Part shown: positions 1 through 64,000 of the stretch, one piece after another
Numbering within the stretch: position 1 is the stretch's first letter
Layout: each line of letters opens with the position of its first letter
Assembly: GCA_963969365.1 (NCBI GenBank)
Contig: OZ017747.1
Location: 3,906,001-3,970,000, forward strand
Origin: Asterochloris sp. CNOR1
Taxonomy: Eukaryota > Chlorophyta > Trebouxiophyceae > Trebouxiales > Trebouxiaceae
DNA: 64,000 nucleotides
Direction of reading: 5' to 3'
Notes under the pieces: generated by a model
Told to the model about the DNA's origin: nothing
Databases searched by the model: none
The model's input: the letters and a program-made list of their open reading frames with translations, nothing else
Translations under genes and position numbers: made by a program

Positions 1-197
1 GCAAGCTTTGGCAGAAAGATTTACATGTGCAGCCCCTGCGTCACCCAGAGGTGTTGCATGTTCCATTGTCATGAAACGCCTTCAGTGTCGCTCAGCTGCC
101 TGGCTGACGCAGCGCATGTCTATCCTGTTGCCATTTGTGTCGTGAGCAGGAAATGTCAACCTACCTGCCCTCACAAGCCGCGCTGCGCTGTGTGCAG

Positions 198-2599
198 GAA
201 TTTCCCTGGATAGTGACAGAGAAGCACTTCTTTGGGCGACCTGGCTCTGACTTTGACTTTGAGGCACACGATGTGGACGCAGCCTTCCGGGAGCTGCAGG
301 GGGCGCAGGACTCACAGCAGCGCTTGGCCAACAGAGTCAACAGGAAGGTGGGTCACAAGAGCTGCCCACATCTTGCATGGCTGGCAATGGAACTCGCCAG
401 CAACACTCCTGCTGCATCAGTAAGCGTGTTGGGGTCCCTCCCTGTGGGAGAGTGCATTCCTAAGCTGTCAAGTCATTCACTAGCTGGGGTGACCTCCTTT
501 GGAGGCAGGACATGAGGCCTTGGTGAAGCATTCAGGCTGTGTCGGGGTGCCCTGCATGTCCATGAGCTACACGAGTAGGTGGACCTTCCAACAAGCTTCC
601 AGCATCTGTGAGGAGGCTTACTGAGAGAGGAAAGCGCTCATCCATCCTCTGCAATGCTGCAGTACTGCAGAACAAGCACTGTCTACTGGCTTGCAGGTCA
701 TCCAGATGTTTGACAAGGCAGAGAGCGAGTACAAGGAGCTGTCTGGCAGGAAGCAGATTGTGCTCAATGACAGGCATAAGATTGAGCAGGTGATCTGGGA
801 TGCTGCCCTGTGCGTTGCATGTCATGCGTACTTATGCAAAGGCGACGAGCATGCAGGGGGCAAGACGCATGTCTGTGCTGCAGCAAGAGGACATGCTGTA
901 GCGAGGCTAGGAGAGCAAAGGCCTGTGCCAGTGCAGCAGTGCAGGTGCTCGTCATCCCTGCCACAGTGCGGCAGGCTTCAGGGAGCTTGCTTGTTGTGCT
1001 CCACCCTGCACGTCATGGCAGCCTTAACCTGCAGGTGAACGCTGGGCTGGATGCAACTGCCCACCAGCTGTGGGCACTGTCGATCTGCCCTCCTTCCTGC
1101 GCCCTGTAGGTCATTGCTGAGCTGGATGAGAAGAAGCGAGAGGCGCTGGAGGCCACCTGGCGCAAGGTGAACCAGGACTTTGGCAGCATCTTCAGCACGC
1201 TGCTGCCGGGAACGAGTGCCAAGCTGGACCCACAGGAGGGGGAGAGCTTCCTGGCAGGTGGGCCTAGGGCGCATCGGCTGTGGGGAAGGTCTGTAGACAC
1301 CAAGTCAGCTCTTGGGTGGCCTAGCCAGCAGCAGGGCTGCCATTCGCCAGCTGCAGACTGTGCAGCATGCAGAAACGCCAGATAATCATAGCTGGCTTGG
1401 GCGGCATGCAGCACAGCCTGGCTGCAAACGGCTGCCCCAACACCAGGCATGCTACTCTGACAAAGGGAGCAGCAGCGCAAGCAGCCTCTGGCGTGGAAGA
1501 AGGGAGACTCTGGCCACAAATCAGAGTTGTTAGGGCCCAATCCAGGAAGTGCTCAGCAGAGCTGTTCCTGTCCCAGAAATGCAGTAGGCCACCCACTAAG
1601 ATCTAAGATCCCAGCTCAATGCAGCCGCTCACCTGGCAGCATGCTGCCTTGCTGGTGTTTCAACGGGGCAGGGTGCCTGCACCGACAAAAGGAGGGCAGT
1701 TACAGGGCAGCCCTGCTGCCTCTGAGGTGCCAGCAGAGCAAAGCGCCCGGCGAAAGGCAAAGCTGAATGGCGCTGACATTGCCTCACGTTGCAGGCCTGG
1801 AGGTCAAGGTGGCATTTGGTGGGGTCTGGAAACAGAGCCTGACTGAGCTGAGTGGCGGGCAGCGCAGCCTGCTGGCGCTGTCCCTCATTCTGGCCATGCT
1901 GCTGTTCAAGCCCGCCCCCATCTACATCTTGGATGAGGTGAGGCTTGTGCGCAATTGCTGCCATGAGCCTGCCTGGCGGAACAGCTGGTGGCAAGGCAAG
2001 CCGGCAGCATCAGGTGCCTGCTGAGTGCATGGCTGGCAGGGCTGCTGCTGCTGTTGTGGAGCAGAAAGTGCCCTTTGACAGCCAAGTCTGCTGGTTTCGC
2101 TTACAGTGGTCTCTTGCTGAGGACATGCTGTGGACCTAAGTGGGGACTTTCACTCAAAACAGGCGATGCACAGGAGAGGCTGCATTAAAGCGACATTGCA
2201 TTCTTTGCACATCCATGAGTTTGTGCAGGTGGATGCAGCCCTGGACCTCAGTCACACGCAAAACATTGGGCGCATGATCAAATCGCATTTCCCCTACTCC
2301 CAGTTCATTGTGGTATCCCTGAAGGAGGGGATGTTCAACAACGCCAACGTCATCTTCCGCACGAAATTCGTGGACGGCGTCTCAGCTGTCACCAGGACGG
2401 TGCCAGACAGAAGGTAGGCGTCTGCCAGACTGCAGCCTAAAGCCATGCCTTGTCCTGGCGTACATGCGCAGCTGTGTGCCAGCTGATTGACAGCATTGTT
2501 CACTGGCTCTGCAGGGGTGCAGAGCAGCCCCAGGGCCGCCAAAAAGCAGCTGCAGTACGCACAGACAGAGTGGTGCTTGCGGAGAACATCCGGCATTGA
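198..2599 (+). CDS. SMC2: SMC2 condensin ATPase, C-terminal part (5' end outside window)
   Basis: Structural maintenance of chromosomes 2, the condensin core ATPase that compacts mitotic chromosomes in the nucleus. Only the C-terminal coiled-coil end and ATPase lobe are present. Exons read as 198-347, 697-789, 1110-1257, 1795-1937, 2229-2413 and 2515-2599, all GT-AG with in-phase joins. Diagnostic stretches are [26 protein letters not shown], the ABC signature [16 protein letters not shown], Walker [10 protein letters not shown] followed in the next exon by [14 protein letters not shown], and the SMC2-typical FVDGVSAV end. The last small exon adds a polar tail of about 28 residues. It rests on phase alone; stopping at an in-frame TAG just after 2413 is the alternative. 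Bases 1-197 should hold intron, since an acceptor TGTGCAG precedes 198; no further exon could be recognised there. Family assignment is secure. Confidence 0.93.
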
Positions 2600-2751
2600 T
2601 CCTCACCAGTGCGTACTCGCAATCAGTCTGGCAGTTGTGGTCAATGGCAGTATAAATAGATAATTTGCTGGAGTCAACCTATAAGATCTGGCATCAACCA
2701 CCTTTTTCGAGAATCACGTTGTAATTGGATTTTGCGGATTGCTGGACAGTG

Positions 2752-5700
2752 ATGGAGACACCTCTCACAGAAACTCTTGACATCGCCATTCCAGTACTTG
2801 GAGCTCCGATGGCAGGTACACTTTCTGAGTCTCTGTACTTCAATGCTATTCAGTGCTGTGGGAAACTGCTGCCGTCCAGCAGACTTCATAGCATGTCACT
2901 GGTGCAGCTGATGGGCATGTTCAATTGCTGCAGGAGCATCAGGAGGTGGGTGATGGTGCAAGCATGGCTGCAAAAGAGGCAGTGCCTTTTGTACACAGGA
3001 TCAGATAACTATTGCCAAGCTTACATCTGACACCTGCATCCAATGACATTTATGTGACTTGCAGGAGCCCTGGCGGCTGCGGTGGGTACAGCACCTCCTG
3101 CTTATGACTTCTAGAGCTGACAAGGCTAAGTGGTGATGGCCTTCACAGGTGGCCCTGGCAGGCGGCCTGGGGTTCATCGGTGCTGGCTTCATGAGCCCTC
3201 CCGAACTCAGGAAGGAGTGGCAGCTTGCCACAGAGCAGCTCGAAAAGGGGCACGCCGACCTCAAGCACAGCGGCCTGGGCATAGGGCTGCTGAACTTCAA
3301 GTACAGTGAGGTTAGAAGCTGTGCAAGCAGCTGGGCAGTGTGTTGTCTGTGCTTCCAGACTGTGCTGGCTGGAGGCGATGCTGCTCTGCATTGTCTATGG
3401 GCAGGCTCAGCTGCAGTGCCTGTCTTGAGATCGCCTGACAACTTGGCAAGCTTCACGCTGTGTTGCTCTTGTGCACCCGCCTGGAGCCCTTCACACAACA
3501 GCCTCACGTCGATCTGCACTTGCTCATGCAGGAACTGCTGCAGGCCGCAATCAGCCTGCAGCCCCGAGCCATGTGGCTGGGCTTTGGGGACTGGCAGCCT
3601 ACAGCAGGCACCATCAAGGAGGCCAACATCAAGCTATTCTGCATGGTGCCTTCCCTCGAGGCTGCAGCTGAGGCCATCGAGGCAGGGGCTGATGTAATCG
3701 TGGTCCAGGCATGTTACAGTGGGCATCATCTGTGTCTGCAGCGGCTCATGAGCGCGCTCACCTCACTTGCTGTTCTCTGATCAAGCATGCAGATGTCATG
3801 GGCTCAGCAGGTGCTCGCCATGCTGCCCAATGCAAGCATCGCAAGGAGCTGTTCAGCTGGGCAGCTTACCTGAGTCTGGCAGCCCTCCTGGCCTAGGTTC
3901 AAGGCCCCACAGACGCTCGACTGCACACCCCGCTCCTGCTGTTTGTGCAGGGCAGTGAGGCAGGCGGCCACGGGTTCCAGGGCAGCACCACGCTGTTTGC
4001 AGTGCTGCCTGAGATGGTGGACTTTGTCGCACAGCTCTGCGCAGAGCAGGGGATCAGGCCGGCGGTGCCTGTGGTGGCCACAGGCGGCATAACTGATGGC
4101 CGGCAGGTGTGCTGGGCCTTGGGTCAGTGAGTGCTGGTTGCCTGGCTGGTGTGGAGGTGGCACTCAGTGGCACCTGGAGGCTTCAGCGCTCTGGAGCCCA
4201 CACTGCTTTCAACGGTTTTCAGCATCAGATCCAGCAGTTGGGAGGCAGCAGAACCTCCTGATGGGCTTGCAGGGTTCCCTTGTGTTCTCGGAGCTCACAG
4301 CCCTGCTGCTGTGCAGATTGCTGCGGCGCTGGTAATGGGAGCAGACGGTGTGGCAATTGGGACGCGCCTGAACTGCACCCCAGAAAGCACTTATCCTGAG
4401 CACAAGAAGAAGGCCCTCCTGGAGGCAGGTGGGCCGCGTGCACACCAGCAGAAGCAACTTGGGCTGCACATGGATGTGCCTATTAGTGATCAACCTGGGC
4501 GTGTCAGCCCCAACCCATAGCCAGTGCAGCCTAGAGAAACTTAGGCCCCTTGAAGAGACTGCTGGGCACTGTGTGTGTTCCACCTGAGGTGGAGTGAGGG
4601 GTCACCATCTGAGGAAGTAAATCTGACATTCATATAACCGCAGCCCTTTGCGTTGCAAGCTATGACGCGGCCCCAATCGACAGGGCCGCCGCCTCCACCA
4701 GTCTGCCTCCCCACACAGATCTGAGCAATCTGAACAGCTTTGATGCTGAGCAGGCTGAGGCTTAGATCAGGGGCTGCCACTTGCAACCTGCATGCGTCCC
4801 ATCACCTTCAAAGAGCCTGAGCTGACGTCCTCTTCTTGTTGTACAGGCTCTGACGCGGCTGCCACCAAGGCCACAGTGCGCACAACGCTGTATGACGACA
4901 TTGGGACGAGGGGCTGGGAGACCATGGACGGAGTAGATGGGCGGGCTCTGCACAATGATTTCATCGATGTGAGCTGCAGTGGGGCAGGGCGTGGCTAACC
5001 ATGTGCTGACGCCACACCCCTTTCAGAAATTGCTTCCTGCACGTCCAAACCCCTTTGAAGCCAGGAAGACTCACATCTTGCAGTGCGCATGTTGCTGCAT
5101 GGGGATCTTGCGACCCCACTCTGCTGGGCGCCTTTCCCCCGATCACCACTCACACATGCACGCCGATCTCTCCCTTGCTCTCTCTTCAGTTGCACTGCCA
5201 GGGCAATGTGCGAAACAGAAGCAGATGCCAGGACAGGCAGCGCCTGGCTCTGCCTGCAGCCACCCTGTTCTGATGCACCCTGGTGCGGGGGAGACCCCTT
5301 GTATGTACTGCTGCAACAGTGGCCCTGTAATCTGTTGCGAGATGAGCCCCAGTAAGCAGCCCACTTCACTTGGGCCTCACCTGCAAGCGACTAGCACTTG
5401 CGGTTCCCCCGAGAGGGTCAGTGACGGCCCTGTCGGTTATTGCAAGGGGGGTACCTGCACAGGTTGTGTAGACTGCGCCGTGCCCGCTGCCCCCCAGGTG
5501 GATTGCGGCCACAGTGGCCAGCAAGCAGCCCCAGTGCAAAGAATTGAGTGCTGTCCGGCAGCTAGCCCCCTGGCAGGCAGCAAGTGTCCAGGCCTGCACC
5601 GTGCAGGAGCATTCAGCCAGCACTCCAGTCCCCCAGGAGAGCAGGCAGCAGCTGGCTGAGAAGCTGCAGAAGGCGGGCCTAGACAGCCAGGTGGTGTGGG

Positions 5701-5837
5701 CTGGCAGTGGAGTGGGCATGATCAAGAGCCTGGAGCCTGCCACCCAGCTCATCGGACGCTTGATTGGGGAGACCCAGGCTGTGATTGACAGGGCGGCAAA
5801 GCTGGCTGGGCGCACCATGACCCAGACTGAGAGCTAG
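2752..5837 (+). CDS. Nitronate monooxygenase (2-nitropropane dioxygenase-type flavoprotein)
   Basis: FMN-dependent TIM-barrel enzyme that oxidises alkyl nitronates such as propionate 3-nitronate. Eight exons: 2752-2815, 3065-3081, 3149-3310, 3532-3708, 3951-4106, 4317-4428, 4847-4968 and 5607-5837, giving 346 residues, normal for the family. Visible motifs are VLGAPMAG at the N-terminus, GGLGFIGAGF, the substrate/FMN loop GSEAGGHGFQG with the conserved histidine, VVATGGITDGRQ, and MGADGVAIGTR. Exon 2 is a 17-base microexon encoding GALAAA, needed to complete the conserved first strand. The intron after 3708 starts with GC (CAG|GCATGT). No GT site nearby preserves the frame, so it is a GC-AG intron. 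The start is the first ATG in frame, 152 bases after SMC2. A further small exon inside the long last intron is possible. Confidence 0.9.
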
Positions 5838-6569
5838 CTGGCGCCTTGTGCATTGTACACCATGCAGGACTGTCACTGGTGTAGGCTGAGAGCAAGCTGG
5901 CAGATGGAGGTTAGCTGTGGCCTATTACATGAATTGGGTCCAATGCAGCAGTAATGGGCATGGAAGCTGCTCCTGCCCTTGATGTATGCTGCCCATCCCC
6001 GTGCTGTGTATTGCAACTTTACATCAATTCTCGACAGCACCTTTCAGCTGTCATGCAGAATTCAAGCGACTGAGACTGGTGCTTCCAAGCGACAAAGACA
6101 GGTAATTCCAATTTCTCTAGGCTACAAACAATATTCAAGCGACTGAGACAGATGCTTCAAGTGACTGAGACTGGTTGTTCCATTTCCCTTAGGCTACCAA
6201 CAATTGAGGACCAACATGGTGTTGTTGCGGCTGCATCAGCTGTGTCAAGCAGTGTTCAAGCGACAAAGACTGGCTTCTTGAGCGACAAAGACTGGTTCTT
6301 CCCATGTCCCATAGGCTACAAACAATTGGGGGCCAACAGGGTGTTATCATGGCTGCCTCTACTGCACAGGGGGTCATTGCAGGTGGTTGTAGCGGAGTTG
6401 GCACACGCAGTCATGCTTATAGTGTGGGGGGACAGTGCAAGCATCAAGCACAAGATGGTCACACTGGGTGTTTTAAGCTGCCGGATTGGTCACTGGGGCT
6501 GAACTCAGTGGAATATGGGACAATGCTCCCTGGGATGTTGTATTCTGAACAGTTGCCAGGGGGTTGTAA
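5838..6569. other. Convergent intergenic region with tandem repeat
   Basis: Space between two convergent 3' ends. No credible coding exon on either strand. The middle holds the imperfect tandem repeat listed separately; the rest shows nothing I recognise. Confidence 0.6.
6061..6360. repeat. Imperfect tandem repeat, unit about 118 bp, roughly 2.5 copies
   Basis: Three blocks begin with TTCAAGCGACtgAGACtGG-like sequence (near 6061, 6132 and 6250), and each contains an internal second copy of the AAGCGACnnAGACnG core. Each block runs into a pyrimidine stretch ending TCTAG, TTAG or ATAG, followed by GGCTACaAACAAT. The second and third blocks remain alignable on through CCAACAnGGTGTT. The spacing from the second to the third block is about 118 bases. 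Part of the 3' flank of the nitronate monooxygenase gene; function unknown. Confidence 0.75.
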
Positions 6570-9500
6570 TCACACTTTGCTGAGGGCGCTCCTGCTGCTG
6601 CTGGTGGAGGGGTTGGAGGAGTCCCTCAGCAGCCGCAGCTTCTCAAATGCGCCGGCAGCCGATGAGGCTCCTGTCACAGGAAAGGAAGAAGCGGCTGAGC
6701 TAAGGGGAGGATGCAGAGCAGGCGCTGCAAGCCGGCCCACTCGGGAGACATGTTGCGAGGCGCAGGACCTCACCTGTGTACCAGTAGCGTGCGCCAGCAA
6801 ATCTGCCAGTCCTCACTGGGAAGAACCACCAGGCCAGGGAGCCAAAGAGCACGATGCCCACAGCCACTCCTGTAAGGGCGTGCAAGGAAGGGTGCTACCA
6901 GTGACACGCAAGGCCTCCCAAAAGCAGAAGAAATTGAGGTTCTCACCAGAGTAGTTGAGGTTCTCACTGGACACAGGGAAGGCTGTGGGCATCACAAAGA
7001 TGGCCTGCAGCCACAACTACCAGGCTAAGATTGATCTTGTTGGTTGTTAGCTGGTATGAAGGATGCACAGCTGCAAGGAAAGTCCTGTAAGCGCTTGTGC
7101 AGGAGGCAATGCCACTGTTCAGCAGAACAGCCCAGCTTGTGCCAGCTAGAAGAGGGGCCAGAAACCTGGCCTGCGAACTAAGTCAACCCTTGTAACTCAG
7201 CTTCAGGGTGCCCAGACGTGCCAGGCTTCACCAATGTTGCACCTGTCCCTGCCGGTCTCACCGTGACAAAGGCCACCCAGGTGACGGCAGCAATGCCCAC
7301 AGGTATGCTGAAGATGCCTAACGAGAAAGGCCCTGGTACAAATTCACGACGTGTGAAGGTCAAGCGCAGCAGCACAGGGAGGGCATAAGAGATGTACAGG
7401 CCAATTGTAGAGATGGACACCTGCAAAGCATGTCACAGGCTGTTAATGAAGATGTGCTCTGCTGCCTGCCATGTCACAGCCCAGCCTAAAAGCAGCCCAG
7501 TGGACAAGCCGCACAAGAAGATAGCCACACCAAGACAATCCAGCTCACCACTGCTGAGAAGGCAACATAGGATTTGAGCATGGGCAGCCCCAGAATGAAG
7601 GCAAAGATGGCCATGAAAAAGACCTGCAGCAGGTGAGTGGCATCAGCTCTGACAACACACTTGAGGTCTGCTACCAGGTCTGCTGCCGCCATCCAAAGAT
7701 ATGCAGCCAGTGCTGTCAGTCCGGCTCAGGGCGGCCAGTCGCTGCAGGTGGCACTCTGCAGCGTCATGCCCAGGGCCACGTCTCAAGCAGGCCCGAGAGC
7801 TCACCGCGTTGACCGGAATGCCAAAGAACTTGTTCACTCTGGACCACAGGAAGGAAAAGGGCATCCCCCCATCACGGCTGAAGGACCAGAGCATCCTGCA
7901 GGTGCCAGCATCTTCTCTCAGGTGCTGCAGTGGAACCTGCAGACTGGCTAAGCTGCTGAGGACCAAGAGTCAAGCAGGACGAGGCTTCTGTGCTCAATTT
8001 GCAACGTGTGAAAACTTGCCTGCTGTTGCTGGCCAGCGAGCTCATGCCACAAAAGAACATGGCAATGGCTGCAAGGAGCACCGTCCGCAGTCAGTGGTGG
8101 TGTTGGCTGGGAAGCAGGAGTTTGTGGAGGCCTTCAGCACCATTCACCAGGTCAGCACCTGGAATGCCCATCAACACAATGCCTCCTCCACCATGGCCAT
8201 AGCGAGCCTGCACAAGCAAGGAGCACTGTTCCGCATCAGATTAAGTTGCCACAGGCAAGTTGGCTGCCAGGTGGCCATCCTGCACCAATCATGGTGTGTT
8301 CAAGCTGGCAATGTGCGGCCAGCACTTATGGTTCGGGTCTGTCAGCGTGCTGCTGCCTGTGAGGTTGCATATCTGACCTGAAAGGCATCAAAGAAGATCT
8401 GCCCTGTGATGTACCCATTGGCTGTGCCATCTGCCACAGTGGAGGGATCCTGCAACCATCCACCATAGACGCTGACGCCAGCAGACAACAGCGCATCACA
8501 CACAGTGGGGTGGCACTGACTTGATGCAGCAGCCACCCTGACCTTAGCTCATGTTAATAACACAGAATAAAGATAACAGCACCTGAGGCTCACCTGGATG
8601 CTGAATGTGAGGCTCAGCAGATATGCAAAGCCAGTGACGGCTGAGGAACTGACTGCCATGATGATGGCCCAGGGGGCTGACCTTCAGGTCACATGGACAG
8701 GTGCAAGTGATAGCCCTCTCTCTCTGAGCCATTCTCATTCACAGATGCACGGCACACAGAGATGCACAGCAGCTGGAGGCAGGTGCCGCCTTTGTGAGGC
8801 CAGGGGCCGGCTGCGCGCATGCTCAGCCTACAAGTCTGTCACACCTGTCTGCACCCTTGGTCTCCTGCAGCCCCGACCAGCAGAGGTCAGCCCAACGGAA
8901 GCAGAAACTTCTGAGGAGAGGGGGCCTCTGGCAGAGGTGCCAACTTATACTTTAGAAGCACGTGCAGCATCAAGGCTGCAAGCCGTCTTTGATCTGGGTT
9001 ATTGTGTTGCCTGTGTGTGCAGAGGTGGTCCAGCACAGTGCTGGAGCCCCTCAGCCTAGTGCCATTTTCATTGAAAAACTCAGGTGTGTCCAGTCATGGA
9101 CATGCACCAAGCCCTGTACAATGCACCTCTGTGCAGAAGCACCCACCTCGCTCATGTGGGCGCAGGCGTCGTAGCCAGAGATTGCAAATTGGCTCATGAG
9201 CATCCCCACTAAGAAAATATAACCTAGCAGGCAGCAGAAAGAGTTCTGACGCCTGTTTTACTTAGACACGTGCAGCTTTGGCTGGCATACATGGCTGCAT
9301 TAGTGAGACGGCTGTGAGCGCAATGAGTTGTCCACACACAAGCGGTCAAGCTGAGCAGCTCACCATTGTTGCCAATGTCGCCAGCATTGGTGGCGGTTCC
9401 CTCAAAGTCTGTGAAGACGTACTTGGCAGACTGGTGGCTGGGAGCCACTGCTGGAAGGACAATGATGCAGACCACCACACCCACGATATGCCACACCGCG

Positions 9501-11257
9501 CTTATGCTGTTCAGCAACGCATTTATCTTTGTGCTGAAGATGTTGAGGAAAGCATGACACACCAGGACCGCTGCAGGCAGTGCACAGACGCCTTTCAGCT
9601 ACATCTGCTGATGCACAGCTTTTGCACCTTCAGGACTTCATCAGGACAGGGGCAGAGCAGGCTGCAGCAGGGTGTCATACCTGTGTACACGCCTAGTAGC
9701 TGACCCTGGCTAAACACTGTGGCGCCGCCCGTAGAGAGGAGTACCATTGCTGAGACATGATTGGCAAAGGTCTGTGGACATGAGACAGTTAGTCAGGGAC
9801 CGCCTTGCTGGCAACTACCAGTGATTGTATCAAACTTCAGCAAAGGGAGTGGCTGATGCAGGACTCCAAGAATGCAGTGACTTCACTGGTCTGGGCGGGT
9901 GAGGCTTGCGAGTGACAGTTGTTGGGGGCTGCTCACATATTCAATGGCTGCTGTGACAGCCACCTGGCCCAGGAGGTTGAAATAGCCTGTCACCCAGGCA
10001 AAAAAGGGCCCCCACTCCGCGCCACCGAGCACAGAGGCCCAGAAGTATGGGCCTGCAGCCAATGTTAGAAAACAGCTGACAGCTGCGTGATTGACTCCCA
10101 TCCCCAGCAGGCTACAGCAGACATGCTCAAACCATTGCTACAATGCACAACTCTCATTGTGATACATCAATACTGACCTCCAGAGGTTGGTAAGGCAGAC
10201 ACAATCTCAGCCATTGACAGTGCGATGAACATGGTCATGCTGCACACGACAACCCACCCCCAGATGACACTGACTGGGCCACCTGTGATCATCAAGGACA
10301 CACAGTGGATTCCTTTCTTGCTCTGGACACAATCAGCACTGCAGTGGTAGTCACTTACAGCCTGTGAGCTACATGCACAGCCAAGATGAGCAGCGAGCTC
10401 ACCATTGTTAAAAGCAATGCCATAACTTCCTGTGACACCAGTCAAAATAGAGATGATGCTGCAGCAGGACTGCCTCAGTCACAACTGGCTGCCAGACAAT
10501 GAGGCTTTGGTGTGAAGACATCACAGCAAGACTGAACAGAGAACAGGGTTGATGTTCGTATGCTCACGAGAAGCTGCATGGCAGAGAAAGGGAGATGTGA
10601 GCCGCACAAAGTTGAGGGGAAAGATAGAATATCACAAGCGAGTCAGGCTGGCAGGAGGCAGAGCATGGCCTACCTGATGGCAAAGTTGCTGAAAAGAGAG
10701 AAGCCTCGATTCAACTACAAGCACAGAGACAGGCAGATCAAGCTGTTGCAGCAGCCGCTCACGTGCAAAACAAGCCATCAAGGATTCAGCTTGCGGGACC
10801 AAGCTCCTTGCTAACTAAGAGAGCACAGGAGACCCAATGAGCAAGCAGAAGTCACCTCTTGCTTGTAGCCCAGTGCAGCAAGCCGAGCTTCGCCGCTGTC
10901 TGTGGAGGATGTCTGACTGGGCGCCCGATAGTCCTGCACACAATTCAAACAATTCTGAGGGGCCAAGGTAGCAGCAGCAATACGCAAGGCCTGACTGTGC
11001 AGCAGAGGGGGGGCACTGTACAGATACCAGCTATTTGTCAATGACGCAAAGCCGCGGCATTGGGCACAGTGATGGACTGCTCAGCCTGCCAGCTATAGAT
11101 TCATTGCATCATCTGAACCCTTCCAGCAGTTGTTTGGTTGGAATCGGCCAGGGCACAGGGCTGCATCCTGTGAAAAGTCTGGTCGCCCCTGCCACCCAAC
11201 ATTCTATTCGATCACCTGGGCAGCCAGCGGCGGCTTCATCAGATCATCTTCCGGCAT
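6570..11257 (-). CDS. BAT1-type amino-acid permease (APC superfamily)
   Basis: Twelve-helix amino-acid/GABA transporter of the amino acid-choline transporter family, closest in pattern to plant BAT1. Twenty exons (5' to 3'): 11257-11216, 10933-10856, 10714-10674, 10458-10403, 10282-10178, 10052-9937, 9771-9681, 9570-9364, 9223-9147, 8864-8845, 8681-8594, 8449-8378, 8207-8159, 8068-8020, 7895-7805, 7623-7549, 7420-7262, 7004-6947, 6869-6774 and 6670-6570. They sum to exactly 556 codons plus stop. Landmarks: LAALGYKQE before helix 1, GGPVSVIWGWVVVC, SMAEIVSALPTSGG, ISGYDACAHMSEE, FFCGMSSLASNSR and MLWSFSRDGGMP. Exon 10 is a 20-base microexon encoding ETKGAD. The intron after 8020 begins GCAAGT (GC-AG). 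The C-terminal tail is Ser-rich. Diverges head to head from the VOC gene. Confidence 0.92.
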
Positions 11258-11620
11258 GAAGGCCGGCGGAGACTGCCCTTTTTTGGACCTTAAGAGCCGC
11301 TCAGGACTGGTCAACTCAAAACGGATGCTTGAACGAAAGTGAGGGACTGCTCTTCGCGCTGGGTCGCGTGAATTCGTTGGCAAGAGTCACAAAGACCAGC
11401 ATAGGACAATCGGCACCTGATGCTCAGATAGGCGAGCAGGTTACAGAAGTATTCCCAACTTTTTAGCTATTGCCTAGACAGCATCCTGTAACAGTCTCGT
11501 GCCAATAACACTCAGGTCCACGGCCCTGCAATCTACAATCTAGGTCAGGGAATTCTAAAGAGCGGAGCAAAGCACAGCACCTTACCCTAGACTCTGCTCG
11601 CAAGCGGCATTCACAGCAGG
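11258..11620. other. Divergent intergenic gap (BAT1 permease / VOC protein)
   Basis: The 363 bases between two divergent start codons presumably hold both promoters. No TATA-like box or shared motif could be called with confidence. Confidence 0.5.
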
Positions 11621-12572
11621 ATGCCCGCACAGATCAGCCCCTGCATCTATTACCGGGTGGGTATTGCCTGCTGCGCTACTTTTCAAGAGCTGCATCCGGG
11701 GCATCAAGATGCTGCTTTGCCCTGCAGGATGCGCCTGCTGGCCTTGCCTTCCTGAAGGCAGCTTTTGGATTCAAGGAGGTGGTTGTGATGCCCGGCCCCA
11801 ATGGTGTGTGCTATCCTGGCTCAGGCCATCGTGCTGTGTCTGAGGCCATGCTGCACAGCTCTTGCCTGACGCCCTGCAGCTGCACAAGGCGCAACTTGCC
11901 TTTTGTGCTACGCTGAGGGCATGCGCCCGGCATATCCCTGCACACCCAGTATGAGTCTGTACCGCCTCCCAGACATGCTTGGCTGAGGCTTCACCATTGT
12001 CAGGGCAGCCACCGGAGACTGCTGACCAACAAATCATGCCCAGCATGCAGGCACCATAGCGCACTGCGAGCTGGCCATTGACGGCTCAGCAGGCACAGTG
12101 CTGTTGGGCAGTGAAAGCGCTGAAAAGAAGCGCCTGAGCCCTGGAGGTAGCTGCTCAACGTCAGCCATCTATGTGGGCGGCCTGAAGGATACTGAGGCCC
12201 TCTTCCAGCAGGTGGGCCTGCAGGCTGATCAGCTTGCTGGTCAATTGTATGCCAGGCAGGCAGCGATAAAAAGAACCTGCTGCCTGGCAGGGCATGCTTG
12301 CTTGTCTCTGAGTTTGACCATTGCTGCAGCTGCGAATCTGAGCCTTTAAGCCTGCGGGCCATGATGCAGGCCAAGGAGGCTGGCGCCAAGATCACCATGA
12401 ACATCATGACAACTGATTATGGCTCCAGAGACTTCTCGGCCGAAGACCCTGAAGGTGGGGATACCATGACAGCTCTTGAGTGCCAAAGTACAGTTCTGAG
12501 AAATCCCTGGCCAGTGCAGGGCATGTGTGGCATTTTGGCACATACCTGCCTGAAGCCAGCAAGGCCACCTGA
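11621..12572 (+). CDS. VOC-fold (glyoxalase/PhnB-like) protein
   Basis: Vicinal-oxygen-chelate superfamily protein of the PhnB/glyoxalase-like type; substrate unknown. Exons: 11621-11656 (MPAQISPCIYYR), 11728-11803 (LAFLKAAFGFKEV), 12051-12211, then an exon ending at 12454, then 12520-12572. Recognised pattern: a short beta strand, an AxAFLKxAFGF helix, IAHCELAIDGSAGTVLLG, IYVGGLKDTEALF, AKEAGAKI, and the C-terminal DYGSRDFSAEDPEG joined to HVWHFGTYLP. That split DPEG-H-W-FGTY is a hallmark. The start of exon 4 is ambiguous. A donor at 12212 with an acceptor before 12343 gives 145 residues. A donor at 12247 with the better CTGCAG acceptor before 12330 adds about 16 residues. No targeting peptide is obvious. 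Confidence 0.8.
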
Positions 12573-12825
12573 CAATTAGGCCACCAGGAGCTTTGTGTTG
12601 AGTAGCCCCCTGTTGGCACTCAGAGAGAGGCTTGTCCATCCTCCCTCCAGAGCAGGAAGCAGTATACTCCAGCAGTTCTCTGCACAGTTGCATCGCAAGC
12701 ACGCACTGTGTGATCTGAGCCTTTGTGATGGCCGTAAGCGAAGTCTGGATTGGTGTGACACAGAGAAATCTGAATTTCAAGGCAGATCGTTGACCAGCAG
12801 CAGAAAATGTCCATTTCTGCCCCAG

Positions 12826-13784
12826 ATGTCCCAGGTACACCTTCAGCGCACAGCAATTGATCTGCAGTTACGCCCTTACGATGCTCCCCGTACCACATGG
12901 GCTCGGAGATCTGCCAACATCTTTTGCCATGCACAGCCTGAAAGGAAGCAGTATGAGACAGAGCTGTTCAAAAAGGTTTTCGGGGAGCCCCCAGCCCCAA
13001 AAGCCGATACTGGAGGAGGTGTGGAACCCAAGAATTGACTGGTGCCTTGGCATTCTGGGACTGAGCAGAGGGCGCACAATGCAGGCGGCAGCGAGGACCC
13101 ACCCTATGACATGTCCTCTATTGCGGAAGAGGAACCTGACCATGACCCTCGCAGTCAGGTTGGCTGTCAGAGGGCAGCAGCTCACTTTGAGGCCTCCCAG
13201 CAGCCAGATCCCTGCCCAACCCGACTCAATCAGCCAAGTGCTGCTCACTCTGCAGTCTCCCTGTCTGCAGATTGTCAAGAACCTGCTCCAGATCCTGTTG
13301 TTCCTCCTGGTGCTGACCCTGGCCAGCACTTGGACGCCTCACCTGAGGTTCTTGGGGCGCATCTGGCATCGATGCAAAGCTGGCAGCCAGACCAAACTCT
13401 GGGCAGAAGTTGCCACTGAGGGTGTGGCCTGGGTGATGCTGGTCAAGATGCTGTGGCCATGGTGAGAGGCAGCACTGAAGGGCTAGCAGTGCTTGTTGAG
13501 CAACCTTACCTGTATTTGACAGTGCGACAGCAAACAGGTGGTGCTCTAACAGCAGCCAAGCTGCTGCCACGTTTCGCAACCTGGCCATGTGTCAAGGGGA
13601 CAAGGCTGCAGCCAAAGCCAATGTCTTGCCTCTCAAACGTGTCCAGGGACGCTTTTTGTGTTTGTTTGAAGGTTGCCAGAGCCTAGACGCCTGCTTGCCA
13701 TCATTTCCCCGCAGGAACCTCCTTATCTTTTTTGCGCATAAGGGCAGGCAGGAGCTCACTTCAGCCCGCATCATTCAGCGGTGA
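12826..13784 (+). CDS. Hypothetical small protein with one predicted membrane helix
   Basis: I do not recognise this protein. Five exons with consistent phases (12826-13018, 13085-13158, 13271-13347, 13553-13657, 13715-13784) give 172 residues. The N-terminus is basic (WARRSANIF). A charged helix-like stretch YETELFKKVFGEP is followed by an acidic linker (AEEEPDHDPRSQ), then a hydrophobic helix LLQILLFLLVLTLA near residues 93-106, and a basic C-terminal tail. The structure rests only on splice consensus and phase, so the start and the last two exons are provisional. Intron sizes and acceptors look like those of its neighbours. A tail-anchored or organellar membrane protein is conceivable. Confidence 0.45.
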
Positions 13785-14293
13785 GCTGCACCACGGATCA
13801 TGTGCGGTGCTGTGTCAGCTCTGCACCTGACGACCTGCTTATTGGATGGCCCTGTCTGCATGTGTCTGCAGTCCTCAGCTGCACAGCTGTCAGAAGGTGT
13901 CTGCGCTCCAGGGCACCCAGCTGGAGGGCGTACAAGTGGCGGCTGTTTCACCCCCTGCAGGCTGCAGACTCCTGTCCCTGATGCCCCTGCCCCAGCCTGC
14001 CTGGGCCCACCCTCTGCACACTGACTCTGCAGCAAACAGCTTAAGTTGGACCTGCCTCCTGCACCTCACTCCCAGTGCACATCCCTGACCTGGTACGATG
14101 GCCCCACGCTAATGAGCTGTTCCCCAGTGTACCATGCAAATTGTGCCGGAAGATTTGATGCATATTCAGAAGTCCCAGTTTCCGGCCAGGTAGACCTTTG
14201 ATCACTCCACTTGTGAGAGTCAAGCAGGTCTGTGGCTCAATGTGGCTGTTACACGGTCTGCAATCCCACTCATAAAGCAATGATGGTCTCTGT
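13785..14293. other. Convergent intergenic gap
   Basis: Between the 3' ends of the hypothetical membrane protein and uS17. Short open frames occur on both strands, but none shows family similarity or splice-supported continuation. Nothing else seen. Confidence 0.5.
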
Positions 14294-16438
14294 TCAAAAG
14301 GAGGCAAAGGCCTTCTTTCCTGCGGAGCCTGCTGGGATGACGCGCAGTACATTGAACCTCACAGTCTTGGACAGTGGTCTGCAGCAAGAAGTGCACAAGA
14401 GTGCTTGGCACATTGCTGAGATGCTCGTTCCCCGCAGCATCACAGGTAAACGCTGATGAACAGGCAGTGCAGGCATTGGCAGCAAGAAGACATGGTGTGC
14501 CAATCAGACAGGTGACTGCCAGAAGTACATCAGACATCTGCATGTGTGTGGTGCAGTCAGCAGCACCAGCACCAGGCTTGCTGCACTGTCACCCACCTGC
14601 ACTGGCCCACAATGACTGTGTCTCCCTCTGCCACACGGAAGCAGGGCGACACGTGCACTGCAACATTTGTATGCCGCTTCTCATACCTGCAGCAGAGGGC
14701 ACAAGGCTGAGGCCCACCTGTGACAAAAGCAGCCACCAGGCCCAGGAATTCAGCCACCGACAACAGCCCCAGAAGGGCCTTTTGGGCTTGGCAGTGCCAA
14801 AGTCTAACGGTGCACCTCTACCTTTGCTAGCCATTGCCGCTCAAAACTTGCAGCAGCCGTGCAAGTCTTGGCTGTGCAAGTGAAGCAGCCACCAGGCTCA
14901 AGTGTGCAGTAAAATCCCCTGCGCCCACCAGAGCAGCTCTGCAGCCACCTGATGGTCATGTGTCCATAAGGTGGCTGTCCAAGTAGAGCAGCCATGCAGC
15001 TCAGCTACCAGAGCCTCTTGACTTTCTAGTGACTGTGCAGCACTCCTACTCTGGCCTGAAAGCTTCACGGCAGAGGTGCCATTGCCCTGTGGCTGCCTCA
15101 TGCCGCAGTCAGCTCTGCAGCCCTTCCATGTGCTGCTGGGAGGCTGCATGTGCTGTCTGATGCCCATTGTGGTTGGGACGCTGCTCGCTCTCCAATCACA
15201 CTTGTTGATGAAGTGCACATGCCCCAGAGGATGACAGTTGTGCCCCACACACCGTCAATGTCGCCGCAAGGCTGGAGCGGCAGCAGTTTCGCTAATTATG
15301 GCCTGTGGCAATTGAGAGCTGATGCCGCCACCAGCCAGCTGCGCTCGTGAGCTACAGCATCTCAAGCCTGCGGCCAATCGGTGGTGCTCACCGCGCATAC
15401 TTCTTGATGTAGTGCACATAGTTCCTGCGGATGATGATCGTCCTGTGCATCTTTGTGGACCGGACCAGCCCTGACAAGATGCGGCCGCGGATGGACACGT
15501 CGCCTGTGAAGGGGCACTTCTTGTCGATGTAGGTGCCTGCAGGAAAACAGACAGCAGCATGGAGACACTGCCTGTAAAGGGGCGCTTGCAATGTAGGTAC
15601 CTGCAGGGAACTAGACAGAGCACAGCAGCCAGCACAGAGACTGCCAGGCTGTGCCTGCCCTGAGCCTGCACGGTGTCTGTAGCACTCTGCAGGAGGGCCA
15701 GGCAGGCAGGCAGCTGGCTGGTCCCTACCAGCCTGGCTTGCAGGACCAGATGCAGGCTGGAATGCGGCAAAGGCTGCGCCTCGGCATAGACTGCGCCTGC
15801 AGCCGTGCCATGCCATATAGGCAGGCACCACCAGCGCGTCTGTGCCTGCTGGCCGCCTGGCGCATATAGGCCAGGCCTGCGTTGCGCCTCTGCATTGCCA
15901 GCCTCCAGCTGATCATTCACCAACCCTTTCCACCAAGGGGCCAGGCTCAGCCTAGCCGCTGTGCATCAGGCGGGCCTCAGCCCAGCGCGTCGTGTGCTTC
16001 CTTTAGACCAATCAGCTGTCCCGCTGCAGGAAGGCTTCAGCTGGCTCACCCTCAATGGCCTCCTTGGGGGTCTTGAAGCCCAAACCGACATTCTTCCAGT
16101 ACCGCTGACCAGCCTTTCCAGGTGTCTTCTTCTGTCCCACCTTCTTAAAGCTGCAGACAGAGGCACCAGATGTTCAAAAAGCTGCACAGATCGGCATTGC
16201 CTCAAGCATGCTGCCTCTTTGACATCATGGCCATGTAGGAGGCTGCTGCTTACCCAACATTCACTCCAAGCTGCTTCTGAAAGGCCTTCTCGCCCTGCAG
16301 GGCATGCAAGGAAGGTTGTTGCAGGAATTGTTCAACCTCACCTGGTTGACAGCCATGTCGAGCCTTCCAGACAGTACTGTGGCCACAGCATGGCATACAA
16401 CTGCAGGCAAGGCTTCAAACACGCACCTGCTCCGCCAT
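14294..16438 (-). CDS. RPS11: 40S ribosomal protein uS17 (RPS11)
   Basis: Cytosolic small-subunit ribosomal protein uS17. Six exons (16438-16427, 16294-16254, 16150-16050, 15536-15392, 14686-14597, 14378-14294) give 157 residues, the family's usual length. The first exon is only 12 bases (MAEQ). Conserved blocks: [91 protein letters not shown], and [16 protein letters not shown]. Directly upstream of exon 4 the intron carries a decayed copy of that exon's first bases with its acceptor (separate entry). The gene diverges from Cpn20 across 172 bases, a likely bidirectional promoter for two highly expressed genes. Confidence 0.97.
15537..15600 (-). repeat. Exon-head echo upstream of uS17 exon 4
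   Basis: On the minus strand CTGCAG|GTACCTACATTG... precedes by 64 bases the true CTGCAG|GCACCTACATCG.... About 45 bases align with small indels, including CCCCTTtACAGGC and GTGTCcCAT-like positions. The copy is frame-broken. The unit runs exactly from one acceptor to the next. Confidence 0.85.
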
Positions 16439-16610
16439 GACTGCTTCTGCTCGGTAACCTCTGGCCGCAGTGCCTGGTGCAGATCAAGCTGATCAGCCTG
16501 TGCAACTGCAACCAGAACGCTGCCTGGCAAAAAGCTGGAGGCTGCTAGGTTAGGCAACTTTCTTTCTACAGTCCCGGCCGCAGCAAGAGATATACACAGG
16601 CAATCTCAAC
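16439..16610. promoter_or_regulatory. Putative bidirectional promoter, uS17 / Cpn20
   Basis: Only 172 bases separate two divergent start codons of strongly expressed housekeeping genes, so both promoters must lie here or within first exons and introns. Inferred from gene arrangement; no motif is claimed. Confidence 0.4.
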
Positions 16611-18184
16611 ATGCAGGTCAGCATGACCTCCATGCACTCACATCAGGCCAGGCTGCAGGCTGGGGCTGGATTCTCAGGCCGCAGGCTGAACACCCCCCGG
16701 GCAGCCCCAGCAGTCTCGGGCAGGCAGCGATCCCGCATCACAGCCTTTACAACTGTGCCATCTGAGGTAAGGACTGTTCCTTGTGTTGCCATCTGTGCAT
16801 TGATGCATGAGCAGCTGACCTTGCTCTGCTCCTGGACCCCATGGCAGAGGCCACAGTGCCTGTTCAATCAAATGCTCACCCCCACTCTCTGCAGTACAAG
16901 AATGTGGCCCCCGTGGGTGACCGTGTGCTGGTGAAGGTGGACTCAGAGGAGCAGAAGACTTCATCTGGCCTGCTGCTGCCCACTTCAGCTCAGAAAAAGC
17001 CAACCCAGGGAGAGATCATTGGTGCCGGAACTGCAAAGGCAGTGAAGGTGGGCAGGCCGCTGCTTCCAGAGTATTCTACTGCTGCCAGCTCGAACTTTTG
17101 TGTGACAGAATACGACTGGCCAACCTTACATTGCACCTGGTCTTCAGCATATGTGTGCACTTGCTGTTGCTTTGCATAGGACCTTCATGCCTGCCACCCA
17201 GAAGAGAACCTACCGAGCCTGAATGCCCTGCAGAACGGCGACCGTGTGGTGTACTCCAAGTTTGCTGGCACAGAGTTGAAGGTCCAGGATGATGACCTGG
17301 TCCTCCTCAAGGTGGGCTGCTGCTCACAAGATGCTGTCTGTATGCTGCTCACAACACAAACCCTCTGGACTGCAGTAGCCCTCCCTTGCCCAGTCCATGA
17401 GCTGGCTGTCCTGGAGCCTGCTGCTCACTTGCTGGTGGCGCACAGTGTTGTGCATGGAGCAGCACATTGGTTTTGTCCTTCTGGTGCCCCCCATGCTGCA
17501 CTTTCAGGTGGTGGTCTGCCTGCAGGAGGACGACGTGATTGGTGTGCTGAGCTCCAAAGACATCAGCCAGCTTAAGCCCCTGGGCGACAGGATACTCATC
17601 CAGGCACGTGCAGACATTCACCCGAGCCCCCATCTGTACAGCATCAAAAGCTTGTCGGGCATGTCTGAGGGCACCTGCATGATGCTGCTGCGCTTGAAAG
17701 GCCCCCTGCACCGCCAACCACCATCCAGTCCACTTGGGCAACATCTGTTGTGGCGACCCTGCTACTGTGTGCAGGTGGCTGACGCAGGCGACACCAGCGA
17801 GGGCGGCATATTGCTTACCACAGGCAGCAAGGAGCAGCCAACACTGGGCAAGGTGCGAGCTTGCACGCAGCTTCCTCTGCCCTGGCACATCCAGAGTGTC
17901 CTTGCACTGCACTGACCTTTCACAGCATGATGTAGCCCAAGCTTGTCCTGCCTTGTTTTGAGTCTGTGCAGCTTGCTCCCCTGCCACACATATGGCAACC
18001 TTACCTGCAGGTGGTGGCTGTGGGCAGTGGCAAGGGCGATGAGAAGGGTAACATTGTGAAGCCCAACGTGGAGGTCAACAGCACAGTCATGTATTCAAAA
18101 TATGCTGGCGCTGAATTTGAGGGTGATGATGACACACAGTACATCGTGGTCAGGGAGTCAGACATCTTGGCAACCCTTGCCTGA
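16611..18184 (+). CDS. CPN20: Chloroplast 20 kDa co-chaperonin (double Cpn10 domain)
   Basis: Plastid co-chaperonin that caps the Cpn60 cage during protein folding (for example Rubisco). Six exons: 16611-16766, 16895-17047, 17180-17311, 17526-17603, 17775-17852, 18011-18184, 256 residues. Residues 1 to about 50 form a Ser/Arg/Ala-rich transit peptide. Two tandem Cpn10 domains follow. Domain 1 has VAPVGDRVLVKVD, SSGLLLPTSAQKKPTQG and GDRVVYSKFAGTELK. Domain 2 has LKPLGDRILIQ, SEGGILLTTGSKEQPTLGK and STVMYSKYAGAEFEG. The intron after 17603 is GC-AG (CAG|GCACGT). A GT four bases later would break the frame. The start could alternatively be the ATG at 16623. The acceptor of exon 3 (CATAG) is the least certain junction. 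Confidence 0.95.
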
Positions 18185-18481
18185 GCATTGCTACTGCTCT
18201 TTCACCTGCTGGCCCCTGCCCTCCCCTTTTTTTGCTGATTTTATGCACGGCTAACAAGTTCAGGCTGACTGGTGTCAGGTTTACTAGTAAAGACATACCA
18301 ATGAATGGCTTCATTCACTGTCACCGCAAGGCACACTGGCCTTGCGCGAGGCGCTCTCCGTGCTCACGCAAATGCTCTATCATTGTGGCAACAGCTGCTA
18401 CTCGCGACTGGAAACCTTAACTGGGGCTCAGCTGGCATGCACTCCCTCAGTCCGTCAGAAACTCTAGGCCCTGGCTGCCTG

Positions 18482-21400
18482 TTACATGATGGACTGCACA
18501 GAGCTGGCGTTGTAGACCCTCCAGATAGTCTCACCCAGAAGGTTTGCAACAGACAGGACCGTCAGCTCTGAGAAGTGCCTGTCAGGGTGCGCAGGGATTG
18601 TGTTGGTCACAATCACCTGCAGGGCAAAGTGAGATTGTCGCTGCTGGCACTAAATGCTGCTGCTGGCACGCGTTGACAAATAACCACCCCAACCATTGCT
18701 CACGCCCTCAGGCAACCCATGGTGTCAGGAGGTTTGTTTCACAGCGCGAAATATATAGCAAAAGGGGCTGCACTGCGCTTCATAGAGGCAAGCATGTAGG
18801 GGCTTGAGGAAAGCAAGCTGGCGAGAGTGGTGCAGGAGACGCCCACCTCCTGGAACACGCCGCTGCTGAGCCGCTCAGTCGCTGGTGGACTGAATACTGC
18901 GTGCGTGGCGCAGGCGTACACCTCTCTGGCGCCGTGCGTGTGCAGGACCTGCAGGCGGTGTGAGGCAAAGCTGATGCTGGGTCCACAGCAGAAGTGAAGA
19001 CATAATATCAGAGATTCGTGTGTTCTTGCCTATGGTACCACCAGCAAGTGTCTGCAGGGAGCAGGTGTGCAGGAACCTGCAAGCACAGCATTGTTGGCTG
19101 CCGCTGGGTGCGCAGGCTGCCACTGGGACCACAGACGGCAGGCAGTGCCTGTACAGAAGCTGCAAGCAGAGCGAGGCAAGGGCCACAGAAGGCAGGAAGT
19201 GCTGGTGTGTAGAAAACTGCAAGCACAGCAATGCTGGCTGCCACGGGGAGTGCAGCAGGCAGGCACCGAGGGCAGGCAGGTCTGCAGGCAGAGCTCTTCT
19301 GCCCACCACCAGCATGAGATGCCCTGCAGACAGGGCCCTGCAGCTTGCTGCCGGACAGACACGGTGCAGGGTGCTGGTCCTGCTGGCATCTTGCGGCCTG
19401 CTGCCACATACTGGATGTGCAGAAGCAAGCTGCTAGCTGCCAGCAGCACACTCCATGGGCAGCTCTTGTCCCCAGAAGCCAGGCTGGGTCACCTTGGCTG
19501 CATTAGTAATGGTGCCTGCGGTGTCAATCATGTCGTCCACCAGCACTGCCACCTTGCCCCTCACATCGCCGATGAGGTTCATGACCTCAGACACATTGTG
19601 GGCTGACCGGCGCTTGTCCACGATAGCCAAGGGGGCATCGTTGAGCTGCACGGCAGGACACCCAAGAGGTCAGACACAGCAATTCCATCAAGGCGCGTAG
19701 GGCACCACTAGCAGCTGCTGTAGCAGGCTGGGCAGTAGCTTGGTGGTGGCCACCTGACTCTGCCAGGCAGTAGGAGTGAGACCACCATGCTAAGCAGCCT
19801 GCTGCCAGCTGGCATGACCACCTGCTATATATGCACGCCTGCAACTGCTGCCGTGGAGGCTTCTCTCACACAGCAGGCTGTGTGCTCTGATAGCAAGTGT
19901 GTCTAGCCAGCGCCCTGGCCAGAAGTAGCCCCCAGCATCAGCACCACCTGTGTGAAAGATCCTGCCCTCAACCCGCACATGCAGCACAAAAGTCCTGGCC
20001 TAACCCTTTGGGAGACGCCCTCCAAGTACATTCGTTGGCATCACTACCACGAGGGGGCGGCATCCTGCAATTTGCACACGTACTCAAGCCCTGGCCTCAC
20101 CTTTTTTGCAAAAGCCCGCGCCCTGGCCACGCCCCCAACATCAGGCGACACCACCACCAGGTCTCCTGTTGTGATGCGCTTGGACGCCAGGTAGTCCAGG
20201 ATGACAGAGTCCCCATACACATGGTCCACAGGTATGTCAAAATAGCCCACGCACTGCCCCGAGTGCAGATCCATGGCCAGCACCCGATTGGCGCCTGCAG
20301 CAAAGCGAGTGGATTGGTCCAGCAGAGGCAAAGTGCAGGTCAGCCGGTGCCTGAGTCATGCAGGTGCGTGACCAGCACAGCGTTAGTGCCTGCTGCAAAG
20401 GGATGTGATAAGTTATGATAGTGAAGATGGGTAAAGAGCCACACGTGCATGAGACTGGCTGCCTGCATGTGTGCAAAGTCCAATGTTGCCCCTGCTTCTG
20501 TTGGCAGGTCGGAAGCTGAACCCCCACACCACAGCAGGCCACAGCTGCCTGCAAGCCTCCCAGAGCAGGCCACTGCCACCAACACATTACTGAGCCAAGC
20601 ACAACCACAGCTGTCCCGGCCCTGCCCTTTGTTGCGACCCACCAGCTTCTGTGAGCAGGTTGGCCGTCAGCTTGGCCGCGATGGACTCGCGCCCCTGCGT
20701 CTTGCGGTCTGCCCGAGCGTACCCAAAGTAGGGCATGACTGCAGTGATGGAGCGCGCCGATGCTCGCTTGCAGGCATCGATCATGACCATCAGCTCCATC
20801 AGGCTGTCATTCACGGGCGGGCAGCTGGGCTGGATGAGGAACACGTCGCAGCCGCGAATTGACTCCTGGAGGGGGCAGTGCAGCGCTTGATATGTGGACA
20901 AAGGTGACAAGCTATTGAAAGAAACAGTACAGCCACAAATCAATGCCTGCGGGCACTGGAAAGTGTGCAGAAGCATGTGCAGACCTGTACAGGGTGAAGC
21001 AGCTGTGCTGCTGGAGGACTCGTTGCAATCATTGCTGAGTGAGTAAGGCTGCTAGCCAGTGAGCAACCCCTAAGACGCAGCAGGCCACGTACAGATGCAA
21101 CTGCAATAGGAGAAGTCCCAAGGCAGGCCTGAGCAACAGAAGGTCTCCCAAGGCAGGCCTTCTGCAGAGGCCCCTGCAGCACAAGTTCACAGCAGGCAGG
21201 GCGTGCAGACGATGCTACAGTCTTGACTTGTCTCGGGACAGCCCCTGCACTACACGAGTGTGCCAGCGCAAACGGGTGCCTGTACAGATGCTCCTGGCAG
21301 TTGTCAGCTGCTAATTAGCCGATGCGGCGCACCTGGACCTGGACATAGATCTCGCCGTCTGCAAAGCGCTTGATCTTGATGCCGCCCAGATCTAGGCCCA

Positions 21401-21974
21401 GATAGCAGGCCACCTCCTGCGCTAACCCCTGCACATGTGTCCAGCAACACTCTGAGGGCTGTTCCCGCACAGATGGAGGTGAGCAGCAAGCTCAGCAACA
21501 GTGCAGGGAAGCCCCCGCGTGTTGCAACTCAGTGCAGCAGCGCTGTACTAGGCAGGGCAGCTGACTCACGGGGTTGGCTGTGCCTGCAAAGAGCCGGAGG
21601 CGCGTGGGCGGCAGCAGCGCCTTGGGCTGCCTCTGCAGCAGGTGGTGCCCTTGGGTGAACCCGCTGCTGTGGTGGTGGGCCATGTCAGTCCAGGGCGCAT
21701 CCAGGACAGGCTTGGCTGCCTGGGGCGGGGACACGCCGTTGTTCGTGCTGGCTGTGCGGGCCCAGATGCTGGGCCGGGGCGGCAAATGCTTGCGTGGCTG
21801 GGTGCTGCACAGGCGCCTGCATCCCTGCCTCCTGTAAGCCTGCAGGGCAGTGTGGGAGGCGTTGCGCGGCCTGCTTGCAATGGTGGGGCGTGTGCCAGGT
21901 GGAGCAGCAGCCTCCAGGCTCACACATGACTGTGCCAGCTGCTCCCGGAGGCTGGTGCACTGCTCGGTCTGCAT
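18482..21974 (-). CDS. PRS: Ribose-phosphate pyrophosphokinase (PRPP synthetase)
   Basis: Makes 5-phosphoribosyl-1-diphosphate from ribose-5-phosphate and ATP for nucleotide, histidine and tryptophan synthesis. Seven exons: 21974-21570, 21428-21333, 20865-20643, 20294-20101, 19645-19493, 18948-18847 and 18616-18482, 435 residues. About 120 N-terminal residues rich in Gln, His, Arg and Pro precede [10 protein letters not shown] and look like an organelle-targeting extension. Core motifs: [73 protein letters not shown], and the PRPP loop [11 protein letters not shown]. Introns before exons 4 and 6 contain echoes of those exons. The upstream stretch in frame also contains a TTG and an acceptor, so an extra 5' exon is possible. 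Diverges from the TSSC4-like gene. Confidence 0.95.
19030..19245 (-). repeat. Array of acceptor plus exon-head echoes in PRPP synthetase intron 5
   Basis: The true exon 6 starts (minus) CTTGCAG-type acceptor|GTCCTGCACACGCACGG. Upstream in the same intron the minus strand shows CTTGCAG|GTTCCTGCACACCTGC (head at 19076), CTTGCAG|CTTCTGTACAGGCACTG (19159) and CTTGCAG|TTTTCTACACACCAGC (19216). The flanking GGCAGCCAnCAtTGCTGTG is repeated as well. Unit sizes are about 57, 83 and 128 bases, so decay and indels are advanced. Confidence 0.65.
20350..20389 (-). repeat. Exon-head echo upstream of PRPP synthetase exon 4
   Basis: Minus strand GCAG|GCACTAACGCTGTGCTGG and the following CACCTGCATGACTCAGG resemble the true exon head GCAG|GCGCCAATCGGGTGCTGG and GATCTGCACTCGGGG, 95 bases further on. 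Conceptually [15 protein letters not shown] versus [15 protein letters not shown]. Confidence 0.75.
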
Positions 21975-22299
21975 CCTCAATCTGACTGTGTTGCGGACTC
22001 CTGCAGCGGGCAGAGCACCATGTCAGCATGCTTGCTCATGTGAGCATATAAGTGTTGACTCTGGCGTGAGCAGACATCTTACTCACTTGGGCAGACAGGG
22101 CTACTCTAAGTAGACTGTAGGGCAATAGGCAGCCCACAGCTGCATGGGCCTCCGTCATAGGCGGCTTCCGAGTACGCGCTGCATCTGATGCATTCTCAGA
22201 AGAGGGCTGCCCTACACAGTGCCTCAGTGATGCGATCAGCACAGCCTGCAGGGGTTTTCAGGGAAGGGTGAGGAGGCTGCCGATGCTGATTGATCCTAT
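21975..22299. other. Divergent gap (PRPP synthetase / TSSC4-like)
   Basis: Contains a minus-strand open frame (MTEAHAAVGC...) that could be an alternative 5' exon of the PRPP synthetase, but its only good donor does not match the phase of the next exon. Otherwise presumed promoter space. Confidence 0.45.
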
Positions 22300-25023
22300 A
22301 TGATGCTTGGCAGAAGGATTGCCATGGCTGTCTTTAGCTCAGTGGAAATGTCTGCTGCGCCCACCAACCATGCTGCCCCATCCAATGGAGGCGGATTCCA
22401 AACCAGAGCAGATGCCATGTTTGCAGCTCTGGATGCAGCAAAGCCAGGGCAGCAGGACAGCAACATCTCTTGGCAGCTAAGCAAGACCCAAGTCTTCAGG
22501 TGAGCATGCCAGGTGTCTGCATGCACCCAGCTGACACATAGCTCCCTGAGCGCACACGCTGCCTGGCAGACTCATGAGCTTGCCCAGCTTGCTCTGGTGT
22601 GTGCTGCAGGCCAGGCAAGGAGGCTGGGGACAGCAGCGATGACGAGGCACCTGCCCCCACAGCAGAGGCGGGCTTGCAGGAGTACCTGCCTGGCAGCCTG
22701 GTGGACCTGGAGGGGACTGACATTGTGGCAGAGGATGGCACCATCATGCAGCCCAGCGCAGCCTTCTGCCGGTGAGTGGATGCGACTGGCCTGATGTCAC
22801 CTTGAGGCGTCGGGATCTGCTTCATTTCAACTTAGCTGGTTGGACTGGTGCATGCTATGCTGTGCTGTCTGTCATGAGCTTGTTGAGTCATGTAGCCCTG
22901 TTCCGAGTATGGCAGTGACATAGAAAGAGCACAGCATGCAGGCAGGATGCTGCATCGCTGCCTTCACTCAGCCTGTCAGGGCCACACTTGGCTGGCTGCC
23001 GCTCAGCAGCTGGCACTCTGCATTCATGAGGCAGCCGAGCATGCAGGCAGGCTGACTCACTTGGTGAGGGCAGCTTCATCCGTCTGCAGGGCGCTGGATG
23101 ACGAGGGAGAGTATGATGCAGCTGATGCACTGGCTGGGCAGACGCTGCACACTGCAGGCAGCGTTGACCTCAAGCCCCACAGGCAGACAGAGGTGGGGCA
23201 GTTTGTTGGCCTCATTCCATGTCAGTGGCCCTTCTGTGGTGCCAGTGCTCCTCTTCTACCTGCACCAGGCCTCAAACTGTGTGCAGGTGCCCTGTTGGAC
23301 CTTTGGCACCCTCACTGTCAAAGGCTGCATGTGGTGGGGCACTCTGCTGCAGTTGAATGGGCAACACGAATTTACCGCTGCCCTCTTGAGAGTCATGTCT
23401 GCCGACGTTCAAGGGCAGAGAGCGCAGTCCAACGAACAGGCTTCCAGCTCGCAACAACTTGCCCTGCAGGTCCTTGACGACAATATCTGGGAGCAGAGGG
23501 CGCAGTCCCACCAACAGGCTTCCAGCTCACGGCCCGACCTGCCTGCTGACATGGAGACAGATGCAGTGCTGCCAGCTCCTCGATCCCAGCAGCCACAGCG
23601 AACTCTTGAGGCAGCGCACTCCCAGCAGCTGCTGAGTGCACCTGCAGAGTTTGTTTCAGGGCGCATCATGGAGGCACCTAGTGATAGGCGGGCTGTGGCA
23701 CCTGCAGAGCAACCCAGCAAGCGGGCGCGGTTCAGCGCTCCCACGCAGCGGTCGCCCAGGTGGGACAGGGCTGTCTGCGTGAGTTGGTCCTCCTCAAGCG
23801 GGCGCTCAGCAGCTGCCAACAAACGCCTTAGTGCAGCCGCGGCATGGCGAGACGTTGTGTGTGTTGTCTCCCTCTCACAGCCTACTGTACTCCCACAGCC
23901 TACCGGGGGCAGCCGCCGCGGGGGCAGGCAGGAGACGCCGCTCTTGCGAGCCTTCTGAATGCATGCTGCTGTGGTGTGCTGTCCAATGCACAGCAGCCAG
24001 CCTGGCTTCTTGGTGCTGCACTGCATTGAGGTGCCAGTAGATGCCCACGCCATGCTGTGCGCTGCTTGCTGCCCTCAGACGCATGATCATCAGGGCAGGC
24101 GTGGGTGTAGGGCTGGTCACCTCAAGGTGGCAGCAGTTGTAGACTCTTTATGGCACTGCTTGTGCAGGCCTTCCAAGGTGCCTGACCATGTGAAGAACCC
24201 GTCCAGGTACACCTGCTATGTGCTGGACGAGCCCATCACTGTCGGCAGCGGTGACAGGCAGACAGGCGTCGAGCAGGCCGAGCTCGAGCAGGTCAGCCCG
24301 GTGGCTCTCATCTCTGTTGCTGCTGGCATGCACCAGGAGGTGATGCTGGATGGCGGGCGCTGTGCCATCAAGGCTCCGAGCAGTGCTTCAGGACCCCAGC
24401 TGCAGCCTAGTTTCAGTACAGCCAGGCTTGATGTGCCATGCAACCCTGAGGCTCAGGGCAACACTGCAAGTCCCAGCCGCTGCCTCAATGTATTGCAGAT
24501 AAACTCACATGCTGTCTGGCCTACCCCCTGCAGCCTTGTTTCAGTACAGCCAGACTTAGGCTCAGGGAAATACTTCAAGTCCCCAGCCGCCGCCTCAATG
24601 TGGTGCAGGTGGACTGACATGCTGTCTGGCCTGCCCCCTGCAGGCCGCCAGGAGCGCCATGTCGGCAGCCCAGGCGCAGCAGCAGGCTCAGATGGCTGCT
24701 GACGAGTCTGCCCTCGAGGTGCCCGCGTTTGGGGAGGGCATCGAGTTCCGGCCCAGGGCAAAGCCGCGCTCCAGCGAGCAGCACAGCCGGCAGCCAGGCA
24801 GCACACCTCTGTCCACCACCACTGCTGAGGATGACAGTTTGGAGGCTGAGGTGAGAGCTTGGGCTCCCCTGGCAGACTTCTACGGCAGGCAAATCTCATC
24901 TCTGCAGTTCTGATTTCTCAGGTTTTTTGGCTTCTGTTGCAGGGTGAGAGCCCTATTGCAAAAACTGCAGCCCCACCCAGGAGGCGCCAGATGAGAGTTC
25001 GCGTCACTTCAGAAGAGGTCTGA
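22300..25023 (+). CDS. TSSC4-like protein (candidate U5 snRNP assembly factor)
   Basis: Seven exons (22300-22499, 22610-22771, 23090-23192, 23287-23759, 24168-24291, 24644-24850, 24943-25023) close in phase to 449 residues. Mostly low-complexity: acidic N-terminal part (DSSDDEAPAPT), Gln/Ser-rich centre with a duplicated segment, and a basic C-terminus (PPRRRQMRVRV). The only conserved-looking block is SKVPDHVKNPSRYTCYVLDE, which resembles the VPD-V-x-P-x-(K/R)(W/Y)T-Y-L signature of TSSC4, a chaperone of U5/tri-snRNP assembly in animals. The assignment rests on that motif alone. The first codon could be either ATG at 22300/22303 or the later MSAAPT. Head-to-head with PRPP synthetase; tail-to-tail with eIF2-alpha. 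Confidence 0.5.
23415..23535 (+). repeat. In-frame coding duplication in the TSSC4-like gene
   Basis: QRAQSNEQASSSQQ is repeated about 78 bases later as QRAQSHQQASSSRP, both inside the long fourth exon. At DNA level the shared core is GCGCAGTCCnACnAACAGG followed by CTTCCAGCTC. Confidence 0.85.
24406..24643 (+). repeat. Acceptor-to-acceptor tandem duplication in TSSC4-like intron 5
   Basis: Two units (24406-24533 and 24534-24643) start after CTGCAG with CCTnGTTTCAGTACAGCCAG and end in ATGCTGTCTGGCCTnCC followed by CCCTGCAG. The second unit's end is the acceptor of the functional exon 6. The shared middle includes CCAGCCGCnGCCTCAATGT. Confidence 0.9.
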
Positions 25024-25315
25024 CGGTGCTTCAGCAAGTCCCTGCCTGAGTCTGTATCTAAACTCTTCTGTCATTGACTTTTGTACTAATTTCTACTGGA
25101 CCACTGACTTGGTGCTTGAAGACCAACTTGAACATCATGCATGTATGAGTTATTTCTAGGCATGCAATCATGAGGAAGTGTTGTTCCAGCGCATGAATTA
25201 AATGGGGTCTACCACAAGAACAGAAAGGGGACAGAGCCACACCAGCACAGCAGAGCATATCGCATCAGGTGCACACTGTGAAGCCACAGCAGCGCTTGGT
25301 GCCCACGCATGAGGG

Positions 25316-28300
25316 TCATACTGTGAGCCCAGTGGGTGCCTCGACATCAATGTCGCCCATACCCTCCTCAAAGTCCTCCTCACTGTCTGTGTCACCAGCC
25401 ACCTCCTTGTTCTTTGCTTCTAGCTCAGTCATCTGCAGGACAGCAAGCAGGCGCTTGCGTGGGGTTCTCAAAGCAAGTCCAGCAAGGACAACTTCCATGG
25501 CATCGATGTGGCAACAGCACTGATGCTTGTGAGCTGCTGCATGCAGACAGGCCCGGACGGCACAAAGCACTGCAGATGCTGTTTCAACACAAGATTGCGG
25601 TGATGCTATGCAGCACGGACGCCAAGACAGCATGTTGTGCTGCGTGCGCCAGCGCCCACCTGTGTCAGCAGCAGCAGGGCCTGCCTCTCAGTGCCAGACC
25701 CGACAGTCAGAGCACACCAGCCCGCTCACCATGCCATGAGGCTTGCAAAACCCAACTGAGACAGACAAAGACGTCTGGAGGGCTCACAGGGCATCAGACC
25801 ATCATTTGTGAGCAACAGCAGATGCTCGCATCCAGCAGACGAAATCTGAGTCCCTACTTCAGCAGTACATATGTGAAGTCAAAACCTGTGCGGCACCCAT
25901 GCAGCCCACCTGTGTCTGCAGAAGGAGGTCGTCCCGCTCGCTAACAGTGCGGGGAGCCTCCTTGACCTTGAAGGCCCCCTTCCGCTGGACCAGCGCTGCC
26001 TGGCACAGCTCGATGGCCTGATTCAGCACCTCTATGCCCTTGTTCTTGTCCAGTGTGCTGGTGGTCAGCACGTACAGGGGCGGGGCCACCAGCTTGACCT
26101 TCACTGGGCAGTCGTCAGTGCTGGCTGTCTGAGCCGTCCGCATGGCTTCCTGCGTTGCACAGAAGATGCACTTTGAGGGTGTGAGGCGCATGTGATCGGA
26201 TTCTGAGTCCTCTGCGTGGCTTGCTGCTGGGACAGATGAGCAGCTGTGTGGGCTGTCAAATTGCCTTCCTGCAGGTGGGCAGGGCATGTACTTTTGAGCA
26301 GCCTTTTCAGTCCCCAGCATGGGGGGACGCCCTGCTGGGCATGGCTTCTTGCTGGACGGCAGGGTGCAGACAGCCAGTAAGACCCCATGGCAGCTCCTGC
26401 AGCCACCACATCAATGCTGGCTGCTTGAGTCGGCCAGTTGAGTTCCCGCGGGGCAGGGAGGACGGCCAAGGTGAGCAGCTTATGACATCGACTGCACGAC
26501 ATCTTGCTGGACCAGATGAGGGGGCTGTGAAAGGAAGTCTCTCCGCTTGGCTTCCTGCAGGGAGGGCAGGTGCACGCAAGTGGAGATTCAAGGCTGGAGG
26601 GCATCCAGGTGGTCACTCCTGCCTGTGCTGCCGTGAGGCCTCTGCTGCTCAGCCAGGGATTTGGCGGGGAGTCCTGCCACCAAGCTGTGATCTGATCGTT
26701 GGCAGCAGGTGGCAAAGTTCTGCAAGGCAACCTCCAGAAGATGAGGTGCAGCAGCATTCGCAGACAGAACCACAAGTAGGGGCAGCGACCATGCTGACCT
26801 GGATGTGCAGGACGCCATCATAGGCATAACACGTCATGTCGACGTCCGCCCTGATTTTGAGGGGCTGTGGCGTCAACCTGCGTTTGATGTTCTTCATGAG
26901 GGCCTCCCGCACATCGTCAGTGAGCACAGCAATGGGCTCGCCCCCATTGACTTCCTGCAGGGCAGGGGCTGCTCATGCAGCAGCAGTGTGCCAGACATGC
27001 AAGCAGTGTCAGGCAGCAGATGTCCTCAATAGCGCTGCTGAACAGGGGTCTTACTTCTGCTGGCAGCCAGCAAGCACTGAAACCAGCTAGCACCAAGCAA
27101 CACTGGCCGCCTTGAAACAAACACATGCCCGTTGAGCCAGTTGACAGACAGTACATACTGGTGCCAACGGCAGTGGTGGGCTCCAGCAAGTAAGGCAGCA
27201 GCAGCTCCTGCCCACCTGGAGCTTTGCAAAGAGGGGCTCAGGGTCCTGCGACATGACCTTAAAGGCCTCAAAGGCGTGCCCATACAGCTTGTATAGGGGC
27301 CATGCAATTTTTGAGTACAGCTCCTCCAGGTTCTGCCCTGTGGTCTCCGCCACGTGGCGCATGATGCTGTGCACCATCTTGCTGCGATTGAAGCGCTCCT
27401 CGCAGGCCTGCAAGGCGACTAAGGCTTGTGAGCTTCGTACTTGCTGCCAAGTGGTGCATTGGCCCTGAGGCTGGCCCCGCAGGCCACCATGCATCAGGCA
27501 TAACTGGTGTTCAGATTGCAGCGACAAAGCTGCTCCTGGCAGGCCTGCAGGGCAGGAGAGGTAGGTGAGCTGGGTGCCTGCTGCTGTGTTTGTGCAAAGT
27601 GACCGAGGCTGGCCTGCAGGCAGCGATGCAGATCCTCACACCATCGCTCTGTGTTGAGCTATGGCCCCAGCTAGTGCTCCTGGCAGGCCTGCGAAGTGCG
27701 TGCCAACCTTCATGGCGCTTGTGGTGATGCCTTGAGCAGCACAGCGGGCCGACAGTGCTGCACACTGAACCCCAGCATGCTGCCCTTAGAACAAGCCGGT
27801 GCCACCATGCAGCAGAACAGGTGTTTCCAGGGCATGCATGCCTTGCAGACTGTGCTTGTGTGGGTCACTTGCATTCCACAGCTGAGCCCCACCCACATGT
27901 TCCACACAGCAGGCTTCTGTGAGGAGCGAACCTGCTCAAAATGCTGGACGGGCTTGTGCTACGCAAAGCATGCCTACTCCTGCCGCTTGGGAAGCGGTTG
28001 GTGCGCAGATGGGTATCGCAACATTGCACTTGCCTGGATGTCCTCAGCACCCACTCGCCTCTTGGACAAGTCAATGTAACCCTTCTCCTTGTCCACCCTC
28101 AGCACCATCACAGGCTCCTGGCGCCCCACCTGCAGGCCAGGTTCCAGCGCAGATCAGCCTATGGCAGCTCAGGGGCGGCACCTCAGCTCCAGAGCCGCTG
28201 CCACTTGCTTGTGACATCCTGGTGGCTTCGATCCTGCAAGGAGGCTACTAGCGACAGTGCATCTCAGAGTGCCGTACTGTAAGCTGTGTGATTGCTGCCA

Positions 28301-28623
28301 GTGCTTGGTGTAGCCGCTGCACCTTAATGAGCTTGGTGATGGACCTGATACGCCTCCGAGAAAGCTCAGAGAGCAGGATCATGCCCTCGATGCCATTGTA
28401 CTCCAGCAGGCTGACATAGGCGCCCATCTCTGCGATGGACTTGACCTGCAGCATTGTGCACAAAAATGTCGAGGTACTTTTGTCCTCATCAGCATCCGTT
28501 GGGGCAGCCTTTTGTCAACACGGAGCTGCACAATCACTTATGGGGTTGGCTCACCTGGACCATAACAACATGATCCACCTCTGGGTACTTGCTCTCATAC
28601 ATTCTGGTGTCTTGGTGAGCCAT
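25316..28623 (-). CDS. EIF2A: Translation initiation factor eIF2 subunit alpha
   Basis: Regulatory subunit of the eIF2 ternary complex that delivers initiator tRNA in the cytosol. Seven exons: 28623-28555, 28445-28323, 28129-28034, 27407-27216, 26954-26799, 26149-25910 and 25432-25316, 330 residues. An N-terminal S1/OB domain carries [20 protein letters not shown] and the kinase target loop [15 protein letters not shown], with Ser at residue 52, the position of the conserved phospho-serine 51. Next come [13 protein letters not shown], the helical domain ([29 protein letters not shown]) and the alpha/beta domain [15 protein letters not shown]. The tail is acidic ([14 protein letters not shown]). 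The intron after 28034 is GC-AG (CAG|GCAAGT). The same 626-base intron holds two echoes of the downstream exon head. Head-to-head with PsbW. Confidence 0.96.
27514..27688 (-). repeat. Two exon-head echoes in eIF2-alpha intron 3
   Basis: True exon head on the minus strand: CTTGCAG|GCCTGCGAGGAGCGCTTC. Echo 1 (head at 27544): CCTGCAG|GCCTGCCAGGAGCAGC and on through TTTGTCGC. Echo 2 (head at 27688): TTCGCAG|GCCTGCCAGGAGCACTA. Spacings are 137 and 144 bases. Echo 1 still aligns over about 33 bases. Confidence 0.85.
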
Positions 28624-28858
28624 GATGGCTGGCTAGATAGGCCTGCTCGGCAGTCCTGTGGAAGCTGGCCTTCTCAATGCAGAACAGATGCTTCTTGTTA
28701 GAGCTTCCAACTGAGATCGAGTCCTGAGGAAGGCTCCTGCACAGCTCAGTGACACCGCTGGCTGCTGGCTAGGTCAAGGGTTCCACTTTTTCTTCGCTAT
28801 CAGCTGCAAATCTCAACGCTCCTCAGATCAGCAGGTCTCTTGCCAGTCAGCCGCCGTC
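28624..28858. promoter_or_regulatory. Putative bidirectional promoter, eIF2-alpha / PsbW
   Basis: 235 bases between divergent start codons of a translation factor and a photosystem gene. Assignment is from arrangement only. Confidence 0.35.
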
Positions 28859-29456
28859 ATGCAGGCAGTGTGCTCAACCTCCGCATCCTGCGTCCGGCCT
28901 GTGGCTGTGGCCAAGGGTAAGCGTGTTTGGTGGACTGGGCATGCAGCCTTGCGAGGCCCCTTGCTGACCCCGCTTATCTGCTCTTCCTGCAGCCCGCACA
29001 GCGGCCAGGCCCGCGGTGTGTCACGCTCAGCAGGTCCGCAAGGTGGCTCAGGCAGCCAAGGCAGCCGCAATCTCCCTGCCTGCCCTGGTGGCAGCACACC
29101 CAGCACTTGCCCTGGTGAGCTGCCAATGGTCTGGCGTCATCCTGGGCCAGTGGAGGCCTGTGGTGCCAGCAATGCTGTTTTGCAGCAGACTTCAGATCCT
29201 GGCCCTGCAGCCAGGCTGGATCCAATGAGGCTGGATCCAATGTGGGTATCGCAAAAGGCAAACTTTGTATTTAGCAGCATCTGCCTTGCAGGTTGATGAC
29301 AGGCTTGGCGGTGAGGGCACAGGCAAGATCCTGGGCATTGGTGGCGCTGAGGGATGGGCCATTATTGGTGCCTTTGCCGCCACGTGGGCAATCTTCTATG
29401 CCTCAACACGGGAGCTGGGTGGCGACGCTGGCGATGACTCTGGCATGACCTTGTAA
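28859..29456 (+). CDS. PSBW: Photosystem II reaction-centre protein W, nuclear-encoded plastid precursor
   Basis: Small single-pass thylakoid subunit that stabilises the PSII-LHCII supercomplex. Three exons (28859-28916, 28993-29114, 29292-29456) give 114 residues. A bipartite targeting region comes first: Ser/Ala/Arg-rich stromal transit sequence, then a thylakoid-transfer hydrophobic stretch ISLPALVAAHPALALV. The mature part starts at DDRLGGEGTGK, with the family's D-R-GEGTG pattern, and has one helix GWAIIGAFAATWAIFYA and an acidic lumen- or stroma-exposed tail ending DDSGMTL. The length and acidic C-terminus match algal PsbW. The TAA stop overlaps a TGTAA sequence, the usual green-algal polyadenylation signal, though it may be coincidental there. 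Confidence 0.9.
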
Positions 29457-29872
29457 TTGCAGCCCCTGCACACCCTAGAGCCTCTCCACCCTCCCCGCAT
29501 GTATCCCCCCAATTTTGATGAGCCTTTTGTGGTTGGACGAGGCCACTGTGAATCACGAACACACTTTAGAAAATATTGATCTGGTCACCAGTTCTGGAAG
29601 TGTGCTGTCTTTGCCTGAGCATGGTCTCCTGGGGGCTGATGGCAGCAGACTGGAACAGCACAGACTGCTAGGCATGAGGCGTACTTGTGACAATGGTTTA
29701 TTGTGCTCAGTGTTGAGCGTAGCAGTGCTCCTGCCAGGTCAGTGGTGAAGCTGTGCACACTGTTCTAAGCGCTGGCAAGGCTGCGTGTGAGCTGCACCTC
29801 TGCTGAACCTCCCTGGACACCCCTGCTGGCAGGGCTTGCAGGTCAGAACGTGGTCTGTAGGCCTTGATATTC
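29457..29872. other. Intergenic, downstream of PsbW
   Basis: Presumed 3' untranslated and spacer sequence; no coding exon or repeat seen. Confidence 0.5.
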
Positions 29873-30160
29873 CTATGTAAGATGGTCAATGGTGGCAGTC
29901 CTGCCATCCTGCTGAGTGAGTGGTTGATGTGCAGTTTTGTGTAGCAACACCTCATCGCTGGCTGGTGCCTCAGCAGCCTCCCATAGCATTCCATTGCTGA
30001 CCCAGTCCTCTTGCCAGTTGTTCTTCAAGTTGGCGGCTGCACACTGTGTGCCTGCACTTGCCAGCTTGGCAACACAAGTCTGGACACTGCCTCTCCTGGG
30101 TACCACATTCCCTCCTTGGGCAGCTCTTGCAGAGGCCACTGTGTGCATGCGGGTGGCCAT
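29873..30160 (-). CDS. Hypothetical 95-residue protein with possible organelle transit peptide
   Basis: Unspliced open frame on the minus strand. The first 40 residues (MATRMHTVASARAAQ...VVPRRGSVQTCVAK) are rich in Ala, Arg, Ser and Val with no acidic residues, as expected for a plastid or mitochondrial transit peptide. The remainder is polar and acidic, containing NNWQEDWVSNGMLWEAAEA. I do not recognise the family. It fills an otherwise empty 1.4 kb between PsbW and the NDUFAF5-type gene, which mildly supports it. An intronless gene is unusual here, so a chance frame remains possible. Confidence 0.35.
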   Translation of the reverse strand: MATRMHTVASARAAQGGNVVPRRGSVQTCVAKLASAGTQCAAANLKNNWQEDWVSNGMLWEAAEAPASDEVLLHKTAHQPLTQQDGRTATIDHLT

Positions 30161-30843
30161 TAGTCTGGCCCTTTGTAAGATGGCCCTGCTGTGTGCACCA
30201 CCTGTCCTGGCATCTTAATCTGAAGAGCCAATGAGAGAGTGTGTATACTGGCAGTTGCCTGCAGGGTACATATGGCGCCTTGTTTGCCTGCTGCTCAGGG
30301 TCCAGCACCATGCCTTTTGTATTCTCATCAGGATGCCTCTCTCAGTTGCGCAGAGCTGGCGCCAGAGCCTGTTGCAAGTGTCTGCTGTATTCACTTGATG
30401 CCGACGTGATCATCTAGGTGAGGCAGGTGCAAGCTTTCTCACGTCTGACCTGCTTGCACGCACCTGATGTAACCCGCTTTGCCTCTGCTAAGCAAACCTT
30501 GCAACAGAGCTTGGCATGATGCACAGTCCACAAGCCTTGGTGACCTGCGTCTCTCAAAGAACCCTCTGTGACCCTCAGCTGTGCTTTGGCGTCAGCGCAA
30601 GGCATGGAAGGTGGCCCCTGGCGCGAACAGCTGCAGCTAAGTTAGCAATGGTCTACCTGTGTACCCTCTCACATAGGTATGCTAGAGTGCTCAGGAAGGG
30701 CTCTTTTCTACCAGCCAAACAGCACTTCGTTTTCAAATCACTGTAACGAGAGTGGGTCGTATGTTTGGACTTAGGTTGCAAACGCTGCATGAAGACTTCA
30801 TGCAGACAGGAGGCCAGATAGACATGCACGATAGTCATCTGTA
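30161..30843. other. Intergenic gap upstream of the NDUFAF5-type gene
   Basis: 683 bases with no supported exon, repeat or RNA gene. Expected to contain the promoter of the following plus-strand gene and possibly that of the small minus-strand frame. Confidence 0.45.
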
Positions 30844-33800
30844 ATGAGAAGAGCTCTGCATGCACTGCTGATCAAGCGAGGTCAGGGAACCGCCAGATCA
30901 TCACTGCCCTGTGGTCAACTGCTTCCATATCTGCGGGGGACTCTTGGATCAGCAAGCCAACAGCAATGCAACATCAGTTGCAGCCCCCATGTATGCGCTG
31001 TTGGCAGCAATGCAATTGACATATTTGACAGGAAGCTTAAGCAGGCCCACAGGGACCGAGCAGCCCGGCTGCAAGACAGCAATGATCCCCTGTTGGTGAG
31101 CACTGCTTGCAAGGGATCAGCCGTGTGCATGTCACCAGCTGGTCTGCCTGCGCGGACACCTTGCTGTGGCATGCATGCCTGGCTACTCATCCTGGTTGCT
31201 GACCCCTCTGCTGTGCAGGTCAGCGTGACTGAGCAGCTGCTGGACCGCCTTGAAGACGTGAAACGTACTTTTCCCACAGCAGTGATCCTTGGCGGGGCAG
31301 GTAAACCATGTTGCCCCTGCCAGGCAGCCCATATCCGGTCTGCTGCCGTATCGGCGATGCTTTGACGCAAGCAATGGTGCTGGTTGCCTTCGTACCCTGT
31401 CCTTGGACTTGCTGCTGCAGGGGAGCAAGTTGCTAGGGGCTTGGCGGGTGGTAGGGCTAGCATCCAGCGCCTGCTGCACCTGGACCTGTCTGCCAGCATG
31501 CTGGCGCGTGCGCAGCAGGCAGCAGGTGAGCGCACCTGGCCATGCGGCGTTCATGAGCAGCAGCCCAAGATAGCACCCAGTGGTCATCTTGGAGCAAGGG
31601 CGCAGCTTGGTCCTGGCTGCTTGAGCATCTGACGCCTTGAAGGGCATGCAGTGCTGCCCCTTGATGCTGCAAGGGCCTCTCACTGCTGCATGCCCCTTGC
31701 TTCAGTCTGCATCACTTGTGTGCTGGCATGGGGCCATTCTGCCTTGATGCCTGCCCTGCCCCTGCCTATCCCTGCATTCACACTAGCTGCTGACGGTTGA
31801 CAGCTGCACTGATCTGTGCCTGCATCCACTGGGGCAGGTCACGTCCCTTCTGCCACACCTTCTGCTAGCCCATCTTGCCCTGCCAGCAGGCCGCTGCGCT
31901 GACAGCTGCCCTGATCTGGCCCAGCGGGCGCCGTGCAGGCCGGTGCTGCCCTGCCCCCCACCACCTACGTCCAGGCAGATGAGGAGTACCTGCCCCTCAA
32001 GGAGAAGAGTGTTGACTGTAAGTCTTTGGCTGAATGCTGCACAAAGTCTGCTACGACAATGCATGCTCAGTCTGTCCTGTAGTTGACATGGCACTCCCTG
32101 CCATGCCTGCTGTAAAGCCACGCAGCTTGCATTCTGAGAGGAGGGGAGGAGCTTGCACCATGTTGCTGCTTGCTGTGCGTTCTCCCAAAGAGCAAAGCTC
32201 TGACGCAGGGACTGCAGCGAAGTTTGGCTGCTCAGCATGGATTGGAGTGTGCAGTTCCGGTTTGAGCATGAATGGTGGTGACTGCCATGCTATCTGCCAT
32301 GCTAGCGGTCATGCTTGCCGTTCCTAAATTGCCTGCAGGGCCACTGGGGTGCTGGTGTGGCTGAGTGTTCTGAGCCAGCATGCTCAGCTATTCAGGTGCA
32401 GTGTACCGACCCTGTTCCTTCCTGCCTGTGCAGTGATCATCAGCTGTCTGGGGCTGCACTGGGTGAACGACCTCCCGGTGAGCTACACTGCGCTTGCCCA
32501 GGGCTCTTCACACAAGCTGCCCCCATTGCACAGCAGCACAGCCAGTAGGTGCTTGTAGCCTGCACACAGGGCTTCCCTATGCTGGTCGGCGACGCAAACA
32601 ATTGCCGCATGACTGTAAGGGGGGAAGTAGAGCAAGCATGCATGAGGGGCTGCCGAACAACGTCCTGCCGCGGAATTCCAGCGCAGGGGGCTACAGGCGG
32701 CCGCACACTTTGTGCAGCTGGCAGCACACCAGGCAGCCGCCAGGCAAGGCAAATGCAGGCATGCCACTCGGCTGCAACTCCAGGAGTCCATGCCGGCCCA
32801 CAGCCTACCAGGCAACACTGCTGCCTGCCGTCAACAGCAGCTGGCAAGGCTCTGTTGTGTAAGAAGCGCTGGCACATGCCCTTGCGGCATTTGGCTCTGG
32901 CTTGACCTATCTTCACGATGTACCACTCTATGTCCTCCCTGCCAGAACCGGCTGTAGCCCCATCTGCGGGCTCATGCAGAGCATCACGCACCGCCCCTTG
33001 TGTTGTCCTGCAGGGTGCCCTGGTCCAGTGTCGGCGGGCTCTCAAGCCGGACGGGTTGCTGCTGGCCGTCATGTTTGGAGGCGACACGCTGCATGAGCTG
33101 CGGGTGGCTGTGGCTGCTGCAGAGGAGGCTGTGGAGGGCGGCATCTCACAGCGGGTCTCCCCGCTGGCTCAGGTGAACAGCACATCAGGCTGGCAGTACA
33201 CCAGGCTGCTCAGGCCAGACGGTGCACAACCAGAACTGTGCCAAGCTTGCCAGGCCTGCTGGCAGGAAGTGGCAGGACTGCCGTGGCTCGGGAGATGCAA
33301 TGTGTGCACAATCAAGCATGTGGGAACGGCAGGTGCGCTGTCGGCTGCCTGGCAGTAGGCATCAAAGCTGCACTCTGGTGATACCACTCCTTCCAGCCGA
33401 TCCAGGAAGTCACTCGGTATGGACTTTGACTCTGTGCGAGCTGCAGGTGGCTGATGCTGGTTCCTTACTGACAGCAGCCGGCTTCAACATCCCCTCTGTA
33501 GACCTGGGGGACTGGCAGGTACATTACAAGGACTTCCAGCAGTTGACCGGCCACCTCAGGTGGGGTGCCTGGTTTTGTAACAGACACTTGAAGGTCTCTG
33601 GACTTCTGATGCTGCATGGGTAGGGCAGTGATCATGCTTTTGATTCAAGAAGCTGCTTCCTGTCACCTTGAATGTATTAGCCAAATGTAGCGACCCATTA
33701 TGAAAGAGAGCTTGCTTCTGCCGGAGCCAGACCACTCACCCCACAGAGCCAATCAGTGCTTGCCTGATGCACAACAGCTTGGTCAGCACTCAATGTTGTG

Positions 33801-34470
33801 CTTTAGCAGTCCCCTTGCCTTTAAACAGCAGGGCGAGAGCAACAGTAGCTGTTTCAGTAATCCCCTGGCCCCGCAGAGTAGTGGGTGGGAGCAGTGCTGC
33901 TAGGCTTCATCAATCCCAATGAATCAAAAAATGAATGGCCCTGCAGGGAGCTGGGCGAGAGCAATGCGGTGCGCATACGGCGGCCCCACCTGCACCGCGG
34001 CACTGCAGCGGCCGCCGCTCAGAAGTTGGCGGAGGGTGGCACCCCAGATGGCATCCCGTGCACCTACCAGGTGCAACTCACTGCTGCTGGTGTGGACTCA
34101 AACGAGACATGCCTGCAATGGTGCAAACAGCAGAGAAACAAGATTATGCCTCCAGTGTGGCTGTTGGGGAATCTTGGCATTCTGCTGCTTGGCATTCTGA
34201 CAGGGGCGCCTGGCCGTGTACACCTGGCTGTGCTGTGCAACTGGCAACAAGGCTCTGTGCTGTCAGGCCTGGGGATGCATGTCTCACCTGTAGATGAGTT
34301 CTGCTCTGCTGCAGGGAATATTTTTGACTGGCTGGAGCCCTGCGCCAAACCAGCAGAGGCCTGCCAGGCGGGGCTCTGCATCGGTGTCCTTTGAGGATAT
34401 TGCAACTGCTGTGAAGGAGAAGGAGCAGACCTCCTCCCACAGCAATGGCAGCAAGAAGGCACCAGCCTGA
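30844..34470 (+). CDS. NDUFAF5: NDUFAF5-type mitochondrial complex I assembly factor (SAM methyltransferase fold)
   Basis: Arginine hydroxylase/complex I assembly factor of the class I methyltransferase fold, known to modify NDUFS7 in mitochondria. Nine exons: 30844-31095, 31219-31300, 31421-31525, 31925-32017, 32434-32477, 33014-33172, 33447-33559, 33947-34070, 34315-34470, giving 375 residues. The N-terminal 50 residues ([15 protein letters not shown]...) look like a presequence. Family landmarks: [97 protein letters not shown], and the C-terminal [12 protein letters not shown] plus [14 protein letters not shown]. The start of exon 4 was set at 31925 because the downstream acceptor does not fit the phase. 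Intron 7 carries echoes of exon 8; intron 3 has a shorter duplicated segment near 31788 and 31893. Confidence 0.92.
33800..33946 (+). repeat. Two exon-head echoes in NDUFAF5-type intron 7
   Basis: Functional junction: CCCTGCAG|GGAGCTGGGCGAGAGC. Upstream, ACAGCAG|GGCGAGAGCAAC (head about 33832) and CCCCGCAG|AGTAGTGGGTGGGAGC (head 33877). The preceding CAGTnnTCCCCTnGCC-like sequence is repeated too, so whole acceptor regions were copied. Confidence 0.7.
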
Positions 34471-34873
34471 CCAATGGCAATGCCTGCATCCCAGTTGCTG
34501 GCCTGGCGCAGCAGAGTGAGGGCCAGCTGCCTCTGGCTCCCCCGTTCATGTTGGAGCTACGGACCATGAGGTCGAGCTTTAGACTCCACCTTCAGCGCTT
34601 GTTTCACATGTTCAGTGTCAAGGTTGGCTTGACAATGCTTCATGGGCTGACAGATTCTGTCTGAACTTCAGATCGACGTTTCCTCCTGCTTTCGTATCCG
34701 TTTTCCTTCTAGCCAAGGTCCCGCGAGTATTGAGGGTACAGCAATCCCTGCTATAGTTGTCTAACAGGGTGACGGGTGTATGCTGGATCGGCTGCGCTTG
34801 GCTATGCACGCTCATTCTCGACTAGGCCGGCAATTGATATGAGCAAGCTCTGAAATTAAAGTACCTCTGCAGA
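34471..34873. other. Intergenic gap
   Basis: Between two plus-strand genes; no exon or repeat recognised. The downstream ATG lies three bases after a CTGCAG that could be an acceptor, so an upstream exon of the next gene cannot be excluded. Confidence 0.4.
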
Positions 34874-35762
34874 ATGCCAATCCAGCCCAGCAGATATAAG
34901 CACCTGGCACCAACTTCTTGCAAAGAGGCCATAAACAAGTGGCCAGAGCGCTACACAGGGCCATCACGTGAGGAGCTCAGCCAGCTTGCCCAGGAGGACT
35001 TTGTCAAGATCACCTTCCTGGACAAGGTAGATTGATCCAGGCTGCCTGCTCAGGCACGGCTGCTTCCAGTCATCAAGCATTAAGCAGTGCTGCTGCGACT
35101 TTGGACAATGCTGCCTGCTCAATGGATGCGTCCAGTCAGGAGTACGTGCAGGAGGACCTTTTACGCTCAATTGGTCCCCTGCATGTATTGCTCGTTGCTG
35201 CACTCAAGCAGTGCAGGGGATGCTGAGAACTTGTCAGGCAAAACAAGAGACATCAAAGCTGACTGGAGGAGCTGTGGGTTTCAGTGCAAAGCAGGTGAAG
35301 AGTTCGGCACCCCGTGGCAATCTGTTGCTCTGCAGGAGACCTGTGGGCCTACGGAAAAGGACAGTCTCCTGTGGCCCTGGCATTTGCCAGCCCTCTCTGA
35401 AAGTAGAATACTGCCTGCAGGAGGAGGTGTGGGTGTATGTGGAGAGCCTGCATGAGGACTATGAGCTCATCTTTGGCCGGTTGTGCACGCCTTGCCACAT
35501 ACTGGGCTATCAGAAGGACTCCAGGCAAGTCACAGTTCGGGTATGGAGTGTGGAGCTCTCACAAGGCAGGCAGCTTTTGGTGTGCGCTGTACCACTTTCC
35601 ATGGCTGTTCCTTACCCAACTGCAGCCCTGGTTTGTGTGCAGGGTCATGTTTCCAAAGTCAGCTGTCTTAGAGGTGCGCCCTGTTGGTTGTGGCTCTGCT
35701 GTTTGCTTGAAACAAAGCTGTGAGTGGTGTCTGGCTTCTTTCAGGTGCGTTATGATGCTTGA
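34874..35762 (+). CDS. Hypothetical 101-residue protein, beta-rich
   Basis: Four exons (34874-35026, 35421-35524, 35643-35673, 35745-35762) close in phase. The last exon has just 18 bases (VRYDA, stop). Helical N-terminal half (SREELSQLAQEDFVKITF) followed by an alternating hydrophobic half, EEVWVYVESLHEDYELIFG and RVMFPKSAVLEVRYDA. The shape (W-V-V, then a strand-turn-strand and an F-P-SAVLEV end) faintly recalls DUF2314-like small domains, but this is not an identification. The intron after 35524 begins GCAAGT; only the GC donor keeps the frame into VMFPKSAVLE. The last intron is flanked by GAG|GTGCG and CAG|GTGCG, as expected if an AG|GT-containing segment was tandemly duplicated. Confidence 0.55.
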
Positions 35763-35912
35763 GGCGGCCACAGCAGAGTTGCTCGTGAACGTATGCTTAT
35801 TTGATTGCAAGACCAGCACAGTTCATGCAGTTGATAGTCATGTACTACTTATGCATGGAGGGGCCCACATGCCTATAATGAAGCTGGCTTGACATACGTG
35901 TTGTCTACAGTA

Positions 35913-38900
35913 CTAGGAATTCAGAAGAATATCCAGCATGGCGGCGTCCTCGTCCTTGAATGTGGGTGCCTGCTGGTGAGGTGGCTGCTTCTGAATGATG
36001 TCCCCAGTGGTGGCAGCATGTGGTGTGACCCTCCTGCCTGCCCACACTGGTGACGTTGAGGACTGAACCCTGCACTTTGGCTCACGCGGCGAGTGCAGCA
36101 GATTCGTCCTCCTGAGTGTGGATGGCGCGGCCTCCCCCAGCACATGGCAGCTTGGGGCCCGCCTCTGCAGACATGGCCCCTGAGCTGGCATCACAAGGCC
36201 CTGGGTGCTGGCAGGCTGCCCATCCTGCCTGTGGGAGCCCACAGGCACAGCCAGGGGTGACTGCTGCTCTGCTGCAGCAGGAGCGCTGTGGGCAGGCCTA
36301 GTTTCGTGTGGCTGCTGGGTCTGGTGCCCGCCTGACACCAGGTGGCCAGCCAGCTGTGAGACCCAGGCAGGAGCATGCGGGCGACACTCCTGTACAGCAG
36401 CCTGCTGCTGGGAGGCAGCGTTGTCAGCAGCCTCAGACTGGCTCCGGACGGCTGCCTCTTCAGAGGCAGTCTCCATCTCAGCATCAGGTTTACTGGGCTG
36501 AGAGGCAACTGCCAGCAATGTCTGGTCTACCAGCTGCTGATGCATCAAGCCTTGACTGCCACCATCCAGAGGCATCCCTTGCAGCACTTCTGGCAGGTCC
36601 AGACGCTTTTGCAGCTCCGCTGCTGCCTCAGCATGAGGCAAACCCTCTAGCTCCTGCAGCAGGTGAAACGGCACAATTCAACCTTGTTCATGGCAGTCAG
36701 TCAGCAGGATGCAGCTCACATCGGCAGCAATTCATGCAGAGACAGCTCAGCCAGGCTGACCTGCTGGTTGCTGCCCTGCGCAGAGCCAGCCGTTGCCTCC
36801 AAACAGCCTGCTGCACCAAATGAGCTTGGCCCCTGCTCGCCTAGTTGTTTTGCAGCATCAGCCGACACCTGCATGCAAGTTGGCCATGTGGGAATGCCTG
36901 CTTAGCAGCAAAGGGGAAGCAGGGCACAGGCAACTCTGCAGGCCGCGGCGGGAGAGCATGACCTCCCGCAGCAGGGACCCACAGGGCAGCATGCAGCCGG
37001 GACCTGCCAGCCTGATGTGCTGGGCTGCAGCAGATTGTGCACAGGGACTGACGGGGTAGCCAGCATCTCCCCCAGCGGGCAAGCCATCTGCTCTGGGTCA
37101 ACGTCTTGCGAGCAGGATGTCCGAAACACTTGCTTCCCTGTACTGGCATCTCAAGTTCCTTCCCAGTTGCGGAAGGTCTCACCTCCGCCAACTGAGAGGG
37201 AGCAGGATCCTGTGGCACATGTGGCCCCTCCTTTAGCACGTCAACAGCTCCATTGCAGGCAGCAGGCTGCTCAACAGCGGCTGCCACAGGCAGCTCTGCT
37301 TTCACAGGCGAGGGCTGCTCGGCCTTGTTGACTGAGAGGGGTTCGGCAGTCTGAACAACATGGACAGTGCTGGGCAGCCAGCCAAGCCCATTCTGGGGCT
37401 CCAGGGCTGCAGCAGTCTGGCCCTGCAGTGCAGATGCGGTGCTGTCAGGGGCTGAGAGTTCTTGAGGGGGCATGCTGAATTTTTCAGGTCTTCAAGCGGC
37501 AGGCTGAGCTTCAGGTCTTCTAGTGGCAGACAGGGTTGCTGAACCCACAGACGTCTGCCAGAGCCTTGGTGGCAGCAGGGCTGCATCATGCGCTTGCAAC
37601 CAGATCATCTTGCTCTGATGGCGCTGGGCCCCATAGCACGTGCTGCAGCAGCCAATACATAGCAGAATGTGCTACCCCAAATGCTGCTTATCTGCTGCTG
37701 GGCAGAGTGAATGCTCAGCACACCTGCTGCAGATGCCCTATCCTATCCAGGGGAGGCCATCACAGCTTTCCTTGTGTTGCTGATCGATGGCAGTCGGCGA
37801 ACCTCTCAAGGGCAGAGCAGAAGCTCAGCACACTTGCGCAGATGCCTGAAGGTTGGTGTCACCTGGTGAGAGCCCATGCTGGCTGCAGCTGTCTCCTCCT
37901 CACTACTGACAAACTCCAGCTTGCGCTTGCGGGGCAGTGCAACCTCCACTTTCTGCTCCTCAGTGCAGGGCCCTACGGGAGCTGTTTTGCCGCCAGCCAT
38001 GTCCTGCTGGTTAACTTTGTGCTGCACAGCAGCTGCCTCCACCCCAAGGACCGGCATTTCAGATGCGGGCAGGACGGCACCTGCCATGCCACCAGCCTGG
38101 GGCCTATCCTCATCCCCTGCAGTCGCTATGGGGACAAGTCATCAGTACAGCGGCCCAGATCCTGAAGCAAGCAGCCAAAGGGCGAGCAGGCAGCATTTCA
38201 GCAGGAGCCTCCAGTGCAATCAGCAAGGAGCAAACATGGCAGTGTGCTCAGGCAGAGATCAGCTGGTTAGAAAAGGTACGCATGCCTCACCATCAGGCAA
38301 CGAGCTGGCGAGAGGGAGACCCTGCAGGGTCTCCTCTGGGGGCTGAGGGCTGGCATGGGGCGAAGCATCTTCCGCCAGCCACCTGCCGAAGAGATGCTGT
38401 ATTAGAACTAGGCTTAGCGGCAGCAGCAGCGCAACTTGTGACCACAGTGCCGGCTACAGCGCTGGGATAGGCAAGCAAGCACTGTGATTAGCAGGCACCA
38501 GCTGCCCACCCACTTGTCCAGGTGCAGTCCCATCATCTGTGCCCAATCATGGCACCAGCTTGCAAGATGGCCCTGAGGTATGAACAACCACATGTAACAG
38601 ACGAGTCCTAGCCTCCCTGGCAGAAGGCAGTTGCCCAGCAGCAATTCAAACTCATGGCCGCACACCCCACTGGCTCAATCACATCTCCCGCCACCAGTCA
38701 CAAAGATTGGGCTACCCCATGCAACCCCCGATAAGTCGCCAAAGCTGCTGCACAATCACAGCACCCTTGCTTGTCACAACCACAAGGCCCAACTGCCTCA
38801 ATCAACCAGCTTAGTCATCTCAGTTCCTCAGGAACCAGGGCCCAACCTGTGGCGCATGAGCCCCAGTGAGATCTTCTCACTCTCCCCATCATCGTACAGC

Positions 38901-41900
38901 ACAGTGTGCTTCCCCGAGGCTGTGTGGTACTGCAGGACGGTGCCCCGGTAGAAGACACCGTCCCCCTCCCACCAGATCTCAATGCGCTTCCCAAAGTCCT
39001 TGAAGCGCTCTGGCTGGGTGTCCATGGTGCCCCGGCAGCAGGGTGCGCCGCACATGCACCTGCACAGCAGCGGACAATGGGTCAATGCAGGCGCCAGCCT
39101 GCCTGCTCCACGCAAGCAACTGCACCTGCCAAGGCCTTGGCAGGCGCAGCAGCATGTGCCCGCATCAGGAGGACATTGCACAAGCAGCTCACTCTGCTGG
39201 GCAGTGTTGTGACCCAATGCCTTTTGCATTGCATTTCAATAGAGGCACATAGCATGGATGTTTGAATGGTAGGAAGCAGTGCCAGGCAGCAGCCAATATA
39301 CTACATGTATGACGTGCATGCTGATGCCACATCTCACCTGTAGGCTCCTGCTGCGCCTGCCAGGCCGGAGTGCTGGAATTGGTAGTCATAGGTCAGCTCC
39401 TCTCCTGGGGTGATGTCCCTGATGGCAAAGATGCCAATGCGCACCTCGCCTGCAAAGGGCAACAGCAGCCAGTCAGTGCACCCGCTGACTGTGGCAGGGT
39501 GGACAGTCTGTGCCAAGGCTGACAGCAGCCAACAGACACCTCGCCTACGGCCTGAGCCAGTCAATCAACCTACCAGATGGAGGCAACGCAAGGCGACTCT
39601 GAGGAGATTGAGACTACGAAAGATCACACAATGGACACACAACTGCAAATGAGCAGGCTGGCCCTGCAGCTGACAATTTGTGGCTTGCTCCAGCACAAGC
39701 TGTCAACAGTTAGACGCATGATAGCTTGTGGCGCTGCAAGGCTTCTGCCTTCACCCTGGGATGCAGCAGGAAGGCAGCAAAGAGGCACCTCGCTACACCA
39801 GCAGCGGCAGGGCAGCAGGGTTGGCAGAGGCTGCTCCCTGGAGAACACAATTGCCCACGGCGGTGGGCAGTCAGCTGGCCTGACTACTGTGCCCAGCCTG
39901 GTGGTGAAAGTATCCTGTAGCGATGAATGGCCAACCAGCCCAGTTGCTAAATACTGCAACCAGGATGGCAGGCTACCACAGGGCTGCCGTTGCCGGGCAG
40001 CCTGGCGTGCAGCTTGCCCACTCCGAGACAGCAGACCTGTGGGGTCATGCCACTTCTGGCTCTCGCAGTTGGGCGCGCAGCTGCTGTTGATGAGACGCGC
40101 CAGGTTGCCCTTGGCGCGTGCATCAATTATGAGCCTGGGGGTCAGCTCCATCATGTAGAAGTGGGGCTGCCCGGACAGCTTGGCCTCGCGCATGCGCCGA
40201 TTGCACTCCTGCGTGGTGATAATTTCGCCTGCAGCAGTGCAAAGCAGCTTCTGAACAGCCGAAAGGCCTGGCTGCAATTCGTCGCTAGGGAGCAAGGCAT
40301 TGCATGCTTTGGCGTGTAGCACGCAACTCCCTGCATGATCGTAAGGCAGGCATCAGCACAGGCGGTTCTGAAGCATGTACAGAGACTGAGAGAATGACCC
40401 TGCTGTAAGGCAGTAGCTTGTGGCCCTGTGGCTGTTGCCACGCACCTGCTGAGCAACCAGGCAGTGGCACTCTGGTCCTGATGCTGCACATGCTGCCGCT
40501 GAGCAAGCAGCTGCTGGGACAGTCAAACCCCCACCTGATCAATGCTAGCCAGAAGCCTGAATAAGCTGGCTGCTGCAACCTCACACAACACAGCAGCTGC
40601 AGGAACACCATCAGGCCCCACAGGCTTGCCTGCATACTCCACGATGAAGGTCCCCTTCCTGATGGGCTGGGATGCTCTTACACCCCAGCCCCTGTTCTCC
40701 GTCAGAAAGCTCTCCATTTGAGGCGACCGCATAGCCTGAAATGGCCTGCACATCATGCACAGCAACGTGGAACGCGGCACTGTGACTATGCGCACCCACC
40801 GCCATTCGGCGTGGAGAACCATAAGCAGCCATCACGTAGAGTTAGGCAGCAGGAACTCGACCATAATTGAACTGGCAGGCACAGAAAGCTGCTGGCAGCC
40901 ATTGCATCAGCTGCTGCTGCAGAGGGCAGTACAGGTACGCAGGCTGGCTGCTATCCTCCGTAACTCATGGGAATGACAGGCAGCATTGTGCTGAATGCAG
41001 TGCTGCACCACAGGCAGCAAAGTGCTGCGCATGGGGCCCATCTGCACCCGTTGCTGCATTGGTCTCCTCAGGGACTCCATCCCGATGTCACAGCAGACAG
41101 CCACTGCAGGCAATCCTTTCCCCAGCCCTTACATCACCAGGCTGTGATGCTCACAGGTGCAAACTGTGCAGCCGTAAAGTCAGCCTGATACAGGCTGCAA
41201 TCGATGCACAGCAGCCCAGCAGTTGCTGCACTCCCCCTGCAGGGAGCACAGCCTGAGGTGATGCACCAGACGGAGCCACAGAGGCAGACACTTCCATACC
41301 CCCGGCACCCCTTCCACTTCTCAGCCGCAGGCACCCCACGCTGCACAGGGCCCCACCTGTTGCTGCACTCCTCCCCACAGGGGCACAGCCGCGCATCGCA
41401 GCAGATGAAGGACAGCCGATTCAGGCAGCCCTCCCCACACCCCCGGCACCCTGTCTGCTCTGCAGCTGCCGCTGCCACAACGGCCGGCTCTGCCTGAGGC
41501 CCATCAGTGCTCCCTGCTGCAGCAGCCACAGAACAGTTGATTCACACAGGGCCTGGCACACAGCTCCACAATTACCAAGGTGAGCAGGTTGCCGATATCA
41601 AACTCTCAGCTGCCACTTGCTGCATCCATGTGCCAAGCAGATGCTATGACGTGTTTTACTTGGACTGCAGGCAAGAGGCAAATGATGCTTCACAGGCCGT
41701 CCTGGTGGGTAGAGCACGCTAGCTTGGGGCCACTGAGCCTTTTACCTGCTGCTGCGGCCGTGTCAAAGTGAGCCTGGGGCCAGGCGGGCGGCTGGAAGGT
41801 GGGGTCAGGCGGCAGCTGGACCTGGGTGGCCTCCTTGTTGAGGGGGTCAACCCCCTGCAGGCGCTGGGCGTTGATCAGCTGGCGCTGAGTGGGGGCGCGG

Positions 41901-44900
41901 GCTGACAGCGTGGACAGCAGCGAGCGCTGTGTGGGTGGGTCGCAGATGCACACCTACAGTGTAGCAGAGCAGTTGTTGGCGAAGAGTTCCTGTCTGGGGG
42001 CTCTCTGATCAGCAACACCCAAACGGATGGGGTTGCTGCCCTGCTAGGAAGCAGCACTTTGCAGCAGGCACGCCATCGTGCAGTCAGCTCAGGTAAGGCA
42101 GCAGGCCAAACAAGCCATTCTGTGACATCTGACACTGCAGATGCAGTACACAGAGGGTAGACGCATTGCCTCATGCCAGGCGCCCCAGCAAATTTGCAGC
42201 CCAGCTGCCTCACATGAATTTGGCACCGAGCCAGCTTCTTTGGCTTGGGGGCCAGCCATAAGTTGCGCTGCAGGGGCACCCAGGTGGGCCTCTGGTCCCT
42301 CATCTCTGCCTGAGCAGCAGGGCTCAGCATAGGCCCAGGTGGGCTGATGTCCAAAAGCTCGCCCGCCTGAGGAGCAGGGTCAGACTGCCTGGGGCCCTGG
42401 CCACAGACTGACTGCAGTGCCAGCCGCAGGCTCTGCAGGGCAGCCTTGGCCTCCTTTGGCAGCGCCTGCATGTGTGGGAACACCCTAGCTGGGGTCAAGT
42501 GTCAGGTGTCAGGCACCTAGTGGCAGGTGGAAACAGCTTGGTTACTGCAGATGCAGCCCCTCACACACCGCTAACGCCGAGGCAGCTGCTGCCAAGCTGC
42601 GGCACGCCATGCGCCCAAGAGCATGCAACACGCACAGATGTGGACGAGGTATCCAGGCAGAGGCGGTCCACGGCACAGGCAGGCTGCACACCTGCCCAGG
42701 CTGCTGGGTTATGCTCTGCGCCCGCCCTGCCAGTTCCAGTAGCCTGGCCTGCTGCTCTGCAGAGAGTGGCAGGCTGCCCAGACCCTTGCCCAACAACTCG
42801 GCATCTGCACGCACGACATAATGTGGCTGAGAGGAGACGAGACGCATCAAGTGGGCCCTTGACCTCCCACAGACATGCTGCAGGGACACTGGGTCCTAAC
42901 CACACATAGCTAAGAGGCTCCGGAAGAGAGGTGGAGCTGTGGCTGCAAGGGAAGGCTCCGGAAGAGAGGTGGAGCTGTGGCTGCAAGAAAAGGCTCCTGC
43001 GCATCTGCCTGATTGCCTCACCCACAGACAGGCCGTCAGCCACCATCACCAGTCTGGTCACAGTCTTGCTTCGCTTCTTGCCCACGCCTGCCTTCTGACG
43101 TAGGGGGCTGCGCTTGAGCCCTTTTCTGCCCTTGCCCAACCCTCTGCCGCCTGGCCGCTTGCCTGCCACAACCGGCTGCTGCTGCCCTGCTGCCCCGCCC
43201 GCCTGGGCTGCAGCCGCTGCCACCGCAGCAGGTGCCGCCGCAGCAGCAGGTGCCGCCGCAGCAGCAGGTGCCGCCGCAGCAGCAGGTGCTAGCTCAGTCC
43301 CCGCAGCACCATAGCCAGTGGCGTTGGGCATGGCTTCTGGCTGCGGCTGCCCCACTGTGAGGTGCATGCTGACTGGCTGCGCCTCCAGGCCAGCCGCCAC
43401 GGTCAGCCTCGGAGACATCAGCTCAGCATCAGCGCAGGGCGTGTCCACCTCCATGTCGCCTGGCCCCGCAGCCGGGATGCTGTGGGAGTGGGGCAGCCTG
43501 CTGACTTGCTCCTGTACATCCTCTCGCCGACCAGCTGCCACACCTGGCGCCCATCCCATACACTGAGGGGCCAGGCTGGCTCCTGGAGCTTCCTGCAAGC
43601 CAGCTGCCACCAGCTCAACTGTGCTGGCCTCTGGCTCAAGGCCAGCCTGGCGTGAGACCAGCTGATGCTGCTGGTGCTGCGTGGCGCCGTGCTGGTGGCC
43701 CACTGTGCTGGCCTCAGGAGGTGCCAGGGCCAGGTCGGTGGCCCCTGCAGGCGCCACCAGCCGCTGCAGCACTTGAAGCAGCTGGTGGTCGTCCAGCGCA
43801 GGCAGCTCTGCCACAACAGCCCCATGAGACTTTGCAGACTGCCGCCTGCCGGGCCTAGCCTTGCTGACGCTGCTCTTGGGCTTCTTGCCTGGGCCCTTCC
43901 CACCTTTGCCTCCTGAACTGGGCCTGCCCCTTTTGACCCCTGGCTGATGCTTGCTGGCTGCTGATGTAGGCCTGCTGTCTATTTCCTCCAGCCCTGCTGC
44001 ATGTGCCTCGCTGCTGAGCAAGGCAGCAGGGAGGGGCACTTCAGCAGCAGCTGGAGCCTCAGCAGCAGCAAGCGCTTCAGCGGCACCTGGGGCCGGAGCA
44101 CTGGCCGTGAAGTGGGCAGCAGCCGGCAGTGGCTGTGCTGCTGCGGCCAGCAGCATGTCAGCAACTGCAGGCTGGACCTTGACGGTCTTCTGCTGGCACT
44201 TGACGGGCTTGGCTTTGCGCTGTGGCTGCTTCGCAGTGTCAGCTGATCCCTTTGCAGGTGAAGGGCTTGCACTGCCCCGTGCGCTCAACTGCCACCAGTC
44301 TTTGGGCATTGCATGGCTGCCCTCAGGGTGACACATCTCTCGCACCTGCACAGACAGGGCGGTGGATCAGCCATCACCATGAACTGCAGAGGCCCTGCAC
44401 TGCATCCTTAGGGCCTCGATGAAAGCTGCGGCTTGCAGCTGCCCGACAGCCAGACGCCTGCACAGGCCGTCGCTGGCCAGCACAGGGGTGGCAGGCGCCC
44501 TAGGGAAGCAGCTCAAGGCAGCAGGCACCCTAGGGAAGCAGCTCAAGGCAGCAGGCACCCTAGGGAAGCAGCTCAAGGCAGCAGGCACCCTAGGGAAGCA
44601 GCTCAAGGCAGCAGGCACCATCAACAAGAAACTCACAGAAGTGACATGCATGCCACTGACCTGCTCAGCAACAGCTGCACAAGACAATGGTGGGTCCACT
44701 TGCACAACACCCATGTGCCCACCGCACACCTGTTCCACGCCAGCATCGAAGGCCCTGCGGTATCGCATGGCGCACTTGTTCAGCAGGCCCCTGTTGACCC
44801 CCTCTGCCCAGGCGACAGTGTCGCGTCCGCTAACCCAGGCCACCTCCAGCGTGCCAAAGAACATGACGGGCATGGCGGTAGCGCCTCGGCGCAGGACGGC

Positions 44901-46160
44901 CTTCAGGCGCTGCGCGGCGGCAGCCTCGGACATCACCTGGGCCTGCGCAGCATGCAGGGTGGTGTGAACAGCCGAGTTCTTACAATCTATATGTGGGACA
45001 GAGTGTTGTTGCAGCATTGTGTCAAGCACACCATGAGCCTGCGCAGTACAGTGGGTGGCGTGAGGCGGGGTGCTGAGGCAGGAGGGTGCTGCACAGGATA
45101 TCTTGCTGAGAGCATGGGCCTGAGCAGCATGTGTGACCGGGGCGCCAAGCCGACCAGGAGTCCCTGCAGCATGAGGGTGGTGAGGGGCAGGTGCACAATG
45201 CAGCAGGATTTGACCAGCAGCAGACTCTGCAGCACACCCATCCTGCAGCACACCAAGTCCTGTGCTGCAGCAGAGGCCAGTACCAGATCAAGTCCTGCAG
45301 CATGGCTTGATTATGCAGCACACCTAGTCTTTCAGTCAGGTGCTGCACCAGAAACGGCCCTGCAGGCCAGTTTCGCAGTGGCACGTTTCGGTATGTACAA
45401 GACAGGATCCTGTGCAGTGTCAATGAGCAACAACAGCCCACTTGGCTGCACATCAGGCATGACAGCATGCCTTCCTGCATGAAGCAAAGCAGCTCACCGG
45501 CCAGAAAGGGTAGCCCTTGATGCGAGCCCACAACACAAACGATTCTTTTGCAGCTGCCACCAGCTCGCTACCAGCCAGGTCCTGCCCCAAGGCTGCCCCT
45601 GTCGACCCTTTTGCTGCCTGCTGCTGGCAGCCAGAGTGCTGCTGGACAGCACCCTGCACTTTGCCCTCTGCAGGCTGAGAGGCAGCAGAGCCCTCACGTT
45701 CCGGCTCCGCTGTAGCTGCAGACTGGTGGGAGTCTGCCAGGCCTGGCCCTCTCCGCTCTGGCCTTACGCCCTCGGGATGCTGCTCTGTGGAGGCATCGTG
45801 GCTCTCAGCTTGTGCCCTGCTCCCCTCTGCTGCAGGTGGGCTGTGGTCATGCACTGCCATTGCATCTGTGGGATTGTTTTGCTCGCTGTGCTTCCCAGAG
45901 GGCAGCGTACTTGACGCAGTGCTTGGCTGAGAGCCCGGCATTGCCGCCTGCTCCTGCTCCAGCTGCTTGGCAATGGGAGCAGCAGGTGGGGCAGGCTCAG
46001 CTGACAGGCTAATGCTGCTGCCAGCTTGCAGCTGACTGCCTGGCGCTCGAGGATGTGCCAGGTTTGTGTGCTGCAGCAATACCTCCTCAAGTGCAGAGTA
46101 CTCTGCCTGGCTAACAGGCTGCTGTTCTGAGCTGCTGTTCTCCTTCAATGCAGCACACAT
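35913..46160 (-). CDS. PWWP-AWS-SET-postSET histone H3K36-type methyltransferase with C-terminal Tudor-like segment
   Basis: Nuclear chromatin modifier. Phase-consistent exons: 46160-45498, 44942-44730, 44345-43022, 42888-42692, 42465-42214, 41953-41746, 41516-41357, 40745-40630, 40228-40037, 39449-39338, 39059-38847, 38461-38383, 38321-38291, 38116-37863, 37422-37144, 36935-36869, 36810-36761, 36653-35913; 1716 residues. N-terminal PWWP domain: WARIKGYPFWPAQV and MPVMFFGTLEVAWV. Ala/Pro-rich linker. AWS zinc region: GCRGCGEGCLNRLSF and CPCGEECSNR. SET domain: FLTENRGWGVRA, FIVEYAGEIITTQEC, LARLINSSCAPNCE, GEELTYDYQF. Post-SET: CMCGAPCCRG. Then KRIEIWWEGDGVFYRGTVL with YDDGESEKISL, Tudor-like. 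The C-terminus is low-complexity. The intron after 40630 is GC-AG. PWWP plus AWS-SET points to the SETD2/NSD/ASH1 class. Least certain are the three exons between 37144 and 36761, a possible extra exon near 44385-44480, and the true start (see the 46265 finding). Confidence 0.85.
41215..41309 (-). repeat. Exon-tail echo downstream of the AWS exon
   Basis: On the minus strand the AWS exon's last part, GGTGCCGGGGGTGTGG ... GAGTGCAGCAACAGGTGGG, recurs about 140 bases downstream inside the intron as GGTGCCGGGGGTATGG ... GAGTGCAGCAACTGCTGGG. About 95 bases align. In translation GCRGCGEG...CSNRW has decayed to GCRGYGSV.... The donor AG|GT is lost in the copy. Confidence 0.85.
42918..42993 (-). repeat. 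38-bp tandem duplication with acceptor-like sequence, SET gene intron 3
   Basis: Two nearly identical 38-base units, each containing (minus) CTTGCAGCCACAGCTCCACC preceded by pyrimidines, so each looks like a 3' splice site. The functional exon begins at 42888. Confidence 0.85.
43231..43284 (-). repeat. 18-bp coding repeat, three copies
   Basis: Three perfect copies of an 18-base unit that encode PAAAAA repeats in the linker between the PWWP and AWS domains. Typical replication-slippage repeat. Confidence 0.9.
44491..44619 (-). repeat. 30-bp minisatellite, four copies plus a partial, each with an acceptor-like core
   Basis: Copies at 44491, 44521, 44551 and 44581; the last three are identical and the first differs by one base. 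On the minus strand each contains GCTTCCCTAG|GGTGCCTGCTGCC. The last site before the non-repeated sequence reads GCTTCCCTAG|GGCGCCTGCCACC, so the array looks like serial copies of an acceptor and exon head. It lies in the intron between the second PWWP exon and the long linker exon. Confidence 0.9.
45031..45121 (-). repeat. Exon-head echoes upstream of the second PWWP exon
   Basis: True head (minus): CTGCGCAG|GCCCAGGTGATGTCC at 44942. Echo at 45038: CTGCGCAG|GCTCATGGTGTGC. More decayed echo at about 45119: CTGCTCAG|GCCCATGCTCTC. Spacings 96 and 81 bases. Confidence 0.6.
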
Positions 46161-46710
46161 GAGTATTGAGGCTGCGGTGTTGGAGCTCTGCTGCAGGAAT
46201 GCATGTCCTCTGTTGGCATGCTCACCAGTGCATCTGCCTTGCGCTTCCTTGCCAATCTGCTGTCCATGATGGAGTCCTGATTAAGCTGTAATGGAGCCTT
46301 TACCAGTGCATTACATTTCAATCATGCTGCCAGCACAGCTCGGCGCTCTTGGCTGAGCACCAATACGGCGATCCATGAGCCATCGCGTATGGTGTCCTAT
46401 TTCCCTTTTTTGGTCACTCATGAGCTGCTGAGGAGGCCACTTAATCTTGAATGCTGTCACTGGTGCCTGTATTGAACTACAGGGGCTTGCTGATACACTG
46501 CTGTGCCTCCGACTCGAGACGGTTTTCTCAGCAACAAGAAGTGCATTGGCGGTTCATTGGGACAGTACAAGAGGCGAGCTATCTGGCTGGCAGCCCTGGG
46601 GGGCAAAGGTCAATCAAAAATGGTGGCTGCTGGCATTGTACGTGCTTCAAAGCCAGAACTCGCGCCAGCAAATGCTGGCCAGCATTTCATAGGTGGGGAT
46701 GGGGAAGACA
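46161..46710. other. Intergenic gap, with possible extra 5' exon of the SET gene
   Basis: Bases 46224-46267 on the minus strand encode MDSRLARKRKADAL, ending at a GTGAGC donor only 35 bases before a CTGCAG acceptor that is in frame with the annotated start of the SET gene. The rest shows nothing. Confidence 0.4.
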
Positions 46711-49201
46711 TCAGAGTGTGGGCAGCCTGCAGACAGACACAGCAGCATTTTGATTGGGGAGGAGGTTGCCAGGCATGCCGCAGTCAAGCAGCATCACGGG
46801 TAGACCTGCACCCCAAGCGTACCTGTCCTCGTTACCAACAATTGTCACAAGGTTGTAGCCGAAGGGATCTGCCACATGCTTGCTCCAGTTGGCATAGGGA
46901 CCCTCGCCTGTCACGTAGCTCTGGACTGCGAATGCCTGCACCAGCAAGGACAGAGCTCAGCACGGCTTACGAGAAGCCTAGCAAGGCAAGCCGTGACCTG
47001 GACCCAAGCTGCACTGCAATGCAGGCTGTTGCCTAGCAAACTCCTCCGCAAGCATGTCTACTTGAGCTCCCCAGGGCGGCCAAGTGCCCCATAAGCAAGG
47101 AAATTGCTGCTTGTGGCTTCTGCATGCATCTGCAGGGTCCCGCTTACAGCCCTCGGGGGATAGCATGATCTGAAACAGTCCAGCCAAGCCAAGACAAGCA
47201 ATAGCCAGGAAAGGGTGCCCAAAATTGTAAGGGACGCAGCTCACCAGCACTGAGACCATGGCCAGACGGCCATTCTTGATCTCCTTGACCTTCAGCTCTG
47301 CAAACACCTCTGGGTCATCTGCCTGCACGCCAGCAAAGGGGACAGGCTCAGCCTGTCGGACATTGACAGAGGCTCTTGCCACTCGATGTTCAGCGGGTAC
47401 CTGGCGAGCAGATCAAGGTGCCAGCTGCAGGGAAGGCAGGCTGACCCCAAGCTTCATGTTGCCAGGCATCCCTTGCTGCAGGCACCTACCACATGACTGA
47501 CATGCAGTGCCCCAGCCTTGACATCGATGGGACCTGGCCACACTGCAGGTACACGCCAGCACAGCACACTGCAACTGCCTCACAGGCTCTGTCATCCTGT
47601 AGGCCTGACAGCCAGACATGCTGCGAGCTTTGCATAAGCCCAACAATGACGTAGCAGGCATCCCTGCAGCTGCTGGCATGCTGTCAATCCAGCAAGCCCA
47701 ATCAAACACACGCACCAGGCCAAGAGGGTCGAATGGCCCGCCAGGGTACAAGTTGTCCAGCCCCTGGAAGATCTGGCTGTCAAACTTGCCAACGCCAGGG
47801 CTGTAGCCGGGGGGGCCCTCACCCTGTTGCCTGCAGCAGGGCACACACTTGTGAGGCAGTGCAAGACGGCGATGCAGCAGGGAGGTTTTGGTGCTTTGTG
47901 ATCAGAGAGGCAGCATTGCTCTCAGGGTTCCGCAGATGCAGCCATGCAGCTCATAGCTGTGCAGCGGGATCCTTAGAAGCACAGCCCCTGCATCCTTGGT
48001 GCTTTGCAGCACTGCTGCACAATGCAACAACCATGCCTGCCTGCAAAGTCCTGCATCCAAGCCTACATCCAGCAAGCGCTGGCACCCACCTGTACCTCTC
48101 CACTGCGCCCATCAGGCCAACCTCAATCACGGAGACAGCCACCAGCGGCAGGGGGTTGTTTACAACGCCCCAGGGCACAGCGAAATAGTTCAGGGTGCCA
48201 CCGTTGAGCATCTCAGCGCCGGTCTCAAACCACGTCCCGCCGTGCAGGTCTGCGCCATTGGCCTGCAGTCCCTCTGGGATGATGATCCCAGCTGCTGCCA
48301 GCATTGCCCACCGAGCATGCAGCAGCTCGTAGGCACGGTACTTCTCCACGGTGGCCTGGTCCTTGCCCAGACCGAGGGGGTCGTAGCCATAGCTGCAGAC
48401 ACAGCCAAAGGCATCGTGAGATCGGTGGCCGGTCGATCAGACCGGACCTGCAGAGTGGGCAGCCCTGAAGATGAAATTTGATATTGCCAGAAGAATACTC
48501 CTCTCAAAAAAGGGTGCAGCAGCCCTGGAATGCAGGCAGAAGACATGCCACACGGGACACAGGAAGCTCTGCGCAAGCAGCTGCAGCATGCACACACAGA
48601 GTGATGCACAACATGGGCATGACTCACTCGCCAGCCAGCTGCCCATTCAGGTAGTTGGGCACATCTGTGTTGGGGTCCAGCAGACCAGTGGGCAGGAACA
48701 GGGCACGGTCAGGGCCTGCAGCGCATACTGAGGGTGATCAATCCAGCTGTCATGCAGATTGCATTTGCTGGGGCCAGCAATCCTGTCAAGCTCACCATAC
48801 CACTTGTCCAAGTTCTGGGCGCCGCCAGCAGCCTCACCCAACCAGCCCTTGGTTCGCTTTGAGCCACCCTTTGCTGCGCGGGCAAGGGGCTTAGGAGAGG
48901 GCGGCTTGGGGGCAGCCTTCTTGGCCTGCTTCACAGCGCTCTTGGCCTGCGTTTTGGGAGCAGATGGGAGTGCCTTCTTCAGGATCTGGGTGGCCTTCTT
49001 GGCAGGCTGCTGGGCCTTCTTGGGGGCCTGTGCTGCCTTCTTCTGCGCTGTCTTCTGTGCTGACCCAGCCTCCTTCTGGGCCTTCTTGAAGAAGGCCTGG
49101 CAGTGGAACTGCTTGGGGGCCTGCTGGCCACTGGCAGCCTGGCCACCGGCAGCCTTCAGCGAGGTGCCCAGGAATGCAGAACGCTGCATGGTGGTCTGCA
49201 T
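46711..49201 (-). CDS. LHCB5: CP26 (Lhcb5) minor antenna protein with long basic N-terminal extension
   Basis: Chlorophyll a/b-binding minor antenna of photosystem II in the thylakoid. Seven exons: 49201-48796, 48715-48628, 48392-48090, 47830-47716, 47322-47245, 46935-46823, 46726-46711 (a 16-base last exon), giving 372 residues. CP26 hallmarks: KWYGPDRALFLPTGLLD, YLNGQLAGDYGYDPLGL, helix 1 YRAYELLHARWAMLAAAG, helix 2 near LVAVSVIEVGLMGAVERY, YPGGPFDPLGLADDPEVFA, helix 3 LKVKEIKNGRLAMVSVLAF, and GYNLVTIVGNEDRLPTL. The first exon is peculiar. Between transit peptide and DKWYG lies a Lys/Ala/Pro-rich stretch of roughly 80 residues (KKAAQAPKKAQQPAKKATQ), so the protein is well beyond the 280-290 residues usual for CP26. 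The start is the first ATG of the frame; an in-frame GTG lies 24 bases upstream. Confidence 0.95.
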
Positions 49202-49768
49202 GCTGGGGCCGCTCCTGATTAACACTGAGCAAGCGATCGCAGCTGGTCAAGATCTTATCCTTGGCTTCTAAGAAAGAGAGTAACCACAACATTCTAAAGT
49301 GTTAGCAGACTTCAGGCTCCAATGGAGTGGCTGAGGAGCTCAATATTTCGTGTGGGCTTGAACATGTTGCTGGAGGATCTTATGTCACTGGGCCAACTCA
49401 CATGCAAGAAGGGCCCAGATAAGGATGCTGTTGTCTACTGGGCCAGCTGCCGCCGGTGTATTACTCTATGTCTGCACACAGCTTGACTTGCTCTCACTGG
49501 CCAAGTGGACTTTACAAAACAGGGCATTGAATCAGTGCTCTGCTGAGCTGACCTCAGGGGGTGTATCCACCTGATCAGGGCGCCCTTGCTTAGAAGCCAG
49601 AGCTGGGTTGCTGACAGACAGTTTAACTGGATGTTTCAGCATACCCAGCAGGCTCATGTGTCTGAGATACAATGCACACAACAGGGCTGTCGCATGTCAG
49701 ACGAGACTGGCACGTCACAGGACAGCAGCTCAATGTGGGAGGACGAGACATGCAGGTCCCCCGACACT
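49202..49768. other. Intergenic gap between CP26 start and RAD21 stop
   Basis: Expected to hold the CP26 promoter on the minus strand. No coding exon, repeat or recognisable motif. Confidence 0.45.
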
Positions 49769-52700
49769 CTACGTGGGGGCCCTGAAAGCAGGCCTTGGCC
49801 TGATCGTGATGTCGCCAAATGGCTGCTGCTGCTCAAGATCAACGTAATCCCTTGTCTTCAGCACCAGCATTTCAAAGAACCACCTGCTGGCATCCAACCT
49901 GGACTTGCCTGCAACAATGCCATCCAGGCTAGCCTGCAGGAGCACAAGTTGTCTGAAGTGAGCACGTGTGTCTTGCTCTGCAGCAGACAAGGCAGATTGA
50001 AAGACTCCACACCAGCTGCTTTGCTGCTGCACGCCGATGTTTGCACTTGTGCCAGCAGTCTGCAGAAAGCAAGGCAGCACAGCACTGTGGGGGCAAGACA
50101 CAAGATGCTTGCCTGGGCATGTTGCAGATGCTCTGCTGCACTGCTGGGGTGCCTGCGTTTCCTGCTGCTGCTCGAGGGGCCGGCCTCGCCCTCAAAGCTG
50201 CTGTGCAGGTGCGCCAGCACCTTCTTGGTGCGAGAGGTGAAGCTGGTCTTGGCTGTGTCCTCCTGGGCCTGGCTGTCGGGGCTGCTTGCAGGGCCAAGTC
50301 CCAGTCCCTGCAGCATAATAGCAGCGGGGAGCTCAGGGATTGGAGGAAACCTCATTCCCTAAGTGTTGTGGCTGCTGGTGAGGCCGTGACATACATCCCT
50401 GCAGGGCACCAGCAGGGGTGTTTGCAGCTGAAGAAAGCATCCTGCATCAGAATGCCCGCCTCTCGACAGCTGGACACCTTGGACGCACAACAGCTCATGA
50501 AAGCCCTGGCTCAGCACTGCAGGGAAGCTTGGTCTTTGAGTTATGGGCAGGGCTAGTCGGGCATCTGGTTAGCTGGTTCACCTGAGCTCTGATCACATCC
50601 TGGCTGCTCTGCCCTGAGCCACCGGAGCCTGCGGGGCGGCTGGGCTGCTGGGAACCAGCAGTAGTGCCTGCAGAGGTGGCTAGCACGCCAGGTGTGTAGG
50701 TGTCAACATCCATGTCCATGTCAGCACCTGAAGCAGCAGGGCAGATAATGTCTGAACAATGTGCCAGGCAGGCTGGCATTGGTGCCAGCCAGACATTGCT
50801 GCGCAGTTAGTTCGCCACTCAAATGTGCGCCCCTGCTCACTCAGACGGACACCCACTGCGAAGCAGTGCTGGCCAGCACGCTGACTTGTTGGAGATGCAA
50901 GAGTCAGCGGAGCTCGCTGTGCAAATTCTTGACAGGACAACACTCGTGCTACAGTGGACGGAGACAGGGCGTGTAGCTGTCTGTGCGTACCTCCCTGCAG
51001 CTCTGCGCCCAGATCTGCCTCTGTCTGGGTGTTGCCGGCGCCCTTGAGCATGGGGCCTGCAAGGGACCCGGTGGAGCTAGCTCAGTATGGCATCACACCC
51101 AGACTCAGTGGCCCATGCATGACATTTTGTCAGGTACCAGCGCCCTTGAGGATAAGGCGATGAAGCTAGCTCAGTATGGCATCAAAGATAGATTCAGCGA
51201 CCCATGCATGACGAAATCGTCAGTTACTGGCGCCCTTGAGCATGGGGCGTGCAAGGAACCCAAAGAAGCTAGCTCAGTACGGCATCAGTCCCAGACTCAG
51301 TGATTCATGCGTCACGGTGTGGCAAGCCTGGATACCTGCCTGCAGGCGCTGGCACATACAGGTGACACTCAGAGCCAGGCTGTGTGCATAGCAGTCACAG
51401 TTGTCCAGTGCCAGTGTGTTCAATGGCAAGCAGCTGGGGAGCGACACACGGGAGCGGCAGGCGAACCAGTCGCCAGGGCTGACTGTGCGCCTGCATGCTT
51501 GGTGCCTCTCCAATATGTGAAAAGCAGGTGGACCCTGCTGCATGCAGCCATTGCACTGAGAGCTTTCCAAGAGGGATCCTGGTCTGCAGCCTGCAGCTTT
51601 GTGTGTCAGGTCAGCAGCCAAAGTCTGCCCACCTTCGTTGCCCTCCGCAGTGAGCGGCTGGGCGATGCCTGGCGACCGCACGGACTTGCGGGCGGAGCCT
51701 GCCGCAGGTGCCTGCCCCTTAGCTCCGTTTGCCTCCTCAGCAGCATGTGCAACCCCTCCAACAGCAGCAGCTCCATCTCCATGGATCTCCTCGTCCACAG
51801 GGTATGCATCATACCCCCCTAAGTTGTCCTGCTCCAGTGCGCCCTGCTCGCGCTCGTCGTCTGCAGGTGCTGACAGTGACGCAGGCAGGGCCATGGCCTC
51901 CTCATACAGGGCATACAGCTCTGGGGCCATCACTGCGCTCACACCGGGGCGGTGCAGCACGCTGTCATGGGCCTGGACGCTGTAGCCAGCCTGCGGCGGC
52001 AGGCAGCCTGCTCAGACAGCGACAGGGACATGAGTTGTGCAGCTTGTTCCACCGTACAGCGGGCTGCTGCAGTAGCCTGGCCCTCAGGCAGCAGCAGGCA
52101 GCCTGAAATACGGGAAGGGCCACCAGCTGCGACCCGGGCATCAGAGCACACCCTTGATGATCAAGACAGGCGAGGTGGTGCCCATGCAGAGCGTGTGTCC
52201 TGCCAAAGCCATGCCTCACTGCCAAAGCCCTCTGCTCACCACTGCAAAGGGGTCTGCCCGCTGCTGCAGGCCGGCTACCAGGTGCGGGTTGGCCCCCCGC
52301 AACGTCATCAGCTCAGAGCGGTCCTTCAAGAGCGCCCTGATCTCTGCCCCTGGCAGCGTGATGTTGGCAACCAAGCCCTCCTTGCCTGCACCAGAGGCAA
52401 TGGAGCACTTGGCAGGCTCCTATTGAGCATACAGGTGCAGCACCAAATCAGGTCAGACTAGTACTTCCAACCAATTGTGCCAAACATGACCTGCTGTCTG
52501 GGAACCGCGAGCGGCAGCCTTAAGCAGTGGAGCAAAGATGCTAGCCAGCCGTAGGCACCAAGCTGGCACCTTTGACTACGTCCAGCTTGCAGCGCTTCCG
52601 AGGAGGCAGGCGGGGCCTCTGCTGAGCAGGAGTGGGGTCTTGCTCCTGCAGACCCTCAATGTTCAGCTGCGGCGTTGGCGCCCTGCAGGTGTCCATGTCA

Positions 52701-55188
52701 CACTTGTCTTTTTTGCACAGTGATGTCAAAAGTGCACAGACAGGTGGCCAGCCAGACAGCAGCTCTGCCTGAAGGGTGAAGATTGGCGCCCTGCAGGTTT
52801 CATGTGAAAGATTGGCGCCCTGCAGGTATCAATGTCACACCAGTCTGCCTACGACCACTACTGCATCAGATGGCACACCCCAATGTCTGCAGCTATCAAT
52901 ACCGAGTGCACAAAGTGAGTGCTGTGCAAACTGGCAGCCACAGGTAGCTGCAACGCTTGCTGATAACCCTGTCTCAACAGAAGTATGGCAGAGACTGCCA
53001 GCCAAGCTGATGCAAGCTGGGGATGTAGGGGACCTGTGGCAGCAGGGGCTCGTCAAGATGTGGTGGCCAGGCTTGACCATGAATACAGTCAGCAGGAACA
53101 CAACACCTCCAGTGCTGCCCTGTTTGACAGCTGGATCTGTGGTGGCACTGGCAGCCAAGCTCGGATCCGTCGCAGGGGGCCCAGCTTGACTGTCATTGCC
53201 AACTCTAAAAGGCACTTCCTCAAGTCAGGTATGTCATAAAGCTATGATGGGACACTGAGTGCCCAGCTGCGCACCCGAGGCTGTCGCCAGGTGTGGGCAG
53301 GCTGCCCAAGTCAAGACCCCCACTGCTGATGGGCAGGCCCAGGCTCTCGCGGGCGGCAAACACGTCTGAGGGCGGGCGCCGCGGGACGCTGCCGGGCCCC
53401 TCCAGCAACTCAGCAGGCATTGGAGCCATGCGCTCGTCCTCCTCTCCATCATAAGCCACATCCCCACCACCACTGCCTGCGGAGGACACACGCAGAGGCG
53501 TTGTGCTGGGGACGGCGTGGGCAAGGCCTGCTGCCGGGGCGGTAGGGCTGCACTGCGCTGAGAAGGACGAGTTATAAAAGAGCAGTAGCCTCTACCATGG
53601 CTGCTAGGCAGACGATCAGTTCCCCATGGCCACTGCAATGGACTGAAGCTGTGGCTTGTTTGAGGCTGCCCTTCTGGGAGCAGCTCTGGAGCATCACGCA
53701 GGCTGTTCAACCCATTTGAGTATGCTGCTGCAGTGAACCCACCAGCATAGAGTGAGTCATAGTCAAGCCCCAGGCCAAGGCTGTTGCGACCTGCCGCTGC
53801 GGCGGCGTCCCCTGAGGGAGCAGCCCTCAGCTTCTCAGGCGTCCCCAGGCTCAGGTGCCGCTCAAAGTCCTCCCCACCAATCTCAAACTGCTCTTCTGCA
53901 GCAGCATGAGCAGAAACTGATGATGGGAAAACTAGTGAAGGGGAGCCAGTGCACAACTTGGCTGCTGCACTAGGCTGTGGGCCCTTACAGGTGGAGACAG
54001 GAACGCATTGGCTGACAACAGCCTGCCAGCCAACGATTGCCTCTGCTGCAGGTGTGCAGGATGCTGGGGCAGACGGCTACCATGGCAGCAAGTCAGAGAT
54101 GTCCTTCGAGATGACCCGCCGCCATTGTGGCAGGCTGCCTCACATGCGGCTGCGCAGGCAGGTGCTCTGGCCACCCACCCTCAAACTCCTGGCTGTGCAG
54201 AGCTGCCCAGTCATCAGCCAGCAGGAATGAGTCGCGCCCCTCCAACCTGAAAGCGGGGGCTGGGGCCCCTGGGTCGAATGAGCTGCAGCAGCGGCAAGAT
54301 CCATCAGCACACTGCTTGTTGAATCAGCTGGGTTGAGCTGAAGTTGCCAACAGTGTCCTGTGCAGGCAGACACCAGCTGCAAGCTTGCAGCTGCAATATC
54401 TGTACAATAGGCTGTATGGCCAGATTGTGATGCCTGATGACCAGCAATGCTCTCACGCCTCATGCTAGGCCACGGCTTAGAGCCTCACTCTAAACTGAAG
54501 CGCTCAGTGCCCAGCAGCTCCAGTTCCTCAAACTCGAGAATTTCTGGGAGCGTGATCATCTGCTCTGGCGCCTGGGTGTTGCCTTCTGGCAGGTCAACGT
54601 CATGGGCCTTGAAAGCCTGCGGCAGACAGGGCATGCGCACAGATTGCACGTCACTGGGTTGGTGATTTCTCCTGCCTGCTAACAGCAGTCAGCTGTGCGC
54701 AGCAAAGGTGCCTGTTGCGTGGCAGGACTTCTTGACCAGATAAAGCTGCAGCCCACTTAGGGCAGATGTGCCCGCTCTGGTTGGCAGCCTTGAAATTGGG
54801 ATGCTGACCTGCTTGAGCCTGACCACAGCCTCATTGCAGTCGTTGTACAGAAAGACAACTTTGCGCGCGTGGATGCGCACAACGCCCAACAGCAGCTGCC
54901 CTGACAGGCGGAGTGCCAGGGGAGCCTCAGAGTTTATGATATTGTCTGCAAACCCAGCAGAGCATGTCTTGGCACAGGCAAGGGGCGCACTTGAAAATGG
55001 CAACAGCGCAGGACGCAAGCCTCTCTCAACGAGAGCACCTCACAACAATGCAGAGCTGCCTCACCAACAGAGTTAGAGATGCTGGTGTCAATGATTTGGG
55101 CCTTCTTCAGCCGCTTGTCCATGTGCCCAGCCAGCCATACTGTGGCCAGCGGGCCCTTCTTGGACAGCAACTGGGTTGAAAAGAACAT
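49769..55188 (-). CDS. RAD21: RAD21/SCC1 cohesin kleisin subunit
   Basis: Alpha-kleisin that closes the SMC1-SMC3 cohesin ring. Thirteen exons: 55188-55065, 54945-54809, 54616-54489, 54282-54179, 53895-53596, 53476-53275, 52682-52570, 52385-52240, 51990-51633, 51056-50991, 50727-50582, 50358-50113, 49933-49769, 744 residues. N-terminal kleisin domain: MFFSTQLLSKKGPLATVWLA, KRLKKAQIIDTSI, APLALRLSGQLLLGVVRIHA. Middle part acidic and variable (FEIGGEDFERHLSLGTPE). C-terminal winged helix: RTKKVLAHLHSSF, DGIVAGKSRLDASRWFFEML, LKTRDYVDLEQQQPFGDITI. Exon 8 might instead stop at 52279. The intron after 50113 is GC-AG (CAG|GCAAGC). Echo repeats occupy two introns. Head-to-head with POLD2. Confidence 0.93.
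51040..51260 (-). repeat. Tandem echoes of RAD21 exon 10 head, unit about 90-100 bp
   Basis: Functional junction (minus): CCCTTGCAG|GCCCCATGCTCAAGGGCG at 51056. Echo 1 near 51248: TTGCAC|GCCCCATGCTCAAGGGCG, where the AG has been lost. Echo 2 near 51159: CCTCAAGGGCGCTGG. Between them ATGCCnTACTGAGCTAGCT is repeated three times together with CACTGAGTCTGGG-like sequence. Confidence 0.88.
52783..52825 (-). repeat. Two echoes of RAD21 exon 7 head
   Basis: Functional junction (minus): ACCTGCAG|GGCGCCAACGCC at 52682. Echoes ACCTGCAG|GGCGCCAATCTTC (head 52790) and ACCTGCAG|GGCGCCAATCTTTC (head 52819) lie upstream in the same intron. Confidence 0.85.
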
Positions 55189-55502
55189 CCTGCCTCAAGG
55201 ACAGGTAGCCCAGCTCCACAGGTTCTGCTGCCCCCTTGGAAATCGCTCCACAACAATGTGGATGAGTGACAGCGAGGGCAAGGCCCTCAGAAGGCTGCTT
55301 TATTGAAACGTTGCTGAGCACACCGGTGCACCGTTCTGCTGCGTGCTGTGGTCAAAGTAACTTTCTTGCTTATTTCAAAACAATCGCAGCATGCTTTGAT
55401 TCAAGCCGGACATGTCAGTGGCCTCCTGTATCCTTTGTGTTCGTACCATCTGTGTGCCGGCTGATCTGCGTAAGACATTCCTGTGCAGCAAAGCAGGTTG
55501 TC
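55189..55502. promoter_or_regulatory. Putative bidirectional promoter, RAD21 / POLD2
   Basis: 314 bases separate the divergent start codons of a cohesin subunit and a replicative polymerase subunit, two genes usually expressed at G1/S. No E2F/DP-type site was identified with confidence. Confidence 0.35.
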
Positions 55503-58500
55503 ATGGAGGTGGATGCTCAGATGGAGATCCCTGGCGCTTCGTGAGAGCAGTTCCTTCGTTTGAGAGCAGCACTGGTCCACAGAGTAGCAGTGATGCAATG
55601 TGCTGCTCTCACAGACATGCTTGACATTCGCTCTCTGCTGCAGCGGGAAGTATGATGAGCTTCTATCCCACCCTGGCACATGCAAGCCCCAGCAGCTTAA
55701 GCGTGTCTCTGCATCTTACCGGAACGAGGTGCGGCCTGTAAGCTTTGGATGTCAAGGCCTTCCATGCCCATGTTTGCACAGTCACATGGAACGATTACTG
55801 TGCCTGCAGGGCGAGAGATTCAAGCTGAATCACAGGGTGTACGACAGGCAGTATGCTCAGATCTACTTCCAGCGGCTTATGATGCTCAAGCCCAAGTTGC
55901 TGCAGCAGGTCAAAAAGCTCTGGCCTGGTGTGGCAGGTGATGCTCTGGTCTGTCTGGTCCACTCTGGGGCAGCAGATGGCCCATTGCTGATGGCGCGTGT
56001 TGCTGATGCTGCACTGCAGTCATCACTGCTTGAAGGCAGCCCGCTGAGCTGCTGCCAAGACCGTCAGACTGGGCCAGCCACCTGGGCAGAGGCAATATTC
56101 TTGCAAGAGGCAGCCTTCATGGGTGTCACAGGCACTCACCTGTCTGCGCTGCAGTGTGTGGCATCCTGAACCTGCCAGAGAACGACGATGTTGCAGTGCT
56201 TGGCACTGTATATAAGGACATGAAGCTGAAGCCTAGCATCCTGGACGAATATGTTAAGGTGAGCAGAGATGAGGCTTATGCATCCACGTGCACGTGAGTG
56301 CTGTGGCCTGCAGGACACACTGCAGGTGCAGTCCTCCGGCGTGGTGGCTGCACTTGGGGCTTTCACAGCTGCTAGTGACTGTGCATTTGAAGCAGAGGCC
56401 GGGCAGGCGTTTAGGCTGCCCCTCGGACCAATTGTCCCTGGACCAAGGCACACCGCAGGCGCAGTGCTGAGCTGAGGTGCATTTTCTACTCGATGACCTG
56501 CAGGGTCAGCTGCCGCTCTGATGCAGCAGGGGCACCCGGCCAGCAGGCTCATTGCTTCTCTGGCGTGCCATGCAGGACAGCGCAGCTGCCCAGCCAGTGG
56601 GTGTTGCGCAGTATCCATTGGGGCCTGATCAGCTGGGTCCACCATCCCCTGCTTGTGTTACAGGAGCCCCAGCCAGTGGGTGCTGCTTAGTATCCATTGA
56701 GGCCTGATCAGCTGGGTCTGCCATCCCATGCTTGCCTTGCAGGACAGGGGCGCAGCCCAGCTGGTGGGACACGCCAAGTTTGTGGGGGCAGACGACGCCC
56801 TCATCCTGGAGGATGAGTCTGCCCGCATGAGCCTGCGCGGGGACAAACTGCCTGTGGGGGACCTGGTGACCGGTGTGGTGATGGCCGTCAGGGGGGCAGC
56901 TGTCCCTGGCGGGGACTTCATTGTCAGGGTGCGCGGCCAGGTCAATCACCCCAGATGTGCTTTTTGGCATTGGCGGAGGACATAGGACTGTTCAGGAACT
57001 TCACCATTGCCTGCGTTCTGCAGATGCAGGTGCGTCTGTGCTGCATGAGCCTTGAGCACCTCAGTTCACAGGCAGTGGGTTGAAGGTTAAGGCGTCGCCC
57101 AAGCAAACTTTGAAGAACCCACAGATGGGCTGCTGAAGGATGCTGCTGTCAGGTGGCACAGACTGAAGAGAGCCGGGCTTCATTTGCATGCACTGACCAC
57201 GTGAACACCAGACTGCCTTTGCAGGCGCTGATGCCCTATCTATCAGGCTCTGCAGGGGTGTTGACAATGTCCCAGCTCGGTCTCACGACTGCGACCTTGC
57301 ACCCTCCCCTGCAGGCATGGGATACTGTCCTGTTGCCACAGGCAGTCAGGCCATTGTTGTGAGTGTGATGTCGGCACCTGTGACCTCCCCTGCGGGAGTC
57401 CTGCTTTCACGGCCTGCCATCCCAGCTGTCGGGGCCACACCTGCCTGCCTGCACCTCGCTGCAGGCGTGGTGCTGTGTGGGCCTGCCGTCTCAGCCGCCC
57501 TGGCCTCTGCCGTCAACAGGCAACATCAGCACGCTTGGCTTCCTGCACCTCCCTGTCGGCGCATGCTGTTAAGTGCACTGTGTCCACCCACTTTCCCTGC
57601 ACCCTCCTTCAGGAGTGGTGCTTTGTGGGGCTCCCCTCCCAGCCGCCCAGGCCGTCCCTGTCGGAGGACAAGTACATCGCCTTTGTCAGCGGCCTGGAGG
57701 TGGGCAACGATGCAGCTGACCCCCTGAGGCTGTCGCTGGTGGTGGACTACCTCACTGGGCTGCTGGGCAGTGGCGAGGAGCAGAAACTGATTGCCAAGGT
57801 GGGGGCTGGTAGCGAGCACGATCGTGAGTTCACATACCACAGTTGGCATTGTAGCATTGCTTGCTGTTGGATCAGCACAGCACTTTTACAGACTGTGAAG
57901 ATGGCCGTAGTTGGATTGGCCCGTTGCTATGTGATCTCCTGCTTGCCCAGACAGGCACAAGTGGTTCTGAGCAGCAGCCGGCCAGGCAGCATCCTCGGTT
58001 TGAGTGTGTGTTTTGCACAGTCTGTTCTGCTAAATGCTGCCCGTGGCAGACTCACAGAAAGGTCACTGGCTGCATGCAGATTGCCAGGGTGGTCATTGCA
58101 GGCGGCCTGCTGCAGAGCACCGAAAGCCTCTCCCAGGCCACCACGCACAGCAAGCAGAAGCAGCAGGCGGCAGCCCTCGCGCCCGTCAAGTGAGCTGGGC
58201 AGGGCATGCAGCTACCTGCCTGGTCTGTGTGGCCTGCTGCACCTTCGTGCAGTGTCATGCAGAAAGCGTTGTTTTTATCGGTTTTGTGAGGCACCCTGCC
58301 ATGCGCTTTCTTGCACCATCACGTGCCCTGCCCCTTCTGAGCATTCGCATGGCCTGCAAGTCCTTGAGTATGCGAGGCTGAGCCAGCCAGCACTTGTGGC
58401 ACCTGATGCATGCCTGGCATCTGTCCTGCAGGGAGGTGGACCTCTGCATGACTGAGCTGGCCTCAGCCATTCCCGTTGATATGATGCCGGGGCAGACGGA

Positions 58501-60000
58501 CCCCGCCAATCAGTCCCTCCCGCAGCAGGCCATGCACGCCTGCCTCCTGCCGGGCGCATGCCAGTTCTCCACCCTGAACAGGCAAGCGCTGCGCTGCGCT
58601 GCACACCTGTGGCAGACCTGAGCTGCAGCCTCAGCGGCCTCCCAGCATCTGCATGCGCGCTGGTGGCCGCCACCAGTCTGCAACGAGAGCAGCAGCTCCA
58701 CTCGAGCAGCAGGGGGCTGCACAACAAGCTTCCATGGCCGCCCTGACGAGCTGGGCAGGCGTCATGCATGCAGAGCATCCTGTCAGTCGATCTTTTGGGC
58801 TGGTGCTGCATGTGGGTGCTCCTGCCTCACAACCCCCTTGCCCTCTGCGACAAGGGCATCTTTGTCATTGGCACCACAGTGCACACCTTGCACTGTCCCC
58901 AACCCCCTGCATTCAGCATGGACGCCTGCACTCTGTGGGCGTCCCTCCGTGCTCTCTCACAGGTCAGTGGAGCCAGCATCTTACGCAACATGTTGGCTCG
59001 TGCTATACAGAGTGACCAACCCCCACGCCTTCAGCGTAGACGGCGTGCACTTTGTGGGCACCTCGGGGCAGAATGTGGACGACATCCACCGCTACAGTGC
59101 CATGGAGGACAGGCTGGCCATCATGCAAAGCGTGCTGCAGTGGGGCCACCTGGTGCCCACCGCACCTGACACTCTGACGTGCTACCCCTTCCAGCAGGAC
59201 GACCCATTCATTCTGGAGCAGGTGGGGCTGGTTGTGCAGGGACTGCATGCATCTGTGTCTCTACTGCGTATGTTGAGACCTGAGCAGGGACCTGGCAGTG
59301 TCCAGGGCAGCTGGCTTGGTTGTCTGTAAGACAGCCTGTTATGCCCGGGAGTTCTGCAGGCTGGAGCCATCCTGCAGAAAGAGGTGGGGCCTGACCTGCA
59401 ATGTTGATGGCTGCAAAACATTGATGCTATCCAGAGGGCTGCAGCAGTGCTGCTGCACCTTCCAGCAGGTCACTTTTGCAAGATGAAGCTGGTGGGGTAC
59501 AGGGCTATGCTGTTAGGGCGGTTGCTGCTGCTGGTGGGCAGTGAAACTCTAAAAGTGAAAAGGTGTGTTGGCAGCCATGGCAAGCCAGCTGCATGCTCCA
59601 GCTGTGCACCACTGCTTTTTGCAAGACCCCTGCGCAGGATGGCTGCGTGACCTGCGAACACGCTCATGCTGCAATAAGCTTGAGAGCTGCCTGCAATGTG
59701 CTGTGCAGGCGCCTCATGTATTCTATGTGGGCAACCAGCCCGAGTTTAGTGCCAAGATTTTTAAGGGTGGGCACTGTCTATGATGACTGCTTGTACACCG
59801 CACTGGTGGCCTTCACAGCCCCTCGACCAGTGTGTTTTGAAGGAGGCTTGAGCGCCGGTGAAATCTCCTCTGCAGGCAATGCTGGCCAGAGTGTCCTCCT
59901 CATCAGTGTGCCAAGGTTTGCAGACTCTGGCATCCTGGTGCTGTTGAATGTTAGAACGCTTGCAGTACAGCCACTCCAGTTTGATAGTCAGTTGAATTGA
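55503..60000 (+). CDS. POLD2: DNA polymerase delta small (regulatory) subunit
   Basis: B-subunit of the lagging-strand polymerase: OB fold followed by an inactivated phosphoesterase domain. Eleven exons: 55503-55540, 55644-55728, 55810-55936, 56155-56258, 56743-56928, 57613-57798, 58080-58189, 58432-58581, 59011-59221, 59709-59766, 59876-60000; 459 residues, close to animal POLD2. Landmarks: YDRQYAQIYFQRLMMLKP, AVLGTVYKDMKLKPSILDEY, FVGADDALILEDESAR, YIAFVSGLEVGNDAADPLRL, VVIAGGLLQSTE, PVDMMPGQTDPANQSLPQQ, VTNPHAFSVDGVHFVGTSGQ, HLVPTAPDTLTCYPF and HVFYVGNQPEFSAKI. The first exon is 38 bases. The intron after 58581 is GC-AG (CAG|GCAAGC). Introns before exons 5, 6 and 9 carry exon-head echoes. 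Confidence 0.96.
56576..56742 (+). repeat. Tandem acceptor plus exon-head echoes before POLD2 exon 5
   Basis: Junctions: ATGCAG|GACAGCGCAGCTGCCC (56576), TTACAG|GAGCCCCAGCCAGTGGG (56664) and the functional TTGCAG|GACAGGGGCGCAGCCC (56743). The intervening CAGCCAGTGGGTGnTGCnnAG, TATCCATTGnGGCCTGATCA and GCTGGGTCnnCCATCCC are nearly identical between the two copies. Units 88 and 79 bases. Confidence 0.93.
57393..57612 (+). repeat. Two exon-head echoes before POLD2 exon 6
   Basis: Functional head: CTTCAG|GAGTGGTGCTTTGTGG then CTCCCAGCCGCCCAGGCC. Echo 1: TGCGG|GAGTCCTGCTTTCACGG then ATCCCAGCTGTCGGGGCC (57396). Echo 2: GCTGCAG|GCGTGGTGCTGTGTGGG then GTCTCAGCCGCCCTGGCC (57465). Spacings 69 and 148 bases; echo 2 aligns over about 50 bases. 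Confidence 0.93.
58829..58950 (+). repeat. Two exon-head echoes before POLD2 exon 9
   Basis: Functional exon has CCAACCCCCACGCCTTCAGC then GTAGACGGCGTGCACTTTGTG. Echo at 58897: CCAACCCCCTGCATTCAGC then ATGGACGCCTGCACTCTGTG. A further echo at 58829 translates as NPLALCDKGIFVIGTTV against the functional NPHAFSVDGVHFVGTSG. The copies lie upstream of the functional acceptor in the same GC-AG intron. Confidence 0.85.
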
Positions 60001-60828
60001 GCAAGTCCAATCCGCCATTTGCCTGACTTTGTTGAAACTTTCATGGCAGGGATGAAGGGGACATGGCTTGCTTTGAGTCATGTGGCCGAGTCCTGCCTGT
60101 CACTGTGTTTGAACTATGCAGACTGCATGTGTGCATGCATGCTGCTTATGATTGGCACAGAGCATCACCAGCCATCCGATGCCCCATACTGCCACCTCTT
60201 CTGCATGGCCACATCAACTTATTTCCCGGGAAACTGCTGGCAGACATCCTGTCAACCTGTCACACACCTTCAGCTGAGGCCATCCCTACAGCAGCACTCC
60301 TCGGCCTCATCAGCAGTAGCCAAGGGGCAAAGCCTTCAAGACATTCTGGGCAGGCTGATGCTTTTCTAGTCCTGATTCTACTGGTGAAAAGAGTTTATTG
60401 AAGATCCCTGTCCACTGTGGGTGCGAAAGAACCTGCCAGGGATGGGCTATGCAGCAGGGCAGTCCCCTCAGCCCCTTACCAAATGCAATGCTGCCAGCCC
60501 CACTGGCCTACTGGGTCTGCTGTCTGAGGCAGGTGCACACTGAGAGCACGAGGGACTGAAAGGAATTCTCCCAAGTGAAGCAGAGCAAGACCCCCAGTTG
60601 CGTGTTGACCACTGCTACTGATGTTTTGCTAATGCGTTGAAAGATTAACTGAGGAGGGTTGCTCATCCGTTGGCAGCTTCAAAACTGGACTTTGCAGCTG
60701 ACTGTGGCTTGTGGAATGGGCAGGCATCAGCCAACTCTCAGAGTGCTAGTGGGATGTAGGCAGAGAAAGTCAACAGCGTTGAACTGATATGCGAGGTCAA
60801 ATGCAGTGCAGGCCTGATGTTGGGGCAG
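60001..60828. other. Convergent gap between POLD2 and the XRN-type gene
   Basis: 828 bases without a supported exon; both 3' untranslated regions probably fall here. A short GCATGTGTGCATGCATGC stretch near 60126 is low-complexity only. Confidence 0.5.
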
Positions 60829-63672
60829 TCATCTCTGACGTGGATCTCTCCGCAAGGGGGCATAGGGGTTGCTGTATGCTGGGTCCGCTCTGAGGTTGCC
60901 ATGGGGCGGCCCATACCCGCCTGCTGAGGGAGCTCCATACCCAGGGGTCGGTGCATGGTTGGGTGGGTAGTGCGAGGGGGCCTGATGGTACTGCAGGGGT
61001 GCACCCCCGCCATACGAGCCAAACCCTTGCACGCCAGGTGCAGGTGCACCGTACTGGGGCGCGGCCCAGGGCGGCTGCTGGTGGGGGGCAGGCTGGTACG
61101 GCGCTGCTGCCGGGTTCAGGCCCAGGCCGACAGGAGGCCCCCTGCCCCCTGTGTGGGGCGGCCCATAGCCCCCGCCGCCGCGGGGGTCACGACCAGAGCC
61201 ACGAGGATCTTGCCTGTCCACAGGGCCGCTGTGGTCGTCGGCCCGGGGGCCACGGAAGCGCGTCCCTGGGGGAGGCTCAAAGCGGCCGCCGGGCATCCCT
61301 GGATAGAAGGAGCCTGCGCCGTAGGCCTGCAGGCACATGAAGCAAGTATCAAGCCTGGCGGGTGCTGCACAGTGCCCGGAGATGCGTGACACACAGCATG
61401 GAGCAGGGTTCAGCACCCTGCAGGGTTGTGCCCTAAAACGTCACAGACCCGGGGATGCGCAGCAATACTGCTGTGCTTGCTTGCATGCGGTGCAAGCACA
61501 AGAGCAGGGCAGGAACAGTGACTGCCGCTGGTCAAGAGGCACCAGGCAGTCTAAGGCTGTTGTGCTGAGCTTTCAGGGCCTGCCACAGATGCCAGGCACC
61601 TGCTGCAGGTGAGGAGGGGGGCCCCCTCGGCCATAAGGGTCGCCTCCCCTGTGGTAGGGCTCCTGCTGCTGGCTGGGGTGCATGTCCACCCCCATGCTGC
61701 GCATGCTGTGTTTGAGCATGCGGTGGGCTCCAGGCGCCAACATCTGCAGGGGGGCAGGAGGAGTTGTCAGCCAATGTGTGTCCAGGCTGAGGTGTGAAGC
61801 CTCATTGTAAAGCCGAGCAGGGTGGCGCATGGGATGACAGAATCACAGGCCTGAGCAGCTCCTGGCTGCGCCCGCACATGTGTGGCCCACAGCACACTCC
61901 CACACAGCGAAAGCGGCAGGCTGGCCCCTGCAGCCTGACGGACAGGCAACATGTCACTTGCTCACAAGTGCAGGCAGTAACACCTGCTAAGCATACAGAA
62001 TGTGGCGGGCAGCCCTCCATCTGGAAGCTGGGGCCCAGCAGGCGGACAAGTGTGGCACCAGTATGCATCAGGCAGCCCCAGCAGGGACCCCCACAAGCCC
62101 ACTGGCACCCCAAAAAGAAAGCTATGTGTGGCTCTGTAACGTGTCCTGGGGCCGGTGTCTTATAAGCAGACACTCACATGTGGTGCCATTCCTCGCCCCG
62201 CACCGCCCCCGCCACGCCCGCCTCGACCTCCGTAGCCTCCCCGCGGCCCGTCCTCATGCCACAAGCCCTGAGGCGGCGCCACATCCGACTCCTTCACCTG
62301 GGGTGGGCCCAGCTTGGTGCCGGGCATGATGATGGGGTGGTGAGCCAGGTGGGGCTCCGGCAACCTGCACAGAGCAGAGCGTGATGTGCACAGTCCTGGC
62401 AAGTGGTGTGTGTGGCGTCAAGGTGATGGGCCAGATGGGGCTCAGGCGCACAAGGAGTGCAGCAAGTCTCTTAGCACTGAGCGTCGACGAGGATTGTGGC
62501 CCTCTCAGGAGTGATGACACTCGATGAATCCAGGCCAGGTGCAAGAAACAGAATCTTATGCCATGCCAGAGGCGCTTACAAGTCACCAGCAAAAGAGTAG
62601 TGCATCGACAACATGGGGTTTCTGACCGCATGTGCTCGTGAGACAGGCAGTGGAGAGGTGCAGGAGAGGCAGAGGGTAGGTGCAGGGCAAGAGAGCAATG
62701 GGCGTTCAGCAGCAAACAGCAGGACAGGGCTGGCACAGGAGGCAAACCTGTAACAGGCGCAGCAGACACCGTTGCTGGTGATGTCATCACCCAAGCCCAG
62801 GGGCGCCGGAACGACTGTGGGGCAGACCTCGCCAGCAGGCATCAGCATGAGACCATTCATGCCGCCTGCATTGCAGCAGGCCGACTACTAGCTCAGCAGC
62901 CTGCCAGCCATGGCCCCCACGACTTGATTGATGAGCAGCGCAAGACACTCTCCCGCACAGGACACCAGGGGCTGGCAGGCGCTGGCAGGGCGACTGATTA
63001 GCCTAGAGCACTTGATCGTGCAGGCATCTCAACTGTATCACAGACATGAAACATTGCTCAGCACACACATGCTATGTGGCCAGAAAGATGCTTGCATCGA
63101 GCAGCTGGCATCAGAGCCAGCCCCCATCCCTCCTCCCCTCTGAACCCTCTGCAGCAGTTAACTCTCACAAAGCCGACACACCCAGTTTGCCACTCACGCG
63201 TCAGCTCAGGGTTCATGGGCACTGTCTTGCGAGCGCGCTCAGCCGGGCTGAGACTGGCCAGCTCGTCAGCCATCTCAAAGATGTCGGGGGTCAGTGGGTG
63301 GGCGGAGGAGACATAGAACAGGTCCAGGCGGCGCCCGTTGCGGTGCGTCTCCTCCTCTGACAGCTGCTCCTCCAGGGGGCCCTACAGCAGGGGCAGCAGC
63401 AGTCTGGGCACTTGAGTCAATGCAGGGAGGGAGACCACAGTGGCCCAGCAGCAGCTGGTAGGGGTGGCCAGAACTTGGGCCTGGTGGTGCCGCAAAATGC
63501 CTCCCCTACAGTGCACCAAAACCCCGCTCACCGTGGCGTCCAGGAGGCGCCTCTCGTCGATGAAAGGCAGCAGCGCCACGCCCTGCCACGCAAAGCGCTT
63601 CCCGTTGATGTCCACAGCAAAGTGCTTGGGGTAGAAGTCGAGGACAGGGGAGTCCCACTCAGTGAACAGGGC
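60829..63672 (-). CDS. XRN: 5'-3' exoribonuclease of the XRN family, C-terminal part (5' end outside window)
   Basis: Processive 5'-3' RNA exonuclease (XRN2/XRN3/XRN4 class in plants) acting in RNA turnover and transcription termination. The last six exons are visible: 63672-63532, 63381-63198, 62865-62748, 62364-62178, 61743-61600 and 61326-60829. The conserved end of the catalytic region reads EWDSPVLDFYPKHFAVDING, KRFAWQGVALLPFIDERRL and LSEEETHRNGRRLDLFYV. After that comes a low-complexity tail of roughly 300 residues rich in Gly, Pro, Arg, Tyr and Gln (GYGGRGGRGGGGAGRG, repeated GYGPP/GYGAP). CCAC near the GDDITSNGVCCACYR segment may be a remnant zinc-knuckle-like element. I could not place the preceding exon reliably. 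The nuclear or cytoplasmic subtype is undecided. Confidence 0.9.
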
Positions 63673-63695
63673 CTGCAAGACAGAGAGGAGAAACC

Positions 63696-63806
63696 TTGAG
63701 GGCTGGACATCCACCGGAAGGATGGAGCAGTGTCCTGTGGGAAGAGGAAAATTGAGGGCTGGACATCCACTGGGAGAATGGAGCAGTGTACTGTGGGAAG
63801 AGGATG
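63696..63806 (-). repeat. 56-bp tandem duplication with acceptor-like site in the XRN-type intron
   Basis: Two units (63696-63751 and 63752-63806) share GAGGGCTGGACATCCAC, GGAGCAGTGTnCTGTGGG and AAGAGGA; a third, more decayed unit follows to about 63870. On the minus strand each has TCTTCCCACAG, a plausible 3' splice site, upstream of the functional TCTTGCAG. Confidence 0.88.
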
Positions 63807-64000
63807 TTTGGGGGGCTGGGGATCGATTGGATAGACCCAAGGAGCAGTGCCCCCTGGGAGCTGAGTGCGGCTCAAACTGTGCAGGTTACTGAGAAGCAGT
63901 GCACTGTGCAAGAGCCCAGTATGCCTTTGAAGCGGAAGATCCATATCCTGCCGGGGCTCCCACTGCTGCCTGGACGAGCTGTACAGCTGCCCCACAGCTG

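What the first reader, a model, noticed from the sequence alone, without database searches (positions are those of the whole stretch)
15537..63806. Recurrent 'exon echoes': introns contain serial decayed copies of the next exon's head with its TGCAG acceptor
Read directly: in uS17, PRPP synthetase (two introns), the TSSC4-like gene, eIF2-alpha, NDUFAF5-type, the SET gene (several introns), RAD21 (two introns), POLD2 (three introns) and the XRN-type gene, an intron carries one to three tandem copies of [3' splice site + first 20-60 bases of the downstream exon]. The functional exon is always the copy nearest the exon body, and the others are decayed. Units run acceptor to acceptor (29-150 bp). 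Copies are locus-specific, so they are not dispersed introners or transposons. Known precedent: tandem duplication of AG|GT segments can create introns, but there the copy pattern differs. Inference: a recurring local duplication process, perhaps slippage or microhomology repair at CTGCAGG, lengthens introns and creates decoy 3' splice sites. As a genome-wide habit I know of no description of it.
Basis: partly seen in the sequence, partly recalled or inferred. Interest (0 to 1): 0.85.

Follow-up and report, generated by a model that had tools for sequence, protein, structure and literature searches.

The report
Introns lengthened by tandem duplications
Many introns of this alga carry decayed copies of the start or the end of the neighbouring exon; these look like leftovers of ordinary short tandem duplications that ran across exon-intron borders and lengthened the introns, and they give a readable record of how introns grow.

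Summary
The echoes are real and occur beyond the window. I built gene models for 314 kb (window plus 250 kb from two other contigs) and tested introns against unrelated intron sequence of equal length. At p<=0.01, 52 of 681 introns carry a copy of the next exon's head and 49 of 681 a copy of the previous exon's tail; 6.8 are expected for each; inverted copies 5 and 10. So the acceptor focus is wrong; the window alone happens to favour heads (16 vs 7 of 139).

Strong repeats in 449 confident introns split 36 head, 32 tail, 68 internal; randomly placed tandem duplications predict 34.6, 34.6, 66.8. Repeat distances show no frame preference. Echoes rise from 2 of 123 introns under 120 bp to 31 of 86 over 450 bp. 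Orthologues confirm the copy next to the exon body in 4 of 4 genes checked.

Best reading: ordinary local tandem duplication, recognisable longest where one copy is frozen as exon. The process is known; this fossil record of intron growth was not found in my searches. Young echoes are too few for a steady rate, hinting at a past burst.

The parts
15559..15610 (-). head echo with acceptor, uS17 intron 15537-16049 (source exon 15392-15536); unit about 63 bp
   Evidence: score 43, p=0.005; used exon confirmed by uS17 orthologue
15197..15234 (-). tail echo (donor not included) of uS17 exon 15392-15536 in intron 14687-15391
   Evidence: score 35, p=0.005
20359..20400 (-). head echo with acceptor, PRPP synthetase intron 20295-20642 (source exon 20101-20294)
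   Evidence: score 30, p=0.005
19905..19948 (-). tail echo of PRPP synthetase exon 20101-20294 in intron 19646-20100
   Evidence: score 37, p=0.005
19065..19084 (-). weak head echo, PRPP synthetase intron 18949-19492 (11 exon bases only)
   Evidence: score 27, p=0.005
23415..23450 (+). 78-bp in-frame repeat upstream of predicted exon 23470-23759 (TSSC4-like per reader); may be coding, not an echo
   Evidence: no Pfam match for this protein
25654..25689 (-). tail echo with donor of eIF2-alpha exon 25910-26149 in intron 25433-25909
   Evidence: score 37, p=0.005
26202..26227 (-). head echo of eIF2-alpha exon 25910-26149 in intron 26150-26512
   Evidence: score 27, p=0.005
27516..27553 (-). head echo with acceptor of eIF2-alpha exon 27216-27407 in intron 27408-27707
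   Evidence: score 37, p=0.005
33827..33842 (+). short, weak head echo in the NDUFAF5-type methyltransferase gene, intron 33560-33946
   Evidence: score 27, p=0.005; Pfam Methyltransf_11
51223..51260 (-). head echo of RAD21 exon 50991-51056 in intron 51057-51632; repeat distance 192, further partial copies between
   Evidence: score 56, p=0.005
52812..52830 (-). one of several copies of the acceptor region of RAD21 exon 52570-52682 in intron 52683-53274
   Evidence: score 33, p=0.005
56566..56601 (+). head echo with acceptor in the POLD2 intron before exon 56743-56940 (the small predicted exon 56314-56343 upstream is probably false: its residues have no match in the orthologue)
   Evidence: score 37, p=0.005
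56589..56744 (+). 79-bp tandem repeat in the same intron, running to the start of POLD2 exon 56743
57454..57505 (+). head echo with acceptor in POLD2 intron 56941-57612 (source exon 57613-57798); repeat distance 148
   Evidence: score 56, p=0.005; used exon confirmed against DNA polymerase delta subunit 2
58899..58940 (+). head echo of POLD2 exon 59011-59221 (my model breaks the gene here with a spurious start exon 58768-58802)
   Evidence: score 42, p=0.005; used exon confirmed against DNA polymerase delta subunit 2
62422..62447 (-). head echo of XRN exon 62178-62364 in intron 62365-62747
   Evidence: score 32, p=0.005
63696..63804 (-). 56-bp tandem repeat just upstream (in transcript sense) of predicted XRN exon 63532-63672; no exon copy established

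Best explanation
The echoes are fossils of ordinary local tandem duplications (units mostly 25-250 bp) that fell at random along genes. A duplication inside an intron leaves an intronic repeat. One across an acceptor leaves a copy of acceptor plus exon head upstream of the real one. One across a donor leaves a copy of exon tail plus donor downstream of the real one. A junction-spanning duplication can stay without changing the protein if the outermost splice sites are used, so the intron grows by one unit and the inner copy decays freely. Because one copy stays frozen as exon, these duplications remain recognisable for long. Shown: excess over chance, donor-acceptor symmetry, direct orientation, short distances, similarity of the intronic part of the unit, lack of frame preference, loose decay of the echo, rise of echo frequency with intron length. 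Inferred: that the outermost sites are used in living cells (protein orthology, no RNA data), and that break repair or slippage makes the duplications.
For: Heads 52 and tails 49 of 681 introns at p<=0.01 against 6.8 expected, inverted 5 and 10. Exon-only test, score>=28: heads 14, tails 23 of 449 against 0.7 each with unrelated introns and 0 with reversed introns. Split of strong repeats 36/32/68 against 34.6/34.6/66.8 for random placement, similar for three margins. Distance below half the intron length in 48 of 53 junction repeats in introns of 300 bp or more. Intronic side of the unit more alike than random (head 0.608 vs 0.564, n=18, p=0.007; tail 0.626 vs 0.551, n=15, p=7e-5). Distances mod 3 flat for heads (12/11/13) and tails (9/10/13), while exon-exon repeats near introns are multiples of 3 in 6 of 7 (19 of 30 in the wider scan). 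Echo-exon mismatches by codon position 17.2, 14.8 and 23.1%. Echo frequency 2/123, 11/152, 17/186, 32/134, 31/86 with rising intron length. A whole-sequence scan finds 234 local repeats against 15 in simulated sequence, also between intergenic stretches (9 in 25.9 kb). The PF20 chain of entry 7n61 lacks the 57 residues that two echoes would add; a DDX6-type helicase and uS17 run across the echo-bearing junctions without a gap, POLD2 across 56941-57612 with four unmatched residues at the predicted donor and across the junction before 59011 without a gap, in a query I had joined by hand.
Against: Gene models are my own ab initio predictions without RNA data; some exons and junctions are wrong, and echoes can be taken for exons. 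The random-placement model ignores that intron-internal repeats decay in both copies, so the close match is partly luck; in the 57-120 bp class heads (19) exceed expectation (13.1), and above 260 bp intron-internal repeats (7) exceed 1.0. In the wider scan 11 of 30 exon-exon repeats are not multiples of three, so the frame contrast is softer than 6 of 7. The age distribution does not fit a steady process: 5 of 56 exon-intron repeats have a 35-bp stretch of 90% identity or more, while a simulation at constant rate gives about 54%.
Confidence: 0.85

Rival explanations
1. An acceptor-specific process (slippage or microhomology repair at CTGCAGG) copies the 3' splice site with the exon head.
For: The window alone shows 16 heads to 7 tails of 139 introns. 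Two clean young junction duplications, one at an acceptor and one at a donor, show CTGCA-containing microhomology of about 8-10 bases, read by eye.
Against: The rest of the sample shows 36 heads and 42 tails; window versus rest Fisher p=0.059. Intron-internal repeats are the largest class. TGCA is common in this genome.
Confidence: 0.06
2. The echoes are functional alternative or mutually exclusive exon parts, kept for splicing regulation.
For: Echo AG kept in 22 of 31 and echo GT in 14 of 20.
Against: Retention is about what free decay at 80% identity gives. Distances mod 3 are flat, codon positions 1 and 2 are not protected (17.2 and 14.8% against 23.1%), 0 of 96 alignment gaps are multiples of three (weak: the linear gap cost favours single-base gaps, and intronic parts are included), and in 4 of 4 genes checked the orthologue lacks echo residues.
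Confidence: 0.05
3. Intron gain by tandem duplication of an exonic AGGT segment: the intron itself is the duplicate.
For: Same kind of mutation; known in several lineages (passages of PMC3443670; PMC2891723).
Against: That mechanism puts the head copy at the 5' end of the intron and the tail copy at the 3' end. Here, in introns of 300 bp or more, the copy lies within half the intron length of its source in 48 of 53 cases, that is, heads near the 3' end and tails near the 5' end.
Confidence: 0.03
4. Chance similarity driven by the shared TGCAGG consensus and base composition.
For: The acceptor consensus is strong, CTGCAG|G, and a few weak hits have only 5-11 exon bases.
Against: Exon-only comparison without the splice site gives 14 and 23 of 449 against 0.7. 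Unrelated introns carry the same composition.
Confidence: 0.01

Closest known systems
Short tandem duplications as the commonest short insertions (Messer and Arndt 2007 and Vaughn and Bennetzen 2014, both seen only as citations in PMC8355091)
   Same: Local direct tandem copies; proposed origin in error-prone repair of staggered breaks (passages of PMC8355091).
   Different: PMC8355091, as far as seen in passages, treats new duplications at breaks in cultured cells, not decayed junction-spanning copies in introns. The two cited papers were not held.
Intron gain by tandem genomic duplication (PMC3443670 and PMC2891723 in passages, PMC4974935 in a listing)
   Same: Tandem duplication of a segment with splice-site sequence, tolerated through splice-site choice.
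   Different: There a new intron is born inside an exon; here an existing intron is lengthened at either end.
Tandem exon duplication and mutually exclusive exons (PMC9013439 in passages, citing a 2002 survey)
   Same: Exon-like sequence found in introns next to the parent exon.
   Different: There exons are copied as units and many are used; here, in the cases I read closely, part of an exon is copied with its splice site and decays.
Introner elements (definition recalled)
   Same: Repeated sequence in introns with splice-site motifs.
   Different: Introners are dispersed families; 5 of 5 stretches here matched only themselves in the genome.

Membership tests
Short local tandem duplication | direct orientation, not inverted | tested here: met
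   52 and 49 direct vs 5 and 10 inverted of 681, 6.8 expected
Short local tandem duplication | copies adjacent: unit length equals repeat distance, both sides of the unit homologous | tested here: met
   9 of 68 head or tail repeats show homology over at least 85% of the unit; intronic side above random in the 18 and 15 testable cases as groups; the others are too decayed to show the whole unit
Short local tandem duplication | position independent of splice junctions | tested here: met
   36/32/68 vs 34.6/34.6/66.8 expected overall; deviations in single length classes; simplified model
Short local tandem duplication | breakpoints typical of end joining or slippage | tested here: inconclusive
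   10 clean young repeats, 6 with 3-10 bases of homology beyond the unit
Intron gain by tandem genomic duplication | head copy at the intron 5' end and tail copy at its 3' end | tested here: not met
   opposite arrangement in 48 of 53 junction repeats in introns of 300 bp or more
Introner or other mobile element | similar copies at unrelated loci | tested here: not met
   5 of 5 queries match only themselves
Mutually exclusive or alternative exons | copies keep frame and coding constraint | tested here: not met
Mutually exclusive or alternative exons | copies used in mRNA | not testable with these tools
   no RNA data

The most novel reading that the evidence does not exclude
In this lineage a past, now nearly finished burst of short tandem duplication rebuilt intron lengths across the genome. 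Exon echoes are its dated layer: each pairs a frozen exon copy with a freely decaying twin, so one genome suffices to read when, where and at which end introns grew. A variant of the same reading is that the copies were made by error-prone synthesis and were born diverged.
Probability: 0.3. Interest if true: 0.7.

Novelty: new variant of a known kind. Interest (0 to 1): 0.5.

Why it matters
How introns grow without mobile elements is usually inferred from species comparisons. Here one genome holds the trace: junction-spanning duplications keep one copy under selection, so growth at each end can be counted, aged and set against intron-internal events. It also gives natural test cases for splice-site choice: the spliceosome must pass over similar inner sites and use the outer pair, the longest possible intron. 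Gene prediction is affected too: in the PF20-like gene my predictor took two echoes for one exon.

Tried and rejected
First blastn-based scan: it gave the same symmetry but no distances below 60. Shorter distances did appear with my own gapped scan, so I treat that lower limit as a property of the program (recalled) and did not use those distances.

First gene-finder settings overpredicted tiny exons (1591 introns, median exon 46) and were replaced (73 gene models, 686 introns). Some models still merge neighbouring genes (for example 35913-55188 in the window, which holds at least the SET, PWWP-like, chlorophyll-binding-like and RAD21 genes; the two '-like' names are recalled) or split one (POLD2).

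Rows dropped: of 686 introns, 449 passed the confidence filter (both flanking exons score >=12 and >=45 bp); 681 had enough length. In one search only junction-covering events were scored for AG or GT (31 heads, 20 tails), and 18 and 15 had enough unit left for the intronic-side test. In one search only the best event per intron and end was used (31 and 29). In one search only repeats of at least 35 aligned bases were used.

A TGCAG slippage hotspot: two suggestive cases, no enrichment test made with 10 clean young repeats. A surplus of decoy acceptors: the opposite was found, sense TGCAGG 197 vs antisense 290 and AGGTG 183 vs 282; longer donor motifs showed no clear difference (GGTGAG 31 vs 41, AGGTGAG 9 vs 17, AGGTGGG 17 vs 15); strand composition bias was not ruled out as the cause. 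Comparison with related algae could not be done: states that this genome has no relatives in the collection. The species is not identified. Literature: ten searches; in the rows shown (searches listed only part of their hits) no title or abstract start describes junction-spanning duplications as intron growth. Papers were seen as listings or passages only.
Full report
What was tested. The window is part of contig 2 of an unnamed 56.4-Mb genome in 21 contigs. Chlorophyll-binding-like proteins (recalled, no call) and a PF20 flagellar protein fit a green alga. I added 200 kb of contig 1 and 50 kb of contig 5 and trained a simple gene finder on the data: 73 gene models, 686 introns, median 230 bp, acceptor consensus CTGCAG|G and a donor close to AG|GTGAGC.

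Is it more than chance? Yes. Using exon sequence only, so that the splice consensus cannot contribute, 14 of 449 confident introns contain a copy of part of the next exon's first 60 bases and 23 of 449 a copy of part of the previous exon's last 60 bases at score 28 or more; unrelated introns give 0.7 each and reversed introns none. With the splice site included and a separate null for each intron, 52 and 49 of 681 reach p<=0.01 where 6.8 are expected, and inverted copies reach 5 and 10.

The acceptor is not special. Heads and tails are equal over the whole sample. Among strong repeats in confident introns the split is 36 head, 32 tail and 68 internal; random placement of tandem duplications with the same unit lengths predicts 34.6, 34.6 and 66.8, and other margins give 32-36 for each end. 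It is not perfect in every length class: at 57-120 bp heads are 19 against 13, and above 260 bp internal repeats are 7 against 1.

It is tandem duplication. Copies are direct, close to their source (distance below half the intron length in 48 of 53 cases in introns of 300 bp or more), and the intronic part of the presumed unit is also more alike than random. Nine of 68 junction repeats show nearly the whole unit; the rest are too decayed. Clear cases outside the window are a 79-bp unit at 93% identity at the acceptor of an amidohydrolase-type exon on contig 1 (gene name recalled), and a PF20-like gene on contig 5 whose exon head is preceded by three serial copies, about 77 bp apart for the better ones, each with TGCAG. 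The PF20 chain of entry 7n61 (recalled as from Chlamydomonas) runs directly from the upstream exon into the last copy; the 57 residues that two echoes would add have no counterpart. Local repeats are also found between intergenic stretches (9 in 25.9 kb) and within exons (30 in 104 kb), against 111 within introns (184 kb).

How it stays harmless. Distances have no frame preference in heads or tails, while exon-exon repeats near introns do (6 of 7 multiples of three; 19 of 30 in the wider scan). Echoes differ from their exon at codon positions 1, 2 and 3 by 17, 15 and 23%: this fits an echo that drifts freely and an exon that adds mainly silent changes. Echo acceptors keep AG in 22 of 31 and echo donors keep GT in 14 of 20. 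Across introns, sense TGCAGG is rarer than antisense (197 vs 290), which suggests that decoys are removed rather than stored; a strand bias in composition could also play a part.

Effect on introns. Introns with an echo at either end make up 2 of 123 below 120 bp and 31 of 86 above 450 bp, 93 of 681 in all (about 14 expected by chance for two tests per intron).

Age. A simulation at constant rate (divergence 0-0.4) expects about 54% of repeats to hold a 35-bp stretch of 90% identity or better; 5 of 56 exon-intron, 9 of 57 intron-intron and 4 of 17 exon-exon repeats do. Loss of copies with time would make this worse, not better. A past burst or error-prone birth are the open readings. I have no relatives to test them.

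Verdict. The mutational process is known (short tandem duplications are called the commonest short insertions in the human genome in PMC8355091, passages). The application to intron growth, with exon-anchored fossils at both ends, was not found in the ten searches run, so I file it as a new variant of a known kind.

Noticed in passing
whole 314-kb sample: Young tandem duplications are scarce relative to old ones: a 35-bp stretch of 90% identity or more in 5 of 56 exon-intron, 9 of 57 intron-intron, 4 of 17 exon-exon and 1 of 8 other repeats, against about 54% in a constant-rate simulation.
   Followed up: partly
introns of the sample: Sense-strand TGCAGG (197 vs 290) and AGGTG (183 vs 282) are rarer inside introns than their complements, as if decoy splice sites were selected against; composition bias not ruled out.
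   Followed up: partly
C5 1,026,030-1,026,400 (L024:6030-6400), minus strand: PF20-like gene with three serial echoes of one exon head; two of them were taken for one exon by my gene finder.
   Followed up: yes
window 44491-44619: 30-bp repeat, 4.3 copies at 98% identity, inside a predicted intron: one of the few young arrays.
   Followed up: no
window 6059-6300: Cluster of short repeats (units of 22 to 73 bp) just downstream of the first gene model.
   Followed up: no
window 43199-43289: 18-bp repeat inside a predicted alanine-rich coding exon.
   Followed up: no
window 23415-23528: In-frame, stop-free 78-bp repeat at a predicted acceptor; may be a coding duplication or an alternative acceptor.
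   Followed up: partly
C1 1,129,777-1,129,836: Two near-identical donors 25 bp apart from a duplication between two ACTGCAGG stretches; which donor is used cannot be told.
   Followed up: no
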